This document shows, piece by piece, positions 1 to 64,000 of a DNA stretch of 64,000 nt; the first letter of the stretch is position 1, and each line of letters begins with the position of its first letter. Below the pieces are notes generated by a model, which saw only the letters and a program-made list of their open reading frames with translations, made no database searches and was not told the origin of the DNA. Origin of the DNA: a virus; the IMG/VR virus record IMGVR_UViG_3300027743_000025, positions 1 to 64,000 of that record; one strand, written 5' to 3'. A program made the position numbers and the translations under genes.

Positions 1-13
1 ATCGGGACCTGCT

Positions 14-313
14 GTGAGTGAAGACAACCCGAACGCCGTGGGCGGCTACTGGGAGGACCACAGCAGCCCGACCGAGGGGAAGTGGATCTACACCACGGAG
101 CCATTCGAAGAGATCGCCGTGCTGGATCTTGGCGGTCCCGGTGGTCGCTGGAAGATCATCATGGAAGACTACAACGATGCTCTCCCAGATGCCATACCTC
201 CCATGTCAACCGCTGACCTGAAGCGATTCTCCGAGGGCATCCACTCTCTGGGCTACTACGGCAACATCCAGTGGGCGCGGGATGAGCGCGAGTCCGGAGC
301 CGGTTACATATGA
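14..313 (+). CDS. small hypothetical protein
   Basis: A 99-residue acidic protein read from a GTG start; no known family recognised. Its C-terminal half (a stretch beginning MSTADLKRFSEG and running to a Gly-rich turn) resembles the C-terminal half of the leftward gene at 21985-22263 (LTRQELVEFGEGLAELG), so the two look like members of one small phage family. Its stop overlaps the start of the next ORF (ATATGA), suggesting translational coupling. The upstream part of the operon is outside the window. Confidence 0.65.
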   Translation: MSEDNPNAVGGYWEDHSSPTEGKWIYTTEPFEEIAVLDLGGPGGRWKIIMEDYNDALPDAIPPMSTADLKRFSEGIHSLGYYGNIQWARDERESGAGYI

Positions 314-411
314 GAGAGCCTTGGCTCTGGCTGTGGGCTTATCTGTTCTTCGTCATGCTGCTGGTGCTCACCTCTGCGCTCGAACACCTGCCGTTCCAGC
401 TTTTCCGGTGA
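310..411 (+). CDS. 33-aa single-span membrane peptide
   Basis: A 33-residue ORF starting at ATG 310 inside the stop of the upstream gene (ATGA-type overlap). It has one hydrophobic span (LWLWAYLFFVMLLVL) near the N-terminus and a short polar tail. Too short for normal gene callers, but the overlap and the hydrophobic profile match the many membrane microproteins at 19.1-21.5 kb. Function unknown. Confidence 0.5.
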   Translation: MREPWLWLWAYLFFVMLLVLTSALEHLPFQLFR

Positions 412-427
412 CCCATGCCACAAAGGG

Positions 428-457
428 TTGGCACTCGTTGACATAGGTTGGTAGTGT
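428..457 (+). promoter_or_regulatory. sigma70-like promoter with internal GTTGACA
   Basis: TTGGCA (428-433), 18-bp spacer containing GTTGACA at 437-443, then TAGTGT (452-457). Alternatively TTGACA 438-443 with a weak -10 (TGGTGT, 461-466). It sits 40 bp before the secreted-protein gene at 497, which has a GGAG ribosome site. Confidence 0.6.
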
Positions 458-496
458 TCCTGGTGTAAGCAAGTCAACCACCACCACGGAGCACTC

Positions 497-1132
497 ATGA
501 ACAAGAACACAAAGGCGGCCGGCATCGGCGTTGCCGCTGGCACCTTCACTGCCGCGCTGTTCGGCGCTGGCTTCGCACTCGGCACCTCAGCCATGGCTGC
601 CCCTGCGCCCGTCGCTGCGCCGGCTCCCGTCGTCCAGCTGGCCTCGGACGGAACCTGCCCGGTTCCCCCCACCCTGACGACGGCGCCGACCAGCGGAAAG
701 CCGGCCCCGGCCGCCCCCACCAAGAAGATCGTCAAGAACGACAACCGGACGTGGAACGACAACCGGAGCTGGACTGACAGCCATGACGTGGTCAACACGA
801 TCACAATCACGGAGACCAAGACCATCATCAAGAACATCAACAACGACACCAGCACCATCACGATCATCAACAACTACCCGGCCCCGGAGCAGCCTCCGGT
901 GACTCCGCCGGTGGAGGAGCCCACTCCCCCGGTTGACACGCCGACCACCCCGCCGGTGGAGGACCCGATCACTCCTCCGGTGGAGGAGCCCACTCCGCCA
1001 GTGACTGAGGAGCCGCCGGCCACCCCGCCGGTTGACAGCGGTCACGACAACAACGGCAGTGGCAACGATGACCGGGGAATCCCGGGCGACACGACCGACC
1101 CCACCCACGGCAACGGTGGCGGCAAGAAGTGA
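497..1132 (+). CDS. secreted proline-rich repeat protein
   Basis: A 211-residue protein with a signal peptide (about residues 1-34, Ala-rich with a cleavage-like AMAA end), an Asn/Asp/Thr/Ile-rich central segment (about 75-128) and a C-terminal region of PPVEEPTPPV-type repeats followed by a Gly/Asp/Asn tail. Low-complexity stalk-like composition suggests a cell-surface or exported extension. It is translationally coupled to the metalloprotease downstream (4-bp overlap). Function not known; export is inferred from the signal peptide only. Confidence 0.75.
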   Translation: MNKNTKAAGIGVAAGTFTAALFGAGFALGTSAMAAPAPVAAPAPVVQLASDGTCPVPPTLTTAPTSGKPAPAAPTKKIVKNDNRTWNDNRSWTDSHDVVNTITITETKTIIKNINNDTSTITIINNYPAPEQPPVTPPVEEPTPPVDTPTTPPVEDPITPPVEEPTPPVTEEPPATPPVDSGHDNNGSGNDDRGIPGDTTDPTHGNGGGKK

Positions 1133-1653
1133 AAATCCGAAACCTTCTCATGACCCTGCCCCTGATCGTCGGCGTCGGACTGGTGGTTGACAGCGCTCCA
1201 GCGGCGGCAGCTGCCAAGCCCCGCGTCGTGTGGGTGTACGTCCAGAACAAGGCCACGGCCACCAAGTACTGGCCGATCCACCGGGCGCTCCAGTTCGTGG
1301 ACAAGTACACGGGCTCAACGTTCCGGTATGGGAAGTGCCACGCTAACGCCAAGTGCATCACGATCAAGGAAGACTGGAAACTTGGTCCCACCTACGCGGG
1401 CATGACTAACTTCCGTGGCCCTTACGTGCAGCTCCGCAACGGGGAAACGGACTGGAGCAACCTCATCCAGCTCCAGCCTCGCCAGCGCTACGCAGATTGG
1501 AACATGCGGTATGACACCGTAATCCATGAGCTAGGCCACGCGATGGGGATCTACCAGCACAACGCCGACTCATCCCGGACCATGTTCTGGATGGTTCGTA
1601 GCAACGCCCCGTCGTTCAGCTGGGCCGAGCAGAAGATCCTTCGTAGGCACTAG
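1129..1653 (+). CDS. secreted zinc metalloprotease (metzincin-like)
   Basis: A 174-residue protein from a GTG start overlapping the upstream stop. It has a signal peptide (about 1-29) and a full HExxHxxGxxH zinc motif: His133, Glu134, His137, Gly140, His144, followed by a Met at 152 that could be a Met-turn. This is the pattern of matrixin-type metzincin peptidases. A paralogue with the motif at the same residue numbers lies at 37535-38074. Probably acts outside the cytoplasm, substrate unknown. Cys70 and Cys76, conserved in the paralogue, may form a disulfide. Confidence 0.8.
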   Translation: MKIRNLLMTLPLIVGVGLVVDSAPAAAAAKPRVVWVYVQNKATATKYWPIHRALQFVDKYTGSTFRYGKCHANAKCITIKEDWKLGPTYAGMTNFRGPYVQLRNGETDWSNLIQLQPRQRYADWNMRYDTVIHELGHAMGIYQHNADSSRTMFWMVRSNAPSFSWAEQKILRRH

Positions 1654-1667
1654 GTTGAGCGCACGGA

Positions 1668-1699
1668 AACGGCCGGGGGAAACCCCGGCCGTTCTTTTT
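1668..1699 (+). terminator. intrinsic terminator
   Basis: Perfect 11-bp stem AACGGCCGGGG/CCCCGGCCGTT with a GAAA loop followed by CTTTTT. It lies between the convergent metalloprotease gene and the leftward gene ending at 1703. Confidence 0.85.
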
Positions 1700-1702
1700 G
1701 CG

Positions 1703-2059
1703 CTAGTACGCCTTGCCACCCATTCCCGGTTCCGGAGCCGGCTGAGGCGTCGGCTGGGGAGCAGGAGTCGGCTGAGGCGTCGGTTCCGGAGCAGTGGGCT
1801 GCTCGGGAGCCGGCTCAGTCTTAGTCACGAAAAGCTCGTAAGCCTCCTTCAAGGCATCGAACCTGGCCTTAGCGACCTTCTTCGCGACATTCTTAGCGTC
1901 AGAGCGGTCGTCGGCATACGCATCCTTGGCTGCCTCGAACTTCTCTTCCGCCGCGTGCTTCAGCGCCATGAGCTGGGCAACGGCGCCCGTAGGCGTCGGC
2001 TCCGGAGTAGTTTCCCCGTTCTCATAGTCGCTCTGCGCGTGCGCAGGGTTGTTACACAT
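1703..2059 (-). CDS. charged helical protein with Pro/Gln tail
   Basis: 118 residues from ATG at 2059 with a G-rich ribosome site. Residues about 25-80 are Ala/Lys/Glu/Asp-rich and probably helical or coiled coil; the C-terminus is a PTPQPTPAPQP-like low-complexity tail. No family recognised. A longer in-frame reading to 2386 is unlikely because it would cross the rightward promoter at 2111-2139 and the gene at 2170. Confidence 0.6.
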   Translation of the reverse strand: MCNNPAHAQSDYENGETTPEPTPTGAVAQLMALKHAAEEKFEAAKDAYADDRSDAKNVAKKVAKARFDALKEAYELFVTKTEPAPEQPTAPEPTPQPTPAPQPTPQPAPEPGMGGKAY

Positions 2060-2110
2060 GTGATCTTCACCCCCTCTCAGATCTCTTATCCAGCATACCG
2101 GATACTCAAG

Positions 2111-2139
2111 TTGACGTACGTTGACACGAGAGCTATAGT
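2111..2139 (+). promoter_or_regulatory. promoter of the GTTGACA class
   Basis: TTGACG (2111-2116), 17-bp spacer carrying GTTGACAC, TATAGT (2134-2139). The internal GTTGA ends 9 bp before the -10, as in most promoters of this genome. Drives the three-gene unit starting at 2170, which has an AAAGGAG ribosome site. Confidence 0.8.
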
Positions 2140-2169
2140 AGGGTAGTACCCACCACCAAAGGAGTCGAG

Positions 2170-2376
2170 ATGCAGAACCTGGCCCACGTGTTCGTTGAGA
2201 AGTCTCAGGAAGAGATCGTGTCAACCATGGTCGCGCTAGCCAACCAGGCTCACGAAACATGGGAGAAAGCCAACCGGGACGGAGCAGCGGCCGGCTACCT
2301 GTTGGCCCTGCACTCTCGCTACCAGGCTTTCCAGATTTGTGCTGAGGTAGCGCAGGGTCTGGGAACCCGCGCATGA
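2170..2376 (+). CDS. small hypothetical, paralogue of 2561-2815
   Basis: 68 residues, acidic helical. The segment KSQEEIVSTMVALANQAHE matches LSQEDIACQLEHLARQAEA of the gene two downstream, so the pair arose by duplication. Overlaps the next start (GCATGA). No functional family recognised. Confidence 0.7.
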   Translation: MQNLAHVFVEKSQEEIVSTMVALANQAHETWEKANRDGAAAGYLLALHSRYQAFQICAEVAQGLGTRA

Positions 2377-2561
2377 GCCAGTGCAAGTCTGAGCTGGTGG
2401 CCCCGTTCTACGGGGTTGACATCGCCCACCAGTGCACCTACGCAGCCAGCGCTCCCCCGCACAAGCACTACTGCGGGTGTGGGTATGAGTGGCGCGATGA
2501 CAACGTCATCACCAACGCGCCCGAGCAGGCAACCGTTACACCCAACACTAGGAGATTCTAA
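2373..2561 (+). CDS. small putative zinc-binding protein
   Basis: 62 residues. A Cys/His-rich core (C..H-K-H-Y-C-G-C-G-Y-E-W) could hold a metal. The same signature (H..H-R-C-K-C-G-Y-L-W) closes the membrane protein at 38891-39121. Start and stop overlap neighbours (ATGA, TAATG), so it is part of a coupled three-gene operon. Confidence 0.65.
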   Translation: MSQCKSELVAPFYGVDIAHQCTYAASAPPHKHYCGCGYEWRDDNVITNAPEQATVTPNTRRF

Positions 2562-2815
2562 TGAGTAACCCCGTCCACCTGTGGGAGCGACTCTCGCAGG
2601 AAGACATCGCGTGTCAACTGGAGCACCTCGCGCGGCAGGCTGAGGCCATCTGGGAAGAGGCTTCCGTCCAGGAAGAGATGGCCCCCACCATCCTGGCAGC
2701 TATGCGCGTCCGCGCGCACGAAACCAGGCAGGCCGCGCTGATCGCTGCCGGCCGGAACAACATCCTGCTGCACGTCAGCGAGCGTGAGGTCACGCGGGAG
2801 TGGGACAAGCAATAA
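2561..2815 (+). CDS. small hypothetical, paralogue of 2170-2376
   Basis: 84 residues, mostly helical and charged. N-terminal half similar to the 68-residue protein at 2170; extended C-terminus. Starts within the upstream stop (TAATG). Followed immediately by an intrinsic terminator. Function unknown. Confidence 0.7.
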   Translation: MSNPVHLWERLSQEDIACQLEHLARQAEAIWEEASVQEEMAPTILAAMRVRAHETRQAALIAAGRNNILLHVSEREVTREWDKQ

Positions 2816-2828
2816 CCAGCAGCACAGC

Positions 2829-2866
2829 AACGCGGCCCCGGTATCAAACCCCGGGGCCGCGTTTTG
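2829..2866 (+). terminator. intrinsic terminator
   Basis: 13-bp stem AACGCGGCCCCGG/CCGGGGCCGCGTT then TTT, ending the 2170-2815 operon. Confidence 0.85.
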
Positions 2867-2901
2867 GTGTGCGCTCAACTTCACCATTTACTGGAGGATC
2901 C

Positions 2902-2958
2902 ATGCCACCTCCTGCGCTCACCACTGTAGCCGGCCGGTATCTGGTTTGCAAGTGTTGA
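2902..2958 (+). CDS. possible 18-aa leader ORF
   Basis: ATG at 2902 is preceded by a good ribosome site (GGAGGATCC), giving an 18-residue peptide ending in KCKC-like residues (V-C-K-C). The stop codon lies inside the -35 box of the next promoter. No promoter of its own was found and it follows a terminator, so it may be spurious. Confidence 0.25.
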   Translation: MPPPALTTVAGRYLVCKC

Positions 2959-2983
2959 CATCCTGCGTACTACCGGCTAGGTT
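2955..2983 (+). promoter_or_regulatory. promoter of the pilin-like gene
   Basis: TTGACA (2955-2960), 17-bp spacer, TAGGTT (2978-2983). The -35 is itself a GTTGACA site. It lies about 50 bp before the pilin-like gene at 3034. Confidence 0.7.
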
Positions 2984-3033
2984 AGTCCTACACGCGGTGC
3001 CCGTCACCGCTCCACCTCACCACTGGAGTACCC

Positions 3034-3375
3034 ATGCTTAACCGCCTGATGAAGCGCTACGCCGACCTTCGCAAGAAGGAAGACGGCTTCACCCTGATCG
3101 AGCTTCTGATCGTCATCGTCATCTTGGGCGTGCTGGCCGGCGTCGTCGTCTTCGCCGTGTCGGGCATCTCCGACCGTGGGGCAGTGGCCGCTTGCAAGGC
3201 CGAGAAGAAGACAGTCCAGGTAGCTGTTGAGGCGTACTACGCCAAGACCACTCCTGGCGCCTACCCGACCCTGTTTAGCCAGTTGGTCCCCGGTCTGCTG
3301 CACTCCATCCCGGCCGGCCAGGTCGCTACGGACAACCCGGTGACGTTCGCTGACGCAGCCTGCCCCACTCCGTAA
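3034..3375 (+). CDS. type IV pilin-like protein
   Basis: 113 residues with a textbook class III (prepilin) signal: a basic leader, cleavable Gly18, then FTLIELLIVIVILGVLAG with Glu at mature position +5, followed by a long hydrophobic helix to about residue 42. The C-terminal domain has a Cys pair (one after the helix, one near the C-terminus). Processing by a host PilD/TadV-like peptidase would be required because no peptidase, ATPase or secretin is visible here. Next gene is a PilX-like protein. In bacteria such proteins form pili or pseudopili; the role in a phage is unknown. Confidence 0.85.
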   Translation: MLNRLMKRYADLRKKEDGFTLIELLIVIVILGVLAGVVVFAVSGISDRGAVAACKAEKKTVQVAVEAYYAKTTPGAYPTLFSQLVPGLLHSIPAGQVATDNPVTFADAACPTP

Positions 3376-3389
3376 GTCTCCCCGTTCGT

Positions 3390-3430
3390 GGGGGTGGGTC
3401 GCGAAGGGACGCGCGGCTCACCCCCATTTT
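3390..3430 (+). terminator. terminator or attenuator between pilin and PilX-like genes
   Basis: GGGGGTG (3390-3396) pairs with CACCCCC (3419-3425) around a GC-rich inner segment, followed by ATTTTCC. Placed between two co-directional genes, it could reduce expression of the downstream gene relative to the pilin, as expected if pilin is the major subunit. Confidence 0.55.
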
Positions 3431-3451
3431 CCTACCACCAGAAGGAAAATC

Positions 3452-4900
3452 ATGAAGCGTCGTCTAGCTGACGACAGTGGAGCATCACTCATCATCGCCC
3501 TGATCTTTATCGTGGTTGTGGCCGTGGTGATGGGAGCCATCCTCACTCTTGCAGAGGCGAACCTGAGAACCACCTCGGTTGTGAAGGACCGGGCTGACAA
3601 GGATTACGGCGCCGATGGCGCTGCCAAGATCGCGATCAAGCAACTGGAGAATGACCACTACCTCGGAGGCGACTGCCCCGCGATGAGTGTGCAAGCCGGC
3701 TACGCCGTGCAGTGCGAGGTCGACGAGTTCAACTCCAGCATGGGGGACATCAACACTGTCAACCGGCAGGCAACCGCTCTGCTCGCGCTGGCTCCGGCCG
3801 GACAGGGTCTCTACTTCAACATTCAGGGCAACCCAGCTACACAGTCGATCAAGGTCAAGGGTGGGCTGTTCTCGCACTCTGACTTCGTGGTTGATCACGG
3901 ATGGCTGGACTCTCTCGGCCCGGTAACCGCGCGGGGTGACTGCCTGCTGCTTACTGCGCAGGCCAGGCTCACGGCTCCTAAACAGGACTGCAAGATCGGG
4001 ACCGTGGCCAACAAGCTTGGCAAGGACCCGAACTACTCTGTTCCGGCCGTGACCGGGGACGCCACCGTGCAGCCATGCACCAAGACCAAGAAGACGCCCT
4101 ATGTGGTGACGCCCGGAATTCTCGACGCTACCGACATGATCGCACTGAACAAACTGACCTCCAACCACGCCGACTGCCAGGATGTGGTGATCTGGCTCAA
4201 GCCAGGTGCTTACCAGTTCAACTCGGTATGGGAGATCAAGTCTGGCAAGGTGGTTGGTGGAGGCAGCTCCACACCTCCGGACACTGTGGATCCCAACAAG
4301 CAGGGATACTGCCCTGCGCCCATCCCGCTGGAGGGACAGGAAGCTACGTGGACTCCACCGGCTGCTGGCCTCGGAGTGACGATCACGTTCGGCCCATCGG
4401 CGCAGCTATCCATGGTGCCTACACCCTCCAAGATCACACCCTCCATGGAGCTGTGTGGCAACTACGAGAAGAACAAGCCGCCGATCGTGTTCTATGGTCG
4501 AACCGCTGCGCCGGAGACTCTGGCCATCAAGACAGACCCTAACTCAGACTTCCGCCTGTACGTTCAGGGAACCACGTACCTGCCCACATCCGTGATTGAC
4601 CTCCAGCTCAAGAAGGACGTGCTTCCGTTCTTCCGGTCTGGTATCACGGCTTACCGATTCCGCGTGGATGGCTTGGGCAACGCCAGCTCTGTTGAGCCAC
4701 TGGTGGAGACCCCCGACGCTGAAGGCACCAGCAACTCCGGCATGGTGTGGCTGGAAGTGAGGAGCACCGCTGACAACACCGTGCGGCTGCGGGCCAAGGT
4801 GTATTTCTACATGGCCAAGCAGACCGAGGATGAGCCGCCGGTTCCTATTGACCCGCCGAAGTACGCATCCAAGATCGTCAGCTGGGCAAACCAGCGCTAA
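3452..4900 (+). CDS. PilX-like minor pilin / pilus accessory protein
   Basis: 482 residues. A short charged N-terminus and a Ser-Gly-Ala-Ser followed by a single hydrophobic helix (about residues 11-33) resemble the PilX N-terminal segment of Gram-positive and Gram-negative pilus accessory proteins. The remainder is a long exported region with several Cys residues (for example in the segments GDCLLL, KQDCKIG, ADCQD, GYCPAP and LCGNY) compatible with disulfides. Ribosome site AGAAGGAAA before ATG 3452. Paired with the pilin-like gene upstream; the assignment rests on the N-terminal pattern and context, so it is moderate. Confidence 0.6.
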   Translation: MKRRLADDSGASLIIALIFIVVVAVVMGAILTLAEANLRTTSVVKDRADKDYGADGAAKIAIKQLENDHYLGGDCPAMSVQAGYAVQCEVDEFNSSMGDINTVNRQATALLALAPAGQGLYFNIQGNPATQSIKVKGGLFSHSDFVVDHGWLDSLGPVTARGDCLLLTAQARLTAPKQDCKIGTVANKLGKDPNYSVPAVTGDATVQPCTKTKKTPYVVTPGILDATDMIALNKLTSNHADCQDVVIWLKPGAYQFNSVWEIKSGKVVGGGSSTPPDTVDPNKQGYCPAPIPLEGQEATWTPPAAGLGVTITFGPSAQLSMVPTPSKITPSMELCGNYEKNKPPIVFYGRTAAPETLAIKTDPNSDFRLYVQGTTYLPTSVIDLQLKKDVLPFFRSGITAYRFRVDGLGNASSVEPLVETPDAEGTSNSGMVWLEVRSTADNTVRLRAKVYFYMAKQTEDEPPVPIDPPKYASKIVSWANQR

Positions 4901-4901
4901 C

Positions 4902-4953
4902 GGTTGACACAGACAAGGACGGCCGCTCTGGTGGGGCGGCCGTCCTTCTGTGC
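4902..4953 (+). terminator. GGTTGACA site plus bidirectional terminator
   Basis: CGGTTGACA begins directly after the TAA at 4898-4900, then a stem AAGGACGGCCGC (4915-4926)/GCGGCCGTCCTT (4936-4947) flanked by CACAG/CTGTG. It separates two convergent genes and works for both directions. The same stop-CGGTTGACA-terminator order occurs at 16862-16908. Confidence 0.8.
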
Positions 4954-4954
4954 T

Positions 4955-5641
4955 CTAGAAGCGGTTCGGGAACCTGTTGATGATGCCGAGAGCGATGATG
5001 TCAGCCATCATCCCGGCGGCGTGGCTTTGCGCCATGTCGTAATCCCGGAGGCTGTCGACGTACTTGCCACCCAGCTCGGCCGTAGCCTCATTGATGGTCT
5101 GGCTGAGATGTACCTGCATGTAGTCGCGCATCGCCTGCTGAGGCCAGCGCTGGGGGTCCAAAGAGGACAGGAAGTCAGCGACCTGGTTGCCGTTGACTCT
5201 CCACGCTGAGATCGCTGCCGTGGTGGCCGGCCCGTTGTTGGCCTTCGCTGCAACCAGGATCGCTACGGCTCCGCCGATGTGGCTCTTGAGGAGCGCTGTC
5301 AACCGGGCACCGTTCAGGTCGCCGTAGAACGGCTTGATGCTGTCGCCGATGTCAACCTGATTCTGGAGCAGCCGAGCGGCCGTCGCGTTGAACCGGGAGT
5401 TCGGCTGAGCCTCGGAGAAGTACTCCACAATGGCCATTCGCGTATAGGCCACGTGGTCAAACCACAGCCTGCGCTGCTGCGCGCGGAATGCGAATTGAGC
5501 GCCGACGTTGCCACTAGGGGCGACGGTCACGTAGACGGTAGGTCCGGGGGTTGGATGCTTGGTGGTGATACTGCACGCCGCCGTGCCGCTGAGCGACACA
5601 GCCAGTACTCCAGCCACAAGCAAGGCTGAAATTCTCTTCAT
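4955..5641 (-). CDS. secreted lipoprotein
   Basis: 228 residues with a basic N-terminus, hydrophobic core and a lipobox ending in Cys23 (GTAAC). The mature part contains conserved-looking segments (LWFDHVAYTR, NQVDIGDSIKPFYG, MADIIALGIINRFP) that I recognise only as a bacterial uncharacterised secreted helical family. Likely anchored on the outer face of the membrane. Ribosome site GGGCAGGAA. Function unknown. Confidence 0.7.
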   Translation of the reverse strand: MKRISALLVAGVLAVSLSGTAACSITTKHPTPGPTVYVTVAPSGNVGAQFAFRAQQRRLWFDHVAYTRMAIVEYFSEAQPNSRFNATAARLLQNQVDIGDSIKPFYGDLNGARLTALLKSHIGGAVAILVAAKANNGPATTAAISAWRVNGNQVADFLSSLDPQRWPQQAMRDYMQVHLSQTINEATAELGGKYVDSLRDYDMAQSHAAGMMADIIALGIINRFPNRF

Positions 5642-5709
5642 GTTCCTGCCCTTTCGTCCGGGTTTCCGGAGCGTATCACGTGGTCTGGGTCACAAAGTAG
5701 CCCCGTTCG

Positions 5710-5738
5710 TTGACACCTGTTGAGAGACGAGCTAGTGT
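5710..5738 (+). promoter_or_regulatory. promoter with tandem GTTGA, leaderless start
   Basis: TTGACA (5710-5715), spacer of 17 bp containing a second GTTGA, TAGTGT (5733-5738), then 7 nt to ATG 5746. No ribosome site can fit, so the mRNA is predicted to be leaderless. Confidence 0.8.
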
Positions 5739-5745
5739 TACCTAC

Positions 5746-5871
5746 ATGAACGACGACATCGAACTAGAAATCCCCGAGTGGGATGAGGACGACAAGGAGT
5801 GCGAGGGCCACGAGAGCCTGGCCGGCGCTTTCCACGGAGCCAGCTACTTCTGCGATGGGAGCTGCAAGTGA
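5746..5871 (+). CDS. 41-aa acidic Cys/His protein
   Basis: A 41-residue ORF starting 7 nt after the -10 box, rich in Asp/Glu, with Cys and His residues (ECEGHES ... YFCDGSCK) that could bind a metal. Its stop overlaps the GTG of the next gene. Unknown function; first gene of a leaderless operon. Confidence 0.6.
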   Translation: MNDDIELEIPEWDEDDKECEGHESLAGAFHGASYFCDGSCK

Positions 5872-6065
5872 CCGCCCCTACGCCCACCCTGCCGTACCTG
5901 CGCCCCCGCACGAACGGCCACGTGCTCCACATCCCCCGGGAGCCCGGCCAGTCGGGCTGGCAGGCGGCCCTGTGCGGGACCGTGGGCCGGGAGCCGGATG
6001 TCTACCGCCGCGTCGACAAGGTGTGCCGGATCTGCACGGGAAAACTTCTCAACGGAAACTCTTAA
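5868..6065 (+). CDS. mini zinc-ribbon-like protein
   Basis: 65 residues from GTG 5868 (GTGA overlap). It has the pattern His-x(n)-Leu-Cys-Gly-x(n)-Cys-x2-Cys (HVLHIP ... AALCGTVG ... CRICTG). The same pattern recurs at 7484, 7660, 11423 and 26883, defining a phage paralogue family. Metal binding is inferred from the cysteines; function unknown. Confidence 0.65.
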   Translation: MTAPTPTLPYLRPRTNGHVLHIPREPGQSGWQAALCGTVGREPDVYRRVDKVCRICTGKLLNGNS

Positions 6066-6140
6066 GAGGCTCCGGCCGGAGCCGATAGGAATCATGTAAG
6101 CGCGGGGAACACCCCGCCACCGAGGCCCCTTGGAGGAGCC

Positions 6141-6425
6141 ATGAACACCACCACCGCGATCGCCCCCACCGCCGCTGGTATCGCCGCCACCGTCAAGGCC
6201 GCGTACGGGATCCTGGCCCTGAACAAGCCAGAGCTGGACGTGGTGGTCATGGACTACTACTTCCCCGTGGCCGTCCGGGGTGCCAGCGTCCTGTGGGGCG
6301 AGGACAACGACGTGACCCTGGCCATCAACGCTGTCTCCCTGGCCGTGAAGGCTCAGAAGGACATCGACGTGATCCGGGAGGCCGTGGTCGTCGCTCTCGG
6401 GGAGCTGGCCCTGGCCACCGACTGA
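6141..6425 (+). CDS. small hypothetical, Ala/Val-rich
   Basis: 94 residues, rich in Ala and Val, with an internal aromatic segment (MDYYFPVAVRG). Good ribosome site (TTGGAGGAG). Preceded by two GC-rich inverted repeats (6069-6084 and 6100-6115) without T-tracts and followed by a terminator. No family recognised. Confidence 0.65.
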   Translation: MNTTTAIAPTAAGIAATVKAAYGILALNKPELDVVVMDYYFPVAVRGASVLWGEDNDVTLAINAVSLAVKAQKDIDVIREAVVVALGELALATD

Positions 6426-6435
6426 GAGCACAAAA

Positions 6436-6468
6436 GAGGCGCGGTCCCGGAAGGGGCCGCGCCTTTCG
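6436..6468 (+). terminator. intrinsic terminator
   Basis: AGGCGCGGTCC (6437-6447) pairs with GGGCCGCGCCT (6454-6464), followed by TTTCG; between convergent units. Confidence 0.75.
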
Positions 6469-6475
6469 CTTATCC

Positions 6476-6538
6476 CTAGAGGATCGCGATGAGCAGAACA
6501 ACCAAGATCACAATGAGCACTACACCAAGGATCCACAT
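6476..6538 (-). CDS. 20-aa membrane peptide
   Basis: ATG at 6538 lies 8 nt after a strong GGGAGG site and opens a 20-residue peptide made almost entirely of Ile, Leu and Val after the first Met-Trp. The start codon abuts a GGTTGAC site. It is the last gene of the leftward unit 7414-6476. Function unknown; likely inserts in the membrane. Confidence 0.5.
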   Translation of the reverse strand: MWILGVVLIVILVVLLIAIL

Positions 6539-6552
6539 GTCAACCACCTCCC

Positions 6553-6948
6553 TTACTCAGAGATGATCTCCCCGTCAACGATGTTGTCGTCATCCGGGGC
6601 TGGTGGGGCCGGCTCAGCTGCCGGCCGAGCTGCGATCTGTGTCAACCGGTCCCGCAGGGCCGCGATAGCTCCGTCGTTCTGAGGGCCGCTGTCGTCCTGA
6701 TTCTCCACCGGGGCCGCCAGCCGCACGGCCACATCCACCCGCGCGGGCAGGCCCACCCGGTCCAGGACGGCCGTGGCGGCGTTCACCCTGGCCAAGTCGT
6801 TCCGCCCGTTGACCATCACGTCTGTGAGCGTGTCAACCGAGATGCCAGCTGCGCTGGCCAGGTTCAGCCAGGTCTCTCGCACCAGCGCGACCGCCTCGGA
6901 GAAGTTCGTCGGGCGCTGCTGCGGGACAGGTAGGTTATCGGCCGTCAT
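6553..6948 (-). CDS. hypothetical protein with helical N-terminus and acidic tail
   Basis: 131 residues from ATG 6948, which overlaps the upstream stop (ATGA). N-terminal half is helical with a possible HTH-like segment (LVRETWLNLASAAGISVDTLTDV), C-terminus is Pro/Ala-rich then acidic. A DNA-binding role is possible but not demonstrated. Confidence 0.6.
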   Translation of the reverse strand: MTADNLPVPQQRPTNFSEAVALVRETWLNLASAAGISVDTLTDVMVNGRNDLARVNAATAVLDRVGLPARVDVAVRLAAPVENQDDSGPQNDGAIAALRDRLTQIAARPAAEPAPPAPDDDNIVDGEIISE

Positions 6949-7157
6949 GGAAACAGCGTACCGCCAGATGGGGGATGGGGTGGCGTGTCCGGTTCGCACC
7001 AATGCTCCACCACTGCTGCTGAGATCTGCTGCCACATCGGGATCAGCTCGTCGTTCACATCTTCAGCTGTCCGGCTGCCGGTTGCCACGACGATGGCGGC
7101 CGTTGCGCACTTCACCGAGTAGGCGTTCAGCAGGGCGAGGAACTCCGCGCGGGTCAT
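6945..7157 (-). CDS. small hypothetical
   Basis: 70 residues from ATG 7157 within the stop of the preceding gene (ATGA), the start itself preceded by GGTTGAC. Helical N-terminus (TRAEFLALLNAYSVKC), Pro-rich C-terminus. No family recognised. Confidence 0.6.
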   Translation of the reverse strand: MTRAEFLALLNAYSVKCATAAIVVATGSRTAEDVNDELIPMWQQISAAVVEHWCEPDTPPHPPSGGTLFP

Positions 7158-7414
7158 GTCAACCACACTCCCGTTGGCTTGTCCCCGTGGGCGAGCATCG
7201 CCAGGCCCTGGCCGAGGCAGGCCATGTCAACCGCGCTCATGTACACGCCGGGGTAGTCGTCTGTCACCTCTAACCGCCACACGCCGTCGTCGTACTTGGT
7301 AATCCACCAGAGCACGTCCTCAAGTCCCCCGCGCTGGTCAGCGGCGTGGAAGATGTAGCAGGACCGGTTCAGTTTCGTGGTGTGTTCCCAGTAGGGCGGC
7401 TTCAGCTCGGTCAT
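7154..7414 (-). CDS. small hypothetical, probable leaderless start
   Basis: 86 residues, Trp/Tyr-rich (PPYWEHTTK, VLWWITKYDDG). TAGCCT lies exactly 6 nt before ATG 7414, matching the leaderless geometry seen elsewhere, although no convincing -35 is present. First gene of a coupled leftward trio. Confidence 0.6.
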   Translation of the reverse strand: MTELKPPYWEHTTKLNRSCYIFHAADQRGGLEDVLWWITKYDDGVWRLEVTDDYPGVYMSAVDMACLGQGLAMLAHGDKPTGVWLT

Positions 7415-7448
7415 CCCGAGAGGCTAGCACGCGCGGTCGGGTGTGTGG

Positions 7449-7477
7449 TTGACACCTGTTGAGCTGGTGTGTACAGT
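7449..7477 (+). promoter_or_regulatory. promoter with tandem GTTGA, leaderless start
   Basis: TTGACA (7449-7454), 17-bp spacer with second GTTGA, TACAGT (7472-7477), 6 nt, ATG 7484. Confidence 0.85.
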
Positions 7478-7483
7478 AGAGAC

Positions 7484-7663
7484 ATGAGCGAGCTACTCCT
7501 CCGGTCCGTGAGCGGCAACCGGACCCACATCTACTCCCGCGAGACGGGCACGCGGTTCGGCCGCCGCTACATCGCGGTGTGCGGCGCGGCGATGTTCTCG
7601 TTGGCCGCAACCGGCCCGGTGGCAGACTGCCCCCGGTGCCTGGCAAAGAAGGGTGCAGCATGA
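7484..7663 (+). CDS. mini zinc-ribbon-like protein
   Basis: 59 residues. Member of the His-x(n)-Cys-Gly-x(n)-Cys-x2-Cys family (YIAVCGAAM ... ADCPRC). Leaderless start. Overlaps the next gene by ATGA. It heads a run of eight overlapping small genes to 9673. Confidence 0.65.
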   Translation: MSELLLRSVSGNRTHIYSRETGTRFGRRYIAVCGAAMFSLAATGPVADCPRCLAKKGAA

Positions 7664-7875
7664 GCTACCAGTTCAACTACTTCCTAAGCAAGACCGGGCT
7701 GCTGCACAAGCGGGCGGCTGCGCCGGCCGGGGGTGAGACCCTTTGCGGGATAGCCGTGAGCGACCTGTTGGACGACTACCTATACCGCGTGGCCGAGGAT
7801 GGCTGGGCAGAGGGTTGGTTGGCCGAGAACCCTCACGATCTGTGCCGCAACTGCAAGGCGCAGGCTCATGCCTAG
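7660..7875 (+). CDS. mini zinc-ribbon-like protein
   Basis: 71 residues with LHKRA ... ETLCGIAV ... LCRNCK, i.e. the same His/Cys-Gly/CxxC arrangement as its neighbour. ATG within the upstream stop. Unknown function. Confidence 0.65.
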   Translation: MSYQFNYFLSKTGLLHKRAAAPAGGETLCGIAVSDLLDDYLYRVAEDGWAEGWLAENPHDLCRNCKAQAHA

Positions 7876-8026
7876 TGCCGAGCACGTCGACTACCCACAC
7901 CAGCCTGGCTACCTCTACGACTGTCCCGGCTGCGAGCTGGAGTGCAACTGCGTGCACATGCAAGATGACATGATCTGTCTACACTGCTCTATTGTGGTCA
8001 TCCGCGAGAGGGGCTCCAATGACTAA
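7868..8026 (+). CDS. small zinc-ribbon protein
   Basis: 52 residues from ATG 7868, 8 nt inside the upstream gene. Cysteine pairs CPGC, CNC and CLHC suggest a zinc ribbon. No further assignment. Confidence 0.6.
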   Translation: MPSAEHVDYPHQPGYLYDCPGCELECNCVHMQDDMICLHCSIVVIRERGSND

Positions 8027-8255
8027 TCTCTACGAAACCCTGCACCTGCGCTACGAACGCGGCGCGTTCGTGGCAACGGTGGGGCGGCTCATTACCGGCA
8101 AGCGTCCGTACTTCATCAACATCGTCGACACCGGCACCGGGGATGAGACCTGCTACGCCTCAGACCTCTCTCGGGATGGCATGCGGGCGGCTGTCGCCCG
8201 CCTGCGGGCCGCCGGGTGGCGTTGGGCGCCGTCCGTGGGGAAGTGGGCGGGATGA
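8019..8255 (+). CDS. small hypothetical, paralogue of 8252-8485
   Basis: 78 residues from ATG 8019. Ends in a helix and Gly-Trp motif (VARLRAAGWRWAP) that matches the end of the next protein (AAYLRAEGWERWP). Beta-rich N-terminal part. Role unknown. Confidence 0.65.
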   Translation: MTNLYETLHLRYERGAFVATVGRLITGKRPYFINIVDTGTGDETCYASDLSRDGMRAAVARLRAAGWRWAPSVGKWAG

Positions 8256-8485
8256 GCGGGCGGCTTATCAACATCGAGCTGGAGCGCCACTCCATGTGGG
8301 AAAAAGAGGGGGACACGGTCAGCATCTACCGGGATCCGCTGGCCAACTACCCGCGCTACTACGTGCTAGAGCAGTCGTATGGGGATGAGCATTCGATCAT
8401 CACAGACCGGGATCTGGACCCGGCCGGGCTGGAGCGGCTGGCCGCGTACCTACGCGCAGAAGGTTGGGAGAGGTGGCCGCTGTGA
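8252..8485 (+). CDS. small hypothetical, paralogue of 8019-8255
   Basis: 77 residues from ATG 8252 (overlapping upstream stop). Shares the terminal helix-Gly-Trp motif with its neighbour. No recognised family. Confidence 0.65.
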   Translation: MSGRLINIELERHSMWEKEGDTVSIYRDPLANYPRYYVLEQSYGDEHSIITDRDLDPAGLERLAAYLRAEGWERWPL

Positions 8486-8838
8486 GTGCTGGTGCGGGTG
8501 GCAGCTGGGAGCTGCTGCTGGAGGAGAATCTCCGGCTGCGTGGGGAGGTGGCCGAGTGCCATGAGCTGCTGGCCGAATTGGTCGGTGGCCAATTCGACTA
8601 CCGGGTTCTGGTATCCCTTTGCGACCGCGCGGCTATGGTGCTCGGCCGGGCCAGGATCGCGCGGGGCAACACGGTTCCGGCCCCGGCCACGTATGCCGAG
8701 ATGGACGCGCGGCTGGGTGTCAACCGGCCGCGCGGCGGCGCCGTCAACGGGGATGTCGTTGTCAACCAGCCGTCCCCGGACGCGCACGAATGCCCGCAGT
8801 GCCGGGACTACGGCTGGTCCGGGTCGGGGGAACGGTGA
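8482..8838 (+). CDS. hypothetical helical protein with C-terminal CxxC
   Basis: 118 residues from GTG 8482 (GTGA overlap). N-terminal helix (WELLLEENLRLRGEVAEC) is coiled-coil-like; C-terminus holds HECPQC, possibly half a zinc site. Contains two TGTCAACC sites (8717 and 8760 areas). Confidence 0.6.
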   Translation: MSAGAGGSWELLLEENLRLRGEVAECHELLAELVGGQFDYRVLVSLCDRAAMVLGRARIARGNTVPAPATYAEMDARLGVNRPRGGAVNGDVVVNQPSPDAHECPQCRDYGWSGSGER

Positions 8839-8888
8839 GCCGCCGGCCGTCGTTTCCCGGCGCGCGATCTCCGTGGGAGGAGACGGTC

Positions 8889-9104
8889 ATGTACCGCCAC
8901 CCCGTCACGGGGGAGCGCTTCGTCTTCGTGCCGCTCCTCCAGCGGGTGGAGGCGTACACGAAGGGATCTCGTACGTCCTACCTCTGGGTGTTTGTCAACC
9001 ACACGGGGACAGACCCGAATCACCCCCTGGTGTGGCGGGCCGTCTGCGATCTCCTGGCCGGCCGCTATGACGAAAGGCGCGGCGAGCCTAAGATCCAGGC
9101 ATGA
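8889..9104 (+). CDS. small hypothetical
   Basis: 71 residues from ATG 8889, chosen because of the strong GGGAGGAG site 6 nt upstream; a longer version from GTG 8835 (89 residues, overlapping the upstream stop) is also possible. Contains YRHPVTGERFVFVP and a C-terminal helix. Unknown. Confidence 0.55.
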   Translation: MYRHPVTGERFVFVPLLQRVEAYTKGSRTSYLWVFVNHTGTDPNHPLVWRAVCDLLAGRYDERRGEPKIQA

Positions 9105-9673
9105 CGCACGCTAAGAAACTCCTCGCTGTCCTTGCCGTAATCGTCCTACTTCTATCCGGCTCGGCCGTCCCTGCTGGTGCGGGTGCTGCTGGGGCGGCCG
9201 TCTGCCCGGGGGCCGCCGGCTTCCCCCTGTCGTCGCTCCCGAAGACCGCGCCGGGAGAGTCGCACGCCGGCCTGGGTTCAGTGGTGGCTTACCACGGGAC
9301 CTGCTTTGACAGGATCGTGTTCCTCTTTGACGTGACGGTTCACGGCTACCGCGTCGCCTATGAGGCGCCCTTTACCGAGGGGCGTGGCCTGCCGCTTGGG
9401 CCGTTTACCGCCGGTGGGGCCGTGCTCAACGTCGTGCTGTTCGCGAGTGCCTACCCCGAGGCTTTCGCGCCCGGCAAGGGGCTTACGGCTGGGGGGCACG
9501 GGGCCTTTGGATCCTTCCTGACCTTCAGGACCCTGCGCGATGGGCTGTATGGGGGCAGCTTTGAGGGTCGCACGACCTTCTCGATTGGCGTGCGGGCTCG
9601 GCTCCCCATGCGGGTTCAGGTTCTTACTGGCCCGCCGCGCATCGTGCTGGATGTGCTCCACGTCTGGCCGTAG
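9101..9673 (+). CDS. secreted AMIN-like domain protein
   Basis: 190 residues with a signal peptide (about 1-30). The mature region carries the layout of the actinobacterial AMIN-like family: CFDRIVFLFD, GYRVAYE, FRTLRDGLYGGSFEGRTTF, RARLPMRVQVL, RIVLDV. Such domains are found in exported cell-envelope proteins. TAAGAT lies 6 nt before ATG 9101, so a leaderless transcript is possible besides read-through. Ends the 7484-9673 operon. Confidence 0.7.
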   Translation: MTHAKKLLAVLAVIVLLLSGSAVPAGAGAAGAAVCPGAAGFPLSSLPKTAPGESHAGLGSVVAYHGTCFDRIVFLFDVTVHGYRVAYEAPFTEGRGLPLGPFTAGGAVLNVVLFASAYPEAFAPGKGLTAGGHGAFGSFLTFRTLRDGLYGGSFEGRTTFSIGVRARLPMRVQVLTGPPRIVLDVLHVWP

Positions 9674-9683
9674 GGGGCCGCGT

Positions 9684-9712
9684 TTGGCACCTGCGTTGAC
9701 ACGTGTTAAGCT
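9684..9712 (+). promoter_or_regulatory. promoter with internal GTTGACA, leaderless start
   Basis: TTGGCA (9684-9689), 17-bp spacer containing GTTGACAC, TAAGCT (9707-9712), 6 nt, ATG 9719. Confidence 0.8.
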
Positions 9713-9718
9713 ATAAGC

Positions 9719-9958
9719 ATGTTCATTCAGCATCCCGCCCACGTGATCCGCGACTCTGCTGCTTGGTTTTTGCTGGGGTTGCCCATTCTGTTCGTGGCCA
9801 CCATCATCGTGTCTATCTCAGCTGGAGGTCTCAGCCTGATAGTCGCCTACGCGGTGCAAGCCGTCGTCGTGTTCAGCGCGGCCGTGTGGCTGTTCAAGAA
9901 GTGGGACCGGCGCAACGTCGCCCGCGCGCTAGCTCGCAAAGCTGAAGGGCGCCTATAA
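9719..9958 (+). CDS. two-span membrane protein
   Basis: 79 residues with two hydrophobic spans (about 15-37 and 39-60) and a basic C-terminal tail rich in Arg/Lys. Leaderless. Holin-like in topology, but it lies in the early small-gene region far from the lysin-like gene, so I leave the function open. The 110 bp that follow hold no gene, then a terminator. Confidence 0.65.
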   Translation: MFIQHPAHVIRDSAAWFLLGLPILFVATIIVSISAGGLSLIVAYAVQAVVVFSAAVWLFKKWDRRNVARALARKAEGRL

Positions 9959-10067
9959 GGGGTATCGGGGGACGGCGCTTAGGTATTTGTGGTGGTCGAT
10001 GGGCACGGTTTCGTGCACAGGTCAAAATGGTGGCCCGGCGACGTGGGGGGCTCCGGCCCGCCATTCG

Positions 10068-10098
10068 AAAAAGAGAGCGCCTCCGGCGCTCTCTTTTT
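10068..10098 (+). terminator. intrinsic terminator
   Basis: AAAAAGAGAGCGCC/GGCGCTCTCTTTTT, 14-bp stem, TCC loop; A- and T-tracts make it bidirectional. Confidence 0.85.
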
Positions 10099-10148
10099 CT
10101 CGGGTGGCCCAGCTCACAAAATCCAGGGCCAAGGCTTGGCCCTTTTCG

Positions 10149-10177
10149 TTGACATATGTTGAGAGCTGAGCTAGGCT
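10149..10177 (+). promoter_or_regulatory. promoter with tandem GTTGA
   Basis: TTGACA (10149-10154), 17-bp spacer with second GTTGA, TAGGCT (10172-10177). A 43-nt leader with an AGGCAGGAAG ribosome site precedes ATG 10221. Confidence 0.85.
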
Positions 10178-10220
10178 AGGGATACAAGGCAGGACAAGCT
10201 CTCAAGAAAGAGGCAGGAAG

Positions 10221-10907
10221 ATGCAAGAGACCAAGCCAGAGGCGATGACAGAGAAGCAAGAGGCTTATCTCGCAGCCCTCCTAGAATCTCGCGTCTGCCC
10301 TGCCTCTGTGTCAGGGGAGCTGGAGTTCCTGAAGGCCCTCAACATCAGCCCTGACAAGGCGACTGCCAGCAAGTACATCACCGCCCTCCAGGGCGCCCCC
10401 TACAAGCCCAAGACGGTCACCGTAAGCAATACGGTGCCTGAGGTTACGGTGCCTGCTTCTACCTACGTCCCCGCCAGCGTGAGCGGCGGCGCGCACGTTA
10501 CGGTGCAGCCCACCAGCAAGAGCAAGTGGCAGCAGTGGGAAGACATGCCGTGCGGCTACTACACCGTAGAAGGTTCGTTCTACAGCTACGGTGACACCGG
10601 CGTCGCGGTCTACCTGATCTCGATGCAGAAGAAGAAGTACGGTGCACCCCGCAAGATCGTGCGGCGGCTGTGGAAGTCGTATGAGGGTAAGCCCAAGTGG
10701 CAGACTCTGAGCTACCCCACCGCAGTTCAGAACCTCGCAGGCCACGCCCCGGTTGACATCGCTACGGTGGCAAAGCTCGGCCTGAACTTTGGCTTCTGCT
10801 GCTGCTGCCTCCGGACACTGACTGACCCGTTCAGTGTCCAAAATGGAATTGGCCCAGTCTGCGCAAAGACTTGGGGATACGCGCCGGCCAGTATGCTTGC
10901 GGGGTGA
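10221..10907 (+). CDS. DUF6011-like Cys-rich protein
   Basis: 228 residues. The C-terminus has a dense Cys cluster (FCCCCLRTL) followed by the TDPFSVQNGIGPVCAKTWG signature of the DUF6011 group found in actinobacteria and their phages, probably a metal site. N-terminal 50 residues are helical; a Val/Thr/Pro-rich linker joins them. No catalytic residues are evident. Single-gene unit bounded by its own promoter and terminator. Confidence 0.7.
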   Translation: MQETKPEAMTEKQEAYLAALLESRVCPASVSGELEFLKALNISPDKATASKYITALQGAPYKPKTVTVSNTVPEVTVPASTYVPASVSGGAHVTVQPTSKSKWQQWEDMPCGYYTVEGSFYSYGDTGVAVYLISMQKKKYGAPRKIVRRLWKSYEGKPKWQTLSYPTAVQNLAGHAPVDIATVAKLGLNFGFCCCCLRTLTDPFSVQNGIGPVCAKTWGYAPASMLAG

Positions 10908-10942
10908 CCAAGAGCAAGGGCATCCGCTTCTAGCCCCGGCCC

Positions 10943-10977
10943 CGGTTGACAGCCCCCGCCCCCGGCGGGGGCTTTTT
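10943..10977 (+). terminator. GGTTGACA site plus terminator
   Basis: CGGTTGACA abuts a stem AGCCCCCGCC/GGCGGGGGCT followed by TTTTTG. Third example in the window of this motif placed immediately before a terminator. Confidence 0.8.
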
Positions 10978-11003
10978 GTGGCCCGGGTCACAACCCCCAG
11001 ATT

Positions 11004-11032
11004 TGGTGACAGCCGTTGACACGCGCTAAGCT
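11004..11032 (+). promoter_or_regulatory. promoter with internal GTTGACA, leaderless start
   Basis: GTTGACAC at 11015-11022, TAAGCT at 11027-11032, 6 nt, ATG 11039. The -35 (TGGTGA, 11004-11009) is weak; the internal GTTGA lies 7 bp from the -10 instead of 9. Confidence 0.6.
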
Positions 11033-11038
11033 TCAGGT

Positions 11039-11215
11039 ATGAACGAGATCGCAACCGCCACCGCCACCGCCGAGTGGAAGGCCGGCTACCGGGCCGAGGC
11101 CCTCCAGATCCTGGCCGAGTGCGGCGCGACCAGCGGCGAGCTGAGGGAGTTCCTGAGCGGCCTCGGGTTTGGCACCGCGATCGCATGGACCCTAGTCGAG
11201 AGGTACGGAAAATGA
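11039..11215 (+). CDS. 58-aa hypothetical, leaderless
   Basis: 58 residues, Ala/Thr-rich N-terminus then a helical segment (LQILAECGATSGELREFL). The start lies 6 nt after the -10 hexamer. Ends in an ATGA overlap with the next gene. No family recognised. Confidence 0.6.
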   Translation: MNEIATATATAEWKAGYRAEALQILAECGATSGELREFLSGLGFGTAIAWTLVERYGK

Positions 11216-11385
11216 AGATCGGCACGCTGGTCAAGATCACCGGCAAGAGCACCGTCTACCGCGTCCGCGAGGTAGACCCCAAGAACGACATGGTCAAGAT
11301 CAGCGCGGCTGGCACCAACGTTGCCCGCCGGCACGACCACTCCGGGTGGATCGCCGCCCGCCGGTTGACAGAAGTTCCCGAATAA
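11212..11385 (+). CDS. small beta-rich hypothetical
   Basis: 57 residues beginning MKIGTLVKITGKSTVYRVREV, a pattern suggesting a small SH3-like or KOW-like barrel. Coupled to the upstream gene. Function unknown. Confidence 0.6.
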   Translation: MKIGTLVKITGKSTVYRVREVDPKNDMVKISAAGTNVARRHDHSGWIAARRLTEVPE

Positions 11386-11422
11386 TCCTCATGTCCCCCG
11401 CCCGCGTGCCGATCAGAGAGTC

Positions 11423-11611
11423 GTGACGATGACAGAGTTCCTCCAGACGAAGACCGGCGGCCCCCACCTGCTGCACGTCCCCGCGAACCGGGCCGTGATC
11501 TCCAGCTGGCAGGCCACCGCGTGCGGCAGGATGGGTACCGCCGTCCAGATCGCCGCCGAAGGCGCCCGGGTGTGTGCGCAGTGCGCGCGGGCAACCGAGC
11601 TGAACCCGTGA
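11423..11611 (+). CDS. mini zinc-ribbon-like protein
   Basis: 62 residues (GTG 11423; ATG 11429 equally possible). Member of the His/Cys-Gly/CxxC family: HLLHVP ... ATACGRMG ... CAQCAR; the HLLHVP segment closely matches HVLHIP in the gene at 5868. Ribosome site is poor. Confidence 0.6.
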   Translation: MTMTEFLQTKTGGPHLLHVPANRAVISSWQATACGRMGTAVQIAAEGARVCAQCARATELNP

Positions 11612-11904
11612 CGGCCGCGCTACACCCCGGGAGGTTCGTACCAAACGTGAACAATCGTGGGGTTGAAGCCCTTATCCGCCGCTCCCCCGTCCCGCTGGCC
11701 GCCGACACCCGCCGGGAAGCGCGGCGCGCGGCCCGGGGAGGTCTCGATATCGCCCCGGTAATGGCCCTCAGCGCCACGCTCGCGCTACGGAACGGCCTGC
11801 GGGTAGTTCCACTCGCCCTCTGGGATGCCGCCGTGGTCACGGAGACTCTCCGGCGGCTCGATTGGGGCACTGACAGCCGGGACAGTGAGCTTCCTCCGGC
11901 TTGA
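11608..11904 (+). CDS. hypothetical protein
   Basis: 98 residues from GTG 11608 (GTGA overlap), Arg/Leu/Ala-rich. The last 68 bp overlap the tail of the leftward gene 11837-12178, so one of the two ends may be wrong. No family recognised. Confidence 0.5.
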   Translation: MTAALHPGRFVPNVNNRGVEALIRRSPVPLAADTRREARRAARGGLDIAPVMALSATLALRNGLRVVPLALWDAAVVTETLRRLDWGTDSRDSELPPA

Positions 11905-12178
11905 CCGGCGCGATCAGGAGCCCAATGAGCCGCGCCGCGCCCGCCGCCGACTTGGATTGTCGCAAAATGGTGTCAACTGCCTCCGGAAAGTGCGCTGCGA
12001 GCTTTGCATACGCCTGTTCTAGAAGCGCAGTGTCAACCGTTTCGATGTCAACCGGCTCAGTTACGCGCCCCGCCCACCGATTTGGGCTGTGTGCGGCGCA
12101 ATAGTCGCGTTCGGGCAGTGCTATACCGGCGCAGTCAGTCCCATCCTTGCGTTGCTCCCGACACCCACCCGGCCCCAC
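11837..12178 (-). CDS. zinc-finger-like protein
   Basis: 113 residues from GTG 12178. N-terminal CREQRKDGTDC ... DYCAAH gives a C-x(n)-C-x(n)-C-x2-H pattern typical of small zinc modules in actinobacterial and phage regulators; C-terminus has CPGCQC. Middle part is helical (LEQAYAKLAAHFPEAVDTI). Probably nucleic-acid associated. Contains three TGTCAAC sites encoding Val-Asp. Confidence 0.6.
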   Translation of the reverse strand: MGPGGCREQRKDGTDCAGIALPERDYCAAHSPNRWAGRVTEPVDIETVDTALLEQAYAKLAAHFPEAVDTILRQSKSAAGAARLIGLLIAPVKPEEAHCPGCQCPNRAAGESP

Positions 12179-12251
12179 GTTATGCCCATCATTACCCGAT
12201 ATTACCGAATCCTACCCACATGCTCCCAGATCCTCATCCTACCAAGATCAC

Positions 12252-12422
12252 TCACTCCCAGTGCTCTCGGTACCTGGCCCGTCCCGCCACGGCCTCCCCG
12301 GTCTCCACCAGATCCCACCATCCGTTACGCCTGTCCAGGCGCACCCGGTACCTGCGCCCTGTCAACCACGCCCGACGACTGGCCTCCGCCACGGCCGACT
12401 CAAAGTCCCTGAACCACGCCAT
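12252..12422 (-). CDS. small basic protein
   Basis: 56 residues from ATG 12422 with a TAGGAG site. Arg/Trp-rich (ASRRAWLTGRRYRVRLDRR), net basic, so nucleic-acid binding is possible. Placed just beyond the GGGGGTGACA repeat cluster. Confidence 0.5.
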   Translation of the reverse strand: MAWFRDFESAVAEASRRAWLTGRRYRVRLDRRNGWWDLVETGEAVAGRARYREHWE

Positions 12423-12454
12423 CGATGCTCCTAACTGCACGCCGACCCCCGAGT

Positions 12455-12640
12455 GGGGGTGACAAGTGGGGGTGACGGGGGTGACAACTTGTCACCCCCT
12501 TGTGTAAAAAGTCTTTTACAAAAGAGACAAAGTGACTGTTGATCTTATTATGGGGGGGAGGTTTGTTATAGTTTGAAGTAATTCGGGGGTGACAAATTTT
12601 CTCCTGGGGGTGACAAAATCACCCCCTTTCTGTCACCCCC
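12455..12640. repeat. GGGGGTGACA iteron-like cluster, candidate replication origin
   Basis: Direct copies of GGGGGTGAC(A) at 12455, 12468, 12477, 12585 and 12606, inverted copies at 12490-12499 and 12631-12640, plus a partial inverted copy near 12619. Copies at 12477 and 12490 form a near-perfect palindrome. Between the blocks lie a second palindrome, TGTAAAAAGTCTTTTACA (12503-12520), and the only strongly AT-rich tract nearby (12500-12580). The rightmost copies lie in the last codons of the prim-pol/helicase gene. Iterons next to an AT-rich tract and an initiator-type gene suggest an origin; alternatively the palindromes act as terminators. Confidence 0.6.
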
Positions 12641-15282
12641 AAACCGTCGATGGATGCCAGATGGAACGTTACCTTTTCGTTACCATTTCCAGCAGCCACG
12701 CGACGCTCTACTTTTCCCAAAGACACCAGTCTGTCCAGAACGTCATAACAAACGTCCCGAGATCCCTTGTCCCCACCCATGGCGCGACGAACATCAGCCC
12801 GACTAGGCCCGTGCCCAGGAGCCCACCCTTCCAGGAACTTCAAGATCTTCCGTGCCGCCTTGTCAACCGCCGAGACAGCCTTGGCCGCGTCCCCCGAAGC
12901 CGAGAGCGCCTCACGAATCGCGACCGCCGTGTCCACCGCGTTCTGCACCCGGGGAGCGTTGAGCCGCCGCGCGCCCACCGGCACCGCCCACTCGCAGGCC
13001 GCCACCACGCCGGCAGCGTGCTGCAATAGCACGGCCGCCTTGTCCCACCAGCGACGCGAGATCCCCTCCCCACCCAGCTGCCCATGTCCGCGTGCCAGCA
13101 GCGCGGCCAGCTGATACCGGAGGTCCACGTTTGCCTCTGGAGCCACCACGTACGTGGGATCCAGGGTCGTACGCACGGGCAGGACCAGCTCCCGAGCTTC
13201 TCGCCGCACATCCTCGGCAACCGGGATGAGCCTCTCTGGCGTGCCGTACGTGTCGCTGAACTGAAGGCCAGCGAATTGATCTTCAAAGCGCGGCAGCTTC
13301 CCAGGCCATGTGACACCCAGCTCGCCCACGTAGGCATCCCCTTGACACCCCACCCACAGGAAGCGCTGGGTAAGACCCCCAGCAGTTTCCCCGAGCAGGA
13401 AGCCCGCGTTCATAGGCTGGAGCCCGACGACCATCACCATGCGGTACGTGCCAGCCTCTACGCGCTGCTTGAGCCCCTTTGTCTTCCACCCGAAGGCCAG
13501 CCGCTCTCCGGACCACGCCTGCCGTAGCAGGGACAGCAGGTGCCCCGCGCCCGACCTACCGGCCAGCTCGGACAGCAGCGTGCCCTCATCTACGTAGAAG
13601 ACCACCGAGTCCCGGTCCCGCTTGTTGACCAGCGATTTAGGGTCTGGACCAACATCATCAAAGTATTGATCAATCAAGCCCTCCGGCGACCCCAGATCTA
13701 CCTGCGCATAGTTCGGCTCATGCCCCGCGTCCCCGCACCAGCAGGCCGCCACGCGCGCCGGGTAGAGCTTGCGGGCCACGTTGTACGCCCACGTCTTGCC
13801 AGACCGGGAGATACCCGTGAGCGCGATGAACGGGTTGATAGGGCCGTGTGGCGTGAGCACGTCCAGCGGGATGTCCAGCGCCCAGAGTCCCATCACCGCG
13901 CCCAGCACCCCACCGCGTTGCGCCCCGAAGTGATCTGCCCCGTCCCGGATGTGCCGGAGCACGTCGGTATCCCAGAACGATTCCGGGAGCACGGGCATGA
14001 GAGGACCGCTGCTGCTGCCGGCCGGCTCCTCTTCCTGCTGCTGTGCAGCCACCGTGTCAACCAGCCCGATAGGCTCGCCCCCACTGCCGCCGCCGGCCGG
14101 CTTGCCAGGCGCAGCCGCTGCCCTCGCCACGGCCGGGGGAGGAACCGGAGCGTCTGCCGCCGAGCCACCCACCTCGGACGCCACCAGCGCGCCGGCCAGC
14201 ACCTCTGAGCCCCCGAGCGCCTCGGCCATAGCCTCTAGCCCGAGCCAGTCGCTTTCCGTCATCGCCTCGCCGTAGCACGTGCACGAGCTATCTGGCAGGC
14301 CCAGCATTGACTCCGCCTTGTGCACCGCGCCGGACACCGCCCGGAAGAACTCCTGCTGCCACTGGCGGGTAGGTTCATCGGACACGCGATCTTTGTAGGC
14401 CAGCCAGACCTTCCCGAGCGCGGTACCAACCCCCCGGTGTCCCTCCCAACACAGCAGGACCAGCGCATACGTAGCCGAGACCATGGTCGGGTAGCGCGAC
14501 GGCTCCACCTCAACGTTCGCCACGCAGGTATCGGCAGCCGCCCGGACCTTGCCGCACGGAACCTCATCGGTTGACAGAGACAGCAGCCAGTCCTTGCCGT
14601 GCCCGGAAGTGCCGGCCGGTGCCACCTCGCCGCTGCCGCCGATCCCGCCGCCGGACACAGCTGGAAACGCTGCCCGGATGTTCTGACAGGCCCATTCGGG
14701 TAGGGCCGTGACATCAGCGGCAGTCGGGAAGTGATCCAGCTCGACGCCGCCGCGACCGATCTGGTAGCGCGCGCCACCAGCGTCCGGGTTGGTGCCGGCC
14801 ACCACGATGTACCCGAACTTAGCCCGCCGGATGTCAACCGCCCCGAACTCACCGGGGAGCGTAGCGATGATGTCTAGGGGAGCCCGGAAGATCAGCGTGC
14901 CGGATCTCTTCTCCATCCCCAGGCCGCGCGACGCGACCATGATGGCTGTTGACCACAGCTGCTGAGCCCGGACCTCGGACCCTTTGCACACGTACTTGAC
15001 GAAGTCCTGCCAGCCCTCTTTGAGCTGGCCATCTTTCTCATAAGTATCGATATCGAAGGCGACGTATCCCGGAGCCAGACGGAGCCCCAGGTCGTACGGG
15101 ATACCACGCGCCACGACCTGCTTGCACCACGCGCTGGTTATCTCGATGCCGTGAAGGCCGTGAGCCTTAGGCTCCTTGCATGCCTTGCCGCCGGCCAGAA
15201 CGTTGATAGGTTCGCCGATGCCAGAGTCTAAGACCTCTTGGAACTTTGCCGCGAACGCGCTTATACTGCCATCAGTTGCCAT
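12619..15282 (-). CDS. bifunctional primase-polymerase / helicase
   Basis: 887 residues. N-terminal prim-pol (archaeo-eukaryotic primase) domain with the catalytic DxD in PGYVAFDIDT (Asp77, Asp79) and a later RYQIGRGGVELDHFP segment. A low-complexity Gly/Ala/Pro linker (about 365-435) joins an ATPase domain with Walker A GISRSGKT (490-497) and Walker B VVFYVDE (560-566), followed by a helical C-terminus. This layout is typical of plasmid and phage replication proteins that prime and unwind at an origin. Ribosome site AGGGAG. Its 3' end overlaps the GGGGGTGACA repeats. Confidence 0.85.
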   Translation of the reverse strand: MATDGSISAFAAKFQEVLDSGIGEPINVLAGGKACKEPKAHGLHGIEITSAWCKQVVARGIPYDLGLRLAPGYVAFDIDTYEKDGQLKEGWQDFVKYVCKGSEVRAQQLWSTAIMVASRGLGMEKRSGTLIFRAPLDIIATLPGEFGAVDIRRAKFGYIVVAGTNPDAGGARYQIGRGGVELDHFPTAADVTALPEWACQNIRAAFPAVSGGGIGGSGEVAPAGTSGHGKDWLLSLSTDEVPCGKVRAAADTCVANVEVEPSRYPTMVSATYALVLLCWEGHRGVGTALGKVWLAYKDRVSDEPTRQWQQEFFRAVSGAVHKAESMLGLPDSSCTCYGEAMTESDWLGLEAMAEALGGSEVLAGALVASEVGGSAADAPVPPPAVARAAAAPGKPAGGGSGGEPIGLVDTVAAQQQEEEPAGSSSGPLMPVLPESFWDTDVLRHIRDGADHFGAQRGGVLGAVMGLWALDIPLDVLTPHGPINPFIALTGISRSGKTWAYNVARKLYPARVAACWCGDAGHEPNYAQVDLGSPEGLIDQYFDDVGPDPKSLVNKRDRDSVVFYVDEGTLLSELAGRSGAGHLLSLLRQAWSGERLAFGWKTKGLKQRVEAGTYRMVMVVGLQPMNAGFLLGETAGGLTQRFLWVGCQGDAYVGELGVTWPGKLPRFEDQFAGLQFSDTYGTPERLIPVAEDVRREARELVLPVRTTLDPTYVVAPEANVDLRYQLAALLARGHGQLGGEGISRRWWDKAAVLLQHAAGVVAACEWAVPVGARRLNAPRVQNAVDTAVAIREALSASGDAAKAVSAVDKAARKILKFLEGWAPGHGPSRADVRRAMGGDKGSRDVCYDVLDRLVSLGKVERRVAAGNGNEKVTFHLASIDGLGVTERG

Positions 15283-15333
15283 CGCAGCTCCCTAAAGCTG
15301 AGTGGCCAGTCAACGAAGACGCCGATGATGTAA

Positions 15334-15363
15334 CGGCCGGGCCACTCCCCAGAGTGCCCGGCC
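15334..15363. other. strong inverted repeat in 260-bp intergenic region
   Basis: GGCCGGGCCACTC pairs with GAGTGCCCGGCC around CCCCA; no T-tract on either side. It lies upstream of the prim-pol gene and may be an operator or leader structure. Otherwise 15283-15466 holds GGTTGACT-like sequences but no gene I can support. Confidence 0.4.
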
Positions 15364-15466
15364 AACTTCATGTTTGCGAAGAAGTCAACCGGATGCGAGG
15401 TTCACCCCGCAGGGTTGTGAGCTTACCCCCCGCCTAACCTCCTGCGGTAGCCCGCAAAACAGGCAG

Positions 15467-15496
15467 TTGACAGCCGGCCAAGCAGCCCCCTAGATT
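15467..15496 (+). promoter_or_regulatory. promoter of the nuclease unit
   Basis: TTGACA (15467-15472), 18-bp spacer, TAGATT (15491-15496), then 7 nt to ATG 15504. No second GTTGA. Confidence 0.6.
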
Positions 15497-15503
15497 CTCT
15501 GCC

Positions 15504-15545
15504 ATGGGCATCTTCACTCACCTGCAAGGAACAATTCTGTCTTGA
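15504..15545 (+). CDS. possible 13-aa leaderless leader peptide
   Basis: ATG 15504 lies 7 nt from the -10 box and opens a 13-residue peptide that stops in TTGA, 14 nt before the nuclease ATG. The geometry equals that of the leaderless genes, so a coupled leader peptide is plausible, but the ORF is very short. Confidence 0.35.
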   Translation: MGIFTHLQGTILS

Positions 15546-15559
15546 TTGGAGATGTGCCC

Positions 15560-16549
15560 ATGGGGATACCTAGCCCCCTATTAGTCAAGATCTACCTGCC
15601 CGGTGACGACGACCTTGAGTATTACGCTGAGGTCGAATCCCCTTATGACGCCAAGGACATCATCAAGATCAAGTCCTACGGGTGCAAGTGGGATAAGTAC
15701 AAGAAGCGTTGGCTGGTGCCCACGGACGATGTTCCGGATTTGGTTGAAGCCCTTAAGGTAAACGGATACCGGACTCACATCATGGACACTAAGGCTCCGG
15801 CCAGGGAGCCCCACGTCGGAGGCATCAAGACCGAGTATAAGGGTATTCAGTTCCGGTCCATGTTGGAGGCTAGGTACGCTGCCTGGTTTGACCTGGTTGG
15901 CTGGCAGTGGGTGTACGAACCGTTTGAGGCTGACCACTACATCCCCGACTTCATGATCCAGGGAGAGCACCCGTTCCTGGTTGAGGTCAAGCCGGCCATG
16001 AGCCAAGCCGAGTACATGGAACCGGTTGACAGGATCAGCAAGGCGTGTGCCGAGGTCTGGAAGAACGACATCTTGATCCTCGGTACGACCCCGTTCGCCC
16101 CAACCCTTGATGATGCTGAGTACCTCCATGACAACCGGTACCCCAACTCTGAGTGGGAGCTTAGGCTGGGAAGCGGTAATCAGATTGCTGGTTGGTTTGG
16201 TGAGTATGATCCCGACGCTATGACAGTTGTAGACACTGGACCCGTGATGTGTCCGACCCCCGGAGGCATGGAGGAAGCGCCATCCGGCATGATAGCTCCG
16301 CCCCTGACACACCCGTATAGCTGGGATGTCGGTTACTGGTGCTACTGCACAGCTCACTACGAATACACCGGTCAGGGGAGTGAACCTGTGCGCGTGCCGT
16401 GTGGGAACCTTGGAGTGTGGCACCTGTGGGGGAGCTGGAATGCTCGCCCCTGTAGCCATCACGACAAGTGGTATGGTCCCGTGACTGAGATCAATATGCG
16501 AGACCTCTGGAATCAAGCCGGCAACACGGTCCGGTGGGAGCCCAGCTAG
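15560..16549 (+). CDS. PD-(D/E)XK nuclease with N-terminal DUF5710-like domain
   Basis: 329 residues from ATG 15560 (GGAG site; TTG 15542 is an alternative). Residues about 1-70 resemble the DUF5710-type module (YDAKDIIKIKSYGCKWDKYKKRWLVP). Then a PD-(D/E)XK core: FRSMLEARYAAWFDLVGW, YEPFEADHYIPDFM and FLVEVKP supply the Glu, Asp and Glu-x-Lys catalytic residues. The C-terminal about 120 residues have Cys/Trp-rich segments (YWCYCTAHYEY) of unknown role. Likely a DNA endonuclease in replication, repair or packaging. Confidence 0.75.
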   Translation: MGIPSPLLVKIYLPGDDDLEYYAEVESPYDAKDIIKIKSYGCKWDKYKKRWLVPTDDVPDLVEALKVNGYRTHIMDTKAPAREPHVGGIKTEYKGIQFRSMLEARYAAWFDLVGWQWVYEPFEADHYIPDFMIQGEHPFLVEVKPAMSQAEYMEPVDRISKACAEVWKNDILILGTTPFAPTLDDAEYLHDNRYPNSEWELRLGSGNQIAGWFGEYDPDAMTVVDTGPVMCPTPGGMEEAPSGMIAPPLTHPYSWDVGYWCYCTAHYEYTGQGSEPVRVPCGNLGVWHLWGSWNARPCSHHDKWYGPVTEINMRDLWNQAGNTVRWEPS

Positions 16550-16553
16550 ACCC

Positions 16554-16582
16554 TTGACGAACCCGGCCACCCGAGCTAGTTT
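16554..16582 (+). promoter_or_regulatory. promoter without an obvious gene
   Basis: TTGACG (16554-16559), 17-bp spacer, TAGTTT (16577-16582). No convincing ORF starts downstream before the hairpin at 16656-16697. Confidence 0.65.
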
Positions 16583-16588
16583 CACCAC

Positions 16589-16697
16589 CAGCGCCGACAG
16601 GCCGCGCGCCCCAGCGAGGATCACGACCGGGATCATGGACTGGCTGGGTAGCCGAAGACCCCCGCAGGGCATAGCGCATACCGTGCGGGGGTCTTTG
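16589..16697 (+). ncRNA. candidate small RNA ending in an intrinsic terminator
   Basis: From the predicted start about 7 nt after the -10 to an 11-bp terminator stem AGACCCCCGCA (16656-16666)/TGCGGGGGTCT (16684-16694) plus TTT. About 110 nt, no ribosome site or closed ORF. Inferred only from promoter-terminator spacing. Confidence 0.4.
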
Positions 16698-16714
16698 CTA
16701 TGCTGCACACGTAG

Positions 16715-16757
16715 CGGGAGGGAGCCGCCCCGGCAGGGGCCGCCCCCTCCCTTTTCG
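16715..16757 (+). terminator. second intrinsic terminator
   Basis: GGGAGGG...CCCTCCC stem with GC-rich interior followed by TTTTCG, 20 nt after the first. Confidence 0.75.
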
Positions 16758-16895
16758 TTGGCTACACTGTCAACCGTGCCCTATGGCGCCCACGCTCCTA
16801 GCCTCAACGGGCGGATGTCGTGCACAGGCACAGCGTGCCGCGAGAGCGCAGCGGACGCAGCAAAGACCCCCGACCGGCCAGCCGGGGGTCTCTTG
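16758..16895 (+). ncRNA. second candidate promoter-hairpin unit
   Basis: TTGGCT (16758-16763), 18-bp spacer that contains TGTCAACC, TATGGC (16782-16787), then about 75 nt without a supported ORF, ending at the stem AGACCCCCGAC/GCCGGGGGTCT with a short T-rich tail (16864-16895). The terminator stem shares AGACCCCCG with that of the first unit. Weak -10, so tentative. Confidence 0.3.
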
Positions 16896-16905
16896 CTGTC
16901 AACCG
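16862..16905 (-). terminator. GGTTGACA site plus bidirectional terminator
   Basis: On the minus strand the lipoprotein stop is followed directly by CGGTTGACA (16905-16897) and then the GACCCCCGGC hairpin (16891-16864) with CTTTG. Same arrangement as at 4901-4953. Confidence 0.75.
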
Positions 16906-17247
16906 TCAGACACTGCAAGAGGTAGAGATCAGACCGAGGTCCATCTCCTGAAGCTGAGCGTCGCCCTTGTCGCGGACCAGGTAGTAACGGGCGTACTCAC
17001 GGGCCGTAGCGTCGGCAGTCTTGTCGTTCTGCAGCGCCTTGAGGGCAGCAGCGATCTGAGCCTTGGATCCGGTCAGAATGGCCTCACGTGCCGCGTCGCA
17101 CGTCGAGGGCTTCTCGGCCGCCGGAGCTGCTGCTCCACCGCCAGACTGAGGCAGGGCATCCTTGTCAGTGCCACCGGCTCCGCAGGCGACGGAAAGTCCG
17201 ATCAGCGGTACAGCCAGGGCAGTGATGATCAGGCTGAGCTTGCGCAT
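16906..17247 (-). CDS. small lipoprotein
   Basis: 113 residues from ATG 17247 with an AAGGAG site. Signal sequence with lipobox ending in Cys22 (GLSVAC), a Gly/Ala linker, and a helical mature domain with one Cys early and one at the end (STCDAAREA ... ISTSC), likely a disulfide. Cotranscribed with the coiled-coil membrane protein upstream. Function unknown. Confidence 0.7.
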   Translation of the reverse strand: MRKLSLIITALAVPLIGLSVACGAGGTDKDALPQSGGGAAAPAAEKPSTCDAAREAILTGSKAQIAAALKALQNDKTADATAREYARYYLVRDKGDAQLQEMDLGLISTSCSV

Positions 17248-17318
17248 AATTTGTGCTCCTTGGTTGTGGTGGTTGGTGGAACCCGGCCGGCCCCAGGCGG
17301 AGCCGGCCGGTACTACTA

Positions 17319-17864
17319 CTAGCGGCCAGCGTTCGCAGCGTTGCCCGAGGCAGTGGCCGCGTCGCTGCCCCAGTTGCGCAGGGTGTCCGTGTGCGACTCG
17401 CACAAGCGAACCGTGTCGCCCTTCTCCAGCCGGGGGATCAGCGGGAACACCGAGTCGATGAACTTGCACGTGGCCTCATTGACCCGCACGGCCTTGTCAT
17501 ACCCGAGCGACGCAGCCGACAGTGCGTTGCTCGCCTCCATGAGGTTGGTCTTGAGCCCGTCGACCGTGGCCGCGTTAGCGGACAGGCGACGCTGCGCGTC
17601 AGCCAGGTCCCCCCGGATCTGCTCCCGATCGTTGGCCACCAGCGTGAGATCGTCCCGAGCCTGCACCGCGTCCATCTCGGCAGAGATCCAGCCGCCGGCC
17701 ATGCCCAGCACGACCACGGCGCCACCAACCCAGGCCACCCACTTGCGGTAGCGCTTAGGAGCAGGGACAGGCGGAGCGCCGTTAATGATGACCGGCCCGG
17801 GGACCGTTGGGTTGAACTCAACCGTGTCGAGCAGGGGAGGCTGGCCGAGAGAATCGAAAGACAT
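17319..17864 (-). CDS. single-span membrane protein with coiled coil
   Basis: 181 residues. Pro-rich cytoplasmic N-terminus (1-38), one transmembrane helix (about 41-60), then a long coiled coil (DREQIRGDLADAQRRLSANA) and a domain with two Cys. Type II topology would place the coiled coil outside, near the lipoprotein encoded downstream. Function unknown. Confidence 0.7.
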   Translation of the reverse strand: MSFDSLGQPPLLDTVEFNPTVPGPVIINGAPPVPAPKRYRKWVAWVGGAVVVLGMAGGWISAEMDAVQARDDLTLVANDREQIRGDLADAQRRLSANAATVDGLKTNLMEASNALSAASLGYDKAVRVNEATCKFIDSVFPLIPRLEKGDTVRLCESHTDTLRNWGSDAATASGNAANAGR

Positions 17865-17902
17865 GGGAACTCCCAGATAGTGCGGACGGGCTTGCCCCCT
17901 GA

Positions 17903-17931
17903 ACTATACGCACACTGCCAACCACTGTCAA
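17903..17931 (-). promoter_or_regulatory. leftward promoter
   Basis: On the minus strand TTGACA (17931-17926), 17-bp spacer with GTTGGCA, TATAGT (17908-17903). A leader with GGGAG site precedes ATG 17864. Confidence 0.8.
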
Positions 17932-17988
17932 CTAAGAACAACCACCAGACTCCCTAAGCTGCCCGGCCACCCCGCCGAACTAAGGGGC

Positions 17989-18207
17989 ATGAGCACATAC
18001 AACCCCAACGCCCACAGCATGTTTCAGCGGCTGATCGCCACCACCCCGGTTACCCCGGCCACCAAGATGGAGCGGTTGCTGGACATGATCGATAACCACC
18101 ACATCCCATGCGCCGCGCCCCAGGAGCACGACTCGCACGTCTACCACGTGATCTCTGAGGCCGGAGTCACCACCCTTTGGTGTGACGGCCGGGTTGACAA
18201 CCGTTGA
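17989..18207 (+). CDS. small hypothetical
   Basis: 72 residues, His-rich (IDNHHIP, EHDSHVYHV), with two Cys. AAGGGG lies too close to ATG 17989 for a normal ribosome site and no clear -35 is seen, so its promoter is uncertain. Its last codons overlap the next promoter. Confidence 0.55.
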   Translation: MSTYNPNAHSMFQRLIATTPVTPATKMERLLDMIDNHHIPCAAPQEHDSHVYHVISEAGVTTLWCDGRVDNR

Positions 18208-18222
18208 CACCCGAGCTAAGCT
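18194..18222 (+). promoter_or_regulatory. promoter with tandem GTTGACA
   Basis: TTGACA (18194-18199), 17-bp spacer with a second full GTTGACA (18203-18209), TAAGCT (18217-18222); leader with GAGGAG before ATG 18255. Confidence 0.85.
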
Positions 18223-18254
18223 AGGTACATAACCCGCCGCACTGAGGAGTCAAG

Positions 18255-18548
18255 ATGACCACCACCGCCGCCATCATCCGGGAGTTCGCCGCCGTCAAGG
18301 CCAACAGAGCTGAGGCTTTCGAGCAGACAGAGTTCTGCGTTGAAGGGCTTCAGGAGAGGCTGGTCAACGTCGTGAACAGCGCCGCGATTTGGGCCAGCAG
18401 CCCCCGGAGCGTGCACGTGCGGGGCACCATCGGCCCGGACACTTACATCCTGGCTGAGCTGCTTGACCACGCCGCCGGCAACGCTGGCATGACAACCGGC
18501 ATCATCACCACCGACGACGCCGCCGGACTGGCCACCCTGAGCTGGTGA
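18255..18548 (+). CDS. hypothetical protein
   Basis: 97 residues, Ala/Thr-rich, mostly helical, with GTIGPDTYILAELLDHA in the middle. No family recognised. Followed by a hairpin at 18558-18582. Confidence 0.65.
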   Translation: MTTTAAIIREFAAVKANRAEAFEQTEFCVEGLQERLVNVVNSAAIWASSPRSVHVRGTIGPDTYILAELLDHAAGNAGMTTGIITTDDAAGLATLSW

Positions 18549-18557
18549 CGCAGGCCA

Positions 18558-18582
18558 CACGGGGACCGCTAAGGTCCCCGTG
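18558..18582 (+). terminator. hairpin, possible weak terminator
   Basis: CACGGGGACC/GGTCCCCGTG, 10-bp stem, no T-tract. Confidence 0.4.
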
Positions 18583-18629
18583 CCCCCGGCCGATGAGGTA
18601 GACGTAAGCAACCGAGTAAGGAGCCCGAC

Positions 18630-18839
18630 ATGATCCGCTGTGGACACTGCAAAGAGAAGCACCTAAAGGTTGAGCACGTGTGGATGTGCTCCCGGTTGGA
18701 TGAATGGGAGCTGCTTGAGCAGGAGCGGCAGGCTGAGGAAGCCGCCGACGCAGAGGCCCGCTGGGAGCGCGCGATCGAGGAGCGGGAGTACCACCTCGCC
18801 TACGCCCACCTTGACTACGACGGGCCGGACGTTTGGTGA
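18630..18839 (+). CDS. zinc-ribbon protein with charged helix
   Basis: 69 residues. N-terminal CGHCKEKHLKVEHVWMC fits a CxxC...H...C zinc module found at the start of several actinophage small proteins; the remainder is a highly charged helix. AAGGAG site. Couples by GTGA to the next gene. Confidence 0.65.
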   Translation: MIRCGHCKEKHLKVEHVWMCSRLDEWELLEQERQAEEAADAEARWERAIEEREYHLAYAHLDYDGPDVW

Positions 18840-19027
18840 GGATCGGAGACCGCGTACGTGTCAACCCGGCCAGCTGCCCATGGCCGGGTTACTCGTCTGA
18901 GCGCTGGTTGGTGCGCGACCGAGAGGGTGACCGGCTCACACTGTCGCTCCTAGGGCGCCCGGAGATCTCGTTCACCACGACCACGGAACATCTGGTTGAC
19001 AGCCGCGCGACCGGCCACCTAAGCTAA
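18836..19027 (+). CDS. small beta-rich hypothetical
   Basis: 63 residues from GTG 18836. Begins RIGDRVRVNPASCPWPGYSS, suggesting a small beta barrel. Translationally coupled. Unknown function. Confidence 0.6.
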   Translation: MRIGDRVRVNPASCPWPGYSSERWLVRDREGDRLTLSLLGRPEISFTTTTEHLVDSRATGHLS

Positions 19028-19102
19028 GCGAGTCCATTCGAGGGACATGTAACAGGGGATGATGGAAGCCACTGGGAAGGTGACGCCCGGTGGTCGCACA
19101 CA

Positions 19103-19150
19103 GAGAGGGACGTACCGCCTTGACACGGGCCGGTACGTCCCTCTCTTACT
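19103..19150. terminator. bidirectional terminator with TTGACA in the loop
   Basis: 16-bp stem AGAGAGGGACGTACCG/CGGTACGTCCCTCTCT; loop includes TTGACAC. It closes both the rightward unit and the long leftward microprotein operon (whose last stop is within it). Confidence 0.8.
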
Positions 19151-19220
19151 TGCGTAGCAACACGTACGCCCATAGGCAGCCAACAGCTATGAGCAGCAGG
19201 ACTCCAGACGTTGCGCTCAC
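19146..19220 (-). CDS. 24-aa membrane microprotein
   Basis: 24 residues from GTG 19220 (GTGA overlap with the upstream stop); hydrophobic core VLLLIAVGCLWAYVLL and a basic end. Last gene of the leftward operon; its stop lies in the terminator stem. Confidence 0.5.
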   Translation of the reverse strand: MSATSGVLLLIAVGCLWAYVLLRK

Positions 19221-19297
19221 CGCCTACCCCCCGCCGAGCTGAGCACGTAGAGCCAGAAGGCTATGGCCGCGATCGCGAGCCACTGGAGTATCTCCAC
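19217..19297 (-). CDS. 26-aa membrane microprotein
   Basis: 26 residues from GTG 19297, directly after the upstream stop. One span (LQWLAIAAIAFWLYVL) and a GGRR tail. Confidence 0.5.
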   Translation of the reverse strand: MEILQWLAIAAIAFWLYVLSSAGGRR

Positions 19298-19681
19298 CTA
19301 GCGAACCGCCCTACGCAGCGAGGTAGCCGGATCTACGTAGTGCTGTCCCGGGCCGGCCACGTGCCACACCATGCCATCGTTCACCGCGATCACGGTGTGA
19401 ACCCGCCGGTCACCCATCACGCCGTGCAGCTGGACCTTGTCCCCAGGCTTGAGTGGAGACTCCTCTAGCGCCTCGGCCTTAAGCGTGTAGGGCGGACGTA
19501 AGCTGCTCTCCTCCTCGGCAGGCTCCACCACCCAGCAGTAGATGCCGTGACACGCGATGACCTCCACCTCCACGCCCTTATGAAGGTAGATCTTCCCCGG
19601 ATGCGGTCTGTCAACCACAGCTTCCCACTTCCCTGTATGAGTTTGATCTAGCATCTGTGAGAGCGGAACGTGGATCACCAT
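19298..19681 (-). CDS. soluble beta-rich hypothetical
   Basis: 127 residues with two segments that look like KOW/SH3-type turns (GKIYLHKGVEVEVIACHG and PLKPGDKVQLHGVMGDRRV). Starts within the preceding gene (ATGGTGA). The only clearly soluble product in this part of the operon. Role unknown. Confidence 0.65.
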   Translation of the reverse strand: MVIHVPLSQMLDQTHTGKWEAVVDRPHPGKIYLHKGVEVEVIACHGIYCWVVEPAEEESSLRPPYTLKAEALEESPLKPGDKVQLHGVMGDRRVHTVIAVNDGMVWHVAGPGQHYVDPATSLRRAVR

Positions 19682-19785
19682 GTCGGAGGCCAGAGATCCA
19701 GGCCGAATGCACGGCCGAGCATCAGCACCACGACCAGCACGACCGCCGCGACCAGCAGCCCGAGACCGAACCCTAGTCGCCTCAT
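19675..19785 (-). CDS. 36-aa membrane microprotein
   Basis: 36 residues, ATG 19785 in an ATGA overlap. Basic start (RRLGFG), span LLVAAVVLVVVLML, amphipathic tail with Trp. Confidence 0.5.
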   Translation of the reverse strand: MRRLGFGLGLLVAAVVLVVVLMLGRAFGLDLWPPTW

Positions 19786-19865
19786 GGCCGACCTATCCAC
19801 CAGCCGACAACGAACCCCAGAGCCAGGATGCCGAGCGCGATAAGTACGCCAGCCACGAGCATCAT
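19782..19865 (-). CDS. 27-aa membrane microprotein
   Basis: 27 residues, ATG 19865 in an ATGA overlap; the start is preceded by GGTTGAC. One span (VLIALGILALGFVVGWW). Confidence 0.5.
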   Translation of the reverse strand: MMLVAGVLIALGILALGFVVGWWIGRP

Positions 19866-19972
19866 GTCAACCACACCCAAACCAGCGTCCCGCCGATCAG
19901 GCAACCCCAGAGCAGGCACACGAGCACGGTGCCCCAGAGCAGCCGAATCAGGTCCCGGCCGAAGTTATCCAC
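19862..19972 (-). CDS. 36-aa membrane microprotein
   Basis: 36 residues from GTG 19972, overlapping the upstream stop. Amphipathic start (FGRDLIRLLWG) then span VLVCLLWGCLIGGTLVWVW. Confidence 0.5.
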   Translation of the reverse strand: MDNFGRDLIRLLWGTVLVCLLWGCLIGGTLVWVWLT

Positions 19973-20060
19973 GACCCCGGTCCCCGCCGAGCCAGTAGCC
20001 GACTACGAACCCGAGCGTCCCGGTCAGCATCAGAAAGAGGAGCAGTTCCCATACAGTCAT
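19965..20060 (-). CDS. 31-aa membrane microprotein
   Basis: 31 residues, ATG sharing the A of the upstream stop (TGATG). Span ELLLFLMLTGTLGFVVGYWL and a GGDRGRG tail. Confidence 0.5.
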   Translation of the reverse strand: MTVWELLLFLMLTGTLGFVVGYWLGGDRGRG

Positions 20061-20344
20061 CAGAAGATATCCAAGTCAACAGCGCTGAGACGATCGGCAG
20101 GATGCCACCGGCCATCAGCGGGATCGAACGCGAAGCAGTCGGGAGACAGCTGCCCGACCACCTTGGTTGACATATACATTTCATCGTGGATCCGCTTGCA
20201 CATCACGTGGACCGAGTGATTCTGCCAGACGAAAAACACCACGACCAGCGGACCGAGCAGGGCCAGGCGGACCAGCGACCTGCGCAGGAACCCAGCCTCA
20301 TAGAACGAATCTGCCCACTCGCCCATGTCCGAAATTACATGCAC
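20060..20344 (-). CDS. single-span membrane protein
   Basis: 94 residues from GTG 20344 directly after the upstream stop. Span about residues 24-41 (LVRLALLGPLVVVFFVW), then a soluble C-terminus with two Cys and several His. Unknown. Confidence 0.6.
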   Translation of the reverse strand: MHVISDMGEWADSFYEAGFLRRSLVRLALLGPLVVVFFVWQNHSVHVMCKRIHDEMYMSTKVVGQLSPDCFAFDPADGRWHPADRLSAVDLDIF

Positions 20345-20437
20345 CTAGCGCCTCCGTGTCACGTAGATAATGGCTGCCATGTATGCGATGAAGATCAGGC
20401 TCCACAGCACTATCCACCAGGCGGCATCAGCTGTCAT
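20345..20437 (-). CDS. 30-aa membrane microprotein
   Basis: 30 residues from ATG 20437, 4 nt after the upstream stop with a GGGG site. One span (WWIVLWSLIFIAYMAAIIYV) and a TRRR end. Confidence 0.5.
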   Translation of the reverse strand: MTADAAWWIVLWSLIFIAYMAAIIYVTRRR

Positions 20438-20441
20438 GCGC

Positions 20442-20693
20442 TTACCCCGTGATCTTGTAGTCCTTTGCATGCCCGCCGCGCGGTCGCTTTGGAAGCATGC
20501 TGCCGAGTAGCAGAGATGCCCCGAAGGACACCAGGATGAAGCTGAGCACCCACCAGGGTTTACCGGGTCCGTGTACCGCGAACGCGAGGACGACGACTCC
20601 CCACAGCTGGAGCATGATGAGCGCGACGCGACACTTCCACGTTGCCTTGACCGCCGCCACCGCTTGATCCAGCCACTCATTGTTATAGTCCAT
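20442..20693 (-). CDS. two-span membrane protein
   Basis: 83 residues with spans around 22-40 and 47-65 and a basic tail. No family recognised; part of the membrane-microprotein operon. Confidence 0.65.
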   Translation of the reverse strand: MDYNNEWLDQAVAAVKATWKCRVALIMLQLWGVVVLAFAVHGPGKPWWVLSFILVSFGASLLLGSMLPKRPRGGHAKDYKITG

Positions 20694-20702
20694 GGCCAGA
20701 TC

Positions 20703-21335
20703 TTAATCCCACGGGAACACCTTCACCTTGCCAGGTATCGGCGAGCCGCACTCAGCCGACAGAGCGGCATCAGTCTCCACCGGGATACGTAGCCCGTAGC
20801 GTTTGGCGATCTCCACGAACCGTTGCGTGTAGAAGCAGGCATCAATGTCCGGCAGCCAATTCTCCGGACCCTGCCCAGCCTTGGCCCGTTGAACCCCCGC
20901 CTCAATCACGATCAGGTTGTCAAGATCATTGTAGAAGTGCTGCCGAGCCTCTTGGTCCCACTTCCATGCGCCGTTCACCCAGGCCCACTTCTCCGGAACG
21001 ATGTGGTTGACAGTCACGGGGATGTCGTTATCCAGCCCCGGCTCCAGCAGAAGGCCCGTGTAGGGAGACACCAGCCAGCCGCCGAAGATCTTGCAGCCAA
21101 CTCGTTTCTCATTGTGCAAGTCCCGAGCCAGCGCGTCCGACCGGGAGTCACAGCCGCTCTTGTCAGTGTCGGCCCAGTCCCCGAACGCGCCCTCCTGATA
21201 GCTCGGGGTGACAGTAGGTGGAGCCTCATGGACTGCCGTTTGCAGCCACGTCCACCAGGATCCCGCCGTACATACCAGCAGCATGCCGATCACCAGCAGC
21301 AGCGAGAACGGCCACGTGCGCCACCATTTAGCCAT
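20703..21335 (-). CDS. membrane-anchored HNH/DUF1524-like nuclease
   Basis: 210 residues from ATG 21335. N-terminal span (about 9-29) then a domain with the layout of the HNH-type DUF1524 family: VTVNHIVPEKWAW, NDLDNLIVIEAG and a C-terminal RFVEIAKRYGLRI. The usual Asp before His is Asn here (NHIVP). If the span is a signal or anchor, the nuclease domain is outside the cytoplasm, where it might act on extracellular DNA. Surrounded by membrane microproteins. Confidence 0.7.
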   Translation of the reverse strand: MAKWWRTWPFSLLLVIGMLLVCTAGSWWTWLQTAVHEAPPTVTPSYQEGAFGDWADTDKSGCDSRSDALARDLHNEKRVGCKIFGGWLVSPYTGLLLEPGLDNDIPVTVNHIVPEKWAWVNGAWKWDQEARQHFYNDLDNLIVIEAGVQRAKAGQGPENWLPDIDACFYTQRFVEIAKRYGLRIPVETDAALSAECGSPIPGKVKVFPWD

Positions 21336-21336
21336 G

Positions 21337-21477
21337 TCACCCATCCAGGAACTTGACGAACCACCAGTTGCGATAGAGATAGAGCCAGTCATGGATCATC
21401 AGAACGAACCCGGCCGCCAGCGCCACGACCACGATGAGCAGCATCGTGAAGCGGAGCCACCTCGGCCAGCGACTCAC
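21337..21477 (-). CDS. 46-aa membrane microprotein
   Basis: 46 residues from GTG 21477 (GTGA overlap). Basic N-terminus, span MLLIVVVALAAGFVLM, aromatic C-terminus. Its stop is 1 nt before the start of the nuclease gene. Confidence 0.5.
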   Translation of the reverse strand: MSRWPRWLRFTMLLIVVVALAAGFVLMIHDWLYLYRNWWFVKFLDG

Positions 21478-21740
21478 GGCTTAGGCTTGCGCAGCCGGAG
21501 CTTGCCGTCGTTGTAGCGCGCCCGGTGCCGAGCGGCCCATACGATGTCAACCGCCTCGGCCAGCGTCGGCACCTCGGCCAGCAGGACAGGGCTGTCAGTG
21601 CCATAGAGGTAGGATCGCCACTCGCCTGTCTCCATGTTGATGAGAGCCGAGCCGATACCCACGACCTTGCCCGGAGCGTTCGAGGCGTAGATGGTGTGGT
21701 AGTGCTTAGACACCTGGCACACGTACCGATCTTCACTCAT
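21474..21740 (-). CDS. small hypothetical
   Basis: 88 residues from ATG 21740 (ATGA overlap). Mixed alpha/beta with YVCQVSKHYHTIYASNAPG and a basic KLRLRKPKP end. Unknown. Confidence 0.65.
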   Translation of the reverse strand: MSEDRYVCQVSKHYHTIYASNAPGKVVGIGSALINMETGEWRSYLYGTDSPVLLAEVPTLAEAVDIVWAARHRARYNDGKLRLRKPKP

Positions 21741-21982
21741 CGGACATCGGCCGGTTCGACCCATACCCTCCACACCCAGCCGCCATCATCAGCGATCTTT
21801 TCTCGTCGCTCCACGGTGATCTTCTCGTCCTTGCCGTATGCGTTGAACACCCTGCGCATCAGCACGGCCTTGTGAGGATCCTCCACGTCGGGAGCTGGCA
21901 CTGTGGTCTGCCGGATCCCGTAGGGCGGAGTCACTCGGATCCTGCCAGACTCCAGCTGCTGTGTCACCCATACATGAAGCAC
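21737..21982 (-). CDS. small hypothetical
   Basis: 81 residues, charged, ends VWRVWVEPADVR. Beta-rich at both ends. Same spacing style (3-nt gaps or overlaps) as neighbours. Unknown. Confidence 0.65.
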   Translation of the reverse strand: MLHVWVTQQLESGRIRVTPPYGIRQTTVPAPDVEDPHKAVLMRRVFNAYGKDEKITVERREKIADDGGWVWRVWVEPADVR

Positions 21983-21984
21983 GC

Positions 21985-22263
21985 CTAGACCTCACTCACT
22001 TTGGTGATGTGGATAGCGTTAGCGATAGTGCCAGTGCGGCCCAGTTCTGCCAAGCCCTCCCCGAACTCAACCAGTTCCTGCCGAGTCAACAGAGGGATGT
22101 TCGAGACCGTGAACGTGCCCAGCGCGAAGTTACCGCCCGGCGTGTCAACCACGATCTCATCCTGATACCGGCCGTCGATGTTGACCACGTACACGTGAAA
22201 GAACGTGCCGGCGTAGCGCCACTTCCTCCGCTCCCAGTGGCTTACCGGTTCCCCTTGAGCCAT
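21985..22263 (-). CDS. small hypothetical, related to gene at 14-313
   Basis: 92 residues; C-terminal LTRQELVEFGEGLAELGRTG resembles the protein at 14-313, N-terminal half beta-rich with YVVNIDGRYQDEIVVDTPGG. Start overlaps the upstream gene by 22 nt. Confidence 0.65.
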   Translation of the reverse strand: MAQGEPVSHWERRKWRYAGTFFHVYVVNIDGRYQDEIVVDTPGGNFALGTFTVSNIPLLTRQELVEFGEGLAELGRTGTIANAIHITKVSEV

Positions 22264-22424
22264 GCCGCCGCATCCTCTCCAGCCCGCTTCAGTTCTAGCT
22301 GGCCGTCTTCAGTATGCGTGCACTCCCGGCACACCCCCGCCGGCCGGTTGCCGATCCAGGTAGTCCCCACGACCCCGCGCACCTTGTAGCACACGACGCA
22401 TATGCCGTTGGCTATCAGGCTCAC
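22242..22424 (-). CDS. zinc-ribbon protein
   Basis: 60 residues with CVVC and CREC pairs 21 residues apart, a typical four-Cys zinc ribbon, followed by an acidic helix. Overlaps neighbours on both sides. Confidence 0.65.
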   Translation of the reverse strand: MSLIANGICVVCYKVRGVVGTTWIGNRPAGVCRECTHTEDGQLELKRAGEDAAAWLKGNR

Positions 22425-22609
22425 GGCCCCACCTCCGTAATCCTGCCGACGAACATCAGGTCCCCGTGCGTGTGCGCCCGCTTGCGTAGCTCCTCTTGCA
22501 CGAGCGCCTCAGGCAACGCCTTGTACGCCATCCAGACGCCATCATTCTCGTCCAGCGCCTCAACGAACACCTCAGGCAGGCGGTCGAATTTCACCCGGTA
22601 GCGCGCCAT
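22421..22609 (-). CDS. small hypothetical
   Basis: 62 residues starting ARYRVKFDRLPEVFVEALDE; the start resembles that of the adjacent 22609-22839 product (PKYRVYYETVASVTIIVEAE), suggesting tandem duplication of a small fold. Confidence 0.65.
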   Translation of the reverse strand: MARYRVKFDRLPEVFVEALDENDGVWMAYKALPEALVQEELRKRAHTHGDLMFVGRITEVGP

Positions 22610-22839
22610 CAGTCCTCCACCAGCTCAATGGCCTTCATGCCATACTCCGGCTTCTCGTCGAGCAGATCCCACTCGCCGAGATCCAGCCCCCACGGCTGGC
22701 CCCAGCCCGAGCACTGTGCGCAGACGCCGTTAGGGATGTCGTTCCACGCCTTCTGTTCGGCCGCCTCTTCATCTTCCGCCTCCACGATGATGGTCACACT
22801 GGCCACCGTCTCGTAATACACCCGGTACTTAGGCATCAC
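22609..22839 (-). CDS. small hypothetical, paralogue of 22421-22609
   Basis: 76 residues, N-terminal beta strand then an acidic helix (AEDEEAAEQKAW), an inserted CAQC pair and an acidic C-terminus. Unknown. Confidence 0.65.
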   Translation of the reverse strand: MMPKYRVYYETVASVTIIVEAEDEEAAEQKAWNDIPNGVCAQCSGWGQPWGLDLGEWDLLDEKPEYGMKAIELVED

Positions 22840-23018
22840 TTACCATCCCAGTTCACGAAATTGGTCAGGAAGCGGATGATGTCCTTAGCTTCCTCATGGT
22901 TGACACGCAGTCGAATCATCCGGTCCGACTCCCGTTCCAGGTGCACACGCAGGGTTGCATCCTGGCTGTTATACCAGCCACCGCCCCCGTACGAGACTTC
23001 CCACGACCTCTTAGACAT
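22836..23018 (-). CDS. small hypothetical
   Basis: 60 residues, ATG 23018 with AAGGAG site; Gly-rich start (VSYGGGGWYN), charged middle. Unknown. Confidence 0.65.
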   Translation of the reverse strand: MSKRSWEVSYGGGGWYNSQDATLRVHLERESDRMIRLRVNHEEAKDIIRFLTNFVNWDGK

Positions 23019-23029
23019 CAGCGCTCTCC

Positions 23030-23260
23030 TTACAGATCATCGTGCGAACCGTCTGGCCCGCTAGGTCGCCGGGGGAATCGCTGGTAGTAGCGCCGCCGCG
23101 TGTTGTAGTAGGTCTGCCGCGTGCCCACGTCATAGTGCCAGAGGAAGAACATCCAGGCCGGGACACCGAGGAACCCCCACGGGGTGAGGCAGAACCCGAT
23201 GGCCAGACTCAGCCCGATCGCGATCAGTGCGCAGGCCCGGAGCACCTCCCGCTGCATCAC
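23030..23260 (-). CDS. membrane protein with basic tail
   Basis: 76 residues from GTG 23260 (ATG 23257 also possible). Two hydrophobic stretches (CALIAIGLSLAIGFCL, FLGVPAWMFFLW) then an Arg/Tyr-rich tail (YYNTRRRYYQRFPRR). Unknown. Confidence 0.65.
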   Translation of the reverse strand: MMQREVLRACALIAIGLSLAIGFCLTPWGFLGVPAWMFFLWHYDVGTRQTYYNTRRRYYQRFPRRPSGPDGSHDDL

Positions 23261-23460
23261 GGCGCATCCTTAATGCTCACGTCCAGGCCAGCCGTCTCGG
23301 CCAGCGTTAAGATCAGGACTTCAACCTCGGACGGCTCCAGCATGACGGAAGCCGAAGCCCCACGCTGTCCTTCCAGGGTGAGCTGAACCCCAGGCCGCGT
23401 GGCCCGCTCGTCTATGTAGAGATACCCGTTGCCGTCTACCAGCTGCATGATGTGTTCCAT
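23257..23460 (-). CDS. small hypothetical, first gene of the leftward operon, leaderless
   Basis: 67 residues; -10 TAGATT lies 6 nt before ATG 23460. Contains GVQLTLEGQRGASASVMLEP and an acidic helix. Probably the promoter-proximal gene for the whole 23.5-19.1 kb unit, since each following start overlaps or nearly abuts its predecessor. Confidence 0.65.
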   Translation of the reverse strand: MEHIMQLVDGNGYLYIDERATRPGVQLTLEGQRGASASVMLEPSEVEVLILTLAETAGLDVSIKDAP

Positions 23461-23466
23461 GCCCCT

Positions 23467-23494
23467 AATCTAGCACACTGTCAACGAGAGTCAA
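23467..23494 (-). promoter_or_regulatory. leftward promoter, leaderless start
   Basis: On the minus strand TTGACT (23494-23489), 16-bp spacer with GTTGACA (23486-23480), TAGATT (23472-23467), 6 nt, ATG 23460. Back-to-back with the rightward promoter at 23508. Confidence 0.75.
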
Positions 23495-23507
23495 CCCCCC
23501 AGTTTGG

Positions 23508-23536
23508 TTGGCACCTGTTGATAGTCCTGCTATAGT
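23508..23536 (+). promoter_or_regulatory. promoter with internal GTTGA, leaderless start
   Basis: TTGGCA (23508-23513), 17-bp spacer with GTTGA, TATAGT (23531-23536), 6 nt, ATG 23543. Confidence 0.85.
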
Positions 23537-23542
23537 CGAGGT

Positions 23543-23896
23543 ATGGAAACCACCACGATCACTCAGTCCCAGATCCAGCTCACCCGCGCCGACACTGTTG
23601 TGGCCGGCTCTACCATCATCCGGAACCGGTACGACAGCGGCGTGATGATCGAGCCGTCCTCGCACCTGGTTGAGCGCGCCGGCTTTGACTCCAAGGAGAA
23701 CCGCGTCGTCTTCAAGTGTGGATACCGGATCTTCACCTACCGGCCGGCCGACCTGGTGATGGTCGTTGCCGGTGCTATGGTCCCCGACCCCCAGCTGGAA
23801 GACCTGGTTGACATGACCCTGCGCGGCGCCGGGATCACCGAGGAGACTCTGACCAAGGCCGACGAAAACCTTGACGACGTTTGGCAGGTCGGCTAG
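23543..23896 (+). CDS. hypothetical protein, leaderless
   Basis: 117 residues, mixed alpha/beta, no recognised family. N-terminus Thr/Gln-rich, a beta-rich centre (VVFKCGYRIFTYRPADL) and an acidic C-terminal helix. Monocistronic, followed by structured RNA and a terminator. Confidence 0.65.
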   Translation: METTTITQSQIQLTRADTVVAGSTIIRNRYDSGVMIEPSSHLVERAGFDSKENRVVFKCGYRIFTYRPADLVMVVAGAMVPDPQLEDLVDMTLRGAGITEETLTKADENLDDVWQVG

Positions 23897-23906
23897 TTTT
23901 CTCTTC

Positions 23907-23981
23907 GCCGGTCACCGCGAACCCCACAGGAACAGACCGCCTGTGGTCCACGCGGAACGCACTCACAACGCGGTGGCCGGC
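23907..23981 (+). ncRNA. structured RNA element
   Basis: GCCGGTCACCGCG (23907-23919) pairs with CGCGGTGGCCGGC (23969-23981) over 13 positions with one G-U; inside, CCACAGG (23924-23930) pairs with CCTGTGG (23940-23946). A second hairpin, GGGCCGGTAGGG (24004-24015)/CCCTACCGGCCC (24030-24041), follows, then the terminator. Either a structured 3' UTR or a separate RNA; no known family recognised. Confidence 0.5.
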
Positions 23982-24056
23982 ACCCTAACCTTACTGAGGG
24001 GGAGGGCCGGTAGGGATGCGGACGGGCGACCCTACCGGCCCGCCCTGTAAGCGAAG

Positions 24057-24086
24057 AAAACCCCCAGCCTAGGCCGGGGGTTTTCT
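24057..24086. terminator. bidirectional intrinsic terminator
   Basis: AAAACCCCC/GGGGGTTTT stem with an AGCCTAGGCC interior; A and T tracts on both sides. Confidence 0.85.
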
Positions 24087-24167
24087 ACACATGTAGTAGC
24101 CCGCCAGGACATCCACGACTGGCTCTGCTACTGGTATGACTATGTAGTTGTCCCGAAACTCTAGCAT
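24069..24167 (-). CDS. possible 32-aa ORF
   Basis: ATG 24167 lies 7 nt after TAGGAC on the minus strand; 32 residues (LEFRDNYIVIPVAEPVVDVL core) and the stop falls in the terminator stem, like other small leftward genes here. No -35 and no ribosome site, so weak. Confidence 0.3.
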   Translation of the reverse strand: MLEFRDNYIVIPVAEPVVDVLAGYYMCRKPPA

Positions 24168-24181
24168 GGTAGGGGTCCTAG

Positions 24182-24613
24182 GTGTACGACGATGACACTC
24201 AGGCCAGATTTTGGTCTAAGGCCGATGTGCGCGGGCCGGATGAGTGTTGGCCCTGGTCGGGATCCAGAGCCGATAGAAACGGCAGACCTGGCTATGGGCA
24301 CTTTTGGCTGAGAGGCAGCAACCGTCAGGCTCACCGCATCTCATGGGAGATAGCAAACGATGTTCAGATGACCGAGCCGTGTGCTCGGCATACCTGTGAC
24401 AACCCACCGTGTGTGAATCCCTATCATGTGCTGCCTGGCACGCAGGCAGACAACATGTCGGATGCTTCTGTCAAGCAGCGATGGAGAACTAGTCACTGCC
24501 CCGCTGGACATGAATACGCTGGCATGAACCTGCACACCCGGCCCGATGGTAGACGTGTATGTCGTGCATGTGCTCGGGAACGGGAGCGCCGTCGTCGTGG
24601 ATCCAAGAGATAA
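24182..24613 (+). CDS. HNH homing-type endonuclease
   Basis: 143 residues from GTG 24182. Contains the HNH_3-like layout: DECWPWSGS, RQAHRISWEI, ARHTCDNPPCVNPYHVLPGT, then a C-terminal Cys pair region (SHCPAGHEY ... RRVCRACARER). The His-Cys-Asn-Cys-Asn-His core matches phage free-standing HNH endonucleases. A weak promoter (TTGTCC, 16 bp, TAGGGG, 6 nt to GTG) would make it leaderless. Less GC-rich codon choice than neighbours suggests mobility. Confidence 0.85.
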   Translation: MYDDDTQARFWSKADVRGPDECWPWSGSRADRNGRPGYGHFWLRGSNRQAHRISWEIANDVQMTEPCARHTCDNPPCVNPYHVLPGTQADNMSDASVKQRWRTSHCPAGHEYAGMNLHTRPDGRRVCRACARERERRRRGSKR

Positions 24614-24614
24614 G

Positions 24615-24788
24615 ATGTCTCTCTTTCCCGTGACTTCATGGGTACCTCAATATCTCAAGCCTGTGACGACCAGCCTTTGCAGTAATTGCTACCGGCTGTG
24701 CGCCCACGATCCTCCGGTTGAGCCTGACGACTTCGTGCTCCCGGGACGGTATGGTGAGAGACTCTTCGTTGTGGTTGACACTTGTTGA
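24615..24788 (+). CDS. small hypothetical with CxxC
   Basis: 57 residues from ATG 24615, 1 nt after the HNH stop. CSNCYRLC segment and Pro/Val-rich remainder. Its end overlaps the next promoter. Unknown. Confidence 0.5.
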   Translation: MSLFPVTSWVPQYLKPVTTSLCSNCYRLCAHDPPVEPDDFVLPGRYGERLFVVVDTC

Positions 24789-24803
24789 CACCCAAGCTAG
24801 GAT
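24775..24803 (+). promoter_or_regulatory. promoter with tandem GTTGACA, leaderless start
   Basis: TTGACA (24775-24780), 17-bp spacer with second GTTGACA, TAGGAT (24798-24803), 6 nt, ATG 24810. Confidence 0.85.
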
Positions 24804-24809
24804 GGCAAT

Positions 24810-25229
24810 ATGACCGTTCAGATCGTCACCCCCGAGCAGTGCAAGGCCGGAGCATGCGGCCGTGGTCCCCACGTCGTAAGCAAGTTCAGCAGCTGCTTTG
24901 ATGAGGCTGTTTACCAGTGGGCTATCGAGTACCCAGACCAGGAGACCGGAAGCGTCGAGTGGCACTATCACCTGGTGATGCTTCAGGTGAAGCTAGACCC
25001 CATGCTCATCCCCGTGGCTGAGGAAGATGACCCGTGGTACGTGAACGTCCCGGTGGGCACCTATCTTGTCTACACACGCGACAGTGGCGCCGTCACTGTC
25101 AACCACTACAAGAATCACAGCGACGCTGAGGAAGCGTTCAATGAGGACCATGACGATTACAGCCGTTGGGACGACCCGGAGGCTTACTACGCCCCAGACC
25201 CCGACGACCGAGAGGGAGCGTGGATGTGA
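24810..25229 (+). CDS. acidic hypothetical protein, leaderless
   Basis: 139 residues, strongly acidic C-terminus (EDHDDYSRWDDPEAYY). N-terminal ECK-like Cys pair (EQCKAGACG). Acidity could indicate a DNA-mimic-type inhibitor, but nothing proves this. Coupled to the next gene (TGATG). Confidence 0.6.
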   Translation: MTVQIVTPEQCKAGACGRGPHVVSKFSSCFDEAVYQWAIEYPDQETGSVEWHYHLVMLQVKLDPMLIPVAEEDDPWYVNVPVGTYLVYTRDSGAVTVNHYKNHSDAEEAFNEDHDDYSRWDDPEAYYAPDPDDREGAWM

Positions 25230-25513
25230 TGGGTGAGGCAACCATAACGTTCGCAGATGGAGTGGTGGCCCAAGCCATCCCCGAGAGCATCACGGTGGCC
25301 GGGATCCCCGGAGGCCGGCCGGGGGAAGTCTCGCACAAGCTTGTCTACCGGACTCCAGGCTTGACTATGTGGTACGTGCCGCTGGACTCAGTGCTCTCCA
25401 TTGTGTTCCACATGGAGCGTCCCAAGCGCACGCGCAGGCGCCGCAAGCTACACAGTCAGGTGGTCCGGACGCAAGTCCCCACGCCAGTTGACAAGGATCC
25501 TGACCAGTCCTAG
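25229..25513 (+). CDS. small basic-tailed hypothetical
   Basis: 94 residues, beta-rich N-terminus (ATITFADGVVAQAIPESITV) and a basic tail (RPKRTRRRRKLHSQ). TAG stop is also the start of the -10 of the next promoter. Unknown. Confidence 0.6.
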   Translation: MGEATITFADGVVAQAIPESITVAGIPGGRPGEVSHKLVYRTPGLTMWYVPLDSVLSIVFHMERPKRTRRRRKLHSQVVRTQVPTPVDKDPDQS

Positions 25514-25516
25514 TGT
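25488..25516 (+). promoter_or_regulatory. promoter inside the end of the upstream gene
   Basis: TTGACA (25488-25493), 17-bp spacer, TAGTGT (25511-25516), then exactly 6 nt to ATG 25523. Confidence 0.75.
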
Positions 25517-25522
25517 GTTGCC

Positions 25523-25612
25523 ATGAGGCTGAGCGCCGACCTCGGAGGGGTCGCGCTCAGCTTTTTCTTTGTGCGCGAAAGGGATGACGATGACTATTTT
25601 GGATCAGTCTGA
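25523..25612 (+). CDS. 29-aa leaderless leader peptide (candidate)
   Basis: ATG 25523 is positioned like all leaderless starts here. The 29-residue frame runs through the hairpin and T-tract (FFF codons) and ends in a DDDD-containing acidic tail inside the next gene. Translation through the hairpin could control termination. Confidence 0.4.
   Translation: MRLSADLGGVALSFFFVRERDDDDYFGSV
25528..25570 (+). terminator. terminator/attenuator in the leader
   Basis: GCTGAGCGC (25528-25536)/GCGCTCAGC (25553-25561) with an inner GACC/GGTC pair, followed by TTTTTCTTT. It starts about 5 nt after the leader ATG and precedes the gene at 25590. Confidence 0.8.
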
Positions 25613-25853
25613 CGTTGTGCACACGCTGCTCTTGCAGCGGGATCAGTTGACTAAATCGGTTGCTGCTATGGATTCCATAGCCCGAGCAGAGCAGGCCCGC
25701 TATGCGCGCCTCCTGGCGCTGGCTCAGGCCCTGGTTGACACGTGGGGGGTAGGCCCGCTCTCCGCAGTGGAGCAGGAGTTCGCTGACGCACTGGAAGCGC
25801 TCGAAGACCCGGTAAGCATGGCCGAGCTGCTCAGATTTCCAACGTCAACTTAG
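25590..25853 (+). CDS. small helical protein
   Basis: 87 residues from ATG 25590 (AAAGGG 6 nt upstream; ATG 25584 also possible). Entirely helical or coiled coil (QRDQLTKSVAAMDSIARAEQ). Expression probably set by the preceding attenuator. Ends 23 bp inside the convergent gene. Confidence 0.6.
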   Translation: MTILDQSDVVHTLLLQRDQLTKSVAAMDSIARAEQARYARLLALAQALVDTWGVGPLSAVEQEFADALEALEDPVSMAELLRFPTST

Positions 25854-26139
25854 GACGGTAGTTCCGTCTAGCGAGGTATCCTCGCACCTGCCGCCGCGTG
25901 TCCTCAGAGACCGCGCCGACGAACACCACCTCATCATCAGGCTGGTAGTTCGTGCGCGCGTGATGTTCCTGGCCGTCCACGTGTAGGAAGAACTCAGCGT
26001 GAGTGAGCCTCCGAGCCCGGATGTACTGCGTACCGCGCTTCAGGTTGACAGCGTAGATGTAGACCACCGCGCTCCGTCCCTCACGTTCTTTCCACCGCGT
26101 GCCGATCCGGTGACCTTCGTAGTCAAGCTCAAGTTCCAC
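25831..26139 (-). CDS. hypothetical protein
   Basis: 102 residues from GTG 26139, His/Arg-rich with beta strands (AVVYIYAVNLKRGTQYIRA). Third gene of a leftward unit beginning at 26827. Unknown. Confidence 0.6.
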   Translation of the reverse strand: MELELDYEGHRIGTRWKEREGRSAVVYIYAVNLKRGTQYIRARRLTHAEFFLHVDGQEHHARTNYQPDDEVVFVGAVSEDTRRQVRGYLARRNYRPKLTLEI

Positions 26140-26168
26140 AGCTAAAGATCCTCGCGTAAAACAGGATG

Positions 26169-26522
26169 CTAGATAGGAGCCACTTCAACAGACTCATCAT
26201 CATCATCTTCTTCAATGTAATCGAAGGAGTTGTTGATCTCGTCGACAGCTGCCTTGGTCTTCTCGATCCAAGGCCCCAGGGTGTTGGCACCCAAGGACCC
26301 CAGTTTACCCAGCGTGCCGGCAGCCACCTTGACAGCCGAGTCCAGGACATGAGCTGTCATCCCGACCAGCGCTCCTATGGTTGACACGGCCACCTCCAGC
26401 CGCGCCACGCGGGAGGACAGGCTTAGCAGCTCAGCGTCTACCGGATCCATAGGCTCCGGCTCCTCAGAGTCCAGGATCTCTTGAATGACCTCCCCGGCGT
26501 ACTTCTTGTCTTCTGGCATCAC
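26169..26522 (-). CDS. acidic helical protein
   Basis: 117 residues (GTG 26522 or ATG 26519, overlapping the upstream stop). Acidic ends flank a long helix with a hydrophobic stretch (STIGALVGMTAHVLDSAVKV); C-terminus EEDDDDES. Could be membrane-associated. Unknown. Confidence 0.6.
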   Translation of the reverse strand: MMPEDKKYAGEVIQEILDSEEPEPMDPVDAELLSLSSRVARLEVAVSTIGALVGMTAHVLDSAVKVAAGTLGKLGSLGANTLGPWIEKTKAAVDEINNSFDYIEEDDDDESVEVAPI

Positions 26523-26827
26523 TCGGCCGCCACGTAGCGCAGGTAGAGTTCCACCCGGTCAGTGGCGCCTTCGCGCTCCTCGGAGCTAGCGACGTACGCC
26601 TCCCACGAACCGCTGTCAACCACGAATGCGGCCAGCTGGCCGCGCCGGATGCGCCACGCCGTCTGGGAGATAACGCGCAGCCGATCCTTAGGGCCAGACC
26701 CCACTAGATACCACTTACCCGGAGTGCCCTTGCACTTGGTTGCCACGGCCGCGTACGGCTCAAAGAGCACGGTTGCACGCTGGGAAGCGCGCGGGGGTGG
26801 GCTCGCCACTTTGCTGATCTTATCCAT
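26519..26827 (-). CDS. hypothetical protein, leaderless
   Basis: 102 residues. -10 TAACCT lies 6 nt before ATG 26827. Basic N-terminus, beta-rich centre (GKWYLVGSGPKDRLRVISQT), acidic C-terminus. Unknown. Confidence 0.6.
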   Translation of the reverse strand: MDKISKVASPPPRASQRATVLFEPYAAVATKCKGTPGKWYLVGSGPKDRLRVISQTAWRIRRGQLAAFVVDSGSWEAYVASSEEREGATDRVELYLRYVAAE

Positions 26828-26833
26828 GGCTCT

Positions 26834-26863
26834 AGGTTACCTGCTCTTGCCAACGATTGTCAA
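26834..26863 (-). promoter_or_regulatory. leftward promoter overlapping a rightward one
   Basis: On the minus strand TTGACA (26863-26858), 18-bp spacer with GTTGGCA, TAACCT (26839-26834), 6 nt to ATG 26827. Confidence 0.75.
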
Positions 26864-26875
26864 CCAAGGTAGGGT
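26847..26875 (+). promoter_or_regulatory. rightward promoter overlapping a leftward one
   Basis: TTGCCA (26847-26852), 17-bp spacer holding TTGTCAACC, TAGGGT (26870-26875), 7 nt to ATG 26883. The single GGTTGACA site serves as -35 of the leftward promoter and lies in the spacer of this one. Confidence 0.75.
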
Positions 26876-26882
26876 AGCCCAC

Positions 26883-27197
26883 ATGCCAAGGAAGCGTCGC
26901 ATGGACGCACACATCTACTTTGGCAGCTTCATGTCATTCCGCGACATTGAGACCGTCCGCGCCCCCGTGCTGGAGGGAACCCCGGTTATCGCCGCTCACC
27001 TGTACCGCCGGGAAGACCAGACTTCGCTGTGTGGGGTGGCGCTGCCCGGCATGCAGCAGTCTTCGTTCACCACGGTCCAGTGTCAACTGTGCTGGTTGCA
27101 TGCCAGGCGCCTACAGGAAGGCCCCCGCAAGCCGTTGCTGGCTCCACGGTGGAAGCCATACGCCTACGGGGACCGCTGGTCTTACCGGTTCGTCTAG
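26883..27197 (+). CDS. mini zinc-ribbon-like family protein
   Basis: 104 residues, leaderless. Contains AAHLYRRE ... SLCGVALP ... CQLCWLH, the His/Cys-Gly/CxxC pattern, with a basic N-terminus (PRKRR) and a Tyr/Trp-rich C-terminus. Largest member of this paralogue family in the window. Ends convergent with the tail-fibre-like gene. Confidence 0.65.
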   Translation: MPRKRRMDAHIYFGSFMSFRDIETVRAPVLEGTPVIAAHLYRREDQTSLCGVALPGMQQSSFTTVQCQLCWLHARRLQEGPRKPLLAPRWKPYAYGDRWSYRFV

Positions 27198-27865
27198 TAG
27201 AAGGCGTCGTTCGCCAGCATCTGGATAGCGATGACGTGCACCGACCCGGCAGCACCCTTGTCCATGTTCGCAGCCGCTTCCACATCCAGCCAGGCGGTTG
27301 ACTGCGCCTTGATGGACAGGAGCAGGTCAGGGTTGTTGGACGCTAGGGCGATAGCCGGGACCTGCGTAAAGCGGCCGGCCGGGAAGTTGATCCGCTTCGT
27401 CTGCAAGTGTCCAGCGCCGGCCGTGACCGAGAACCCACTGAGGTTGCCAGTGAACATCGCAAAGGGCAGGTACTCAACCCGCGTGCCAGCCACCCTGGCA
27501 ATGTCCCCGCCAGGCAGCATATGAAGCTGATTCTTCACTGTGCTGCCATCGAAGTTCTGGAGAATGGTGGCCCCGTCACTGGTCCGAGTGTAGAGCCTGG
27601 TGGTAACGGCATGGCCCGGAGTTGAGAGGTTACGGATGTCCAGGAGAGCTTCCTTCCTCACGGTGTGGCTGCCGAGCGTGAGGCCATCCGACACCGCGAG
27701 AGACTTCGTAGACATCGCCGTGGACAGCGCAGCTGCCTGATTTTGCAGCCCCTTGAGAGCTAGGTCAACCGCCCGAGCCAGATTCTCGAAGGCGTCCGGC
27801 CCGTCCGCGTCGTCTGTATAGTCCGGCCATGGGAGATTGTTCGGAGCGCCGGTAGTCTGTGCCAT
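27194..27865 (-). CDS. tail-fibre-like / minor tail protein
   Basis: 223 residues. N-terminus PWPDYTDDADGPDAFENLARAVDLA and the C-terminal block (KRINFPAGRFTQVPAIALASN ... VHVIAIQM) resemble the receptor-binding H-lectin-like ends of actinophage minor tail proteins. Physically separated from the tail genes at 40-50 kb, which suggests a moved or independently expressed receptor-binding gene. Five bp after the helicase stop in the same direction. Confidence 0.6.
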   Translation of the reverse strand: MAQTTGAPNNLPWPDYTDDADGPDAFENLARAVDLALKGLQNQAAALSTAMSTKSLAVSDGLTLGSHTVRKEALLDIRNLSTPGHAVTTRLYTRTSDGATILQNFDGSTVKNQLHMLPGGDIARVAGTRVEYLPFAMFTGNLSGFSVTAGAGHLQTKRINFPAGRFTQVPAIALASNNPDLLLSIKAQSTAWLDVEAAANMDKGAAGSVHVIAIQMLANDAFY

Positions 27866-27869
27866 CTCG

Positions 27870-29762
27870 TCACCTCTCTTTGCCCAACAGCAAGTCTATA
27901 AGGCCCTGCCGATCCTTGTCCCGGATCACTTGCTCGATGGCAGTTTCGTTCTGGCCGAGCCGCTCCAGCTGGGAGAACTCCACGGTGCCCTCCGTGAAGT
28001 AGTCGATCACCGTCAGAGAGCTATGCTTCTCCGCCCCAGGCCGGTGGAAGCGAGCGAGCGCCTGCGTCATCATCGGGCTGGACCAGGACCGCTGAACCAT
28101 CAGGATGGTGTCGGCCGCCGTCAGGGTGATGCCCTCGGCCGCTGCTCCGAACGTGCAGAAGATCAGCTTCCTCTTGCCGTCTTGGAACAGCTCCATGGCC
28201 CGCTTGACCTCATGGTCCGGGAGCCCGCCCGCGATCACCGCGATCTCGTTCCAGTGCGCTCCCATGCGCTGCCGGAGCACATCCTCTGTCAACCGGAGCA
28301 GCTTCTTGCTCTCGAAGAAGACGATGCACTGAGAGTCCCCGAAGTCTCCCGAGGTGATGTCGTCCACGACCGCGTCAACCTTGCAGCTCGGCATGGCCAA
28401 GTTGATCGTGACGCGCGGCGTCTCCTGCCCCGGCACCACCGAGGTGATCACCGAGCCGTGCGCCTGAGCCAGCATCATCAGCCGGCCGGTCTTGATCATG
28501 ATGGACTGCGCTGTCAACCGGTCCGTGGTCCCGTCCGGCTGCTTCAGCCAGGCAACCATCTGGTCCCTCATCTGCGTGTAAGCCTCGGCCTGCTGCTTGC
28601 CCATGGCCACCGTCCGGACCAGCGACCCGCCGCGCTGGATCTCCGGCAGGCTGAGGACATCAGCTTTGAGAACCCGCCGGGAGATCGCTTGGAACGTCGA
28701 CTGAAACTCCCGCTCCCGCTCGTGCTTGAGCCCCAGCACCCGTTCGAACCCAGCGTTGTCGAATCCCTTCCGGCAATACCAGTCCACCCAGCTGCTCTTG
28801 ACCGGCCACGCTACCGGGTCCAGCCAGTGCAAGGGAGACCAGCAGTCGTCGGGGGTACGAGAGACCAGGGTGCCGCTCAAACCCCACCTACGGGCTTCTG
28901 GACGGGCTGCCGAAAGTCCCCATAACGCCTGAGCGTTGACAGTCTTCGCATTCCGGATCCTGTGTACCTCGTCCGCGACGATCACCGACCACGGGATGAC
29001 GTTCAGTTCCTTCTCGTGAGCCTGGCACTGCGCCGGCTTGATCGAGCCTTCCTCGGACAGCTTTGGCCCGCCGCACCTCGCGCACTTCTTGAGCGCGTGG
29101 CCGGGGAACGCCCGGAGCCGGGTGTGCGTGCGCATGGCCTCCCACCCGATCACGACTATGTCGCCCGGCCCGACATCGAACAGCTGCTTCCGCCGGGCTG
29201 CCAGCGTCCCGCCGACCACTACCGCCCGAGTCCCCGGCCCCAGGTACTCCGCGATCTCTGACTGCCACCCCCAGCGGACCTTATTCGGGCAGACGACCAG
29301 GACCGGCCCTGACTCCAGCAGCCCATCAGCCGTGAGCGCCGCCAGGACCGCGCGGGTCTTGCCGACCCCGACCTCACTCAGCAGCAGTCGACCAGGGATC
29401 TCTGGCTGCTCTGTCAACCACAGTGCATCCTGCATCTGGTGGGGGTAGAGCGCCCCAGCCGCCTGCAACGTATCGGCCTCCCGCTGAGCGGACTGCTCCA
29501 GCAGCTCAGACCACCGCGCCTTGTCCTCGGCCACCCACATGCCTACGGCCTCGTCCGGCTTCAGTGGAATCCGAAGGTATCTCGCGATATCACCCAGCGA
29601 GAGCACCGCCGGCCGCCGAGCCGGGATCGTCCAGCACGCCCCGTCACGCCAGTAGAGAGCCCCAGGGATCTCCTTGATCCGGCCCAGCGTGGCCGGGGGA
29701 GCCTTGACCGCCAGCCGGCCGGTGTAGCGGTTGCCCTCAGGGACGAACGAAACGTTGATCAC
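27870..29762 (-). CDS. SNF2-type DEAD-box helicase
   Basis: 630 residues from GTG 29762 (GTGA overlap). Q-like LYPHQ (105-109), Walker A EVGVGKT (130-136), DEVH box (264-267), a SGT motif III after it, and a RecA2 domain with motifs V and VI (QRSWSSPMMTQALARFHRPG). An inserted CARC ... C cluster near 227-246 may bind zinc. Typical phage SNF2-like ATPase acting with the neighbouring replication genes. Confidence 0.85.
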   Translation of the reverse strand: MINVSFVPEGNRYTGRLAVKAPPATLGRIKEIPGALYWRDGACWTIPARRPAVLSLGDIARYLRIPLKPDEAVGMWVAEDKARWSELLEQSAQREADTLQAAGALYPHQMQDALWLTEQPEIPGRLLLSEVGVGKTRAVLAALTADGLLESGPVLVVCPNKVRWGWQSEIAEYLGPGTRAVVVGGTLAARRKQLFDVGPGDIVVIGWEAMRTHTRLRAFPGHALKKCARCGGPKLSEEGSIKPAQCQAHEKELNVIPWSVIVADEVHRIRNAKTVNAQALWGLSAARPEARRWGLSGTLVSRTPDDCWSPLHWLDPVAWPVKSSWVDWYCRKGFDNAGFERVLGLKHEREREFQSTFQAISRRVLKADVLSLPEIQRGGSLVRTVAMGKQQAEAYTQMRDQMVAWLKQPDGTTDRLTAQSIMIKTGRLMMLAQAHGSVITSVVPGQETPRVTINLAMPSCKVDAVVDDITSGDFGDSQCIVFFESKKLLRLTEDVLRQRMGAHWNEIAVIAGGLPDHEVKRAMELFQDGKRKLIFCTFGAAAEGITLTAADTILMVQRSWSSPMMTQALARFHRPGAEKHSSLTVIDYFTEGTVEFSQLERLGQNETAIEQVIRDKDRQGLIDLLLGKER

Positions 29763-30058
29763 TGGTCCCGGAACTCCTCGTCAATCTCTTTCTCCGGATT
29801 TTCCCACTTCTCCGGCAGGTGCTCGAACACCTTCCCGTCACCGGCTGGCCGCTCCTCCCGGAGCTGAGCTTTGATCCGGATGTGCGCTGTCGAGTCAGTG
29901 AACGTGAGAGCCTGTAGCCGACCGCGCCAACCGGAGATCTCAGCCCTCTTGATGTACTTGGCCCCGTAAAGATCGGCCATGTCCAGCGCGGCCTTCAGCT
30001 CGTCCGTTGTCATGCCCACGTCGCGATTGCCGGCACTAGCCGTGAACTCAACGCCCAT
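29759..30058 (-). CDS. hypothetical protein in replication operon
   Basis: 99 residues; helical N-terminus, a beta segment (ALTFTDSTAHIRIKAQL) and an acidic C-terminus. Between resolvase and helicase genes, overlapping the latter. Unknown. Confidence 0.65.
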   Translation of the reverse strand: MGVEFTASAGNRDVGMTTDELKAALDMADLYGAKYIKRAEISGWRGRLQALTFTDSTAHIRIKAQLREERPAGDGKVFEHLPEKWENPEKEIDEEFRDQ

Positions 30059-30059
30059 C

Positions 30060-30497
30060 TTAGACCACCCTTATAGTGCTTTCGGATACGTGGTTGCTTG
30101 CCCACAGTAGACAGTGCCTGAGAGCGTCCCGCGCGTGCCCGTCCTTGGTCTTAGGAACGGGGTAGTGCTTCACGCGCTCCTCCGTTCCGAACTCCTTGGC
30201 ATCCGCCGGGTCTTGCAGATAGATCTTGTTCCCGTTCAGGTGACACTCGCCCTTCATCCATCCGATCATCTCTAGGCTGGCTGGCTGCCACGTCTTGTAA
30301 CCCGGTCGCGGCTTGAAGGACTCAGTCACCACGCACAGGCTGGGAAGGGATGTGTGGAGGACCCTGTGGAAGTAGTCGATGAATTGAGTCTGCGTGTACT
30401 CGTGCCACTCCAGCACCGAGATATCTTCAGGCCCGTACGCCACCGCCCGGACGACCCCAGTCATGACCCCAGGATCCACTGCCACGATCGTGACCAT
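30060..30497 (-). CDS. RuvC-like Holliday-junction resolvase
   Basis: 145 residues from ATG 30497. RNase H-fold signature VTIVAVDPGVMTGVV (catalytic Asp8), a middle Glu (VVTESFKPRPG) and C-terminal DGHARDALRHCLLW supplying further acidic residues, as in phage RuvC-like resolvases. Located between DNA polymerase and helicase genes. Probable role: resolving recombination intermediates before packaging. Confidence 0.75.
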   Translation of the reverse strand: MVTIVAVDPGVMTGVVRAVAYGPEDISVLEWHEYTQTQFIDYFHRVLHTSLPSLCVVTESFKPRPGYKTWQPASLEMIGWMKGECHLNGNKIYLQDPADAKEFGTEERVKHYPVPKTKDGHARDALRHCLLWASNHVSESTIRVV

Positions 30498-30514
30498 CCT
30501 GACCACCTTCTCTT

Positions 30515-32302
30515 TTACTTGCAGTCTGCCCACGTTCGGCCGATCACTGGAGTTGCCGTGATGGAGACCCCGTACTCCTCCTTGTCAACAACAGCGTTCA
30601 TCACCTCGCGGATCGTGTCAACCGCCTCCACGACAGCCCACGCTGGCATCTCGAACAGCACTTCGTCGTGGACCGGCAAGATCATCCATTGCTCCAGACC
30701 AGCTTGTTGCAATCCAATCAACGCCATCTTCAGGATCTCCGCCGCATGGCCCTGCGTGGCCCAGTTGGGGAGCTTGCGGATCTCCTGCCGCCGCTTGAGC
30801 TTGAAGCGCCGGCCCGTAGGGGTGGTCACGTAGAAGCCCTCAGGGTTGAGCTTGTTGATCATTCCGGAGCCTGCCGACGCCACCGAGCGGTAGCGCGCCT
30901 GTAACGCCTTGAGGACCTTCACCGCCTGGTAGACATCCACCCGAGCAGTGGCCGCGATCGTCTCGACACCGCCGCTGTAGAGAGTCGCGTACATGGTTGA
31001 CTTCAGGATCTGCCGCCGCTTGTCTGACTTCTGGAAGTTCGGCTCCTTGTAGAGGTCCCGCCCGAGCATCACAAAGAAGTCTTCGCCCTGCTCGTCCGCC
31101 AGCCGGAGCGTCTCCTTGAGCGCGTCGTCAAAGTTCAGGAAGGCCCACGTGCGCAGCTCGATCTGGCCGTAGTCCGCCGAGACGATCACGTGCCCATCTC
31201 GGGCCTCCACCGCCTTACGGACCGTCAGGTCCCCAGCAGGGAGCTGCTGCAACGGGGGGTCAGCTACCGACATACGGGTGGTCCGCGCCTGGCACGGGTT
31301 GATCTGCGGGTGGATGCGGGCCGTCTCATCCAGTTGGTACCCAGAGGCTTCCGACATAGCAGCCAGATAATTGACCCGCGTCCGGTGCACATCTCTGTAC
31401 TCCAATACAAGATCAGCAATCGGGTGGTCGATCGCTCCTAGTGCGTCCTTGTCAACCGACAGCTGGCCGCCTGCCGTCTTCCGCGCGCCGGGCGGCATGA
31501 CTCCCGCCAGCTGGAGCGCTTTAGCTACGCTCGCGGGTGCAGACGGGGTGATGCTGTATTCCGACTGGAGCCGGGCAGCAATCATCTTCTCCCGCTCCAC
31601 CAAGAGATCAGCCTGGTTGGCCAGGTACAGCCCGTTGACGGGTAGGCCGTTGCGCGCCATGGCCGTGCAGATGCTCGCTGTAGCAACCTCCGTCGAGTGG
31701 CATCCCTGCCACTTCACATTGCGCCGCCGAGCTTCGTACGTGTCCCACAGCGCCGCCGTGAGGCACGTGTCTAGCACCCCGTAGCCCACGTAGGGCCGCC
31801 AGTCCAGCGGGACAGTGGCCCAGGTCCAGCCGTTCTGCGCCATGCCCGCCTTGAGCCGCTCCTCGCCCGAGCCCGCCCACGGCCCGAACTCCCGCACCGC
31901 CAGCGGCTTCAACCGGCGGGTGTCATCAGACCAGTTGTCCAGGCCGGCCCAGATCATGCCGTCCTCCAGATGCTCGATCGGCATCCGGTATCCCATCTCC
32001 CAGATGGCCCAGTAGTCGTACGGGAGATTCCACCAGACCTGTTTGACGCCGGCCCGGTCACACCACTTCAACGCCTCCAGCGCGAGCCCCCGCCAGTCAT
32101 CCCAAGGCACTGACCAGCCGCCGTCCGTGTCTCCAAACTGGAGAGTCCGAACACGGAAATCCGGGCGCCACTGCTGGAGCCCGGTGCCCTCCGTGTCAAC
32201 CCCGACCCGAGTACGGCCGGGACGTGTCAACCAAGCCCAGAACTCAGTCACGTCCGACACGTCGGAGACCATCTGGAAAGTCAGGTTGAACGGGTCGATC
32301 AC
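30515..32302 (-). CDS. family A DNA polymerase
   Basis: 595 residues from GTG 32302. N-terminal exonuclease-like domain with VGVDTEGTG (Asp36, Glu38); palm motif A DYGQIELR (377-384); fingers motif B with Arg430, Lys434 and Tyr438/Tyr442; motif C VHDEV near the C-terminus. Length matches short phage PolA enzymes lacking the 5' nuclease domain. Replicative polymerase of the phage. Confidence 0.9.
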   Translation of the reverse strand: MIDPFNLTFQMVSDVSDVTEFWAWLTRPGRTRVGVDTEGTGLQQWRPDFRVRTLQFGDTDGGWSVPWDDWRGLALEALKWCDRAGVKQVWWNLPYDYWAIWEMGYRMPIEHLEDGMIWAGLDNWSDDTRRLKPLAVREFGPWAGSGEERLKAGMAQNGWTWATVPLDWRPYVGYGVLDTCLTAALWDTYEARRRNVKWQGCHSTEVATASICTAMARNGLPVNGLYLANQADLLVEREKMIAARLQSEYSITPSAPASVAKALQLAGVMPPGARKTAGGQLSVDKDALGAIDHPIADLVLEYRDVHRTRVNYLAAMSEASGYQLDETARIHPQINPCQARTTRMSVADPPLQQLPAGDLTVRKAVEARDGHVIVSADYGQIELRTWAFLNFDDALKETLRLADEQGEDFFVMLGRDLYKEPNFQKSDKRRQILKSTMYATLYSGGVETIAATARVDVYQAVKVLKALQARYRSVASAGSGMINKLNPEGFYVTTPTGRRFKLKRRQEIRKLPNWATQGHAAEILKMALIGLQQAGLEQWMILPVHDEVLFEMPAWAVVEAVDTIREVMNAVVDKEEYGVSITATPVIGRTWADCK

Positions 32303-32478
32303 TGGAAGCGCCGCTTCCGGATCTCGATCGTGGCATCCTCCAGCTGCTGCCAGGCCGCGTCCACGGTGTGCGGCAGATCCTTGCCCTGAAGGAGCGAGAA
32401 CAGCTGAGTGGCTTCCGTACGGGTAAGCCCAGCCACTTGAGCGTAGGTAGCAAACAGCATCGAAACTATGGCATCCAC
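32299..32478 (-). CDS. 59-aa hypothetical upstream of polymerase
   Basis: 59 residues from GTG 32478 with an AGGAG site, ending in the TGA that overlaps the polymerase GTG (GTGA). Helical (TRTEATQLFSLLQGKDL). Too short for many callers but well supported by both overlaps. Follows a terminator at 32499-32523. Confidence 0.6.
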   Translation of the reverse strand: MDAIVSMLFATYAQVAGLTRTEATQLFSLLQGKDLPHTVDAAWQQLEDATIEIRKRRFQ

Positions 32479-32498
32479 GTGGTGTGCTCCTAAAGATC

Positions 32499-32523
32499 GG
32501 GCCGGTAGCTCACGCTACCGGCC
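32499..32523 (-). terminator. hairpin after the ssDNA-binding protein gene
   Basis: GGGCCGGTAGC/GCTACCGGCCC 11-bp stem; on the minus strand followed by GATCTTTAG. Likely a partial terminator within the replication operon. Confidence 0.6.
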
Positions 32524-32540
32524 CGTACTGGTTGTTGGTG

Positions 32541-33116
32541 TCAGGACCAGTCATCATCTTTGGTCGGGGGGTTGACAGCGCCGGTCATGGTGAGACCCTC
32601 GCCGCCAAGTTCAATGTCGTCGTCTTCCAAGCTGATCTCCTGCTCTCCATCACCGAGGGTGCTGGCCCCGGAGTAGTCGCCGGATGAGATAGCTGAGTCA
32701 ACCCCGAGATTCTTGCGGAACCGAACCCGGTTCCGAGGCTGCCCCAGGTACTCGTCCTCATCCAGCCCGACCAGGATCTTCTGGCCGAGCATGTGCGCCG
32801 CGATCTGGTCGGCCGTAGGCCGCTCAGACTTGATCCACTCCTGCGAGGCGCCCATAGCCTTGAGCCCCTGAGCGAAGATCCGCGCAGCCACCGAGTTTTC
32901 CGGCGACCACGTGAGCTGCTCAGAAACCTGCCGGCCCTGCTGTGGACCGTTCATGGCCTCCAGTACGACTTTGAAGCACTGCTTGCCACCCTGCGTAATG
33001 GCCGCCGTGGATTTAACCACGACCATCTCATACTCCCCTTTGGGGAGCGGCTTGCCTTCCAGCTCCTCCCCGAACGCCTCGAACTCGTCCGCGAAACTGA
33101 ACTCACCGTCAGACAT
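32541..33116 (-). CDS. ssDNA-binding protein (DUF669-like)
   Basis: 191 residues from ATG 33116 (GGGAAGGAAG site). KGEYEMVVVKSTAAIT and KVVLEAMNGPQQGRQVSEQL fit the DUF669-type OB-fold proteins that accompany phage Sak4 recombinases; the C-terminus is acidic and ends DDDWS, like SSB tails that recruit partners. Overlaps the upstream Sak4-like gene. Confidence 0.7.
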   Translation of the reverse strand: MSDGEFSFADEFEAFGEELEGKPLPKGEYEMVVVKSTAAITQGGKQCFKVVLEAMNGPQQGRQVSEQLTWSPENSVAARIFAQGLKAMGASQEWIKSERPTADQIAAHMLGQKILVGLDEDEYLGQPRNRVRFRKNLGVDSAISSGDYSGASTLGDGEQEISLEDDDIELGGEGLTMTGAVNPPTKDDDWS

Positions 33117-33951
33117 CTTCCTCCTTCCCTTCTCCCGTGCTGGCCGACGCATCTCCGATGGTTGACACGACGGCCGGCTCCGCCATCAGCGGACCGCCAT
33201 CCTTGAACACCAGCTTGATCAGTTTGGAGAACGTGGTATTCCTCGCCGCGATCTCCGCCGTAGTCGAGCCGGTCACTTGCGGCAGGGTAACGATGGCCGG
33301 TATCCGACCGCCCACCCGCTCGCCCGCCTCTATCCGGCCAGGAAGGCGCCGCGTGCGAAGCTTACGCACTTCCTGCCCAGTCTTGTTGTCCGCCTCCACA
33401 AACAGATACGCCGTGACATCCATCAGGTACGGCACCACGGTGTTGAGCTGTCCCTGCAAGTGTGGCCGGAGCATACCGTCTCCGGTTTCCTTCGTCATGG
33501 CCGTGACGACCACAGCCTCCAGCGGGTGGTTGGCATGGAACGTCAGGTCCCGAAGGTCCCGCATGAACCCGCCGACAATTCGCAGTACAGAACCCCAGTC
33601 CTGAAGCTTGACCTGGTTACGCCCGGCCACGTCCTCGATATAGCGGTACTGAAGTTCAGAGATACTGTCAACCGACGCCGACCGGAACGGGTGCTTCCCG
33701 CCGTGCAGCCAGTCAAACGCCCGCTGCGCATCCTGCCACTCCCGCACCGAGACCACGGCCGTATCCCAGTCAGCTGTCTTAGACCAGGATGGAGGGGGAT
33801 CCCGTGGATCCCAGTGGACCCCCCTGATAGGCAGGAACCGCGCCGCGCTCTCTACATCGAAGTAGACACGGGGTGCCGGAGTGCTGGCAGCCAGTAGGCT
33901 CTTGCCCACTTTGGACATACCATGCACCAGCATGGAGAGCGCCGGCTCCAT
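33109..33951 (-). CDS. Sak4-like RecA-fold ATPase
   Basis: 280 residues. Walker A HGMSKVGKS (10-18), a Walker B-like region (ASVDSISEL), and the overall length of Sak4/AAA_24 single-strand annealing recombinases. Its neighbours, an ssDNA-binding protein downstream and a Cas4-like nuclease upstream, complete a phage recombination module. Confidence 0.8.
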   Translation of the reverse strand: MEPALSMLVHGMSKVGKSLLAASTPAPRVYFDVESAARFLPIRGVHWDPRDPPPSWSKTADWDTAVVSVREWQDAQRAFDWLHGGKHPFRSASVDSISELQYRYIEDVAGRNQVKLQDWGSVLRIVGGFMRDLRDLTFHANHPLEAVVVTAMTKETGDGMLRPHLQGQLNTVVPYLMDVTAYLFVEADNKTGQEVRKLRTRRLPGRIEAGERVGGRIPAIVTLPQVTGSTTAEIAARNTTFSKLIKLVFKDGGPLMAEPAVVSTIGDASASTGEGKEEDV

Positions 33952-34607
33952 CAGGCCCTCGCAGGAGCCTGCTGCTGCATGTAGCCGTTAGGGGTATTAC
34001 CCCCGTTAGGGCCGAACCACTGCTGAGGGGTAAAGACATCATCATTAGGGTAGGGAGGCTGCGACGGCTGCTGCGCCTGCTCAGCCTGGTTGACCTCAGC
34101 CTGCGTCTGCCACTGGCCGTTAGGCCAGCGGGTGAGCATCTCGGCCCGGGACTCCGAGCTGACCCGGTTGGTGTAGTTGACCAGCTCCTCAGCCGACGCA
34201 CGATCCTGCGTGCGCATGTCAACCACGTTGCCGCCGTTGAAGATCCGAACGCCGTACTCCGGCTCCGGCGCCGGCTCCGGCGGGGGCTCCGAGTAGCCGA
34301 TGCCCTCCGGGACAGCCAGCCGCTGCCGGAAGCTGTGAAGGTTGACATCGGTCCGCGCCCACCGACCACGGTGGACAAAGATCCAGACATCCCCACAGCG
34401 CAGGCAGGCCCACATGATGCCGGGGTGCCAGTTGTCCGCCGAGGGGCGGATGCACTCGTGCTGACCTTCTGCTGTCATGTTGCTACGGACCTCTCTTATA
34501 GCATCGACGACCTCAGGCTCGGGGACCGTCGACCGCTGGCTGGTGGGCCACATTCTCCAACCGGTCATAACTACGATTACCTCTCTACTATCTACAAACA
34601 CGGTCAC
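33951..34607 (-). CDS. hypothetical zinc-binding protein in recombination module
   Basis: 218 residues from GTG 34607 (GTGA overlap); ATG 34478 after an AGAGAGG site is a shorter alternative. CLRCGDVWIF gives a CxxC pair; the C-terminal third is Gln/Pro/Asn-rich low complexity. Overlaps the Sak4-like gene (TGATG). Unknown function. Confidence 0.6.
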   Translation of the reverse strand: MTVFVDSREVIVVMTGWRMWPTSQRSTVPEPEVVDAIREVRSNMTAEGQHECIRPSADNWHPGIMWACLRCGDVWIFVHRGRWARTDVNLHSFRQRLAVPEGIGYSEPPPEPAPEPEYGVRIFNGGNVVDMRTQDRASAEELVNYTNRVSSESRAEMLTRWPNGQWQTQAEVNQAEQAQQPSQPPYPNDDVFTPQQWFGPNGGNTPNGYMQQQAPARA

Positions 34608-34798
34608 CCTAACCACTTGTGTAGGGCCACGATCTCAGCACATGGCCAGCGCTGGCTGCAAGAGTTACACAAGCGGCCCCCATACATCCCTGCTGTGTGC
34701 TCTGACAAGATGACCTCCACCAAGGCATGAAGGTGATCATCAGTGATCAGTAGCGCCTTGTCCCTCAGACTTTCCATGTTCACCAGGAGTTTGCCCAC
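34604..34798 (-). CDS. small Cys-rich protein
   Basis: 64 residues from GTG 34798 with GGAGG site. Helical N-terminus and CNSCSQRWPC at the end, similar in layout to zinc-binding tails. Between the nuclease and the zinc-binding protein genes. Confidence 0.55.
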   Translation of the reverse strand: MGKLLVNMESLRDKALLITDDHLHALVEVILSEHTAGMYGGRLCNSCSQRWPCAEIVALHKWLG

Positions 34799-34799
34799 G

Positions 34800-35726
34800 C
34801 TACACCGCCTCCCGGTCATCGGTATAGCGCTCGAACGGATCGCCGACCACGTATAGATCCTCCAGCATATTCTCCGCCGCTGCCTTGCCGGTGGCCTGGT
34901 ATTCAGCGCACGGGAGTTTGAACGGGCACGTAGCGCACTGCCACGACGGGTGGAACGGTGTGGCAATGCGATGGTCCATCCCCGAGTCAAGATCGCGCTT
35001 GGCCCGGATCATGTTGTTCAGAATGCCGATCAACCGGAACCGGTACGCCATCAGGTCCATGTGACTGATCGGGATCACCAGCCGCTTGTAGAACGGTGGT
35101 TTGGCCGCCGCCGTGCGGAGCACCTTGCGCAACAGCGTGTAGACGATGCCGGCCACCCAGGGATCGTTGCGATCTGAGCTGGCCTCCAGCAGCATGTAGA
35201 GCCGGCCCTGCGGGGACATCTCCAGACCCAGGATCGTAGGTTCCCCGAAGTTGCCCACTGTCTTGTAGTCGTTGATGAAGATCGCCCCATCCGAGAGCCG
35301 CCGCGAACGCCGGTCCAGCTTGCCCCGGACCAGGATGTCAACCACTACCCCGTCGACCTCCAGCGTGACCACTTCCTTGAGCTGCGCTTCAATCCCCAGC
35401 GTCTCCCAATCGGCAGCCTCGCTGGTTGACCACTCCGCATAGCCCTCCAGCATCGCGCGGCCGAGCTTGTTCTCCTTGTCCAGTCCGTCCGTGAACCCGC
35501 CGGCAGCCTTCTCATACTCGTACATCATCAGGGTATCCCAGATGATCTTGATATCGGTACGACCCTCATCCTCCTCCCACAGCTCCAGCGCGGTGTGGAT
35601 CCGCGCGCCGAACGGAAGCGGCCCCACGGGAGGCTCATCCCTGCGCCTGAGCCGCCGATAGGTACCGAAGTACCACGAGCGCGGACAGCTCATGAAGCGC
35701 TGCATGTCCGAGTAGCTGGTCTGCAT
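34800..35726 (-). CDS. Cas4/RecB-like PD-(D/E)XK exonuclease
   Basis: 308 residues. First Cys at 14 (SCPRSWYF) and three Cys near residue 270 (CATCPFKLPC) form the four-Cys iron-sulfur site of Cas4/AddB-type nucleases; GKLDRRSRR and INDYKT carry catalytic Asp and Asp-x-Lys, with Gln-Tyr-like GRLYMLLEAS after. Supplies single strands for the Sak4-like recombinase. No ribosome site before ATG 35726; possibly leaderless. Confidence 0.8.
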   Translation of the reverse strand: MQTSYSDMQRFMSCPRSWYFGTYRRLRRRDEPPVGPLPFGARIHTALELWEEDEGRTDIKIIWDTLMMYEYEKAAGGFTDGLDKENKLGRAMLEGYAEWSTSEAADWETLGIEAQLKEVVTLEVDGVVVDILVRGKLDRRSRRLSDGAIFINDYKTVGNFGEPTILGLEMSPQGRLYMLLEASSDRNDPWVAGIVYTLLRKVLRTAAAKPPFYKRLVIPISHMDLMAYRFRLIGILNNMIRAKRDLDSGMDHRIATPFHPSWQCATCPFKLPCAEYQATGKAAAENMLEDLYVVGDPFERYTDDREAV

Positions 35727-35772
35727 AGTTGCGTATACTATGGTTGACTACCAGACCACACAAGGGGTAAAC

Positions 35773-36519
35773 ATGACCTTCACCCACAGAGACCTACGAA
35801 AGTTCAACTCCGACGCCAGGAAGCTGATCCTGAAAGTGCAAGAAGCCGGCTGGCACGGGGACCGGATAGCCCGTCACGGGGCCGTGTTGCTAGCACCAGA
35901 CGATCAGCCGTTCCGGATCTGCGTACCAAGGAATGTGAACGGCCGGCTGCTCAACAACACGATGGCCCCGTTCAAGCGCTGGATGATCCAGCAAGGCCCG
36001 TCTTTCGCCACCACCACCGAAGAGGTTCAGCAGATGCCAGCGTGTGCCGAGTGCGGCAAAGTTTTCGAGCGTAAGCAGCAGGTCACAGTCCACCACGCGA
36101 TGGTCCACGACCTGAAGCAGTGCCCAAACTGTGAGCGGAAGATGAACGCCAGCAACCTGGCCCGTCACATCGCCTCTGCGCACAAGCCGTTCCCTGAGCC
36201 CGAGACGGCTCCGGTTGACATGGAAGCGCCCCTCACGCTGGCCGGGATCGAACTGAACATCCCATCGGCTAACCCGGGGCTGATGGAGTACTTCCGGGAG
36301 CCGCCGCTGGTGGAGCACACCCCCGAGCAGCCGTCTGAGCAGCTGACCGCCATCCGCGCGATCCTCATCCCCAGCATGGAACGGGAAGCGAAACGGAACC
36401 GAGCCCGCATAGCCGAGCTGGAGCGGATGATCGTTGACCAGCAAGAGGTACACCGCAAGGAGATGGAAGAGTGCTCCGCCAAGCTGGATCTGATCCGGGG
36501 TCTAGTTGACAACCGTTGA
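35773..36519 (+). CDS. HicA-like N-terminus with two C2H2 zinc fingers and coiled coil
   Basis: 248 residues from ATG 35773 (AAGGGG site). Residues about 8-70 resemble the HicA RNA-binding fold (RKLILKVQEAGWHGDRIARHG then VPRNVNGRLLNNT). Then two zinc fingers: Cys91-Cys94-His107-His112 (C-x2-C-x12-H-x4-H) and Cys117-Cys120-His132-His137. The C-terminus (about 205-245) is a coiled coil. Likely a nucleic-acid-binding regulator; a candidate for recognising the dispersed GGTTGACA sites, but this is speculation. Confidence 0.65.
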   Translation: MTFTHRDLRKFNSDARKLILKVQEAGWHGDRIARHGAVLLAPDDQPFRICVPRNVNGRLLNNTMAPFKRWMIQQGPSFATTTEEVQQMPACAECGKVFERKQQVTVHHAMVHDLKQCPNCERKMNASNLARHIASAHKPFPEPETAPVDMEAPLTLAGIELNIPSANPGLMEYFREPPLVEHTPEQPSEQLTAIRAILIPSMEREAKRNRARIAELERMIVDQQEVHRKEMEECSAKLDLIRGLVDNR

Positions 36520-36534
36520 CCGTTGGTGTAGAGT
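36506..36534 (+). promoter_or_regulatory. promoter with tandem GTTGAC
   Basis: TTGACA (36506-36511), 17-bp spacer with second GTTGACC, TAGAGT (36529-36534); leader with AAGGGG before ATG 36569. Confidence 0.85.
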
Positions 36535-36568
36535 CGTTCCTATACAGCGAGTCAACTAAGGGGTCGGT

Positions 36569-37141
36569 ATGTGGATCGTAGGACAGTATGGCTTTATCTC
36601 CCTGGTGCAGCACAAGAACGACCCAGGGATCATGCAAGTCCGCGCACGGGTGCGGGAAGACATCCTCATGTACTTCCCCGGATATGAGATCGACATGATC
36701 ATCGGGGCCGACTACCTTTACCGCACGAACGTCCCGCGTGAGATCGTGGCCGAGACCATCGCTGCCGAGATCATGGGATACAGCGTGACCAGCCACGTCA
36801 AGGATGAGGCTATCCGGGCTTCCCAGCCGAACGCCTACCGGCAGACCGCCTACTACGCCTGCTGGAGAGCCCTCTCGGACATGCAGCCATACGCACCATA
36901 CTCCCGGCTGCCGCGCGCTGAAGAGAAGCGCCTGCTCAATCGGCGGGTAGGAGTGCAGCAGCCGCTGAACTGGTGGGATGACGCCATGCTCCCGTTCGAG
37001 AAGGATGTGATGAACCCAGCGTGGGACGGTCCGACGCAGGACATCCCCGAGCTGGAGGAAGACGATAAGCAGCCCCGGGACAAGCACGGCCGGTTCGCCT
37101 CGAAGCACCGCAAGACCAAGAAGGGTAAGACCAATGGATAA
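36569..37141 (+). CDS. hypothetical protein with basic tail
   Basis: 190 residues; globular N-terminal two thirds (MYFPGYEIDMIIGADYLY) and a very basic C-terminus (HRKTKKGKTNG). No family recognised. Overlaps the next gene by 8 nt. Confidence 0.65.
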   Translation: MWIVGQYGFISLVQHKNDPGIMQVRARVREDILMYFPGYEIDMIIGADYLYRTNVPREIVAETIAAEIMGYSVTSHVKDEAIRASQPNAYRQTAYYACWRALSDMQPYAPYSRLPRAEEKRLLNRRVGVQQPLNWWDDAMLPFEKDVMNPAWDGPTQDIPELEEDDKQPRDKHGRFASKHRKTKKGKTNG

Positions 37142-37520
37142 CGGGTATCCGCCGCTCCCGCACGACGACCGGGAGGAGAAGCTGCCCGCGTGGGCGCAGA
37201 AGCAGATGGGCGAGCTACGCCGCCGGACCAAGGCCGCTGAGGACGCCGTATTCAACGCCGCGAACGGGGAGAAGCTGGAGGAGTCGGATACGATCTTCCG
37301 GCCCTACGGGGACATCCCTAAGGGTTTGGGTGTGGGCCAGACAGTGCGATTCAAGCTGACTGGTGGGGAAGCCCAGCCGAAGTTCAGCAGTGACTACATA
37401 GATATTCGGGTGATGGGCGGCAACGGCCATGCCGTACAGATCATGGGCGGCCGAGCTGTTGTCCTACACCCACAATCGTCTAATGTGGTCAACGTCCGTA
37501 TGGCCCCGCCTTACCTGTAG
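37134..37520 (+). CDS. hypothetical protein
   Basis: 128 residues. Helical N-terminus (KQMGELRRRTKAAEDAV), beta-rich C-terminus (DIRVMGGNGHAVQIMGGRAVVL). This layout is seen in small actinophage proteins of unknown role. Confidence 0.65.
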   Translation: MDNGYPPLPHDDREEKLPAWAQKQMGELRRRTKAAEDAVFNAANGEKLEESDTIFRPYGDIPKGLGVGQTVRFKLTGGEAQPKFSSDYIDIRVMGGNGHAVQIMGGRAVVLHPQSSNVVNVRMAPPYL

Positions 37521-37534
37521 GAAGGAGCAGCACC

Positions 37535-38074
37535 ATGAGCGGTAAGACCAAGATCTCGATCGCTGTCCTGTGGTTCATGGTGCTGCTCTCTGTGATCTGG
37601 CTGTTCGTGCCGAGCGTGTCAACCAAGGGCATCGGGGTGTTCCGGTGGTTCAACCCGGAGAAGGTCTACATCAGCGTAGATCCGAGTCTCAGCGAGGTAG
37701 TCTGGCCGGTGGCCGAGGCAGCCAAGTTCGTCGACCAGTACACCGCCAGCAAGATGGTGTTTGGTAACTGCCGTAAGGGCAGCCGGTGCATCACGATGCG
37801 AGAAAACCCGAAGCTGCCTATCACCGTCGCTGGCCGCGCTAGCTGGACTAGAGAACGTTTGACTGTACGAGTTGAGTTCAACTCTTCGTATGCAGACAAG
37901 CCCCATGATGCGCTGCTGCGCCTGGTGATCCATGAGTTGGGGCACACGTTCGGGATCCATGGCCATAACCCCGAGTGCACGTCCGTGATGTTCGCCTACC
38001 TCACGTGTGGGCGAGGCGTGCCACCGCCCCAGAGCTTCACCGCCGAAGAGATCAAAACCCTAGAGAGGCACTAG
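37535..38074 (+). CDS. membrane-anchored zinc metalloprotease (metzincin-like)
   Basis: 179 residues with an N-terminal span (about 7-24) and HELGHTFGIHGH: His133, Glu134, His137, Gly140, His144, the same residue numbers as in the paralogue at 1129-1653. Shared KFVDQYT/QFVDKYT and the GNCRKGSRCIT/GKCHANAKCIT Cys pair confirm common origin. The N-terminus here looks like an anchor rather than a cleaved signal. AGGAGCAGC ribosome site. Confidence 0.8.
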   Translation: MSGKTKISIAVLWFMVLLSVIWLFVPSVSTKGIGVFRWFNPEKVYISVDPSLSEVVWPVAEAAKFVDQYTASKMVFGNCRKGSRCITMRENPKLPITVAGRASWTRERLTVRVEFNSSYADKPHDALLRLVIHELGHTFGIHGHNPECTSVMFAYLTCGRGVPPPQSFTAEEIKTLERH

Positions 38075-38076
38075 GA

Positions 38077-38409
38077 ATGGTTGCCCGCATGGACCCCAGG
38101 ATCGTGGCCGAGATCCTGACACTGCATGACAAGGTGCGCCGGAGCTATGCTCGCCACCTGCACTGGCAGTTGACATGCGTGGCCTACCACATCAACCCCG
38201 AGATCTTCCCGCTTCCCCAGGAGCGCAAGAAGCCCGCGCTGGCACACCGAACTAATATGTACTTGATGGCCGTCCGATTGACCAAGCTGCTCCACTTGCC
38301 GTTGCCTGTCTCGGCTTCGCTGTATGAGATCGGCAAGCTGTTGCTGACCGTGGAGACCAAGCTGCTTAACATCCCGGAAGCTGACCCTGAGGAGATCGAC
38401 TTTGTTTAG
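38077..38409 (+). CDS. hypothetical helical protein
   Basis: 110 residues from ATG 38077. His/Leu-rich helices (YARHLHWQLTCVAYHI, VRLTKLLHLPL). No family recognised. Directly follows the metalloprotease. Confidence 0.6.
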   Translation: MVARMDPRIVAEILTLHDKVRRSYARHLHWQLTCVAYHINPEIFPLPQERKKPALAHRTNMYLMAVRLTKLLHLPLPVSASLYEIGKLLLTVETKLLNIPEADPEEIDFV

Positions 38410-38410
38410 G

Positions 38411-38851
38411 ATGGGCGAGAAGATCTACAAGAAGGGCGAGTCCTTTGAGACCGCCAAAGCATTTGACCGCCATGTCCTGTGGGCTAACGATGACACGGTC
38501 TTCTACGCTTACGCCGCCGGGGACAAAGGTATTGGGTACGCATCTAGTTCTCCGGAGGACTTCGTGATTCTGCCCCAGCCCCAGCGACCCGGCCTGAAGG
38601 TGGGCGACATTGCCAAGCTGCGCCACTCCAACGGTAAGGCTAGGTTCACGATCAAGTTCATCATCGATAATGATGCTCTGGTCAAGGGGGACGACGGCAC
38701 TGTCAAGATCATTGGGCTGGATAGTCTAGAGCCGGTCAACTGGAATATCACCAGGATCGACTGGACCGATGACACTACGTGGGTTGTCACGATCACCGGC
38801 ACCGGCAAGATTCCGGACTGGGTGGGCGACACGGACCACCCGCTCTCTTAG
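38411..38851 (+). CDS. hypothetical beta-rich protein
   Basis: 146 residues from ATG 38411. Beta-rich with a possible SH3-like segment (LKVGDIAKLRHSNGKARF). Last gene of the 36569-38851 operon. Unknown. Confidence 0.6.
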   Translation: MGEKIYKKGESFETAKAFDRHVLWANDDTVFYAYAAGDKGIGYASSSPEDFVILPQPQRPGLKVGDIAKLRHSNGKARFTIKFIIDNDALVKGDDGTVKIIGLDSLEPVNWNITRIDWTDDTTWVVTITGTGKIPDWVGDTDHPLS

Positions 38852-38855
38852 AGGA

Positions 38856-38884
38856 TTGTCAACCACTAAACCGCCCACTAGTCT
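38856..38884 (+). promoter_or_regulatory. promoter, leaderless start
   Basis: TTGTCA (38856-38861; also part of TGTCAACC), 17-bp spacer, TAGTCT (38879-38884), 6 nt, ATG 38891. Confidence 0.75.
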
Positions 38885-38890
38885 CCAACC

Positions 38891-39121
38891 ATGAACCTAG
38901 GGGACGTGTGGAACGCACTGCTCACAGCGGTTGAAGTTCTCGTTGTGGCCTGCGTACTCGTGCTTGGCGTGATGATCCTAAGAAACGCCGCCGTGGCCTC
39001 CCGGACCTGTAGACAGATGATCTGGGCACCCAGCCGGCACAACCACAGATGCTCCGTAGCGCGCTATACGGAACACGCCGCCCACCGATGCAAGTGTGGG
39101 TACTTATGGGAAAACTACTAG
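38891..39121 (+). CDS. membrane protein with C-terminal zinc module
   Basis: 76 residues, leaderless. Span about 10-32 then HNHRCS ... HAAHRCKCGYLW, a His/Cys cluster like that of the 62-residue protein at 2373-2561. Probably a membrane-tethered version of that module. Confidence 0.65.
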   Translation: MNLGDVWNALLTAVEVLVVACVLVLGVMILRNAAVASRTCRQMIWAPSRHNHRCSVARYTEHAAHRCKCGYLWENY

Positions 39122-39129
39122 CCTGCCTG

Positions 39130-39158
39130 TTGTCATTCGTTGATAAGCCTGCTAAGAT
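39130..39158 (+). promoter_or_regulatory. promoter with internal GTTGA
   Basis: TTGTCA (39130-39135), 17-bp spacer with GTTGA, TAAGAT (39153-39158); leader with AGGAAGG before ATG 39193. Confidence 0.75.
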
Positions 39159-39192
39159 GGAGACATCAGCCACCAAGCAGGAAGGCACCGAG

Positions 39193-39330
39193 ATGATCGT
39201 CTGGACTCCAGAAACCGGGAGCACCTACGGCCACGACCAGAACCCCGTCGTCTTCGCCGTACAGAGCTACCACATGTGGATCAAGAAGATCGTCCGGGAC
39301 ATCCGGTACCCGGAAGGACCACCACAGTGA
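39193..39330 (+). CDS. 45-aa hypothetical
   Basis: 45 residues starting MIVWTPETGSTYGHDQNP; GTGA overlap with the next gene. Unknown. Confidence 0.55.
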   Translation: MIVWTPETGSTYGHDQNPVVFAVQSYHMWIKKIVRDIRYPEGPPQ

Positions 39331-39710
39331 GCTACACCGTCTTCGTAGACCACCCCGAGAGCGCAGCCATGCGCGAGGAGAACTGGACCGCTTGGAGCTT
39401 CTGGTCCGAGCAGAATGCTCCGTGGATCGGCCTTGGAGTCCAGGAAATGGCCGGCGTGCTGGAGCAGCTGGCCGACCAGCCCACGGGCAATGACATCCCA
39501 GCTGTGCTGAACAGCGGCGGGCACTTAACCCCTGACCAGGCTTTGTCGCTCAGACTGTTCCTGGCCCTGAACCCGAACATCCCGGTGCGCTTCGCACACG
39601 TGCTGACGTTCGCAGCCAACTATGGGCACGGGCTCCGGGTAGAGCTGTCACCTCAGGCTCCGATGACAGCCGTAACGTACTTGGCCAACAAGGGATCCGC
39701 CCGCAACTGA
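39327..39710 (+). CDS. hypothetical protein
   Basis: 127 residues from GTG 39327. Starts SYTVFVDHPESAAMREE; acidic, helical. The last 58 bp overlap the convergent gene 39653-40138. Unknown. Confidence 0.6.
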   Translation: MSYTVFVDHPESAAMREENWTAWSFWSEQNAPWIGLGVQEMAGVLEQLADQPTGNDIPAVLNSGGHLTPDQALSLRLFLALNPNIPVRFAHVLTFAANYGHGLRVELSPQAPMTAVTYLANKGSARN

Positions 39711-40138
39711 GTGAGCACCTCGAACGCCAGCCGTGGCAGGCTGTCAACCGGACGGCCCTCTGTTACCGCCGCGACCACTTCCTCCGGCGTGCGGAGCACC
39801 CAGGCCCGGTAACGCTGGACCTCCAGCCGGGTATGTGGGTCCATCCGATCTCCCACTGCCGGCCGGCACTCCACACAGGGAACCCGCCGCACAAGGCCCT
39901 CTTCCCCCGCGTCGAGCCAGGAGATCATCCGCCAGTTGACACGGGGACAGGTCGGCTTGTGTGCCACTGTCGAGCGGCCGATCTTGCTCATGACCCACTC
40001 GTCTGAGCCAGCTAACCGATAGATCGCCAGCTCCGTCCACCGCACAGCAGAAGTCCGGGCACTGGTGGCTGAGGCGACAACGGTTGCTTCAAACTTCAGG
40101 TACCGCCGGCCGTCTCGGACGACATGCGGCGCGGCCAC
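39653..40138 (-). CDS. hypothetical protein
   Basis: 161 residues from GTG 40138 overlapping the upstream stop. Arg-rich with CPRVNW and VPCVECRP segments (possible zinc site). Cotranscribed with the winged-helix protein, so possibly regulatory. Unknown. Confidence 0.6.
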   Translation of the reverse strand: MAAPHVVRDGRRYLKFEATVVASATSARTSAVRWTELAIYRLAGSDEWVMSKIGRSTVAHKPTCPRVNWRMISWLDAGEEGLVRRVPCVECRPAVGDRMDPHTRLEVQRYRAWVLRTPEEVVAAVTEGRPVDSLPRLAFEVLTQLRADPLLAKYVTAVIGA

Positions 40139-40413
40139 TAGCCGGCCGCCTGCCGCTTGCGGTACTTGCTCCGCCCGGTGCCGTTGGTCTGGCCGTCCTT
40201 GCCGCTGAACTCCCGCTCGATCAGCCCCCGGCGGGCCAAACGCCAGAGCCTGGTGGCTGCCTCATGGGTAGGAATCGCGAGCACCTCAGCGACCTCTACC
40301 GGGCGCATGCCGTCAGCAGCTTTCCGCCGGTTCAGGAGCTGGACGATCAGCCGGTCGCGCTCAGCTCGGATCTCGGGAACCTCCGGCGGCTTCTTGGGCT
40401 TGATCTTCTGCAT
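40138..40413 (-). CDS. winged-helix DNA-binding protein
   Basis: 91 residues. RPVEVAEVLAIPTHEAATRLWRLARRGLIERE is a clear helix-turn-helix plus wing start of the MarR/IclR-like type; flanked by basic Lys/Arg-rich ends. Divergent from the gene at 40438, whose promoter region it could control. A candidate regulator of the late or lysis region. Confidence 0.75.
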   Translation of the reverse strand: MQKIKPKKPPEVPEIRAERDRLIVQLLNRRKAADGMRPVEVAEVLAIPTHEAATRLWRLARRGLIEREFSGKDGQTNGTGRSKYRKRQAAG

Positions 40414-40437
40414 GCTGAGTAGCGTACTATACTCCGC

Positions 40438-40998
40438 ATGATTAGTGGTGAGGCTGCGAAGGATGCGCTAGTTGTGGCGGCCCGCAAGGTGCACGCAGAG
40501 CAGATGACGATAAACGGCGACAGAATTCACGGAGTGAACATCACCGTTGACCCAGCGTTATATCTCGCTGCCTGGCAGGGTGGAAAGCTGAAGGTTGAGA
40601 AGGTGGAGATCCCCAGCGTCATGTGGGACAACGCCAACCCGGAAGTGGTGCTCAACTCCCTGATCCCGAAGGAAGGCGCCGACCAGCTGGAGGGCTTCAT
40701 CGGAGCCCTGTTCACCGGCGAGGTCGTCATGGTTGACACGGAGAAGAAGGGCAAGGCCGGAGTGCCGAAGGGAACGCTTCCCGTGACCAGCGTTTCAGGC
40801 CGGTTGACAGTGGGAGTGCTCGCCACTGAAAAGACCCAGGTGGGGTTGCTCGAAGTTGAAGGAGAGCCCGCCCCGACCATCTTCACCGAGATCGGGAAGT
40901 TCGGCCCCGTGGGGAAGGCTCTCCTTGCGTTCTCTAAGCGGATCGTGGACGCTGCTGCCACCAAGGCGACCAATGAGGATCCGTTCAGCCCGCTCTAG
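40438..40998 (+). CDS. hypothetical protein
   Basis: 186 residues; beta-rich with repeated Val-Glu/Thr strands (VTSVSGRLTVGVLATEKTQV). TACTAT sits 7 nt before ATG 40438, so possibly leaderless, but no good -35. Contains two GGTTGACA sites. Ends against the lysin-like gene. Unknown. Confidence 0.6.
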   Translation: MISGEAAKDALVVAARKVHAEQMTINGDRIHGVNITVDPALYLAAWQGGKLKVEKVEIPSVMWDNANPEVVLNSLIPKEGADQLEGFIGALFTGEVVMVDTEKKGKAGVPKGTLPVTSVSGRLTVGVLATEKTQVGLLEVEGEPAPTIFTEIGKFGPVGKALLAFSKRIVDAAATKATNEDPFSPL

Positions 40999-41864
40999 GG
41001 GACGAAATTCATCCCAACAGCGAACCCGATCGCACCGCCGATGATCAGGAATGCAATGGCGACCAGAGCGACCACACTCCGTAAGGTGGCGTTGGCCGCC
41101 GTGAACGCCGAGGAGCTGGCATTCAGGGAGTTCAGGTTGGCGATCACCGTGGGAGCGAAGTCGTTCGCCAGGTAACCCGTGCGGTTGAAGGTGGTCCACT
41201 GAGCGCCGGCCGCCGTGTAGCTGCCCCCACTCGGGTCCACGTCGTACTGCCATACATCCTTAGCGCTCACTTCGTCCTCATCTCCTTGTCCCCACTGCCC
41301 GCGATCTTCCACCTCGGACTCATTCTTATCGCAGTCAGCGCCTGCGATATAGACCCCGTTCAGCACCTGCTTGACGTGGTTGCCGGGATACCAGCTGCCA
41401 TAGCTCCAAGCGTAGGTCTGCCAGAACCACTCGCACCAGCCATTGTTAGCCGCCTCGGTCACGGCGCGGTAGCTGCCATAGATGCCGAGCCGGGAGCGAG
41501 GCAGAACGGAAGCCAGGCCGTCAAAGTAAGACTTGGCTGTTGGCAGCTGGTTGGGCTGGATATCAAAGTCCACTGAGAAGTAGATCGGACGATTCTCCGG
41601 CATGCCGAGAGCCCTCGCCTGCGCGATAGCCTCACGTGCGTGCTCCACCCCAGCTGAGTAGCCGCCAAGGGAGTCCTGCGTGTCCCACTCCCAGTTGCAG
41701 ATCACCGAGAGTCCGGCCGCTAGCAATGAGTTCAGCTCACTTTGCCCGAGATTCTTGCCCGTCGTGTCGTACGACAGGTAGCGAAGCACATAGCGGTAGC
41801 CGAGCCGGTACAGCTCTTGTGGGTTGGGCCGTCCCCAGGAGTAGTCAACTCCGTATACGGTCAT
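40995..41864 (-). CDS. endolysin-like glycoside hydrolase (DUF1906) with C-terminal span
   Basis: 289 residues. N-terminal DUF1906 TIM-barrel pattern: VYGVDYSWGRP, YVLRYLSY, LSVICNWEW, PIYFSVDFDIQ, RLGIYGSYRAV, FWQTYAWS. Residues about 262-285 form a hydrophobic helix, unusual for a soluble lysin and perhaps a signal-arrest or tether. AGGAGGGGAG site. Likely degrades peptidoglycan, as lysin or tail-associated enzyme. Confidence 0.75.
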   Translation of the reverse strand: MTVYGVDYSWGRPNPQELYRLGYRYVLRYLSYDTTGKNLGQSELNSLLAAGLSVICNWEWDTQDSLGGYSAGVEHAREAIAQARALGMPENRPIYFSVDFDIQPNQLPTAKSYFDGLASVLPRSRLGIYGSYRAVTEAANNGWCEWFWQTYAWSYGSWYPGNHVKQVLNGVYIAGADCDKNESEVEDRGQWGQGDEDEVSAKDVWQYDVDPSGGSYTAAGAQWTTFNRTGYLANDFAPTVIANLNSLNASSSAFTAANATLRSVVALVAIAFLIIGGAIGFAVGMNFVP

Positions 41865-41873
41865 GCTCCCCTC

Positions 41874-44069
41874 CTACTCTTTCTCCTGCTTAGGCTGAGC
41901 CTTCTTGGCCGGAGGCTGCGGGACAGCCTTCTTGGCCGGCTGCTCCGCCGCCGGAGACTTGGGCTTGGGCTTGGGCTTCTCCTCCGGCTCCACCTCAGCC
42001 ACGATCGGGTACGTGTCAACCGGGAAGTCTTCCAGCGGCATAGCCGACTCGTCCACAGGGGACTCCTCAGCTGTTGCTGCCAGCCCGCCGCCGTCAGTGA
42101 TCTGGAAGATCAGCCTTCCGGATCTGGTTCCATCCGCGTTCTGGACAACAAGCGCCAAGGCGTACGGAACGCCGGGGGTGACAGTGAACTGAGAAACAGG
42201 AAGCACAGCAGTCAGTTGCGTTGGACTGACGGGAGTAGTCACCAGCTGAATGTCCTTGATATTGGTATTTCCTGTGGTGAATACCAAGACTTTCGGGTTG
42301 TTGAACCCTGTTCCGTTAATCGTCAAAACGGTGTCAGGGCTGCCGGGCAACACATCTGGAGGGGACACGTCGACAATTGTCGGAGAGGAAGCGCTAACGA
42401 TGATTGACTGAGGAGCCTCCGCTCCTGAAGAGTCAATCACCTTGGCCGAGTAGGTGCCGGGGCCTGCATAGGTGTGGGCGTAAGCCGCGTTGTTCTGGAA
42501 TGGAGGGAGGAAATCCTGCGTCCCATCGCCCCACACGAAAGTCTGCTGTGCACCAAGGCCGCTCATGTTCCGGCCGGCCATCCCGCCGTTGTACCAGTAT
42601 GAAGTGAGCAGAGAGGCAGGTGCCGCAGTGATGGGGAAGCTCTGCTCTCCCCAGGCCCCAGTGGAATCCGTAGCCCGAACCGTGTAGGTCCCAGCAGCAG
42701 CATAGGTGTGAGACGTGGTAGCTGTGCCATTGGCAGCCGTGGTGAACGTTCCGTCTCCCCAATCGTAGGTAACCGCCCCCGTAGAGAACTGAGCAGTTGC
42801 ATCGAGCTTGAGCGCAACGTGAGTGCCTGCAACCTTGAGCCCGGTAACCACCAGCTGCTGAGTCTTCAGAGCGGCCCCAGCAGTGGGGGTCTGCCCTGAT
42901 CCGCTGGAGAGCAGTGAAACGGTATACGTCCCAGGGGCCGGGTAGGTGAAGATCGGTCCCGCTCCTGCCGATGCACAAGCCTGTCCGCCCGCTGCGCCGA
43001 AGTCGTAGCAGAAGTGTGGAGCCTGGTTGGTTGACAGCTGTGCCTTGAGGCCGCCCATGTTGTGCACGCTGAAGGTGACATCCACCGGGACAGGCTCTGT
43101 GCTGGAAGCTCCGCCGACATCAGTTGCCGTGATGGTGTAGGCACCCAGCGTGGCGTAGTAGTGGGTCGTCGGGGTAGTCCCGTTAGGAGCGACCGTATCT
43201 GTGGACCCGTCTCCCCAGTCGTACGTCACCGCGCCGGTAGCGTTCGGGGCTGTGACCGTCACCGTCTGACCGGTCCGGACCACCGTGATCGGGAGGAGCA
43301 CCAACGACGGGTCAATGGGTCCGAGCCGCACCGCCGCGCAGGGCGCGAAGTCGACGGCCGCGATCTCGTTGGCCTGCACCATGGTGTGGTTCTGCTGCGC
43401 GTTCAAGATCAGCCCGGACGTGTCAACCGGGGTGAGGTAGATCTTGATCGGGCCGGTGAACCACAGCCACGGGACGACGCGGGGATCTCCGGTCGGGAAG
43501 GGGTTGGAGTATCCGGTGGACGACACCACCACGTCACCCCAGACCGAGACCAGGTCTCCGTCTCCCGTAGTCGTCAGGACCCCAAGCTGGATGAGCTTGG
43601 GCACGTGATCCGGGGCCACATGCATTAGTGGGGCTTCGCCGATCACTGAGCTGGTCCACATCTCCCGAGCACCCGAGATAGCGGCGACCCAGTCAGCGTC
43701 AGTGGCGTTGTCCGGGTCGGCCGGCAGCGGCGCCTCTCGCATGCCCCCCAGCCAGGTCTGCGCGTCGCCAGTCGCCTGCATGATGAATGACCGGCCCAGA
43801 GCCCGCTCGTTGACATCCTTCAGTGCGCCTTTGAGCCAGGTCGGGGCGTCTTCCCGGTAGCAGGATGTGCCGCTGAACAGCTCAGCGTTGATAGCGAACG
43901 GCGCCACAAAGTATACGGAGTCATCTTCCCCCGTGATGATCTGGCTGTCCTCTACTGCACAAGCGTCAGAGAGGTACACGTTCACGTCACACTCGCGCGC
44001 CTTTGCCTCGTAACCCACCATCCAGTTGCCCTCGGACACCTGCACGTCGGCCGCGTCAAGTAGTCTCAT
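41874..44069 (-). CDS. minor tail protein with PKD repeats
   Basis: 731 residues. N-terminal 250 residues are tail-specific; then at least two PKD-like repeats marked by TYDWGDGST and TYDWGDGTF with AAAGTYTVRATD-type ends, further GTYTVSLLSSG and GTYSAKVIDSSG repeats, an IPT/TIG-like domain (IVDVSPPDVLPG ... INGTGFNNP) and a Lys/Pro/Glu-rich tail. PKD and IPT folds suit host-surface binding at the tail tip. Confidence 0.8.
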   Translation of the reverse strand: MRLLDAADVQVSEGNWMVGYEAKARECDVNVYLSDACAVEDSQIITGEDDSVYFVAPFAINAELFSGTSCYREDAPTWLKGALKDVNERALGRSFIMQATGDAQTWLGGMREAPLPADPDNATDADWVAAISGAREMWTSSVIGEAPLMHVAPDHVPKLIQLGVLTTTGDGDLVSVWGDVVVSSTGYSNPFPTGDPRVVPWLWFTGPIKIYLTPVDTSGLILNAQQNHTMVQANEIAAVDFAPCAAVRLGPIDPSLVLLPITVVRTGQTVTVTAPNATGAVTYDWGDGSTDTVAPNGTTPTTHYYATLGAYTITATDVGGASSTEPVPVDVTFSVHNMGGLKAQLSTNQAPHFCYDFGAAGGQACASAGAGPIFTYPAPGTYTVSLLSSGSGQTPTAGAALKTQQLVVTGLKVAGTHVALKLDATAQFSTGAVTYDWGDGTFTTAANGTATTSHTYAAAGTYTVRATDSTGAWGEQSFPITAAPASLLTSYWYNGGMAGRNMSGLGAQQTFVWGDGTQDFLPPFQNNAAYAHTYAGPGTYSAKVIDSSGAEAPQSIIVSASSPTIVDVSPPDVLPGSPDTVLTINGTGFNNPKVLVFTTGNTNIKDIQLVTTPVSPTQLTAVLPVSQFTVTPGVPYALALVVQNADGTRSGRLIFQITDGGGLAATAEESPVDESAMPLEDFPVDTYPIVAEVEPEEKPKPKPKSPAAEQPAKKAVPQPPAKKAQPKQEKE

Positions 44070-44078
44070 GTCCTCTCC

Positions 44079-44816
44079 TCAGTTGGTGTAGCTGGCCGTG
44101 AGCTGGCCCTGGTTGGGTACGGTGGTCTGGATTACCGTTTCGTATAGGTCTGAGTGTAAGCCGATTCCGACCGCCGTAGCGTCGCGAAATGCCTGTGCCC
44201 ACGCTATGGGGAGGTAGATCGTAGTGAGCACGCCAGTAGGGATATACGGAGTAAAAACCCTAGAAATACTGGTATAAGACCCCGGAGAGCCGGTTCCTGT
44301 CCCTGCCTTCAACAGGTCAACCGCCAGCGATACCTTGCTGAATACCTGAAAGGGCTGGATCTTGATGTTGAGACCAGTCAGGGTCTTGCCCACCAGCGAG
44401 GTGCCGAAGGCTGCCGGGTAGAACATGGCCACATTCTGTTCCCCGCCCACGGGGAGGTTCACCCCGCTGCTCCACGCCCCCGTGTCTTCGCGATACCCGG
44501 CCCAGCTACTGGCTGTGGTGGAAGTAGGAGTGATTACCGGATCTACTGGAGCCGTCACCAGAGTTACCTTGCCGAGCAGCAGCATTCCCCTGGTCTCCAT
44601 GACCAAAGTCTCGGCAAAGTCCCCCACGGCCGGCGTGTAGTTGCCCGTATATGCCACACCAGTGATATCTACGTTGGATGGGTTGGTAGTCGTCGACTCA
44701 TCGGTGTATCTGACCGTCGCCGTGCGCGTGGTGGTGTTCACGGCCGTTACATAGGTCCGGATGACCCGGATGGGAGTTTCTTTCTTGAGCACATGGGCCA
44801 GGTCGTAGGACATCAC
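44079..44816 (-). CDS. minor tail protein
   Basis: 245 residues (GTG 44816 or ATG 44813). N-terminus (TYVTAVNTTTRTATVRYTDES) looks like a baseplate OB-type segment, C-terminus beta-rich. Overlaps the gene upstream; position between hub-like and PKD tail genes supports a tail role. Confidence 0.65.
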   Translation of the reverse strand: MMSYDLAHVLKKETPIRVIRTYVTAVNTTTRTATVRYTDESTTTNPSNVDITGVAYTGNYTPAVGDFAETLVMETRGMLLLGKVTLVTAPVDPVITPTSTTASSWAGYREDTGAWSSGVNLPVGGEQNVAMFYPAAFGTSLVGKTLTGLNIKIQPFQVFSKVSLAVDLLKAGTGTGSPGSYTSISRVFTPYIPTGVLTTIYLPIAWAQAFRDATAVGIGLHSDLYETVIQTTVPNQGQLTASYTN

Positions 44817-45919
44817 TCATCCCCCAGGTCGGTCTTGGTAGCCAAGGTCGTCAAACTAGACGTACCTCCGGCCAACGGGGTGGTGATGCTCTGTATAATG
44901 TGGATTTCTGACTGTCCATCCTCCAGAATCATCTCAAAGGCATCCCCCGCCTCTGGATACATGAGCGGAAGCAGCTCCAGACCCACAGTGCGGGACTTGG
45001 CCAGGGCCAGTGCCAGGGCATTGTTAGCCATTGCCTGGCATTCAGCCGCCGTCCGGATGAACGGGCTGGTGACGAATCTAGGCACCATGCCGAACGGGCC
45101 ACCCCAGCGGGTAGGGGATTTTGATTCCACTCCTCCGACCATGAAGGGGTCGTAGGCAACCGCGAATGCCGGTTTGATAGCTGGATCAGTGGGCTGCGTT
45201 GTTGCCACCACTGCGTTGTACACAGCTGAGCGGTTGGACTCGATGGTAGGCATGACGATAACGCCGTTCTGGCCTACCTTCAGCTGAAACGCAGGGCCAG
45301 AGTTGCTGATATTGGGGATGTCCTTGATGATGAACCGCCCGGACCAGTCCACAAAGACCTCAGCGTCAACGCTCCGGGCCAGCGTGTCAACCGCTTCCCA
45401 TCTCTCCCGATCCCAGGGCACTTGAGTCCTCACCCTGCCGTCTCTGGTGTTCATCGCGATGACCTCTGCTGAAGGTAGAACCTCAGTGATCAGTCCTGCG
45501 ATAGAGGCTGTAGCCATGGAGTTGTACACCGGCATCCGAGGCGTAATGAACCGAGCGTCAATGATGTAGTTCTCCAGCCCGACACCTTTGATTGGCACCG
45601 TTCCCCGGCTGGTCGTGCGGCTTACGGTGTCAACTCGGAATTCCCCCAGCTGGAGCAGCTCATTGATACCGCCACTGAGTCCCTTGTACACCTTGAACCG
45701 GCACTCCAGTGCGTCGATGTTCAGATTTTCCCACTGATTCAGGGCCACCTCGAAGTCGCATGTCAACCGGCTATTGCTGCCGCGATCGCTGGTCAAAGAG
45801 CCACGTGTGAACTTCACATTCTCGACTGCCAGCACACCGTTCCGGTAGATGTCGATCTTGGTGGTGTATGTGTGGGAAAGCTGCACGGCCTCGCGGAACC
45901 CGTCACTGACAGGGATCAT
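44813..45919 (-). CDS. tail hub-like minor tail protein
   Basis: 368 residues from ATG 45919 (ATGA overlap). Contains the order seen in siphophage baseplate hub proteins: DIYRNGVLAVENVKFTRG, a VEVLPSA/AEVF-type segment and VDTLARSVDAEVFVDWSGRF. Probably contacts the tape measure distal end. Confidence 0.65.
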   Translation of the reverse strand: MIPVSDGFREAVQLSHTYTTKIDIYRNGVLAVENVKFTRGSLTSDRGSNSRLTCDFEVALNQWENLNIDALECRFKVYKGLSGGINELLQLGEFRVDTVSRTTSRGTVPIKGVGLENYIIDARFITPRMPVYNSMATASIAGLITEVLPSAEVIAMNTRDGRVRTQVPWDRERWEAVDTLARSVDAEVFVDWSGRFIIKDIPNISNSGPAFQLKVGQNGVIVMPTIESNRSAVYNAVVATTQPTDPAIKPAFAVAYDPFMVGGVESKSPTRWGGPFGMVPRFVTSPFIRTAAECQAMANNALALALAKSRTVGLELLPLMYPEAGDAFEMILEDGQSEIHIIQSITTPLAGGTSSLTTLATKTDLGDE

Positions 45920-47682
45920 GGCGTCTCCCCCTGCGGACCCTGAGGAGGCACGCCAGCCAGCGCCCATCCGGTCGCCGCCTGCACAGTAGGGAGTCTCTCC
46001 GGCTTCGTGATGCGCGGAACGGCCGAGCGTCCGGGACGACTGAACGTCCCACTGCTACCGCCAGGTATGGTGACATCGAGCCAGGTGCCGCTCTGAGCCA
46101 GCTCCCGCCAGCCGCCTGCCGCGTCCTTGACATCCTGCCAATCCGGGATGGTAGTTAGCGCGATCAAACCCTCTGGCGCCTCAACCTTGTCGATCGGCAC
46201 AGCCCACGAGCGCTCCGGCCTCCGGTGGTCTTTAAAGACCCTATTCTCAACTAGGTTGCCACATGCGATATACCAGTTGTTCTCTGGATATCTAGAATCA
46301 GTGTTCCTCAGGAAGAGAATGTGGCCAGGGGCAAATAGTCCTAGGACTCTTTCCCGCTCCTCCAGTGTATGGGTAAAAAACACCATGTCTGTCGATGCAT
46401 CTATGCGCTTATCAGAGACAGCTACCTGATCGAACCGGTTGACAATCGGGTAGAGATCCTGCCGTGCAGCATAGGTGATGTCACCGATACGGATCAAACC
46501 GACCCACATGCCTAGAGCAGGAGCGATGGGATCCTGAAGGAAGATAGGAGAGCACGCTAGCAGAGCATCGCTGTAGTCCGGACCCAGCAGCTCACAGTCC
46601 GCATAGGACACCGTGACGCTAGGTCCGTAGTACGTGACAGCCCCGTTCGGCTCTATGACGATACTGTCGTCATGACTGAATTCCGAGGTATCCGGAGCTG
46701 TATAGACGACATCAGCTGCCGTTGTGTTCCTGTCGATGTAGTTATTGATCGCAGGGTGGAAGGTGTTCCCTGCTCCTGTTGCGTCTCCGGCTTGGAGGAT
46801 CTGAAGCTTGTCAAAGTACCAGACAGAGACTGACTCAGCTGAGCTTCCTCCGTGCGAGAGGGTCAGCACATTTGTGGAAGACGTTGCTGGTGCTGTGAAC
46901 TCTGCCGCGAAGAAAACCCACTTGCCACGATCCCCCGGCCTAATGCCGATGATCTTGATGGGAGCCAGCACAACAGCCCCATCGCCGCTAACAGCATTGA
47001 TGGAGGCATACAGCGCGCCTATCTCAGTCAGAGGTTCGCCGCCGGCAGGGTTTACCAGGAGATCCGACCATGGCACCCCCGTGTCGCCTAGCTGGTCCCA
47101 CGTCTGGGAAGCCTGGTCATACACGTTCTGCCAAAGCTGTCCAGCAGGGCTGATCACCTGAACGTAGCCTGTCAACCGGTACCGCTTGCCGGCCACCCAG
47201 CCAGGGGCGCCCCCAGTGTGCGAGAGCGGGATCGTGTAGAGGAGAGCCGGCTGCGCGTCAGTGGACACCCGCGCCATGCTTGTGCCGTTGAGCGGGGCAG
47301 AAGCCTCAGGGTCTGCACTGCCATCAACGTAGGTCAGGACATGAGGGGCGACCGTCTTCCAGTCCTCCGGAGCGGTCTGCGTGTCCTGATCAAACATGGG
47401 ATTGGAGAGCAGCTGACGCTGGACGAACCTCTGAGCGTTGGCCGGCAAGGTCATCAACATGCGGTAGAACACAGGCTGGCCCAGTGGCATCTCTGAATCC
47501 TCGAACGGGGTCAAGCCCCCCGGGTTGACACCAGTCCTGACTCCGCCCCGGATAGTGACCCAGGACGACTCCACCGTGGGCGTGACAGTGCGCTGCACGT
47601 TCACGTTGGTGTTCGGGTACTGCACGTCACCGGTCAGGATGGCCACCCCGCGCTGTGTGTTGATGTCGCACTCCAGTGACAT
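45916..47682 (-). CDS. minor tail protein (distal-tail-like)
   Basis: 588 residues following the tape measure gene by 4 bp. Beta-rich with a carbohydrate-binding-like middle (WVFFAAEFTAPATSSTNVL). In siphophages the gene after the tape measure encodes the distal tail protein; this size fits an extended version. Confidence 0.65.
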   Translation of the reverse strand: MSLECDINTQRGVAILTGDVQYPNTNVNVQRTVTPTVESSWVTIRGGVRTGVNPGGLTPFEDSEMPLGQPVFYRMLMTLPANAQRFVQRQLLSNPMFDQDTQTAPEDWKTVAPHVLTYVDGSADPEASAPLNGTSMARVSTDAQPALLYTIPLSHTGGAPGWVAGKRYRLTGYVQVISPAGQLWQNVYDQASQTWDQLGDTGVPWSDLLVNPAGGEPLTEIGALYASINAVSGDGAVVLAPIKIIGIRPGDRGKWVFFAAEFTAPATSSTNVLTLSHGGSSAESVSVWYFDKLQILQAGDATGAGNTFHPAINNYIDRNTTAADVVYTAPDTSEFSHDDSIVIEPNGAVTYYGPSVTVSYADCELLGPDYSDALLACSPIFLQDPIAPALGMWVGLIRIGDITYAARQDLYPIVNRFDQVAVSDKRIDASTDMVFFTHTLEERERVLGLFAPGHILFLRNTDSRYPENNWYIACGNLVENRVFKDHRRPERSWAVPIDKVEAPEGLIALTTIPDWQDVKDAAGGWRELAQSGTWLDVTIPGGSSGTFSRPGRSAVPRITKPERLPTVQAATGWALAGVPPQGPQGETP

Positions 47683-47686
47683 GGCC

Positions 47687-49891
47687 CTACCTCCGTCCGG
47701 TCACGATCTGCTGCGCCAGGGTCTCGTTGTTTTCTTCGATCTTGGTATCAATGATGGCGTCCAGCTTCTCCTGGCCAATGTAGACGTTGACCGTAGTGGC
47801 ACCCGCAGTGGCCGTGGCCACCTTGGTGGGATTGGAGGAGTCGGCCTGCGATGGTCCAGAGGATGGTGTGGGGACCTGGCCGGTGCGGTTCATGAAGTTC
47901 AGCGCCCCGACACCCAGCGCCTTGACGGCTGCCGACCTCAGTACGAACTCCCCGTTGGACAAGTTCGTCGGGATGCTGTCAGAGGTAGCCGTGCCTGGCC
48001 CCGTGATCAGGCCGCCTGTAGCTTTGTTCTTCTCTATCAGACGCTCAGCGTTGATCCTGGCAATAGAGCCTTCAACATCCCGGAGTCCACTAAGAACCTT
48101 ACCGATGTTCACCTGCGCTGCCTCGATACCAACCTGAATCTGGACCTTGATCGGGTCATCTGGGAACTTACCAATCTCCCTGGCTAGGCCGTTCAAGGAA
48201 TCCCGAGCTGTGCCAGTAGCCCCAGCCGCGTTTAGAGCACCGGTAGTGAAAGACTTGAACCTCTTATCAGCTTCTGCCTTGCTGATTTTTCCAGCTTGCA
48301 CTTCCCCCAGCAAGGCACTGGCAGCTGTCTTGATGCTAGCTTCAATGGTCTTGTAGTTGGCTTGGCCAGCCCTGGTCCTAATGTCCAGGGTCCTACCATT
48401 TTCCTTAATGGACTCGGTTATGTCGAGCCAAGCCTCATTGATTGCTAGCTGAGGATCCAAACTGGACTGAGTCGAAGATATCAGGTCCTTTTGGGCCTGA
48501 ATGACATCCCTATACGCTTTTTCCTGGCCCTCTAGGCTAAGGGTGACCGGGTCAATCCCCTTCTTGATTGAATCAGCAGCTGACTTGCCGACCGTGTCAA
48601 ATCCTTTCCCAATGTCCTCAAGGGACTTTGAGTCAAATCCATCTATAGCACCTCCCATCCTGTTGACTGAGGCCGCCATTTCAGAGGTACCAGCCGTGGC
48701 GACTGCCAGCGCTGCCCGTGCAATGGGGTTCATTTTGTTGACTTTTTCGCCCCACTTGTCGAGCAATTCAATCAGCTTGATGCCTATGAGTATCAGGCCC
48801 AGAATGGACCGAGCTACAACCACCACGGCCGCGCCGAGGAAGCCCATGGCTATCTTGACTTCCTTGGAATGGTTGTTCATTTGCTCGAACACGGCAGCCA
48901 AGTCATGCCCGATGACATCGACGATCTCAATCAGGATTGGCAAGAACATCTCACTGCCCTTAATGAGGGCATCGAAGATCCTCGTGATAACCAGCTCAGC
49001 CCTTTGGAATGCACCAGAGATCTGATTGGCAACGTTTCCCAGAGGCTTCAGGTTGACTCTCCTAAGTATTCCCAGGAGAGCATCAGTAGCCGATCTAAGG
49101 ACTCCCATCAGCGGGCCGCGTATAGGCTCAAGGGCGCTTAGTAGCCCCGCCATCAGATTTTGTCCAGCCTGCTGACCGGCAAGCTTGAACGTTGGATCCT
49201 TGCTGATCAGCAGGATCAGCGCACCGCCCACCAGCCCGGCTCCAGCAACAGCGCTCAGGTAACCAGCAATTCCAGTAACTAGGAACGATCCCAGGAGTGT
49301 CGCTGCCGCCGCGATCGCTGCCAATACTGGCGGCGATGTAAAGGATGAGATTAGCCCACGACCACCCAACAGCTCTGTGGTCATAGCCTGGCTAATGTTC
49401 GAGCCAATAGAGCCCAGCCCTGAGACGATCCCTGCTCCCAGCGATTTACCGGCAGTGACTCCTCTTTCTCTGGCCAGTGCTCCGCCGATGGATATATTAG
49501 AGGTGACGCGCGAAGCGAGGCTCTTTACCTGACTAACAAACCCAGCGACGAAAGAGTTACCGGAGATCCGGCCGTCCTTGTCTACCTTCCTCCGAACTTT
49601 CTCAGTTACATCACTGATGGATTTGACTACCGTCTGGGAAGAGTTTTTGATGCCATTAGAAATGCCCTTAGTGACATTCTTACCTATTTTATCTCCAGTC
49701 TGCTTAAGATCAGGTGAAGAGGAGACTCCCTTAGCAATACTCTTTCCAGCATCCTTGCCCACTGCTTCAGCTGCTTTGTCTATGTCTTTCTTTGCATCCT
49801 TAAGCGAACCCTCCACGGTCTTTTTGATATCATCGCTGACCTTGCTGGAGATCAGCTTGACCCTGATATAAGCAGTGCCAACGATTGCCAT
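47687..49891 (-). CDS. tape measure protein
   Basis: 734 residues. Helical and Lys/Ala/Ser-rich N-terminus, hydrophobic segments (around 195-235 and 345-370), coiled-coil C-terminal half, ending in VYIGQEKLDAIIDTKIEE. Position directly after the chaperone pair defines it. At about 0.15 nm per residue a tail near 110 nm is predicted. Its base composition is visibly more AT-rich (for example 49580-49850) than the neighbours. Confidence 0.85.
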   Translation of the reverse strand: MAIVGTAYIRVKLISSKVSDDIKKTVEGSLKDAKKDIDKAAEAVGKDAGKSIAKGVSSSPDLKQTGDKIGKNVTKGISNGIKNSSQTVVKSISDVTEKVRRKVDKDGRISGNSFVAGFVSQVKSLASRVTSNISIGGALARERGVTAGKSLGAGIVSGLGSIGSNISQAMTTELLGGRGLISSFTSPPVLAAIAAAATLLGSFLVTGIAGYLSAVAGAGLVGGALILLISKDPTFKLAGQQAGQNLMAGLLSALEPIRGPLMGVLRSATDALLGILRRVNLKPLGNVANQISGAFQRAELVITRIFDALIKGSEMFLPILIEIVDVIGHDLAAVFEQMNNHSKEVKIAMGFLGAAVVVVARSILGLILIGIKLIELLDKWGEKVNKMNPIARAALAVATAGTSEMAASVNRMGGAIDGFDSKSLEDIGKGFDTVGKSAADSIKKGIDPVTLSLEGQEKAYRDVIQAQKDLISSTQSSLDPQLAINEAWLDITESIKENGRTLDIRTRAGQANYKTIEASIKTAASALLGEVQAGKISKAEADKRFKSFTTGALNAAGATGTARDSLNGLAREIGKFPDDPIKVQIQVGIEAAQVNIGKVLSGLRDVEGSIARINAERLIEKNKATGGLITGPGTATSDSIPTNLSNGEFVLRSAAVKALGVGALNFMNRTGQVPTPSSGPSQADSSNPTKVATATAGATTVNVYIGQEKLDAIIDTKIEENNETLAQQIVTGRR

Positions 49892-49898
49892 GGAGTGT

Positions 49899-50243
49899 TC
49901 ACCTCATCCGTCTTCCCCAAAGGTGCGGCGGGACGTTCTGTAGATCTTCAATAATCTCAGCCTGATCGCTGCTTGCTGTCTTCTCTAGTCTGGCCATCTC
50001 TGTCCAGAATCTCTCTTTGCGTTCTGCTATCTCCGGACCATCAACGAACTTTTTCTCCAGCCAGTGCTCTACTACTGAGAAAGCGCGGGCTGCGTCGAGC
50101 GTGAGTAGGTCAAGACCTCGGGAGAGGCACCATCCGTCGAGTTGCTTCCATCGGAGGTTGCCTGTGACGTAGATTCCGAGGTCTCTCCAGTAGGGCGGGC
50201 CGTGTAGACCTCCGAGAGCCAGTTGATGATTTCCATCAACGTG
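49899..50243 (-). CDS. tail assembly chaperone, -1 frame extension
   Basis: An open frame in -1 relative to the upstream chaperone, entered after a TAG at 50246-50244 and ending in TGA at 49901-49899, 7 nt before the tape measure ATG. It encodes GPPYWRDLGIYVTGNLRW, LDLLTLDAARAFSVVEHWLE and a charged helix, the recognisable second half of actinophage chaperones (TAC-T). It is expected to be made by ribosomal frameshifting as a fusion with the first part. I could not find a canonical X-XXY-YYZ slip site in the permitted window 50243-50210. Confidence 0.75.
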   Translation of the reverse strand, partial: HVDGNHQLALGGLHGPPYWRDLGIYVTGNLRWKQLDGWCLSRGLDLLTLDAARAFSVVEHWLEKKFVDGPEIAERKERFWTEMARLEKTASSDQAEIIEDLQNVPPHLWGRRMR

Positions 50244-50491
50244 CTAAGAGGGATAGCTTTGTTAGGATCGTTGATCATCTCGTTGAAAAGATCTAGAGAA
50301 TCCGGTTCGAGAGCAGTAGCAAAGAACATCCGGATAGTCTTGATAGAAGACTCAGACTCGTCTTCACTGTTAGCGCCGATAGCGAGAATCACCCCCGCTG
50401 CCATTCTCGGCCGGCAGTAGAACTTCACCCCTTCAAGATCGAAAGACACAGGGTCCTTAGCCTGTGCCACTGCGAACACTTTGTGCGCCAT
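50072..50491 (-). CDS. tail assembly chaperone, frame 0 product
   Basis: 139 residues. N-terminal 95 residues are globular (FDLEGVKFYCRPRM, LSTLMEIINWLSEVY), then a Ser/Thr-rich tail that reads through the overlap with the -1 frame. Location between neck genes and tape measure and the overlapping second frame identify the TAC-G product, which helps assemble the tail tube on the tape measure. Confidence 0.8.
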   Translation of the reverse strand: MAHKVFAVAQAKDPVSFDLEGVKFYCRPRMAAGVILAIGANSEDESESSIKTIRMFFATALEPDSLDLFNEMINDPNKAIPLSTLMEIINWLSEVYTARPTGETSESTSQATSDGSNSTDGASPEVLTYSRSTQPALSQ

Positions 50492-50501
50492 CTCATCTCC
50501 A

Positions 50502-50714
50502 TCAATCTTCTGTATCCGGGTAGTGCCACGAACCCACCCGGTGCTTGTTGGTGTCGTACGGACTCTTCGTAGAGAAGAACATGTTGTCCGACCGGCTCAC
50601 TGCCAGGTCAGCAATCTTGTCGTCCCCGTACAGTCGGGAGATCACTGCCGCGCGGCAGTAGGTGACCTCATACTCGAAGTCGCGCTCTACGTAGTGGACC
50701 TCTTGGCCGTTCAT
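50502..50714 (-). CDS. small neck/tail-region protein
   Basis: 70 residues, acidic with several Tyr (HYVERDFEYEVTYC). HYVERDF recalls HYVERGF at the end of the upstream 141-residue protein. Between connector and chaperone genes; function unknown. Confidence 0.6.
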   Translation of the reverse strand: MNGQEVHYVERDFEYEVTYCRAAVISRLYGDDKIADLAVSRSDNMFFSTKSPYDTNKHRVGSWHYPDTED

Positions 50715-50715
50715 G

Positions 50716-51141
50716 TCAACCGCCCCTCTCCCACATCCCCAGCGCCCGCCGGAACCCGCGCTCCACGTAGTGGACCGCCGGGTTACCGGGGTGGCTGACC
50801 TTGGAGAAGTAGACGACCGCGCCGACCTTGGCCCAGTAGAACTTGAGTCTGGCGTTGGGGTTAGGGCTGCGCGGTCGGATCACGTGTGCCCGGCCACCCT
50901 GATCCTGAGCCGCCGAGTAGCCAACGCTGGCCCCTGCATCAAAATAGATGCCGGACTGCGTGCGACCTTTCTTATAGCTCATGCTTTTGGCTAGGCCGCC
51001 GTGCCGTTTCGGGGCCATGCCAGCCATCCGAAAGACTGACTCCTTGGCCAGCCGCTCGAAGCGCCGGCCGACCTCGCCCTGCCATCCCAGGAACGCGCGT
51101 AGCGCCGGCTGATCTAGGACCACCCACACGTCTTTGGCCAT
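50716..51141 (-). CDS. head-tail connector (neck) protein
   Basis: 141 residues, basic, with RFERLAKESVFRMAGMAPKR and AVHYVERGFRRAL, in line with HK97 gp10-like neck proteins found between adaptor and tail terminator genes. Assignment mainly from position and size. Confidence 0.55.
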   Translation of the reverse strand: MAKDVWVVLDQPALRAFLGWQGEVGRRFERLAKESVFRMAGMAPKRHGGLAKSMSYKKGRTQSGIYFDAGASVGYSAAQDQGGRAHVIRPRSPNPNARLKFYWAKVGAVVYFSKVSHPGNPAVHYVERGFRRALGMWERGG

Positions 51142-51142
51142 G

Positions 51143-51667
51143 TCACACCGCCCCGGCTGCTGGCAGGTTGAGTATCAGCTCCACCGTCTGGAGGCCACCC
51201 TGAGGCGCATGCGTGATGACCTGCAACTCCGGGCCGATCTCGCCAACGGTTGACACGACGCACAGCATGGCCTCCGCGTCGGCTGAGGAGATCTGAGCCG
51301 CCTCGCGCTGCTTGGCCACGGGGGGTGTGCCGCCGTTCTTGGTCGGGACGGCCGGTGTGCAGCGGGTCACCAGACAGCTGAAGTTGGCCAGCCAGCGGAA
51401 GGCGTCGCACATGATCGTGCCATCCCACACGGGGGTCGGCACCCAGCCGGAGAAGACGACGGCCGCCTGCTCGCAGTCCTGCACGATGGGCGACATGTAG
51501 ACGATCTTGCGCTCCGGGAGTGTGAGCCCACGCCCGAGGAAGCAGGTCTCCATCCTGGCCAGCAGCGCGTCAGCCATCCCGTAAAGCGTGTCCGGGAACG
51601 GGGTTTGGATGGCCTCGTTGAGGTTCACAAAGTCGCCTGTGCGGCGATAGACCGGTGGGGTGGTCAT
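51143..51667 (-). CDS. head closure / tail terminator-like protein
   Basis: 174 residues starting in the overlap with the adaptor stop (ATGA). Contains YGMADALLARMETCF and LQTVELILNLPAAG. Position suggests a connector protein; the exact role in the neck cannot be fixed from sequence. Confidence 0.5.
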   Translation of the reverse strand: MTTPPVYRRTGDFVNLNEAIQTPFPDTLYGMADALLARMETCFLGRGLTLPERKIVYMSPIVQDCEQAAVVFSGWVPTPVWDGTIMCDAFRWLANFSCLVTRCTPAVPTKNGGTPPVAKQREAAQISSADAEAMLCVVSTVGEIGPELQVITHAPQGGLQTVELILNLPAAGAV

Positions 51668-52434
51668 AGCGGATTCACCACCGGCGGAGGCTCAGCGAAG
51701 GTGGCCGTCCGCACGCAGACAGCCACGCCGGGAGGAGAGTCGGGGGTGTAGACGGCCGAAGGCCGCCGCGCCTTGTCCGGGTTAAACGGAGCCAGGAAAG
51801 AGTCAACCCGGGCCAGCCCGGTGAACCCCTTGTCCAGGAAGGTCTGCGGGTCGATGACCGTGTAGGAGATCCCCTCCCGGTTGACAGAGGTAACCCGATC
51901 AGGGAGCTGACACTCGTCGTCCCCGATGATCCCCAGATACAGCTCATGGGCGAAGATCAGGAGCGCCCGGCGGGCCGCCCTGGTGATGGTTGACCCGAAC
52001 CGGTAGGCCATCTTGACCATGAACGTCTCGCGTGGCTCACAGCCGCACGCGCCCATCATCCAGCCCAGATTGCAGTGCTTCTCATTGAAGTAGACATCCT
52101 GCCCGACCAGGCAGGGAGTCCAGGGGAGCGGCACCGTGGGATCTCCGTCTGTGCCGCATACCCAGTAGACGCCGGTCACCTCGCGCAGTGGCCGGAAGGT
52201 CGGTGTCAACCGGTGCACCCGAGGCGTAGCCATGTAGTCCTCTTCAGCGCAGCCGGCCGGATGCAGCTTGAAGCCGGAGAGGCGCATGAGCACCTCTCCG
52301 GCTATAGCAATGGCCTCTGCGATGTCCTCGGCCTCGGCCGGCGTAGGGAAGATCTCCAAGTCCGGAGCAGGGAGTCGTGTCCCGTGCCAGACAGCGGCGA
52401 TGACGGAAGGGTCCTTAGGGTCTACCCAGAGCAT
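51664..52434 (-). CDS. head-to-tail adaptor
   Basis: 256 residues. ADIAEAIAIAGEVLMRLSG, RRALLIFAHELYLGIIGDDEC and the CGCEPRETF segment match the helical adaptor proteins (gp6/gp15-like) of actinophages. Follows the tail/virion protein gene by 35 bp. Confidence 0.65.
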   Translation of the reverse strand: MLWVDPKDPSVIAAVWHGTRLPAPDLEIFPTPAEAEDIAEAIAIAGEVLMRLSGFKLHPAGCAEEDYMATPRVHRLTPTFRPLREVTGVYWVCGTDGDPTVPLPWTPCLVGQDVYFNEKHCNLGWMMGACGCEPRETFMVKMAYRFGSTITRAARRALLIFAHELYLGIIGDDECQLPDRVTSVNREGISYTVIDPQTFLDKGFTGLARVDSFLAPFNPDKARRPSAVYTPDSPPGVAVCVRTATFAEPPPVVNPL

Positions 52435-52469
52435 TTCAGCCCTCCCGTCATCGCCATCAACCTGCTGCC

Positions 52470-54122
52470 TTACATGTTGCTGGTGCCGCGCCTCGCCCTA
52501 CTCGTGCTAGGCGTAGTTCCCGTGGCCGGCGTGGGCGGCGTGCTGCTGCCCGTGTTCGGCGGGATCTCGTCATTGCTCGGACCAGGGTTGACCGGGCCAG
52601 TGCTAGGCGCCGGAGTCGGCTCCAGCGTCAGGCCAGGCTCCGGGGCCGGAGTCTCCGTGCCACCACCGCCGGTCGTCGGCGTCGGAGGGGGAGGCGTAGT
52701 AGGCTCGCCGCCGCCGGAAGTAGGTCCGGCTTCCGGACCTTCCTCGCCGCCGGCCGCCTGTGCCCCGAAAGCCGCCGTTCCAGGTGCCCAAGCTGTGCCC
52801 GTCCAGTTGAAGTCGAACGTTCCGACCGTGAACGTCTGGCCAGTGGTCCACGCAGCCGGCAGAGCAGGGGCGTACCCGAGCCCGGACAGCTTGTCCGCGT
52901 TGGTCTGGTCAGATGCCGTGATCGTCGTTTCGGCACTGAACGTGTCGCTAGGTTCGACAGCTTCCTTGACCGGGCCGGCGTACAAGACCCAAGTGCTGCC
53001 ATTCCAAGAGACCTGGTCGGTAGTCAGCTGCGCATACTGGTCAGCCAACCACTGAGTGGTCGGGTTGGCCGTGACAGCCGGCACCATGGCCAGCAGCTCC
53101 GCCAACGTGTCCGGAACTGCCGCGTTTGCCGGGACCTTCGTGGCCGGGCGACCGGCGTTGAAGGCTGTCAGAACTGGCGGAACTGCGCCAGCTACCCAAG
53201 CAGTGCCATCCCAATGTGCCTGCGAACCATCGGCAAGAAGCACGTACTGGCCAGCAGTCCACGGAGCACTGTTGCCCAGCGGGCCGAGAGCCTGAAGGGC
53301 TGCCAGATCCGCCGGCCGCGTTGCATTGACCGGAGACAGCGTTGCCGGCGTGCCAGCCACGATCGCGACGACCGGGATACCGAGGTTAGCGAAGCAACCA
53401 CGGAGCCCTACCGGAGCGTTCGTAGCCCGCGCGTAGGCATACACACGGTCCGCGTACTGCGGAAACTTCCAGTCAAATGCTCCAGACACGGGAGCCGGGG
53501 AAACTCCAGCAAGGTCCAGGTTCGGGCCAGTGCCGTAGTTCATGTTTCCCGTACCTACTCCAGTGAAGACAGTAGCCAGATTCCCGTTCTCGACTACCCG
53601 GTCCCCATCAAGCCGGAGCTTGACCGAGGGGAAGAGGTAATCCCAGTAGGGGCACTGATTAGCTGATTTTCCGTTGACGATCGCAGATGCCCAGACGCGA
53701 AGGGCAACCCCGTTTGGGTTAGCCTCCACACCAGTTTTCTCGGCTGCGTAGCCAACCGCGTGGAGGTCATCAGGCAAAGCACCGGGGAGCGGGCAAAGCG
53801 CCCCGGTGCTGTCCACAATGACCTCTCCACCGACCAGCATCTGGGTGAGCACCGGGTCCGGGTCACACAGCTCAAGGCCGATAGTCGTGTTCTTCAGGGT
53901 GTCAGGAAGCTTGTACGTGACGCAGATTTCACCAGCTGCGTTGATGATCTCGATCTCATCGCCCTCGACGTACACGGGGGTGAACGTGAAGGAGATATAG
54001 CCACCGGTCAAGTAATTGTCACACTCGCTACCCGACAGGGGAGCACCGTCCGGTCCGAGTCGCGTCGCCATAAGCGCTACGCCACGGACTGAAGCGGCAT
54101 TGTCCTGTGTGTACTTAGCCAC
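52470..54122 (-). CDS. virion protein, probable major tail or head decoration protein
   Basis: 550 residues. N-terminal 210 residues (FTPVYVEGDEIEIINAAGE, GLELCDPDPVLTQMLVG) resemble actinophage major tail tube proteins; then several short Trp-rich repeats (ADGSQAHWDGTAW, DQVSWNGSTWV, FDFNWTGTAW) and a Pro/Thr/Gly-rich tail of about 110 residues. It is unusual for a tail tube gene to lie directly after the capsid gene and before the connectors, so head decoration is the alternative. Confidence 0.6.
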   Translation of the reverse strand: MAKYTQDNAASVRGVALMATRLGPDGAPLSGSECDNYLTGGYISFTFTPVYVEGDEIEIINAAGEICVTYKLPDTLKNTTIGLELCDPDPVLTQMLVGGEVIVDSTGALCPLPGALPDDLHAVGYAAEKTGVEANPNGVALRVWASAIVNGKSANQCPYWDYLFPSVKLRLDGDRVVENGNLATVFTGVGTGNMNYGTGPNLDLAGVSPAPVSGAFDWKFPQYADRVYAYARATNAPVGLRGCFANLGIPVVAIVAGTPATLSPVNATRPADLAALQALGPLGNSAPWTAGQYVLLADGSQAHWDGTAWVAGAVPPVLTAFNAGRPATKVPANAAVPDTLAELLAMVPAVTANPTTQWLADQYAQLTTDQVSWNGSTWVLYAGPVKEAVEPSDTFSAETTITASDQTNADKLSGLGYAPALPAAWTTGQTFTVGTFDFNWTGTAWAPGTAAFGAQAAGGEEGPEAGPTSGGGEPTTPPPPTPTTGGGGTETPAPEPGLTLEPTPAPSTGPVNPGPSNDEIPPNTGSSTPPTPATGTTPSTSRARRGTSNM

Positions 54123-54164
54123 TTCACTCTCCTTGTCTCGTCACCGTCGCTGACTGCCGACCGG

Positions 54165-55808
54165 TTACGGGCAGCAGTACCCGGTGTCATCGAGCGGAGA
54201 AGTGATCCACAGTGGCAAGCCCCCGACGCTGGCCACGCTCTCGAAGATCTCGGAGAACTGCATGTAGTCGTTCGTCCGGACCAGCGCTGAATCCCGGATC
54301 AGACCGAGGTCCAGTGTGCCGCCGTCGAGCAGGAGCAGAGATCCCTCAGGGAAGAGAGCCCACTGAACCTGGCTCGGGAAGTCCGGCAGAGGCACCGGGG
54401 TTGCCAGGGTTGCCTCATCGAAGGGAACGTAGAACCCGCCCGGAGGAGCCGTTGTAGCCGCGCCGCCCGCGTCGGCCGCCGGCAGGGAAGCGGTCGGCAT
54501 CCAGGTGTCCAGGGACCACGTCACCGTGATGCCCAGCTCATTGAGGATGCTGTTCAGCTCCGCCTCGGACATCCCGTAGTTGTCGGGAAGCCGGGCCGTC
54601 GAGTTCTCGGCCGTGACGCTGTCAGAGATCATCAGGTCGCGGAACCATGACGGGATGATCGCATGCAGCCGCTCGTTGTTGACCAGCCGGTTGACATCCC
54701 GCAGGTAAGCCGCCGCCCGGTGGATGGTCCGGATGAAGTCCCGGATCGCGCCGTACGCCATGGCCGGGCCGGTGACCAGCTTGGAGAGCGCCTTGATCTG
54801 CGAGAGCAGCACCGCCTCAGCGAACCGCGCCTGCTGAACCCGAAGCATCTCCGTGTTGGCCGTGACCATCTCCGGGAAGATCCGAGACTGGAGCACGCCG
54901 AACTTGATACACATCGTGATGGCCTGAACCTCGGCCGTCTGCTCCGGCGGGCAATCCGCCCGGATGCAGACCTTCCAGGTCAACTCGTCGGCCGGATCGA
55001 CCGCTTCGTCGTCGTCACAGGTCCAGACAGCCACGCCGCCGGTCACGTCCGCGAGCTTTGGACCCTTGAAGTACCGGATGCCACCACGGTCAGCTTGGAA
55101 GCCGGGAAGCGCGCCGCGCACCGGCCGGTCCGTGTCGCCGATCGTGTAGAGGTCGTAACGGGTCTCCAGCGGAGCACAGCAGCCGCCGGCCGCCACGATG
55201 GCTGCCTGGTTGGTCACGGCCTCGATCTTGGCCTTGTTCCCTTCCAGGTCACCCTGGTAGAGGATCCGGTCTTCCGGCGCCTTGGTCTTGATGGAAGCCA
55301 CCACGACCTTCTCGCCATTGCCGCCGCTCAGGCCGTGGAGGGTGCGGATGCGCTTCGTGAAGGCGTCCGCGAAGTCCTTCAGGGTCGGAATTACAGTTCC
55401 AGCCGAGTAACCCGGGATGTCAGCGCCAGCGACCACGGAGGTCGTGGGCGCCGCCGTAACCGGCTCACGGTCACGCGGCACGGTCAGAGCGCCGCCTGCT
55501 GTCTGCTGCTCCACCGGGTCACCTTCCTTAGCTTCGTCGTTGTTGTCTTCAGCAGCTGCGACCAGCTGCGGTTCCATAGCGGCTGGCACCGGAGTCTCAG
55601 CAGCCGGGGCCGCTTCGCTTCCGCCATTTGAGCGCTTCTCCAGCTCACTAGACACCTGGTCCAGCGCGTCAGCGAGAGCAGCCATGCGCACGTCGTCGGC
55701 CGCCTGATCGGCAGCGTCGAATGCCGCTGTGATGTCTGCCTGAAGGCTCGCGAGTTCTTCGTCAGTGAGGTTGGCGATATCTGCGAGCTTCTGAGCGAAC
55801 TCGTCCAT
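54165..55808 (-). CDS. major capsid protein
   Basis: 547 residues from ATG 55808 (GAAGGAGG site; an upstream ATG at 55835 lacks one). N-terminal about 130 residues are helical and acidic, like a scaffolding delta domain; the rest is HK97-type, with IPTLKDFADAFTKRI, an FEAVTNQAAIVAAGGCCAP segment and RDFIRTIHRAAAYLRDVNR. Abundant Cys (CCAP, CDDD, CIRADCPPE, CCP) is noteworthy. The N-terminal domain would be removed by the protease encoded at 56736-59459. Confidence 0.85.
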   Translation of the reverse strand: MDEFAQKLADIANLTDEELASLQADITAAFDAADQAADDVRMAALADALDQVSSELEKRSNGGSEAAPAAETPVPAAMEPQLVAAAEDNNDEAKEGDPVEQQTAGGALTVPRDREPVTAAPTTSVVAGADIPGYSAGTVIPTLKDFADAFTKRIRTLHGLSGGNGEKVVVASIKTKAPEDRILYQGDLEGNKAKIEAVTNQAAIVAAGGCCAPLETRYDLYTIGDTDRPVRGALPGFQADRGGIRYFKGPKLADVTGGVAVWTCDDDEAVDPADELTWKVCIRADCPPEQTAEVQAITMCIKFGVLQSRIFPEMVTANTEMLRVQQARFAEAVLLSQIKALSKLVTGPAMAYGAIRDFIRTIHRAAAYLRDVNRLVNNERLHAIIPSWFRDLMISDSVTAENSTARLPDNYGMSEAELNSILNELGITVTWSLDTWMPTASLPAADAGGAATTAPPGGFYVPFDEATLATPVPLPDFPSQVQWALFPEGSLLLLDGGTLDLGLIRDSALVRTNDYMQFSEIFESVASVGGLPLWITSPLDDTGYCCP

Positions 55809-55957
55809 GAGTCTGTTCCCTCCTTCTTTGGGCACACCTCAGTCAATAGCTGAAGAGTTACGCCCGGTTGGGTAGGAAAGGTCACTACCCGGATGGAGGG
55901 TCACTCGATACCCACAGAGTATGACACAGCGATCTGGGTCACAAGCCACACCCACAG

Positions 55958-55986
55958 TTGACAGTGGTTGACCTGCTGTGTATAGT
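55958..55986 (+). promoter_or_regulatory. promoter with tandem GTTGAC
   Basis: TTGACA (55958-55963), 17-bp spacer with GTTGACC, TATAGT (55981-55986); leader with GAGGAG before ATG 56028. Divergent from the capsid gene. Confidence 0.85.
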
Positions 55987-56027
55987 TGCCCTTGTACCGC
56001 TCACCACTACCACCCAGAGGAGTTCCC

Positions 56028-56339
56028 ATGAGTGAGAACAAGATCAACCTAGAGCCCATCCCCACCCAGCTGGACACCAAGCCCCGCCACCGGATCTACT
56101 TCCGCCTCTTCTCCGCTGCCCAGCGTCTCGTCGGCGTGCCCGGCATGTCCCCGGCTCAGCGGATCGAAAACCTTGAGGTCATCCGGGAGAGCCTGCTGGA
56201 TGCACTCGCAATGCTGGAGATCGACATCTCTACCCGCAAGGCTTTGGTTGACATTGAGGCAAACTTCCACACCACTGCGGAGGAGCCCACCCAGACTGTT
56301 GAGGTTGAGGAGACCGATACCCCCGAGTGCCCCGAGTAA
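56028..56339 (+). CDS. acidic hypothetical protein
   Basis: 103 residues, central helical part (RLFSAAQRLVGVPGMSPAQR) and acidic C-terminus. Rightward island inside the leftward structural genes with its own early-type promoter and terminator. Unknown. Confidence 0.65.
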   Translation: MSENKINLEPIPTQLDTKPRHRIYFRLFSAAQRLVGVPGMSPAQRIENLEVIRESLLDALAMLEIDISTRKALVDIEANFHTTAEEPTQTVEVEETDTPECPE

Positions 56340-56350
56340 TCCTCAGCAGG

Positions 56351-56390
56351 AGCGCCCACCGACTTAGGTCTGGTGGGCGCTTCGCTTATT
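56351..56390 (+). terminator. intrinsic terminator
   Basis: AGCGCCCACC (56351-56360)/GGTGGGCGCT (56372-56381) then TCGCTTATT. Confidence 0.7.
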
Positions 56391-56426
56391 GCTAGCCTAC
56401 CCCTAAGGTGAGGTGGGAGGTTAGCG

Positions 56427-56735
56427 ATGAGACTGAAGTTGCTGTTGGTGGCACTGCCTATACTGCTGCTGGCCAACTGCGCAGCACCGGCTCAGACCTG
56501 GTCTTTCAAGATGCCCAACCTGGTGGGCCAGGATCTGCTTAAGGCCAAGGGTCGGTTGACACAGCTGGGATTCCCCATCGAGAACATCTCGGTATACGCA
56601 GGAGACTCAGTCCACGATCTTGGTGTGGAGTCTCGATGGGTAGTGGAAACACAAGAACCACCGCCCGGGACGGTGGTTCCTGTGTGCGAGGAATGCTACG
56701 TAAGCCTGATCATCATTCCACTGCTGGCGGAGTGA
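56427..56735 (+). CDS. PASTA-domain lipoprotein
   Basis: 102 residues, GGGAGG site. Signal with lipobox Cys18 (LLLANC). One PASTA domain (MPNLVGQDLLKAKGRLTQLGF then ETQEPPPGTVVP) and a Cys pair (CEECYV). PASTA domains bind peptidoglycan precursors. It may modify the infected cell surface, for example superinfection exclusion, but this is inference. Ends 1 bp before the convergent protease stop. Confidence 0.75.
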   Translation: MRLKLLLVALPILLLANCAAPAQTWSFKMPNLVGQDLLKAKGRLTQLGFPIENISVYAGDSVHDLGVESRWVVETQEPPPGTVVPVCEECYVSLIIIPLLAE

Positions 56736-59459
56736 CTACTTGAACGGGGACACGATCTCGTCGTCCTTGAACTTCTTGGCCGCCTTGCTGTACAGGCCAT
56801 TGATCTTAGACTGGATAGTGGCCCGGTCAGCCTGCGGAATGCTGGCCCCGCCCCGTGCACCCTTCAGCGCTGCTGCTGCCGCTGCGAGCCCGGAGTAAAC
56901 GATCTGGAGCTTCCCGTTGACCACGTCAGCGATGGGGAGCTTCCACGATCCCTTGTTGTTCGGGTCAGCTTTGCTGTCGTGGTAGAGGAATCCCTGCGCC
57001 AGCTGCCCCGTGTCATAAGTGCCGTCCGACTTCTTGGCCCTAGCGAACATGCGGTTAGCTGCTGCTGCCCCATCCCACGACCGACCCCTATCAGCAAAAG
57101 GGAGCCCTGAATCACCCCCCGCTGCCGCCGTGACCGGGTGAACCCGGTCGCGCAGCTTCTGGATCCTCAGCTGCTTCGCGGCCTCCCGCGCCCGCTGCAC
57201 AGCCTCCGACGCCGGCTGTTCCACGGGAATGGCCGGCTCAGCCTCAGCCTCTTCTTGCTCGGCCTCCGGTTCGGCCTCCGGGGAAATGATCTCGACTTCG
57301 TCTGTCTCAGGGAGCTGCTCCGGCTCGGCCTCCACTGCTGCCGTTTCAGGCTCCTCCGTGAAGAGAGCCGTCTCCACAGCGGCCAGCCGCTCCAGCACGG
57401 CCGCGTCCGCCGTCATGCTGGCCTTGAGCACCGCGAGGGACCGCGCGCCGGCCGCCACCAGTGCGGTAACCGCGCCACTCGCGACCCTGGCCCGAGCGAT
57501 CGGGAAGCCCGGCACGTTGACCTGGCAGACCGCGACCAGCTCCAGCGAGCCGTTGATGGGCCGCCAGTCCCCCGATGGGGCCGACGCGCGGAGCGAGCGG
57601 ACCTGCTCAGGCTTGATGTCCGGCCGGAGCGCGCCGGCCACCCAGATCCCGAACTTGTCCTCCCCTACCACCACGTCAGCGACCGCGCTGGCCGTGTTGT
57701 CGTAGTGGGCCACGGCGTGCCCAGCGTCCGCATTGAGCGGCGCGTGGCCGCCGGCCAGGGTCAGCTGGCCCACGTTCACGTCCTTGCCGCTGGCCGTGCG
57801 CAGGGTGCCGGTGGTGAAGTAGCTGTAGTTAGACCGGGAGCGCGGCGGCTTGACGCTGCCGGGGAGCCCGATGTGCGCCTGGTGCCAGTCCGCGATGTGG
57901 CCGAAGACTCGGCCGCTGTCGTCGTGGGTCAGCGGTGTCAACCGCTCCAGACCGGGGTTGGCGAACCACTCGTCCGGGGGTGCCACCGGGAACCCGCCGG
58001 CCAGGACGGCGCGCACCAGGCCCACGTCGTCCAGTGCTTCTGTGTAGATGCCGTCCTTCAGCATGTCGACATTCCTTCCGTGATGATCACTCCATGCGCC
58101 GGCCACCAGGGCGGACAGCAGCGCCTGTTCGGTTGACATGGCCGATGCAGCATGGCCCCGGTTCCGGCCTCGGCCCGGCCACTTGCCCAGCACCCTCTTG
58201 TGAAGGTTCGCGCAGTAGCCCTCAGCCCGGCCGGGCATGTACTTGTTGAGCTGGTGGACGCACCGCTTGAAGTCTCCCGGAGCGCCCCACTTGATCTTGG
58301 CAGCACCCTTGCCCTCGGCCCAGTAGCGCCGGAGCTTCTCGGCCCGGGGGTCGGGGGAGACCGCTGCCGTGACCCCGTCTATCTGCGCGATCACGTCAGA
58401 CAGGGCCGGGTCATCCAGCTCTACCAGCGGCGGGGGGTTTACACCCTCCAGCTGCGCCAACAGCTCGGGGTCATCGACCCATGACTTCTGGTCATAGCGC
58501 TGGACTTTCGGCCCCGGCTGGAGCCGGATCAGTGCGATCACCGCGCCGGGGTCCAGGTCATCGACCACAGCGAAGGGGGTCCAGTCTTCCTCGGCCACCG
58601 TGTCAACCGCTGCTGACAGCGGTGAGGCCATCCGGCTGATCCGGGAGCTGATCTTCTCTTGATCAGTCTGCGGGATCTGGAGGCTGGGAAGCAGCTCGGC
58701 AGCAGCAGTGAGGCCAGCCGAGACGATCTGAAGCTCACCGTTGACCACATCAGTGAAAGGAAGGAGCCAGGCCGCCTGCGTCTGCGGGTCCGCGTCAGGA
58801 TCTCGGTAGAGGAATCCCTGGCTGAGCTTGCCCGTGTCGTAGGACCCATCCGTCTTCCTGGCCCGCGAGAACAGCCGGTTGACAGCAGCATCCCCATCCC
58901 ACTTCCGAGCGCGGTCGGCAAACGGAAGGGTGAGGTCGCCGTTCACGGAAGCCAGCAGCGACAGATCCTGGTGCCCGGAATGCCGGAAGGCTGAGGGAGC
59001 CAGCCACGCCTGAGGCGTGTAGCAGCGCAGGGCCAGGCCTTCCGCGCCGGACAGCAGGGCATCCGCGAGGTCCACCGCGTCCGGCATGGTGAGCAGGATC
59101 AGTGGGTCAGAGCCCTCCCAAGGCTCCCAGGCGCCGGCCGCTGTCAGGGTCTCGTAGGATGCCTCTCCCACCCGACGCACCAGCTGCCGATAGAGCATGT
59201 CGTCGGCCGCGTCCGCCGTGGCGTAGAACCCGATATCCTCGCAGTCTGAGTCCGGGCACTCCAGCGTCTCGCGGGCCGGCCGGCTCAGAGCCGAGAGCGC
59301 TGACTCCAGCGTGTCGTCCGCCCACTTCCCGCTGTCACCCCCGGATGCCGAGAGCGCGAGGAGCTGCCACGCGGGCACCTCATGCTGGCTGACTTCGCCG
59401 CGCAGACGCCGGGGAACCGGGTAAGCCTTGTTATATCCACACATGACCAAAGATGTCAT
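56736..59459 (-). CDS. capsid maturation protease with duplicated accessory domain
   Basis: 907 residues. The middle carries the actinophage head protease pattern: GRVFGHIADWHQAHIG, VGQLTLAGGHAPL, AHYDNTASAVADVVVGEDKFGIWVAGALRPDI, LRASAPSGDWR. The module LPFADRxRxWDGxAAxNR ... TGxLxQGFLY ... DVVNGxLQIV occurs twice, at about 173-278 and at the extreme C-terminus (about 785-907). An acidic Pro/Glu segment (about 715-765) separates protease and second copy. Confidence 0.8.
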   Translation of the reverse strand: MTSLVMCGYNKAYPVPRRLRGEVSQHEVPAWQLLALSASGGDSGKWADDTLESALSALSRPARETLECPDSDCEDIGFYATADAADDMLYRQLVRRVGEASYETLTAAGAWEPWEGSDPLILLTMPDAVDLADALLSGAEGLALRCYTPQAWLAPSAFRHSGHQDLSLLASVNGDLTLPFADRARKWDGDAAVNRLFSRARKTDGSYDTGKLSQGFLYRDPDADPQTQAAWLLPFTDVVNGELQIVSAGLTAAAELLPSLQIPQTDQEKISSRISRMASPLSAAVDTVAEEDWTPFAVVDDLDPGAVIALIRLQPGPKVQRYDQKSWVDDPELLAQLEGVNPPPLVELDDPALSDVIAQIDGVTAAVSPDPRAEKLRRYWAEGKGAAKIKWGAPGDFKRCVHQLNKYMPGRAEGYCANLHKRVLGKWPGRGRNRGHAASAMSTEQALLSALVAGAWSDHHGRNVDMLKDGIYTEALDDVGLVRAVLAGGFPVAPPDEWFANPGLERLTPLTHDDSGRVFGHIADWHQAHIGLPGSVKPPRSRSNYSYFTTGTLRTASGKDVNVGQLTLAGGHAPLNADAGHAVAHYDNTASAVADVVVGEDKFGIWVAGALRPDIKPEQVRSLRASAPSGDWRPINGSLELVAVCQVNVPGFPIARARVASGAVTALVAAGARSLAVLKASMTADAAVLERLAAVETALFTEEPETAAVEAEPEQLPETDEVEIISPEAEPEAEQEEAEAEPAIPVEQPASEAVQRAREAAKQLRIQKLRDRVHPVTAAAGGDSGLPFADRGRSWDGAAAANRMFARAKKSDGTYDTGQLAQGFLYHDSKADPNNKGSWKLPIADVVNGKLQIVYSGLAAAAAALKGARGGASIPQADRATIQSKINGLYSKAAKKFKDDEIVSPFK

Positions 59460-62143
59460 GATGCCGCCTCCCAGTGTGCCTCTCTCTGCAACTGCGCTAC
59501 CTGGTCATTAGTGAGAATACGCTGATACTTCGCTCTCACTACCGTGTCCTCGAACGTCGTCTGGTCGACGGAGTTGAAGGCTTCATAGAGCGCGGCATGG
59601 TTATCCATAGTTGGCTCTGTCTTACGAACTGCGAACGTCGCGTTAGCCACTGCTTCCCGGACATCATCGAAAGTCTTGAGGCCGGCCTTGAAGGCATACA
59701 ACATCGCGACCACATGATCGGTCCCGGAGGCAGTGCCGAAGACACCAGCAGCAGCAGCCACCGCGCCGGCCGGAGCAGCTGGAGCAACTGGAGGAACTCC
59801 GATGGCACCCGCGCCGGGCATCTCAGCAGAGTGGTCCAGGAGAGTAGCCGGCTTGGTGGTGTTGTCGTAAGATGCCCAGCGGTCCATATAATCGGCGAGA
59901 TCGTTGAAGTTGATGATGTTCTGGGTAGTGTCTCTCACCCTGTTCTTCTCGATGACCCTTGAGGGAACGTAGCGGCCACCAATGGTGTCATCGCTGTTCG
60001 CATCCCGGAGACGGTCAATACCGCGCCGGTGACGCTCTTGCACCCTCTTCAGGGAAACATCGATAGGAACGTCTACGAAAACTCCATCCACCGCGTAGCC
60101 CAGCTTCCTGAGATCGTCCACATTGACCGGTGGAGGATCACCGCCCATGGTGCCATCGAAGATGACGTTGTAGCCCTCAGCGATCAGTCGAGACTCAAAC
60201 AGCATGGCTAGCCGACTGGACATCTTATGGATCAGGTCGGCCGTCTCCAGCTCTCCCATACCAGGGATATCTGGTGCGTCTCCCCGCTCTGCGATCCTCT
60301 CCTTGAAAAGGTCTGAGTTGATCTGCACCCAGTCCCTGTCTAGGATCTCCTCTCCGCCTACGGCTTCACTCAGGATGGTTGACTTACCCGCCCCCGGCAG
60401 TCCACCCAGGAGCAAAGACTTCCTACCTTGTGGTTTCGGCTTTCCAGCCTTAGTGACGGTCATCTCCGCATGCAGCTCATCAACGAGCTGCTCAAAGTAC
60501 TCTTCTCGCTCGGTAGACCACTGGCCGTTAGAGTCTCTGAACGCATCTTCGTAAGCCAGTCCAGCTGCTCTAGCGTCTGCCAGGGTGTCATCCAGCCACT
60601 TCACATGTGCCTGGTATTCCGCATCAGTGAGCGGAGGCTGGCCCTTCACATTGACGTTGGGGGCCGGAGGCCGGCTAGCGATGAACTCCTGTAGCTTCTG
60701 GTCGTATTGCTCCAGGGAAAGAGTCGGCCGGTAGTTCGGATCAGCCGCTCTAGCTACGTCGACTTCCTCGATCGCGCTCAAGTTCTCAGTGAGGCTGCGG
60801 GGCAGAGTGGCCAACGACTTTGGAGCCATCATCACCTTGTCGTTGATGTCCCCTACCGGGATCACGTCAGGGAATCCGGCTGCCGGGTCTGCGGGTATTG
60901 CATTCCCATCCCGGTCCACGTAGGAGACATGGGCGCCCTGAGGGGTGAGGTTGGTGATCTGGCCCCGGCGCCGATCAGCCGTGCGGCTGGTGATCGGAGC
61001 GTTCTTGTCTGCGAAGACATTCACCAGGCCGAACTTCTCGATGAACGTGCCGTCCTTACCGCGCGGGTGCAGCCACTCTCTCCAGTTGATAGCCGCGATG
61101 ACTGCCGGATGATCCAGCAACCTGTGCTCACGGGACTGCATCATCAAGGATCCGAAGATTCCAACCGGCTCATCCCCATTGATGCACAGCTGCACGTAGT
61201 GCTTCGCGGCGGCCACGACGGCTGCCGCCGCCGTGGCTTCCTCAAAAGGGAGAGTCATCTCCTCGCTGTCAGAGGCGGGGAACTCCGGCAGTGTCTCGGG
61301 AGCGGTTTTGCCGAGCTGCCATTCCTGCGGGATCTTGTCGAGTGCCCCCAGAGCCTTTGCGCGCTTCACCACATACCACCGGCTGTCGGGGTGGGTGATG
61401 GCATAGCGCACAGCCACCGGAAGATCATCCACCCGGTTGACAGACGGGATGTTCGCTCCAGATGCCACTACCGCTTCCTCCGGTTCGCCTACCGCCGGCT
61501 GTGCTTCTCCCGGCATCTCGATAACCTCGGCTTCTTCGCCAAGCAGCTTGGTCGGCAGATCAGCCACGCTAATGGTCTTTCCGCTGGCATCGCCAGCGTC
61601 CCACACTGCCAGAGCGGATGGGGCCACCTGCACCAGGGACATATCGTCCAGCGTTGTGTTGCCCTCGGGGAGTGCGATCCATTCCCCGTCATACCGCACG
61701 AACGGTCCCATGCCAGTCTCGATAATCAGCGTGACGACTGTGTTGTCCGGAGCCACCACAGCGTCCAGTTGGAGTGCCAACATTCCTCCCCTCAAAATGT
61801 GAGCCTCAACCACGGTTAGCGGCTGCGGTACACCAGCGTCTGGAGCCAGAGTGATTGCATCATATGGGTCAAGTGGCCGGATCCGTATTGTCTCATCCGG
61901 AGCTGCCGGGTCAGAGAAGACAGCTGTCGCTGTCAAGACTCCTCCGCCCTCATCAACAGGTTCAGAGATCACTACTCCACGCAGCTCATCCCCTTCGTCC
62001 CACACAAGCATGAGACCGTTTTCGCCAGTTTGTAGCTCCACGTCGGCACCATAACGAACCGAGGTCGTGTCATACGGCGCTGAAGTGATTGGATCAACTC
62101 TGTGGATGATCACCTCAATGACGGCCGGGTTGGGGGCTAGCAT
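59456..62143 (-). CDS. virion-region protein with zeta-toxin-like kinase domain
   Basis: 895 residues. N-terminal about 200 residues beta-rich; centre has the EWLHPRGKDGTFIEKFG motif of phage morphogenesis proteins; then a zeta/UDP-GlcNAc-kinase-like domain: Walker A GLPGAGKST (581-589), INSDLFKE and FDGTMGG (about 662-668), ending in RVRDTTQNIINFN. Ala-rich linker and C-terminal helical domain follow. Possibly a packaged or head-associated protein. Stop overlaps the protease start (ATGA). Confidence 0.7.
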   Translation of the reverse strand: MLAPNPAVIEVIIHRVDPITSAPYDTTSVRYGADVELQTGENGLMLVWDEGDELRGVVISEPVDEGGGVLTATAVFSDPAAPDETIRIRPLDPYDAITLAPDAGVPQPLTVVEAHILRGGMLALQLDAVVAPDNTVVTLIIETGMGPFVRYDGEWIALPEGNTTLDDMSLVQVAPSALAVWDAGDASGKTISVADLPTKLLGEEAEVIEMPGEAQPAVGEPEEAVVASGANIPSVNRVDDLPVAVRYAITHPDSRWYVVKRAKALGALDKIPQEWQLGKTAPETLPEFPASDSEEMTLPFEEATAAAAVVAAAKHYVQLCINGDEPVGIFGSLMMQSREHRLLDHPAVIAAINWREWLHPRGKDGTFIEKFGLVNVFADKNAPITSRTADRRRGQITNLTPQGAHVSYVDRDGNAIPADPAAGFPDVIPVGDINDKVMMAPKSLATLPRSLTENLSAIEEVDVARAADPNYRPTLSLEQYDQKLQEFIASRPPAPNVNVKGQPPLTDAEYQAHVKWLDDTLADARAAGLAYEDAFRDSNGQWSTEREEYFEQLVDELHAEMTVTKAGKPKPQGRKSLLLGGLPGAGKSTILSEAVGGEEILDRDWVQINSDLFKERIAERGDAPDIPGMGELETADLIHKMSSRLAMLFESRLIAEGYNVIFDGTMGGDPPPVNVDDLRKLGYAVDGVFVDVPIDVSLKRVQERHRRGIDRLRDANSDDTIGGRYVPSRVIEKNRVRDTTQNIINFNDLADYMDRWASYDNTTKPATLLDHSAEMPGAGAIGVPPVAPAAPAGAVAAAAGVFGTASGTDHVVAMLYAFKAGLKTFDDVREAVANATFAVRKTEPTMDNHAALYEAFNSVDQTTFEDTVVRAKYQRILTNDQVAQLQREAHWEAAS

Positions 62144-62145
62144 GG

Positions 62146-64000
62146 CTACACCTCATAGCTTTCCGGGAGATCCAGAATGTTCCGGATGTTCGGTGGCAGG
62201 TAGAGGGGTGGCAGGTCGGAAGGCTTCATAGTCTTGGCTACAGCCATGGTGACGATGTACTTCTCAAGTGGAATGCCATTGATCGACACGATTCCCTTGG
62301 CCTTCAGCTTCGCGATAGCCGAGTCAACTTCCTTCTGGCTGGGAACCGCGATCATGGAGGTCTGTTCAGGACTTAGACCACCGCTAATGTAGTAGTCCTT
62401 CACGTTGCCCCAGTTGAGAATGTTCTTGAAGACGTTCTCTTCCCCGTAAGTGGGGTTGCCGAACACGTCTCCCAGGGAGGCTCGCATGTCCCCGATACGC
62501 CCGTAGACAGCCTCAGGACGGTAGTAGGACATGATGCCGCCGCTGACGTAAGAAGCCTGGTCGTTGTGGTCTGGAAGCCTGGTGTAGCTCTTGGCTGAGG
62601 CATAGGCCCCGTGGCCGGCATACCCGCCAGAGTCGGACTGCGCCGACTTCCCTAGACCCTTCCCAGACGGCGCGTACACGGCTCCGTTAAGTCGCTTGTT
62701 CATGGAGTTGACCTGGCCGTACAGAGCCGCCGAGACGACGGTCTCGGCATCGGCTCTACTGCCACCCTTGACTACCAGGTTCATCTTGCTCTTGGCCTTC
62801 ATGGCAGTGATGGCTCGATCCGACCAGAAGAACGACACCTTGCCAATGGACTCATCCACGCCGACCCGCACGTCCTGCCAGCCAAGGTCAGGGATGCCCA
62901 TCTGATCCCCGGCCAGTTTGAAGATCTGCTCATCAGACAGGCCCTGCGTGTTCTCCACATCAGCCTGGTTCCACTTGACCATAGTGGACAGCATGACCCG
63001 AACCTGCTGCTTAGCTGAGGACTGCGTCATGGGGGAGTAGCCACCCAGGCCCAGCTCAGCCAGCGCGGCAGAGAGGTCTGCATCTGTCGCACCCTCAGGC
63101 AGGGATACCGAGGTCATGCCGTAGCGGGAATCGTTCTTGTAGGAACCAGACGGCTCCACCACTTCAATAACAACCCCGTTACTAGCGACCAGGCGCACAT
63201 TGGTGGAGGAACCGAAGTCGCTGAATGCACTCTTGTGAGCCGGCACCGCCTGTCCCGGCTCTACATCCAGTGTCCCGTCCGCGTGCATGGCCGAGAGTCC
63301 GCCGTCATGAGCGATGGTCCAGCCCTTATCCTTGGCCGTTTGGCTCAAGGTGAACTGCCCCGGGCTCAGCACCTTGATCTTGGTGGGATCCCACGTGTTT
63401 ACCGTATAGGTGTGCCCGGATGCCCATGGGGTGGTGACGACATCAGTGCTTCCCAGGCTCTTGAAGGTGACCTTCTTGTTTCCATCCGGCGTGTCCTCGA
63501 CAGCGACCACCTCGAAGTTCGGGGGGTTGCCAGAGTTGTCCGGCCGCCAGGCGCCCTGATTCTCCGGCTTGCTGCTGGCAGACGGCTTAAGAGCGACACG
63601 CTCGCCCACCGCGATGTCTCCGGTGAGCTTCTTGCTGCGTACCCAGTCGCCCTGTTCCTCCATGGCTCCGGTGGCCAGGTTGCTCGCCAGCGTCGCGCGC
63701 TGCTCCTTGGTCAAAGAGAAGATCACCCGGTTGTACTTCTTGCCGGATGGGCCGACTGCGCGGACCGTGACCATCTCGCCGTTCCGGATGCCCGGGACGC
63801 TGGTGACGATCGCCCGCCACTTGCCGTCCTGCAAGGTCTTGCCCAGCGCCTCGGCCGGCGTGTCAACCGCCAGCGCCATGCCCTGCGGGACAACTGACGG
63901 AGGCAGCGGAGCCTTATATGGGGTGTACTCCTCCATGTCCAGCCGGAGTGCCGACACAAGCCGCGTCGACTTCTCGCCAGTGGAGGTCAGGACTACCGCG
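62146..64000 (-). CDS. large structural-region protein, 5' end cut by window
   Basis: At least 603 residues from the GTG at 63957, but the frame stays open to the window edge (ALTSTGEKSTRL-type residues before the GTG), so the true start is probably beyond 64000. Contains GKTLQDGKWRAIVTSVPG, a long middle and LPPLYLPPNIRNILDLPE at the end. Followed 2 bp later by the zeta-domain gene. No family recognised; position suggests a head or portal-associated protein. Confidence 0.6.
   Translation of the reverse strand, partial: AVVLTSTGEKSTRLVSALRLDMEEYTPYKAPLPPSVVPQGMALAVDTPAEALGKTLQDGKWRAIVTSVPGIRNGEMVTVRAVGPSGKKYNRVIFSLTKEQRATLASNLATGAMEEQGDWVRSKKLTGDIAVGERVALKPSASSKPENQGAWRPDNSGNPPNFEVVAVEDTPDGNKKVTFKSLGSTDVVTTPWASGHTYTVNTWDPTKIKVLSPGQFTLSQTAKDKGWTIAHDGGLSAMHADGTLDVEPGQAVPAHKSAFSDFGSSTNVRLVASNGVVIEVVEPSGSYKNDSRYGMTSVSLPEGATDADLSAALAELGLGGYSPMTQSSAKQQVRVMLSTMVKWNQADVENTQGLSDEQIFKLAGDQMGIPDLGWQDVRVGVDESIGKVSFFWSDRAITAMKAKSKMNLVVKGGSRADAETVVSAALYGQVNSMNKRLNGAVYAPSGKGLGKSAQSDSGGYAGHGAYASAKSYTRLPDHNDQASYVSGGIMSYYRPEAVYGRIGDMRASLGDVFGNPTYGEENVFKNILNWGNVKDYYISGGLSPEQTSMIAVPSQKEVDSAIAKLKAKGIVSINGIPLEKYIVTMAVAKTMKPSDLPPLYLPPNIRNILDLPESYEV

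Follow-up and report, generated by a model that had tools for sequence, protein, structure and literature searches.

A short DNA word saturates permitted positions in the genomes of an uncultured phage family

Short words that recur along a genome have been described in several settings, none of which matches the arrangement reported here in every respect. The stoperators of cluster A/CA phages have an asymmetric consensus of 13-14 bp that ends in TGTCAAG, keep one orientation relative to transcription, and lie between genes or overlap gene termini. Bacterial uptake sequences (USS/DUS) sit in bacterial chromosomes and are tied to natural competence, and HIP1 of cyanobacteria is a genome-iterated 8-mer that is swapped for other words in some relatives (PMC4390886).

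The word GGTTGACA is dispersed along a viral genome of 86,173 bp (record G000, hereafter G0), of which a stretch of 64,000 nucleotides, the window, was analysed. The consensus of the dispersed sites is YGGTTGACA, 8-9 bp long and asymmetric, and no wider conserved flank was found around it in the window's genome. Like the cluster A/CA stoperators, this is a short asymmetric dispersed phage word that contains TTGACA (TGTCAA on the other strand) and whose consensus varies by group; it differs in length and in lacking the TGTCAAG ending (8 copies of TGTCAAG in the window versus 114 of GTTGACA), and its sites are several times more numerous, mostly intragenic, without preference between the two orientations, and saturate synonymous positions. 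It shares with USS/DUS a frequency of about one per kb, an often intragenic and unoriented placement, sharp specificity and group-specific words (PMC1939737), but it belongs to a phage family, and its spacing is even in several relatives, though not significantly so in the window's genome. HIP1 is a palindrome associated with DNA methyltransferases, whereas GGTTGACA is asymmetric, and no methyltransferase family was matched in protein scans of G0 or G21. Chi is likewise a short over-represented asymmetric word, but orientation plays no visible role here. We know of no phage system in which a recognition word is placed by coverage, in either orientation, on most of the permitted synonymous positions; a literature search found no coverage-placed word in phages, and a search for the exact word returned papers unrelated to phage.

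Abundance and placement of the word

The heptamer GTTGACA occurs 114 times in the window (55 on the + strand and 59 on the - strand), so that the strong excess noted in the initial annotation holds, while its figure of roughly 90 copies was too low. The full 8-mer GGTTGACA is present in 90 copies (38 + and 52 -; Table 1) against a second-order Markov expectation of 2.6, and no other 8-mer is as over-represented in the Markov tests; the whole record contains 109 copies, and a single copy of the reversed control word. The initial annotation had also argued that codon bias does not explain the word and had named codon-preserving shuffles in advance as the check. Such shuffles, made on our own gene calls over the whole record, bear this out: 91 in-gene copies are observed versus 7.3 ± 2.5 in 200 shuffles (maximum 14). 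About 83% of the sites (90 of 109) fall entirely within called genes, and the density is the same within genes (1.23/kb) as between them (1.31/kb).

This placement can also be measured at permitted positions, by which we mean those at which the word is compatible with the encoded protein sequence. The tag is borne by 90 of 142 such coding positions (63%), versus 2.9% for permuted words. The permitted positions themselves exceed those in amino-acid shuffles (142 versus 79), and the protein sequence appears to have been bent to fit the tag. Use is indifferent to orientation, with 57 of 91 sense positions (63%) and 33 of 51 antisense positions (65%) occupied; this agrees with the earlier claim that both orientations are used, as does the pair placed at 14571 and 14833, which is indeed found on opposite strands of one gene (12619-15282). 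The codon-preserving shuffles, together with the sister phages described below, rule out an explanation by codon or amino-acid bias, and the data support recognition of the word at the DNA level, genome-wide and in a sequence-specific manner.

Table 1. Features located in the window. Dispersed sites are exact GGTTGACA matches.
Feature	Position	Strand	Remark
Dispersed site	204..211	-	
Dispersed site	931..938	+	
Dispersed site	1030..1037	+	
Dispersed site	1185..1192	+	
Dispersed site	2219..2226	-	
Dispersed site	2414..2421	+	
Dispersed site	3757..3764	-	
Dispersed site	4902..4909	+	
Dispersed site	5297..5304	-	
Dispersed site	5350..5357	-	
Dispersed site	6538..6545	-	
Dispersed site	6640..6647	-	
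Dispersed site	6831..6838	-	
Dispersed site	7157..7164	-	
Dispersed site	7225..7232	-	
GGTTGACA site	7447..7454	+	also -35 of tandem promoter
Dispersed site	8718..8725	-	
Dispersed site	8760..8767	-	
Dispersed site	8993..9000	-	
Dispersed site	10751..10758	+	
Dispersed site	10944..10951	+	
Dispersed site	11363..11370	+	
Dispersed site	12031..12038	-	
Dispersed site	12046..12053	-	
Dispersed site	12360..12367	-	
Dispersed site	12861..12868	-	
Dispersed site	14055..14062	-	
Dispersed site	14569..14576	+	cited in initial annotation
Dispersed site	14832..14839	-	cited in initial annotation
Dispersed site	16024..16031	+	
Dispersed site	16768..16775	-	
Dispersed site	16897..16904	-	
GGTTGACA site	18192..18199	+	also within tandem promoter
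Dispersed site	18859..18866	-	
Dispersed site	18994..19001	+	
Dispersed site	19609..19616	-	
Dispersed site	19865..19872	-	
Dispersed site	20165..20172	+	
Dispersed site	21005..21012	+	
Dispersed site	21545..21552	-	
Dispersed site	22143..22150	-	
Dispersed site	22898..22905	+	
Dispersed site	23806..23813	+	
GGTTGACA site	24773..24780	+	also within tandem promoter
Dispersed site	25097..25104	-	
Dispersed site	25733..25740	+	
Dispersed site	26043..26050	+	
Dispersed site	26379..26386	+	
Dispersed site	26614..26621	-	
Dispersed site	26858..26865	-	
Dispersed site	28287..28294	-	
Dispersed site	28512..28519	-	
Dispersed site	29412..29419	-	
Dispersed site	30616..30623	-	
Dispersed site	31450..31457	-	
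Dispersed site	32194..32201	-	
Dispersed site	32225..32232	-	
Dispersed site	32570..32577	+	
Dispersed site	33160..33167	+	
Dispersed site	33666..33673	-	
Dispersed site	34217..34224	-	
Dispersed site	34340..34347	+	
Dispersed site	35336..35343	-	
Dispersed site	36213..36220	+	
Dispersed site	37617..37624	-	
Dispersed site	38857..38864	-	
Dispersed site	39742..39749	-	
Dispersed site	40731..40738	+	
Dispersed site	40802..40809	+	
Dispersed site	42014..42021	-	
Dispersed site	43029..43036	+	
Dispersed site	43421..43428	-	
Dispersed site	45385..45392	-	
Dispersed site	45761..45768	-	
Dispersed site	46437..46444	+	
Dispersed site	47170..47177	-	
Dispersed site	47523..47530	+	
Dispersed site	50714..50721	-	
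Dispersed site	51248..51255	+	
Dispersed site	51879..51886	+	
Dispersed site	52204..52211	-	
Dispersed site	54689..54696	+	
Dispersed site	56246..56253	+	
Dispersed site	56554..56561	+	
Dispersed site	57936..57943	-	
Dispersed site	58131..58138	+	
Dispersed site	58601..58608	-	
Dispersed site	58877..58884	+	
Dispersed site	61435..61442	+	
Dispersed site	63861..63868	-	
Tandem-copy promoter	5709..5734	+	GTTGACA-N3-GTTGA-N7-GCTA, -35 and spacer copies 10 bp apart; pattern scan
Tandem-copy promoter	10148..10173	+	GTTGACA-N3-GTTGA-N7-GCTA; pattern scan
Tandem-copy promoter	18193..18218	+	GTTGACA-N3-GTTGA-N7-GCTA; pattern scan
Tandem-copy promoter	24774..24799	+	GTTGACA-N3-GTTGA-N7-GCTA; pattern scan
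Tandem-copy promoter	36505..36530	+	immediately 5' of candidate reader gene 36569-37141; pattern scan and sequence
Tandem-copy promoter	55957..55982	+	pattern scan
Gene 75	35773..36519	+	second candidate reader; HicA-like N-domain, two C2H2/C2HC zinc fingers, long C-terminal helix
Gene 76	36569..37141	+	candidate motif reader; orphan family, 190 aa, N-terminal MWI

Conservation, spacing and dialects in related phages

The phage family is uncultured, with likely actinobacterial hosts. Conservation of the sites in related phages, named as a further check in the initial annotation, is evident in G2, an 81%-identical relative in which 54 of the 80 sites that align are preserved versus 27% of all 8-mers, and relatives only about 46% identical in the capsid protein are saturated with the same 8-mer. 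The fraction of permitted positions realised is 35-63% in seven motif-bearing genomes versus 1-5% in the three sisters G24, G5 and G4. None of these sisters has a comparable motif of its own, the top over-represented word of G24 deriving from collagen-like repeats. On the capsid tree the tag follows ancestry, with two changes versus 9.2 in shuffles. Copies are few in isolates with a related capsid protein: 1 in Gordonia Sixama, 3 in GMA2, 22 in Arthrobacter Mimi and 32 in Microbacterium Zooman, the last two each in 193 kb.

The sites in the more distant of these relatives show no preferred orientation and are evenly spaced, at about one per 1.1-1.5 kb: the coefficient of variation of the spacing is 0.49-0.58 in G3, G20, G21, G25, G19 and G26, versus 0.92-0.98 for random placement, with P from 0.0075 to <0.0005 across these genomes. 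Spacing is not significantly even in the window's genome (CV 0.89, P 0.135), in G2 (CV 0.85, P 0.07) or in G31. Lost and gained sites tend to adjoin in most G0/G2 and G21/G25 comparisons (P 0.003 to 0.05), and permitted positions left unused are closer to an existing site than are those used. The regularity holds regardless of strand; on a single strand, sites are spaced no more regularly than when orientations are shuffled, which disfavours sites for lagging-strand priming. The same observation bears on the idea of a Chi-like site for recombination or against exonucleases, with a RecBCD/AddAB-type enzyme or the phage's own exonuclease as its reader. A short, exact, dispersed word in phages encoding an exonuclease, Sak4 and SSB would suit such a role; moreover, the record is circularly permuted relative to G2, so that DNA ends could fall anywhere. 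Chi, however, acts in one orientation, and same-strand spacing should therefore be regular, which it is not, though this is an indirect test; furthermore, the exonuclease, Sak4, SSB, helicase and polymerase families are all shared by G5, which has no motif. We thus consider a Chi-like role very improbable.

Two relatives are saturated with other words, GAATGACA in G30 and TTTTGAAA in G31, and the three words have xxxTGAxA in common. In G31, TTTTGAAA occupies 55 of 93 permitted positions, whereas codon shuffles give 2.9 copies; it is absent from G0 and G5. Such dialects add weight to the idea of a dedicated reader protein. They also bear on the proposal that the word serves a host-encoded process, as a signal for DNA uptake by a naturally competent bacterium or as the target of a nucleoid or self-recognition factor of the host, with phages that switched hosts having lost or changed the word. 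The distribution does resemble that of bacterial uptake sequences, being of many copies, intragenic, unoriented and even, with few one-mismatch copies (PMC1939737); the 8-mer is kept across the divergent capsids noted above, and G0 and G2 each have a gene for a type IV pilin-like protein. Different words in close relatives speak against a host reader, however, as does a motif scan that found no pilin in G3, G20, G21 or G25, and we regard such a reader as quite unlikely. A host search with the capsid and pilin against genome contigs gave no match. If the word is nevertheless read by a host process, it may point to an as yet unrecognised system for uptake or surveillance in a host from the environment, possibly an actinobacterium.

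Copies in promoters

A second class of site is found in promoters, where the pattern GTTGACA-N3-GTTGA followed by a -10 box recurs in the window, and where G20, G21 and G25 carry tandem copies 9-10 bp apart in 26 of 26 detected -35 promoters. This agrees with the initial annotation, which described the motif as a -35 box repeated in the spacer, except that most promoter copies are without the leading G (present in 7 of 48 promoter copies versus 435 of 521 dispersed copies, P 1e-22). Two classes can thus be distinguished, tandem HGTTGACA at promoters and single YGGTTGACA elsewhere. A scan of viral contigs with the promoter pattern returned mostly unrelated promoters rather than dispersed motifs.

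Given the related tandem copies in promoters, the tag may have a regulatory role. Stoperator-like control, in which a phage regulator would act on the tandem promoters and on single copies, blocking both initiation and elongation, is consistent with these tandem copies in the window and relatives and with a tag core that holds the -35 hexamer TTGACA, as cluster A/CA stoperators do. The sites are, however, predominantly intragenic and unoriented relative to transcription, the leading G of the dispersed class is mostly missing from the promoter copies, and published systems have about 21-26 sites; nor were an integrase, an immunity repressor or ParAB detected by Pfam/PHROGs among most G0 and 84 G21 proteins, though a divergent repressor could escape such a search. 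We therefore consider this form of control unlikely; of the genome-wide silencing system put forward initially, sequence-specific recognition of DNA is supported and stoperator-like silencing is not. The two site classes would also suit a titration timer, in which a reader that controls the tandem-copy promoters would be sequestered at the dispersed sites in the course of genome replication, but titration requires neither even spacing nor local compensation, and we find this mechanism improbable.

A proposed reader and its candidate genes

The explanation that we favour, while giving it slightly less than an even chance, is that a sequence-specific protein, probably encoded by the phage, reads the tag and requires the phage DNA to be covered with it at regular intervals. 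The genome would be tiled with the short asymmetric YGGTTGACA, read in double-stranded DNA by one DNA-binding protein, with selection acting on coverage rather than position, such that at least one tag per kb or so is kept in either orientation, inside or outside genes. From the placement of the word we infer such a reader, its phage origin and an effect of its binding; bound tags would most likely organise, protect or mark the phage DNA over its full length, possibly by compaction, by blocking nucleases, or by discriminating phage from host DNA during replication or packaging. A more specific version, possible but appreciably less probable, is a phage self-tag, in which a phage-encoded protein would read a dialect-specific word about once per kb and so separate phage DNA from that of the host or of competitors, the dialect co-evolving with the reader (GGTTGACA, GAATGACA, TTTTGAAA); such a system would be the phage equivalent of bacterial uptake sequences. 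Should a phage protein prove to read the tag, viruses would have a novel means of recognising, organising or protecting their own genomes, and the dialects would serve as a natural experiment with which to identify that protein.

No gene is perfectly associated with the motif, and the reader, if encoded by the phage as is most likely, may be the product of gene 76 or gene 75 (Table 1). The gene 76 family is present in all motif-bearing genomes of sufficient length for a judgement, those of the two other dialects among them (homologs at 18307-18678 in G30 and at 40162-40467 in G31), and is missing from the motif-less sisters G24, G5 and G4. It is not a sufficient cause, as homologs also occur in G28, Touem01 and DSL-LC01, none of which was found to carry such a motif. 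The AlphaFold model of gene 76 has a weak core of low confidence (pLDDT ~80), and the best, non-significant matches in a structural search of the PDB are DNA-binding folds. Genes 109 and 63 were rejected as readers, the former having no match in G31 and the latter a homolog in G5.

The initial annotation had instead put forward the products of gene 75 and of 40138-40413 for binding tests, and neither is the best candidate: the family of the latter is present in two sisters without the motif, and the zinc-finger region of gene 75 is absent from G3 and G20, both motif-bearing. Gene 75 also has no match in G31 and a homolog in phage Burro, which has no motif. Its N-domain occurs in the GGTTGACA-dialect genomes and is absent from the sisters, and its fingers give a Pfam zf-C2H2 match; the AlphaFold model (pLDDT 76) contains a helix at residues 189-247 that is predicted to coil.

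Saturation, conservation and dialects of the word

The initial annotation described GTTGACA as dispersed far beyond chance, and direct counting bears this out: the window holds 114 copies of GTTGACA and 90 of the 8-mer GGTTGACA, on both strands, the latter against 2.6 expected from a second-order Markov model. The whole IMG/VR record (G0; 86,173 bp), of which the window covers bases 1-64000, contains 109 copies vs 1 of a reversed control word. The G0 consensus is YGGTTGACA with no conservation of the wider flank, and since single-mismatch copies exceed expectation only to a modest degree, chiefly at the first base, specificity is sharp.

Codon bias, which the annotation had already discounted, does not account for these copies: within genes (our own calls, from a simple codon model) G0 has 91 vs 7.3 ± 2.5 when synonymous codons are shuffled within genes, an outcome alike in the relatives G2 and G3, and density is equal within and between genes. 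The word occupies 90 of the 142 coding positions of G0 at which the encoded amino acids permit it (63%), compared with a mean of 2.9% for permuted words of the same composition; motif-less sister phages provide a clean baseline of 1-5%. The 142 permitted positions also outnumber the 79 predicted from amino-acid shuffles, so that the encoded proteins themselves appear bent towards the word, although this excess is partly circular in that real sites themselves add permitted positions.

Among relatives gathered from IMG/VR via the capsid protein, 102 copies occur in G2 (86,542 bp; 88% capsid identity), which is circularly permuted relative to G0. The conservation check proposed in the annotation gave a positive result: 54 of 80 aligned G0 sites are intact in G2, vs 27% for all aligned 8-mers (81% nucleotide identity), and the base preceding the word is 98% identical. 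The identical 8-mer is kept in distant members with capsids ~46% identical (G3, 28 copies; G20, 79; G21, 66; G25, 59) and is nearly absent from the sisters G24 (84.8 kb, 1), G5 (107 kb, 3), G4 (65 kb, 3) and G27 (41 kb, 1). On the capsid tree, motif presence requires two changes, which can be read as a single gain plus a single loss, vs 9.2 in shuffles. The only pointer to actinobacterial hosts comes from isolates that share capsid and polymerase relatives.

A Sak4-based scan for relatives found two genomes saturated with words of their own. G30 (23 kb) carries 19 GAATGACA vs 0.3 expected, and G31 (93.8 kb) carries 66 TTTTGAAA vs about 2, with 55 in genes vs 2.9 in codon shuffles, filling 55 of 93 permitted positions. 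TTTTGAAA is absent from G0, which has 3 GAATGACA, and G5 contains neither; xxxTGAxA is common to all three words. Such a shift of specificity among relatives is the behaviour expected of a dedicated recognition protein.

Spacing and the coverage reading

Spacing is much more even than at random in G3, G20, G21, G25, G19 and G26, with mean gaps of ~1.1-1.5 kb and CV 0.49-0.58 vs 0.92-0.98 (P 0.0075 to <0.0005; P values throughout are uncorrected for multiple testing, the tests having been chosen as the analysis progressed). G19 and G20 represent one phage (100% identical where they overlap) and are not independent. Evenness is weak and non-significant in G0 (P 0.135) and G2 (P 0.07), where sites are denser, non-significant for the words of G30 and G31, and not seen in G22; for G21 coding sites alone, regularity is no greater than in a random subset of permitted positions. 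Unused permitted positions lie nearer to an existing site than used ones. A site lost between G0 and G2 often has a gained site nearby (P 0.003 to 0.05 at 120-250 bp, direction-dependent), as between G21 and G25 (P 0.009 to 0.037); in other genome pairs this proximity is mostly non-significant. Overall, placement tracks coverage rather than position.

Orientation plays no part in the regularity: sites on the same strand are spaced no more evenly than when orientations are shuffled, which disfavours a Chi-like function; permitted positions in G0 are used equally in sense (63%) and antisense (65%), and most relatives are similar. The annotation had proposed a stoperator-like silencing system. 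Known stoperators span 13-14 bp and lie between genes or at gene termini, with orientation following transcription, and GGTTGACA sites differ in all these features; scans of most G0 and 84 G21 proteins revealed no integrase, repressor or ParAB. The silencing proposal is not supported. In published work, the distribution that comes closest is the one described for bacterial DNA uptake sequences (PMC1939737); cyanobacterial HIP1 offers another parallel (PMC4390886). The evidence best supports a coverage tag recognised by a sequence-specific dsDNA-binding protein, most likely phage-encoded, which would have to touch phage DNA roughly every kilobase. The tag itself, with its saturation, conservation and dialects, is demonstrated; we infer the reader and its function, and the bound tag may act in organisation, protection or self-marking of phage DNA.

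Copies at promoters

The annotation also placed the word at the -35 box and again in the spacer, and such promoters are found in the window and relatives: GTTGACA is followed 9-10 bp downstream by a second GTTGA, with the -10 box ~17 bp from the first copy. All 26 detected -35 promoters of this kind in G20, G21 and G25 have the tandem arrangement. Across six genomes the leading G is present in 7 of 48 promoter -35 copies vs 435 of 521 others, so promoter and dispersed copies form two classes of related word.

In many tandem-copy promoters of G21, G25 (L110-L119) and G20 (L107-L109) the start codon lies ~6 nt past the -10 box, suggesting leaderless mRNAs; these would often begin ATGACGCAGA, and CATGACGCAGA occurs 11 times in G21, 11 in G25 and 6 in G20. 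Other promoter-like repeats include several near-identical tandem GTTGACAACTGTTGAC elements in L056, which belongs to a 67 kb phage contig picked up by pattern alone, and AGTGGTTGACA elements in L051, which lies in a 328 kb contig where GTTGACA is strongly strand-biased (88 forward vs 22 reverse). G5 (L095-L100) repeats a possibly start-associated element, CCGAGCAAAGGA, whose parts occur 11-12 times, and phage DSL-LC01 (L171-L177) has 26 ATTATAAC vs 0.8 expected and 46 ACTGGTCC vs 4.6.

Candidate readers and other genes

Three gene families, 75 (35773-36519), 76 (36569-37141) and 109 in our numbering, occur in 5/5 near-complete GGTTGACA genomes and 0/3 sisters; gene 63 was dropped, as G5 has a homolog. 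Only gene 76 is also found in G30 and G31, although G30 is a fragment in which missing genes 75 and 109 mean little. Gene 76 is an orphan family (no Pfam match, no convincing PHROG); AlphaFold models its core with moderate confidence, and the top-ranking PDB hits, T4 MotA and LAGLIDADG nucleases, are DNA-binding but not significant. Counting against it as the reader, homologs also turn up in G28 (a 20 kb fragment), Touem01 and DSL-LC01, none of which yielded a motif of this kind. Gene 75 encodes a protein with a HicA-like N-terminal domain, a pair of zinc fingers and a long helix at the C-terminus; the fingers are missing in G3 and G20 and phage Burro has a homolog but no motif, which counts against it likewise. 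Both are candidates only, not established readers.

Other features of the window
Feature	Position	Strand	Remarks
Type IV pilin-like protein (GFTLIELLIVIVILG)	3034-3375	+	Pfam N_methyl, PHROG pilin
482-aa protein adjoining pilin gene	3452-4900	+	88% identical in G2; no Pfam match
Two small proteins, weak zinc metalloprotease matches (matrixin, SprT-like), hydrophobic N-termini	1150-1653 and 37535-38074	+	
AMIN-like domain protein	9101-9673	+	E 7e-24
GmrSD restriction endonuclease C-terminal domain match	20703-21335	-	E 2e-6
Primase/polymerase-like gene	12619-15282	-	G2 counterpart only 25% identical

The pilin-like protein is conserved in G2, and a motif scan of the other motif genomes found none. 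Much of the DNA flanking the primase/polymerase-like gene is 70-85% identical to G2 despite the divergence of the gene itself, making gene replacement probable. One scanned G21 protein matches the hairpin domain of Acb2/Tad1, a counter-defence family.
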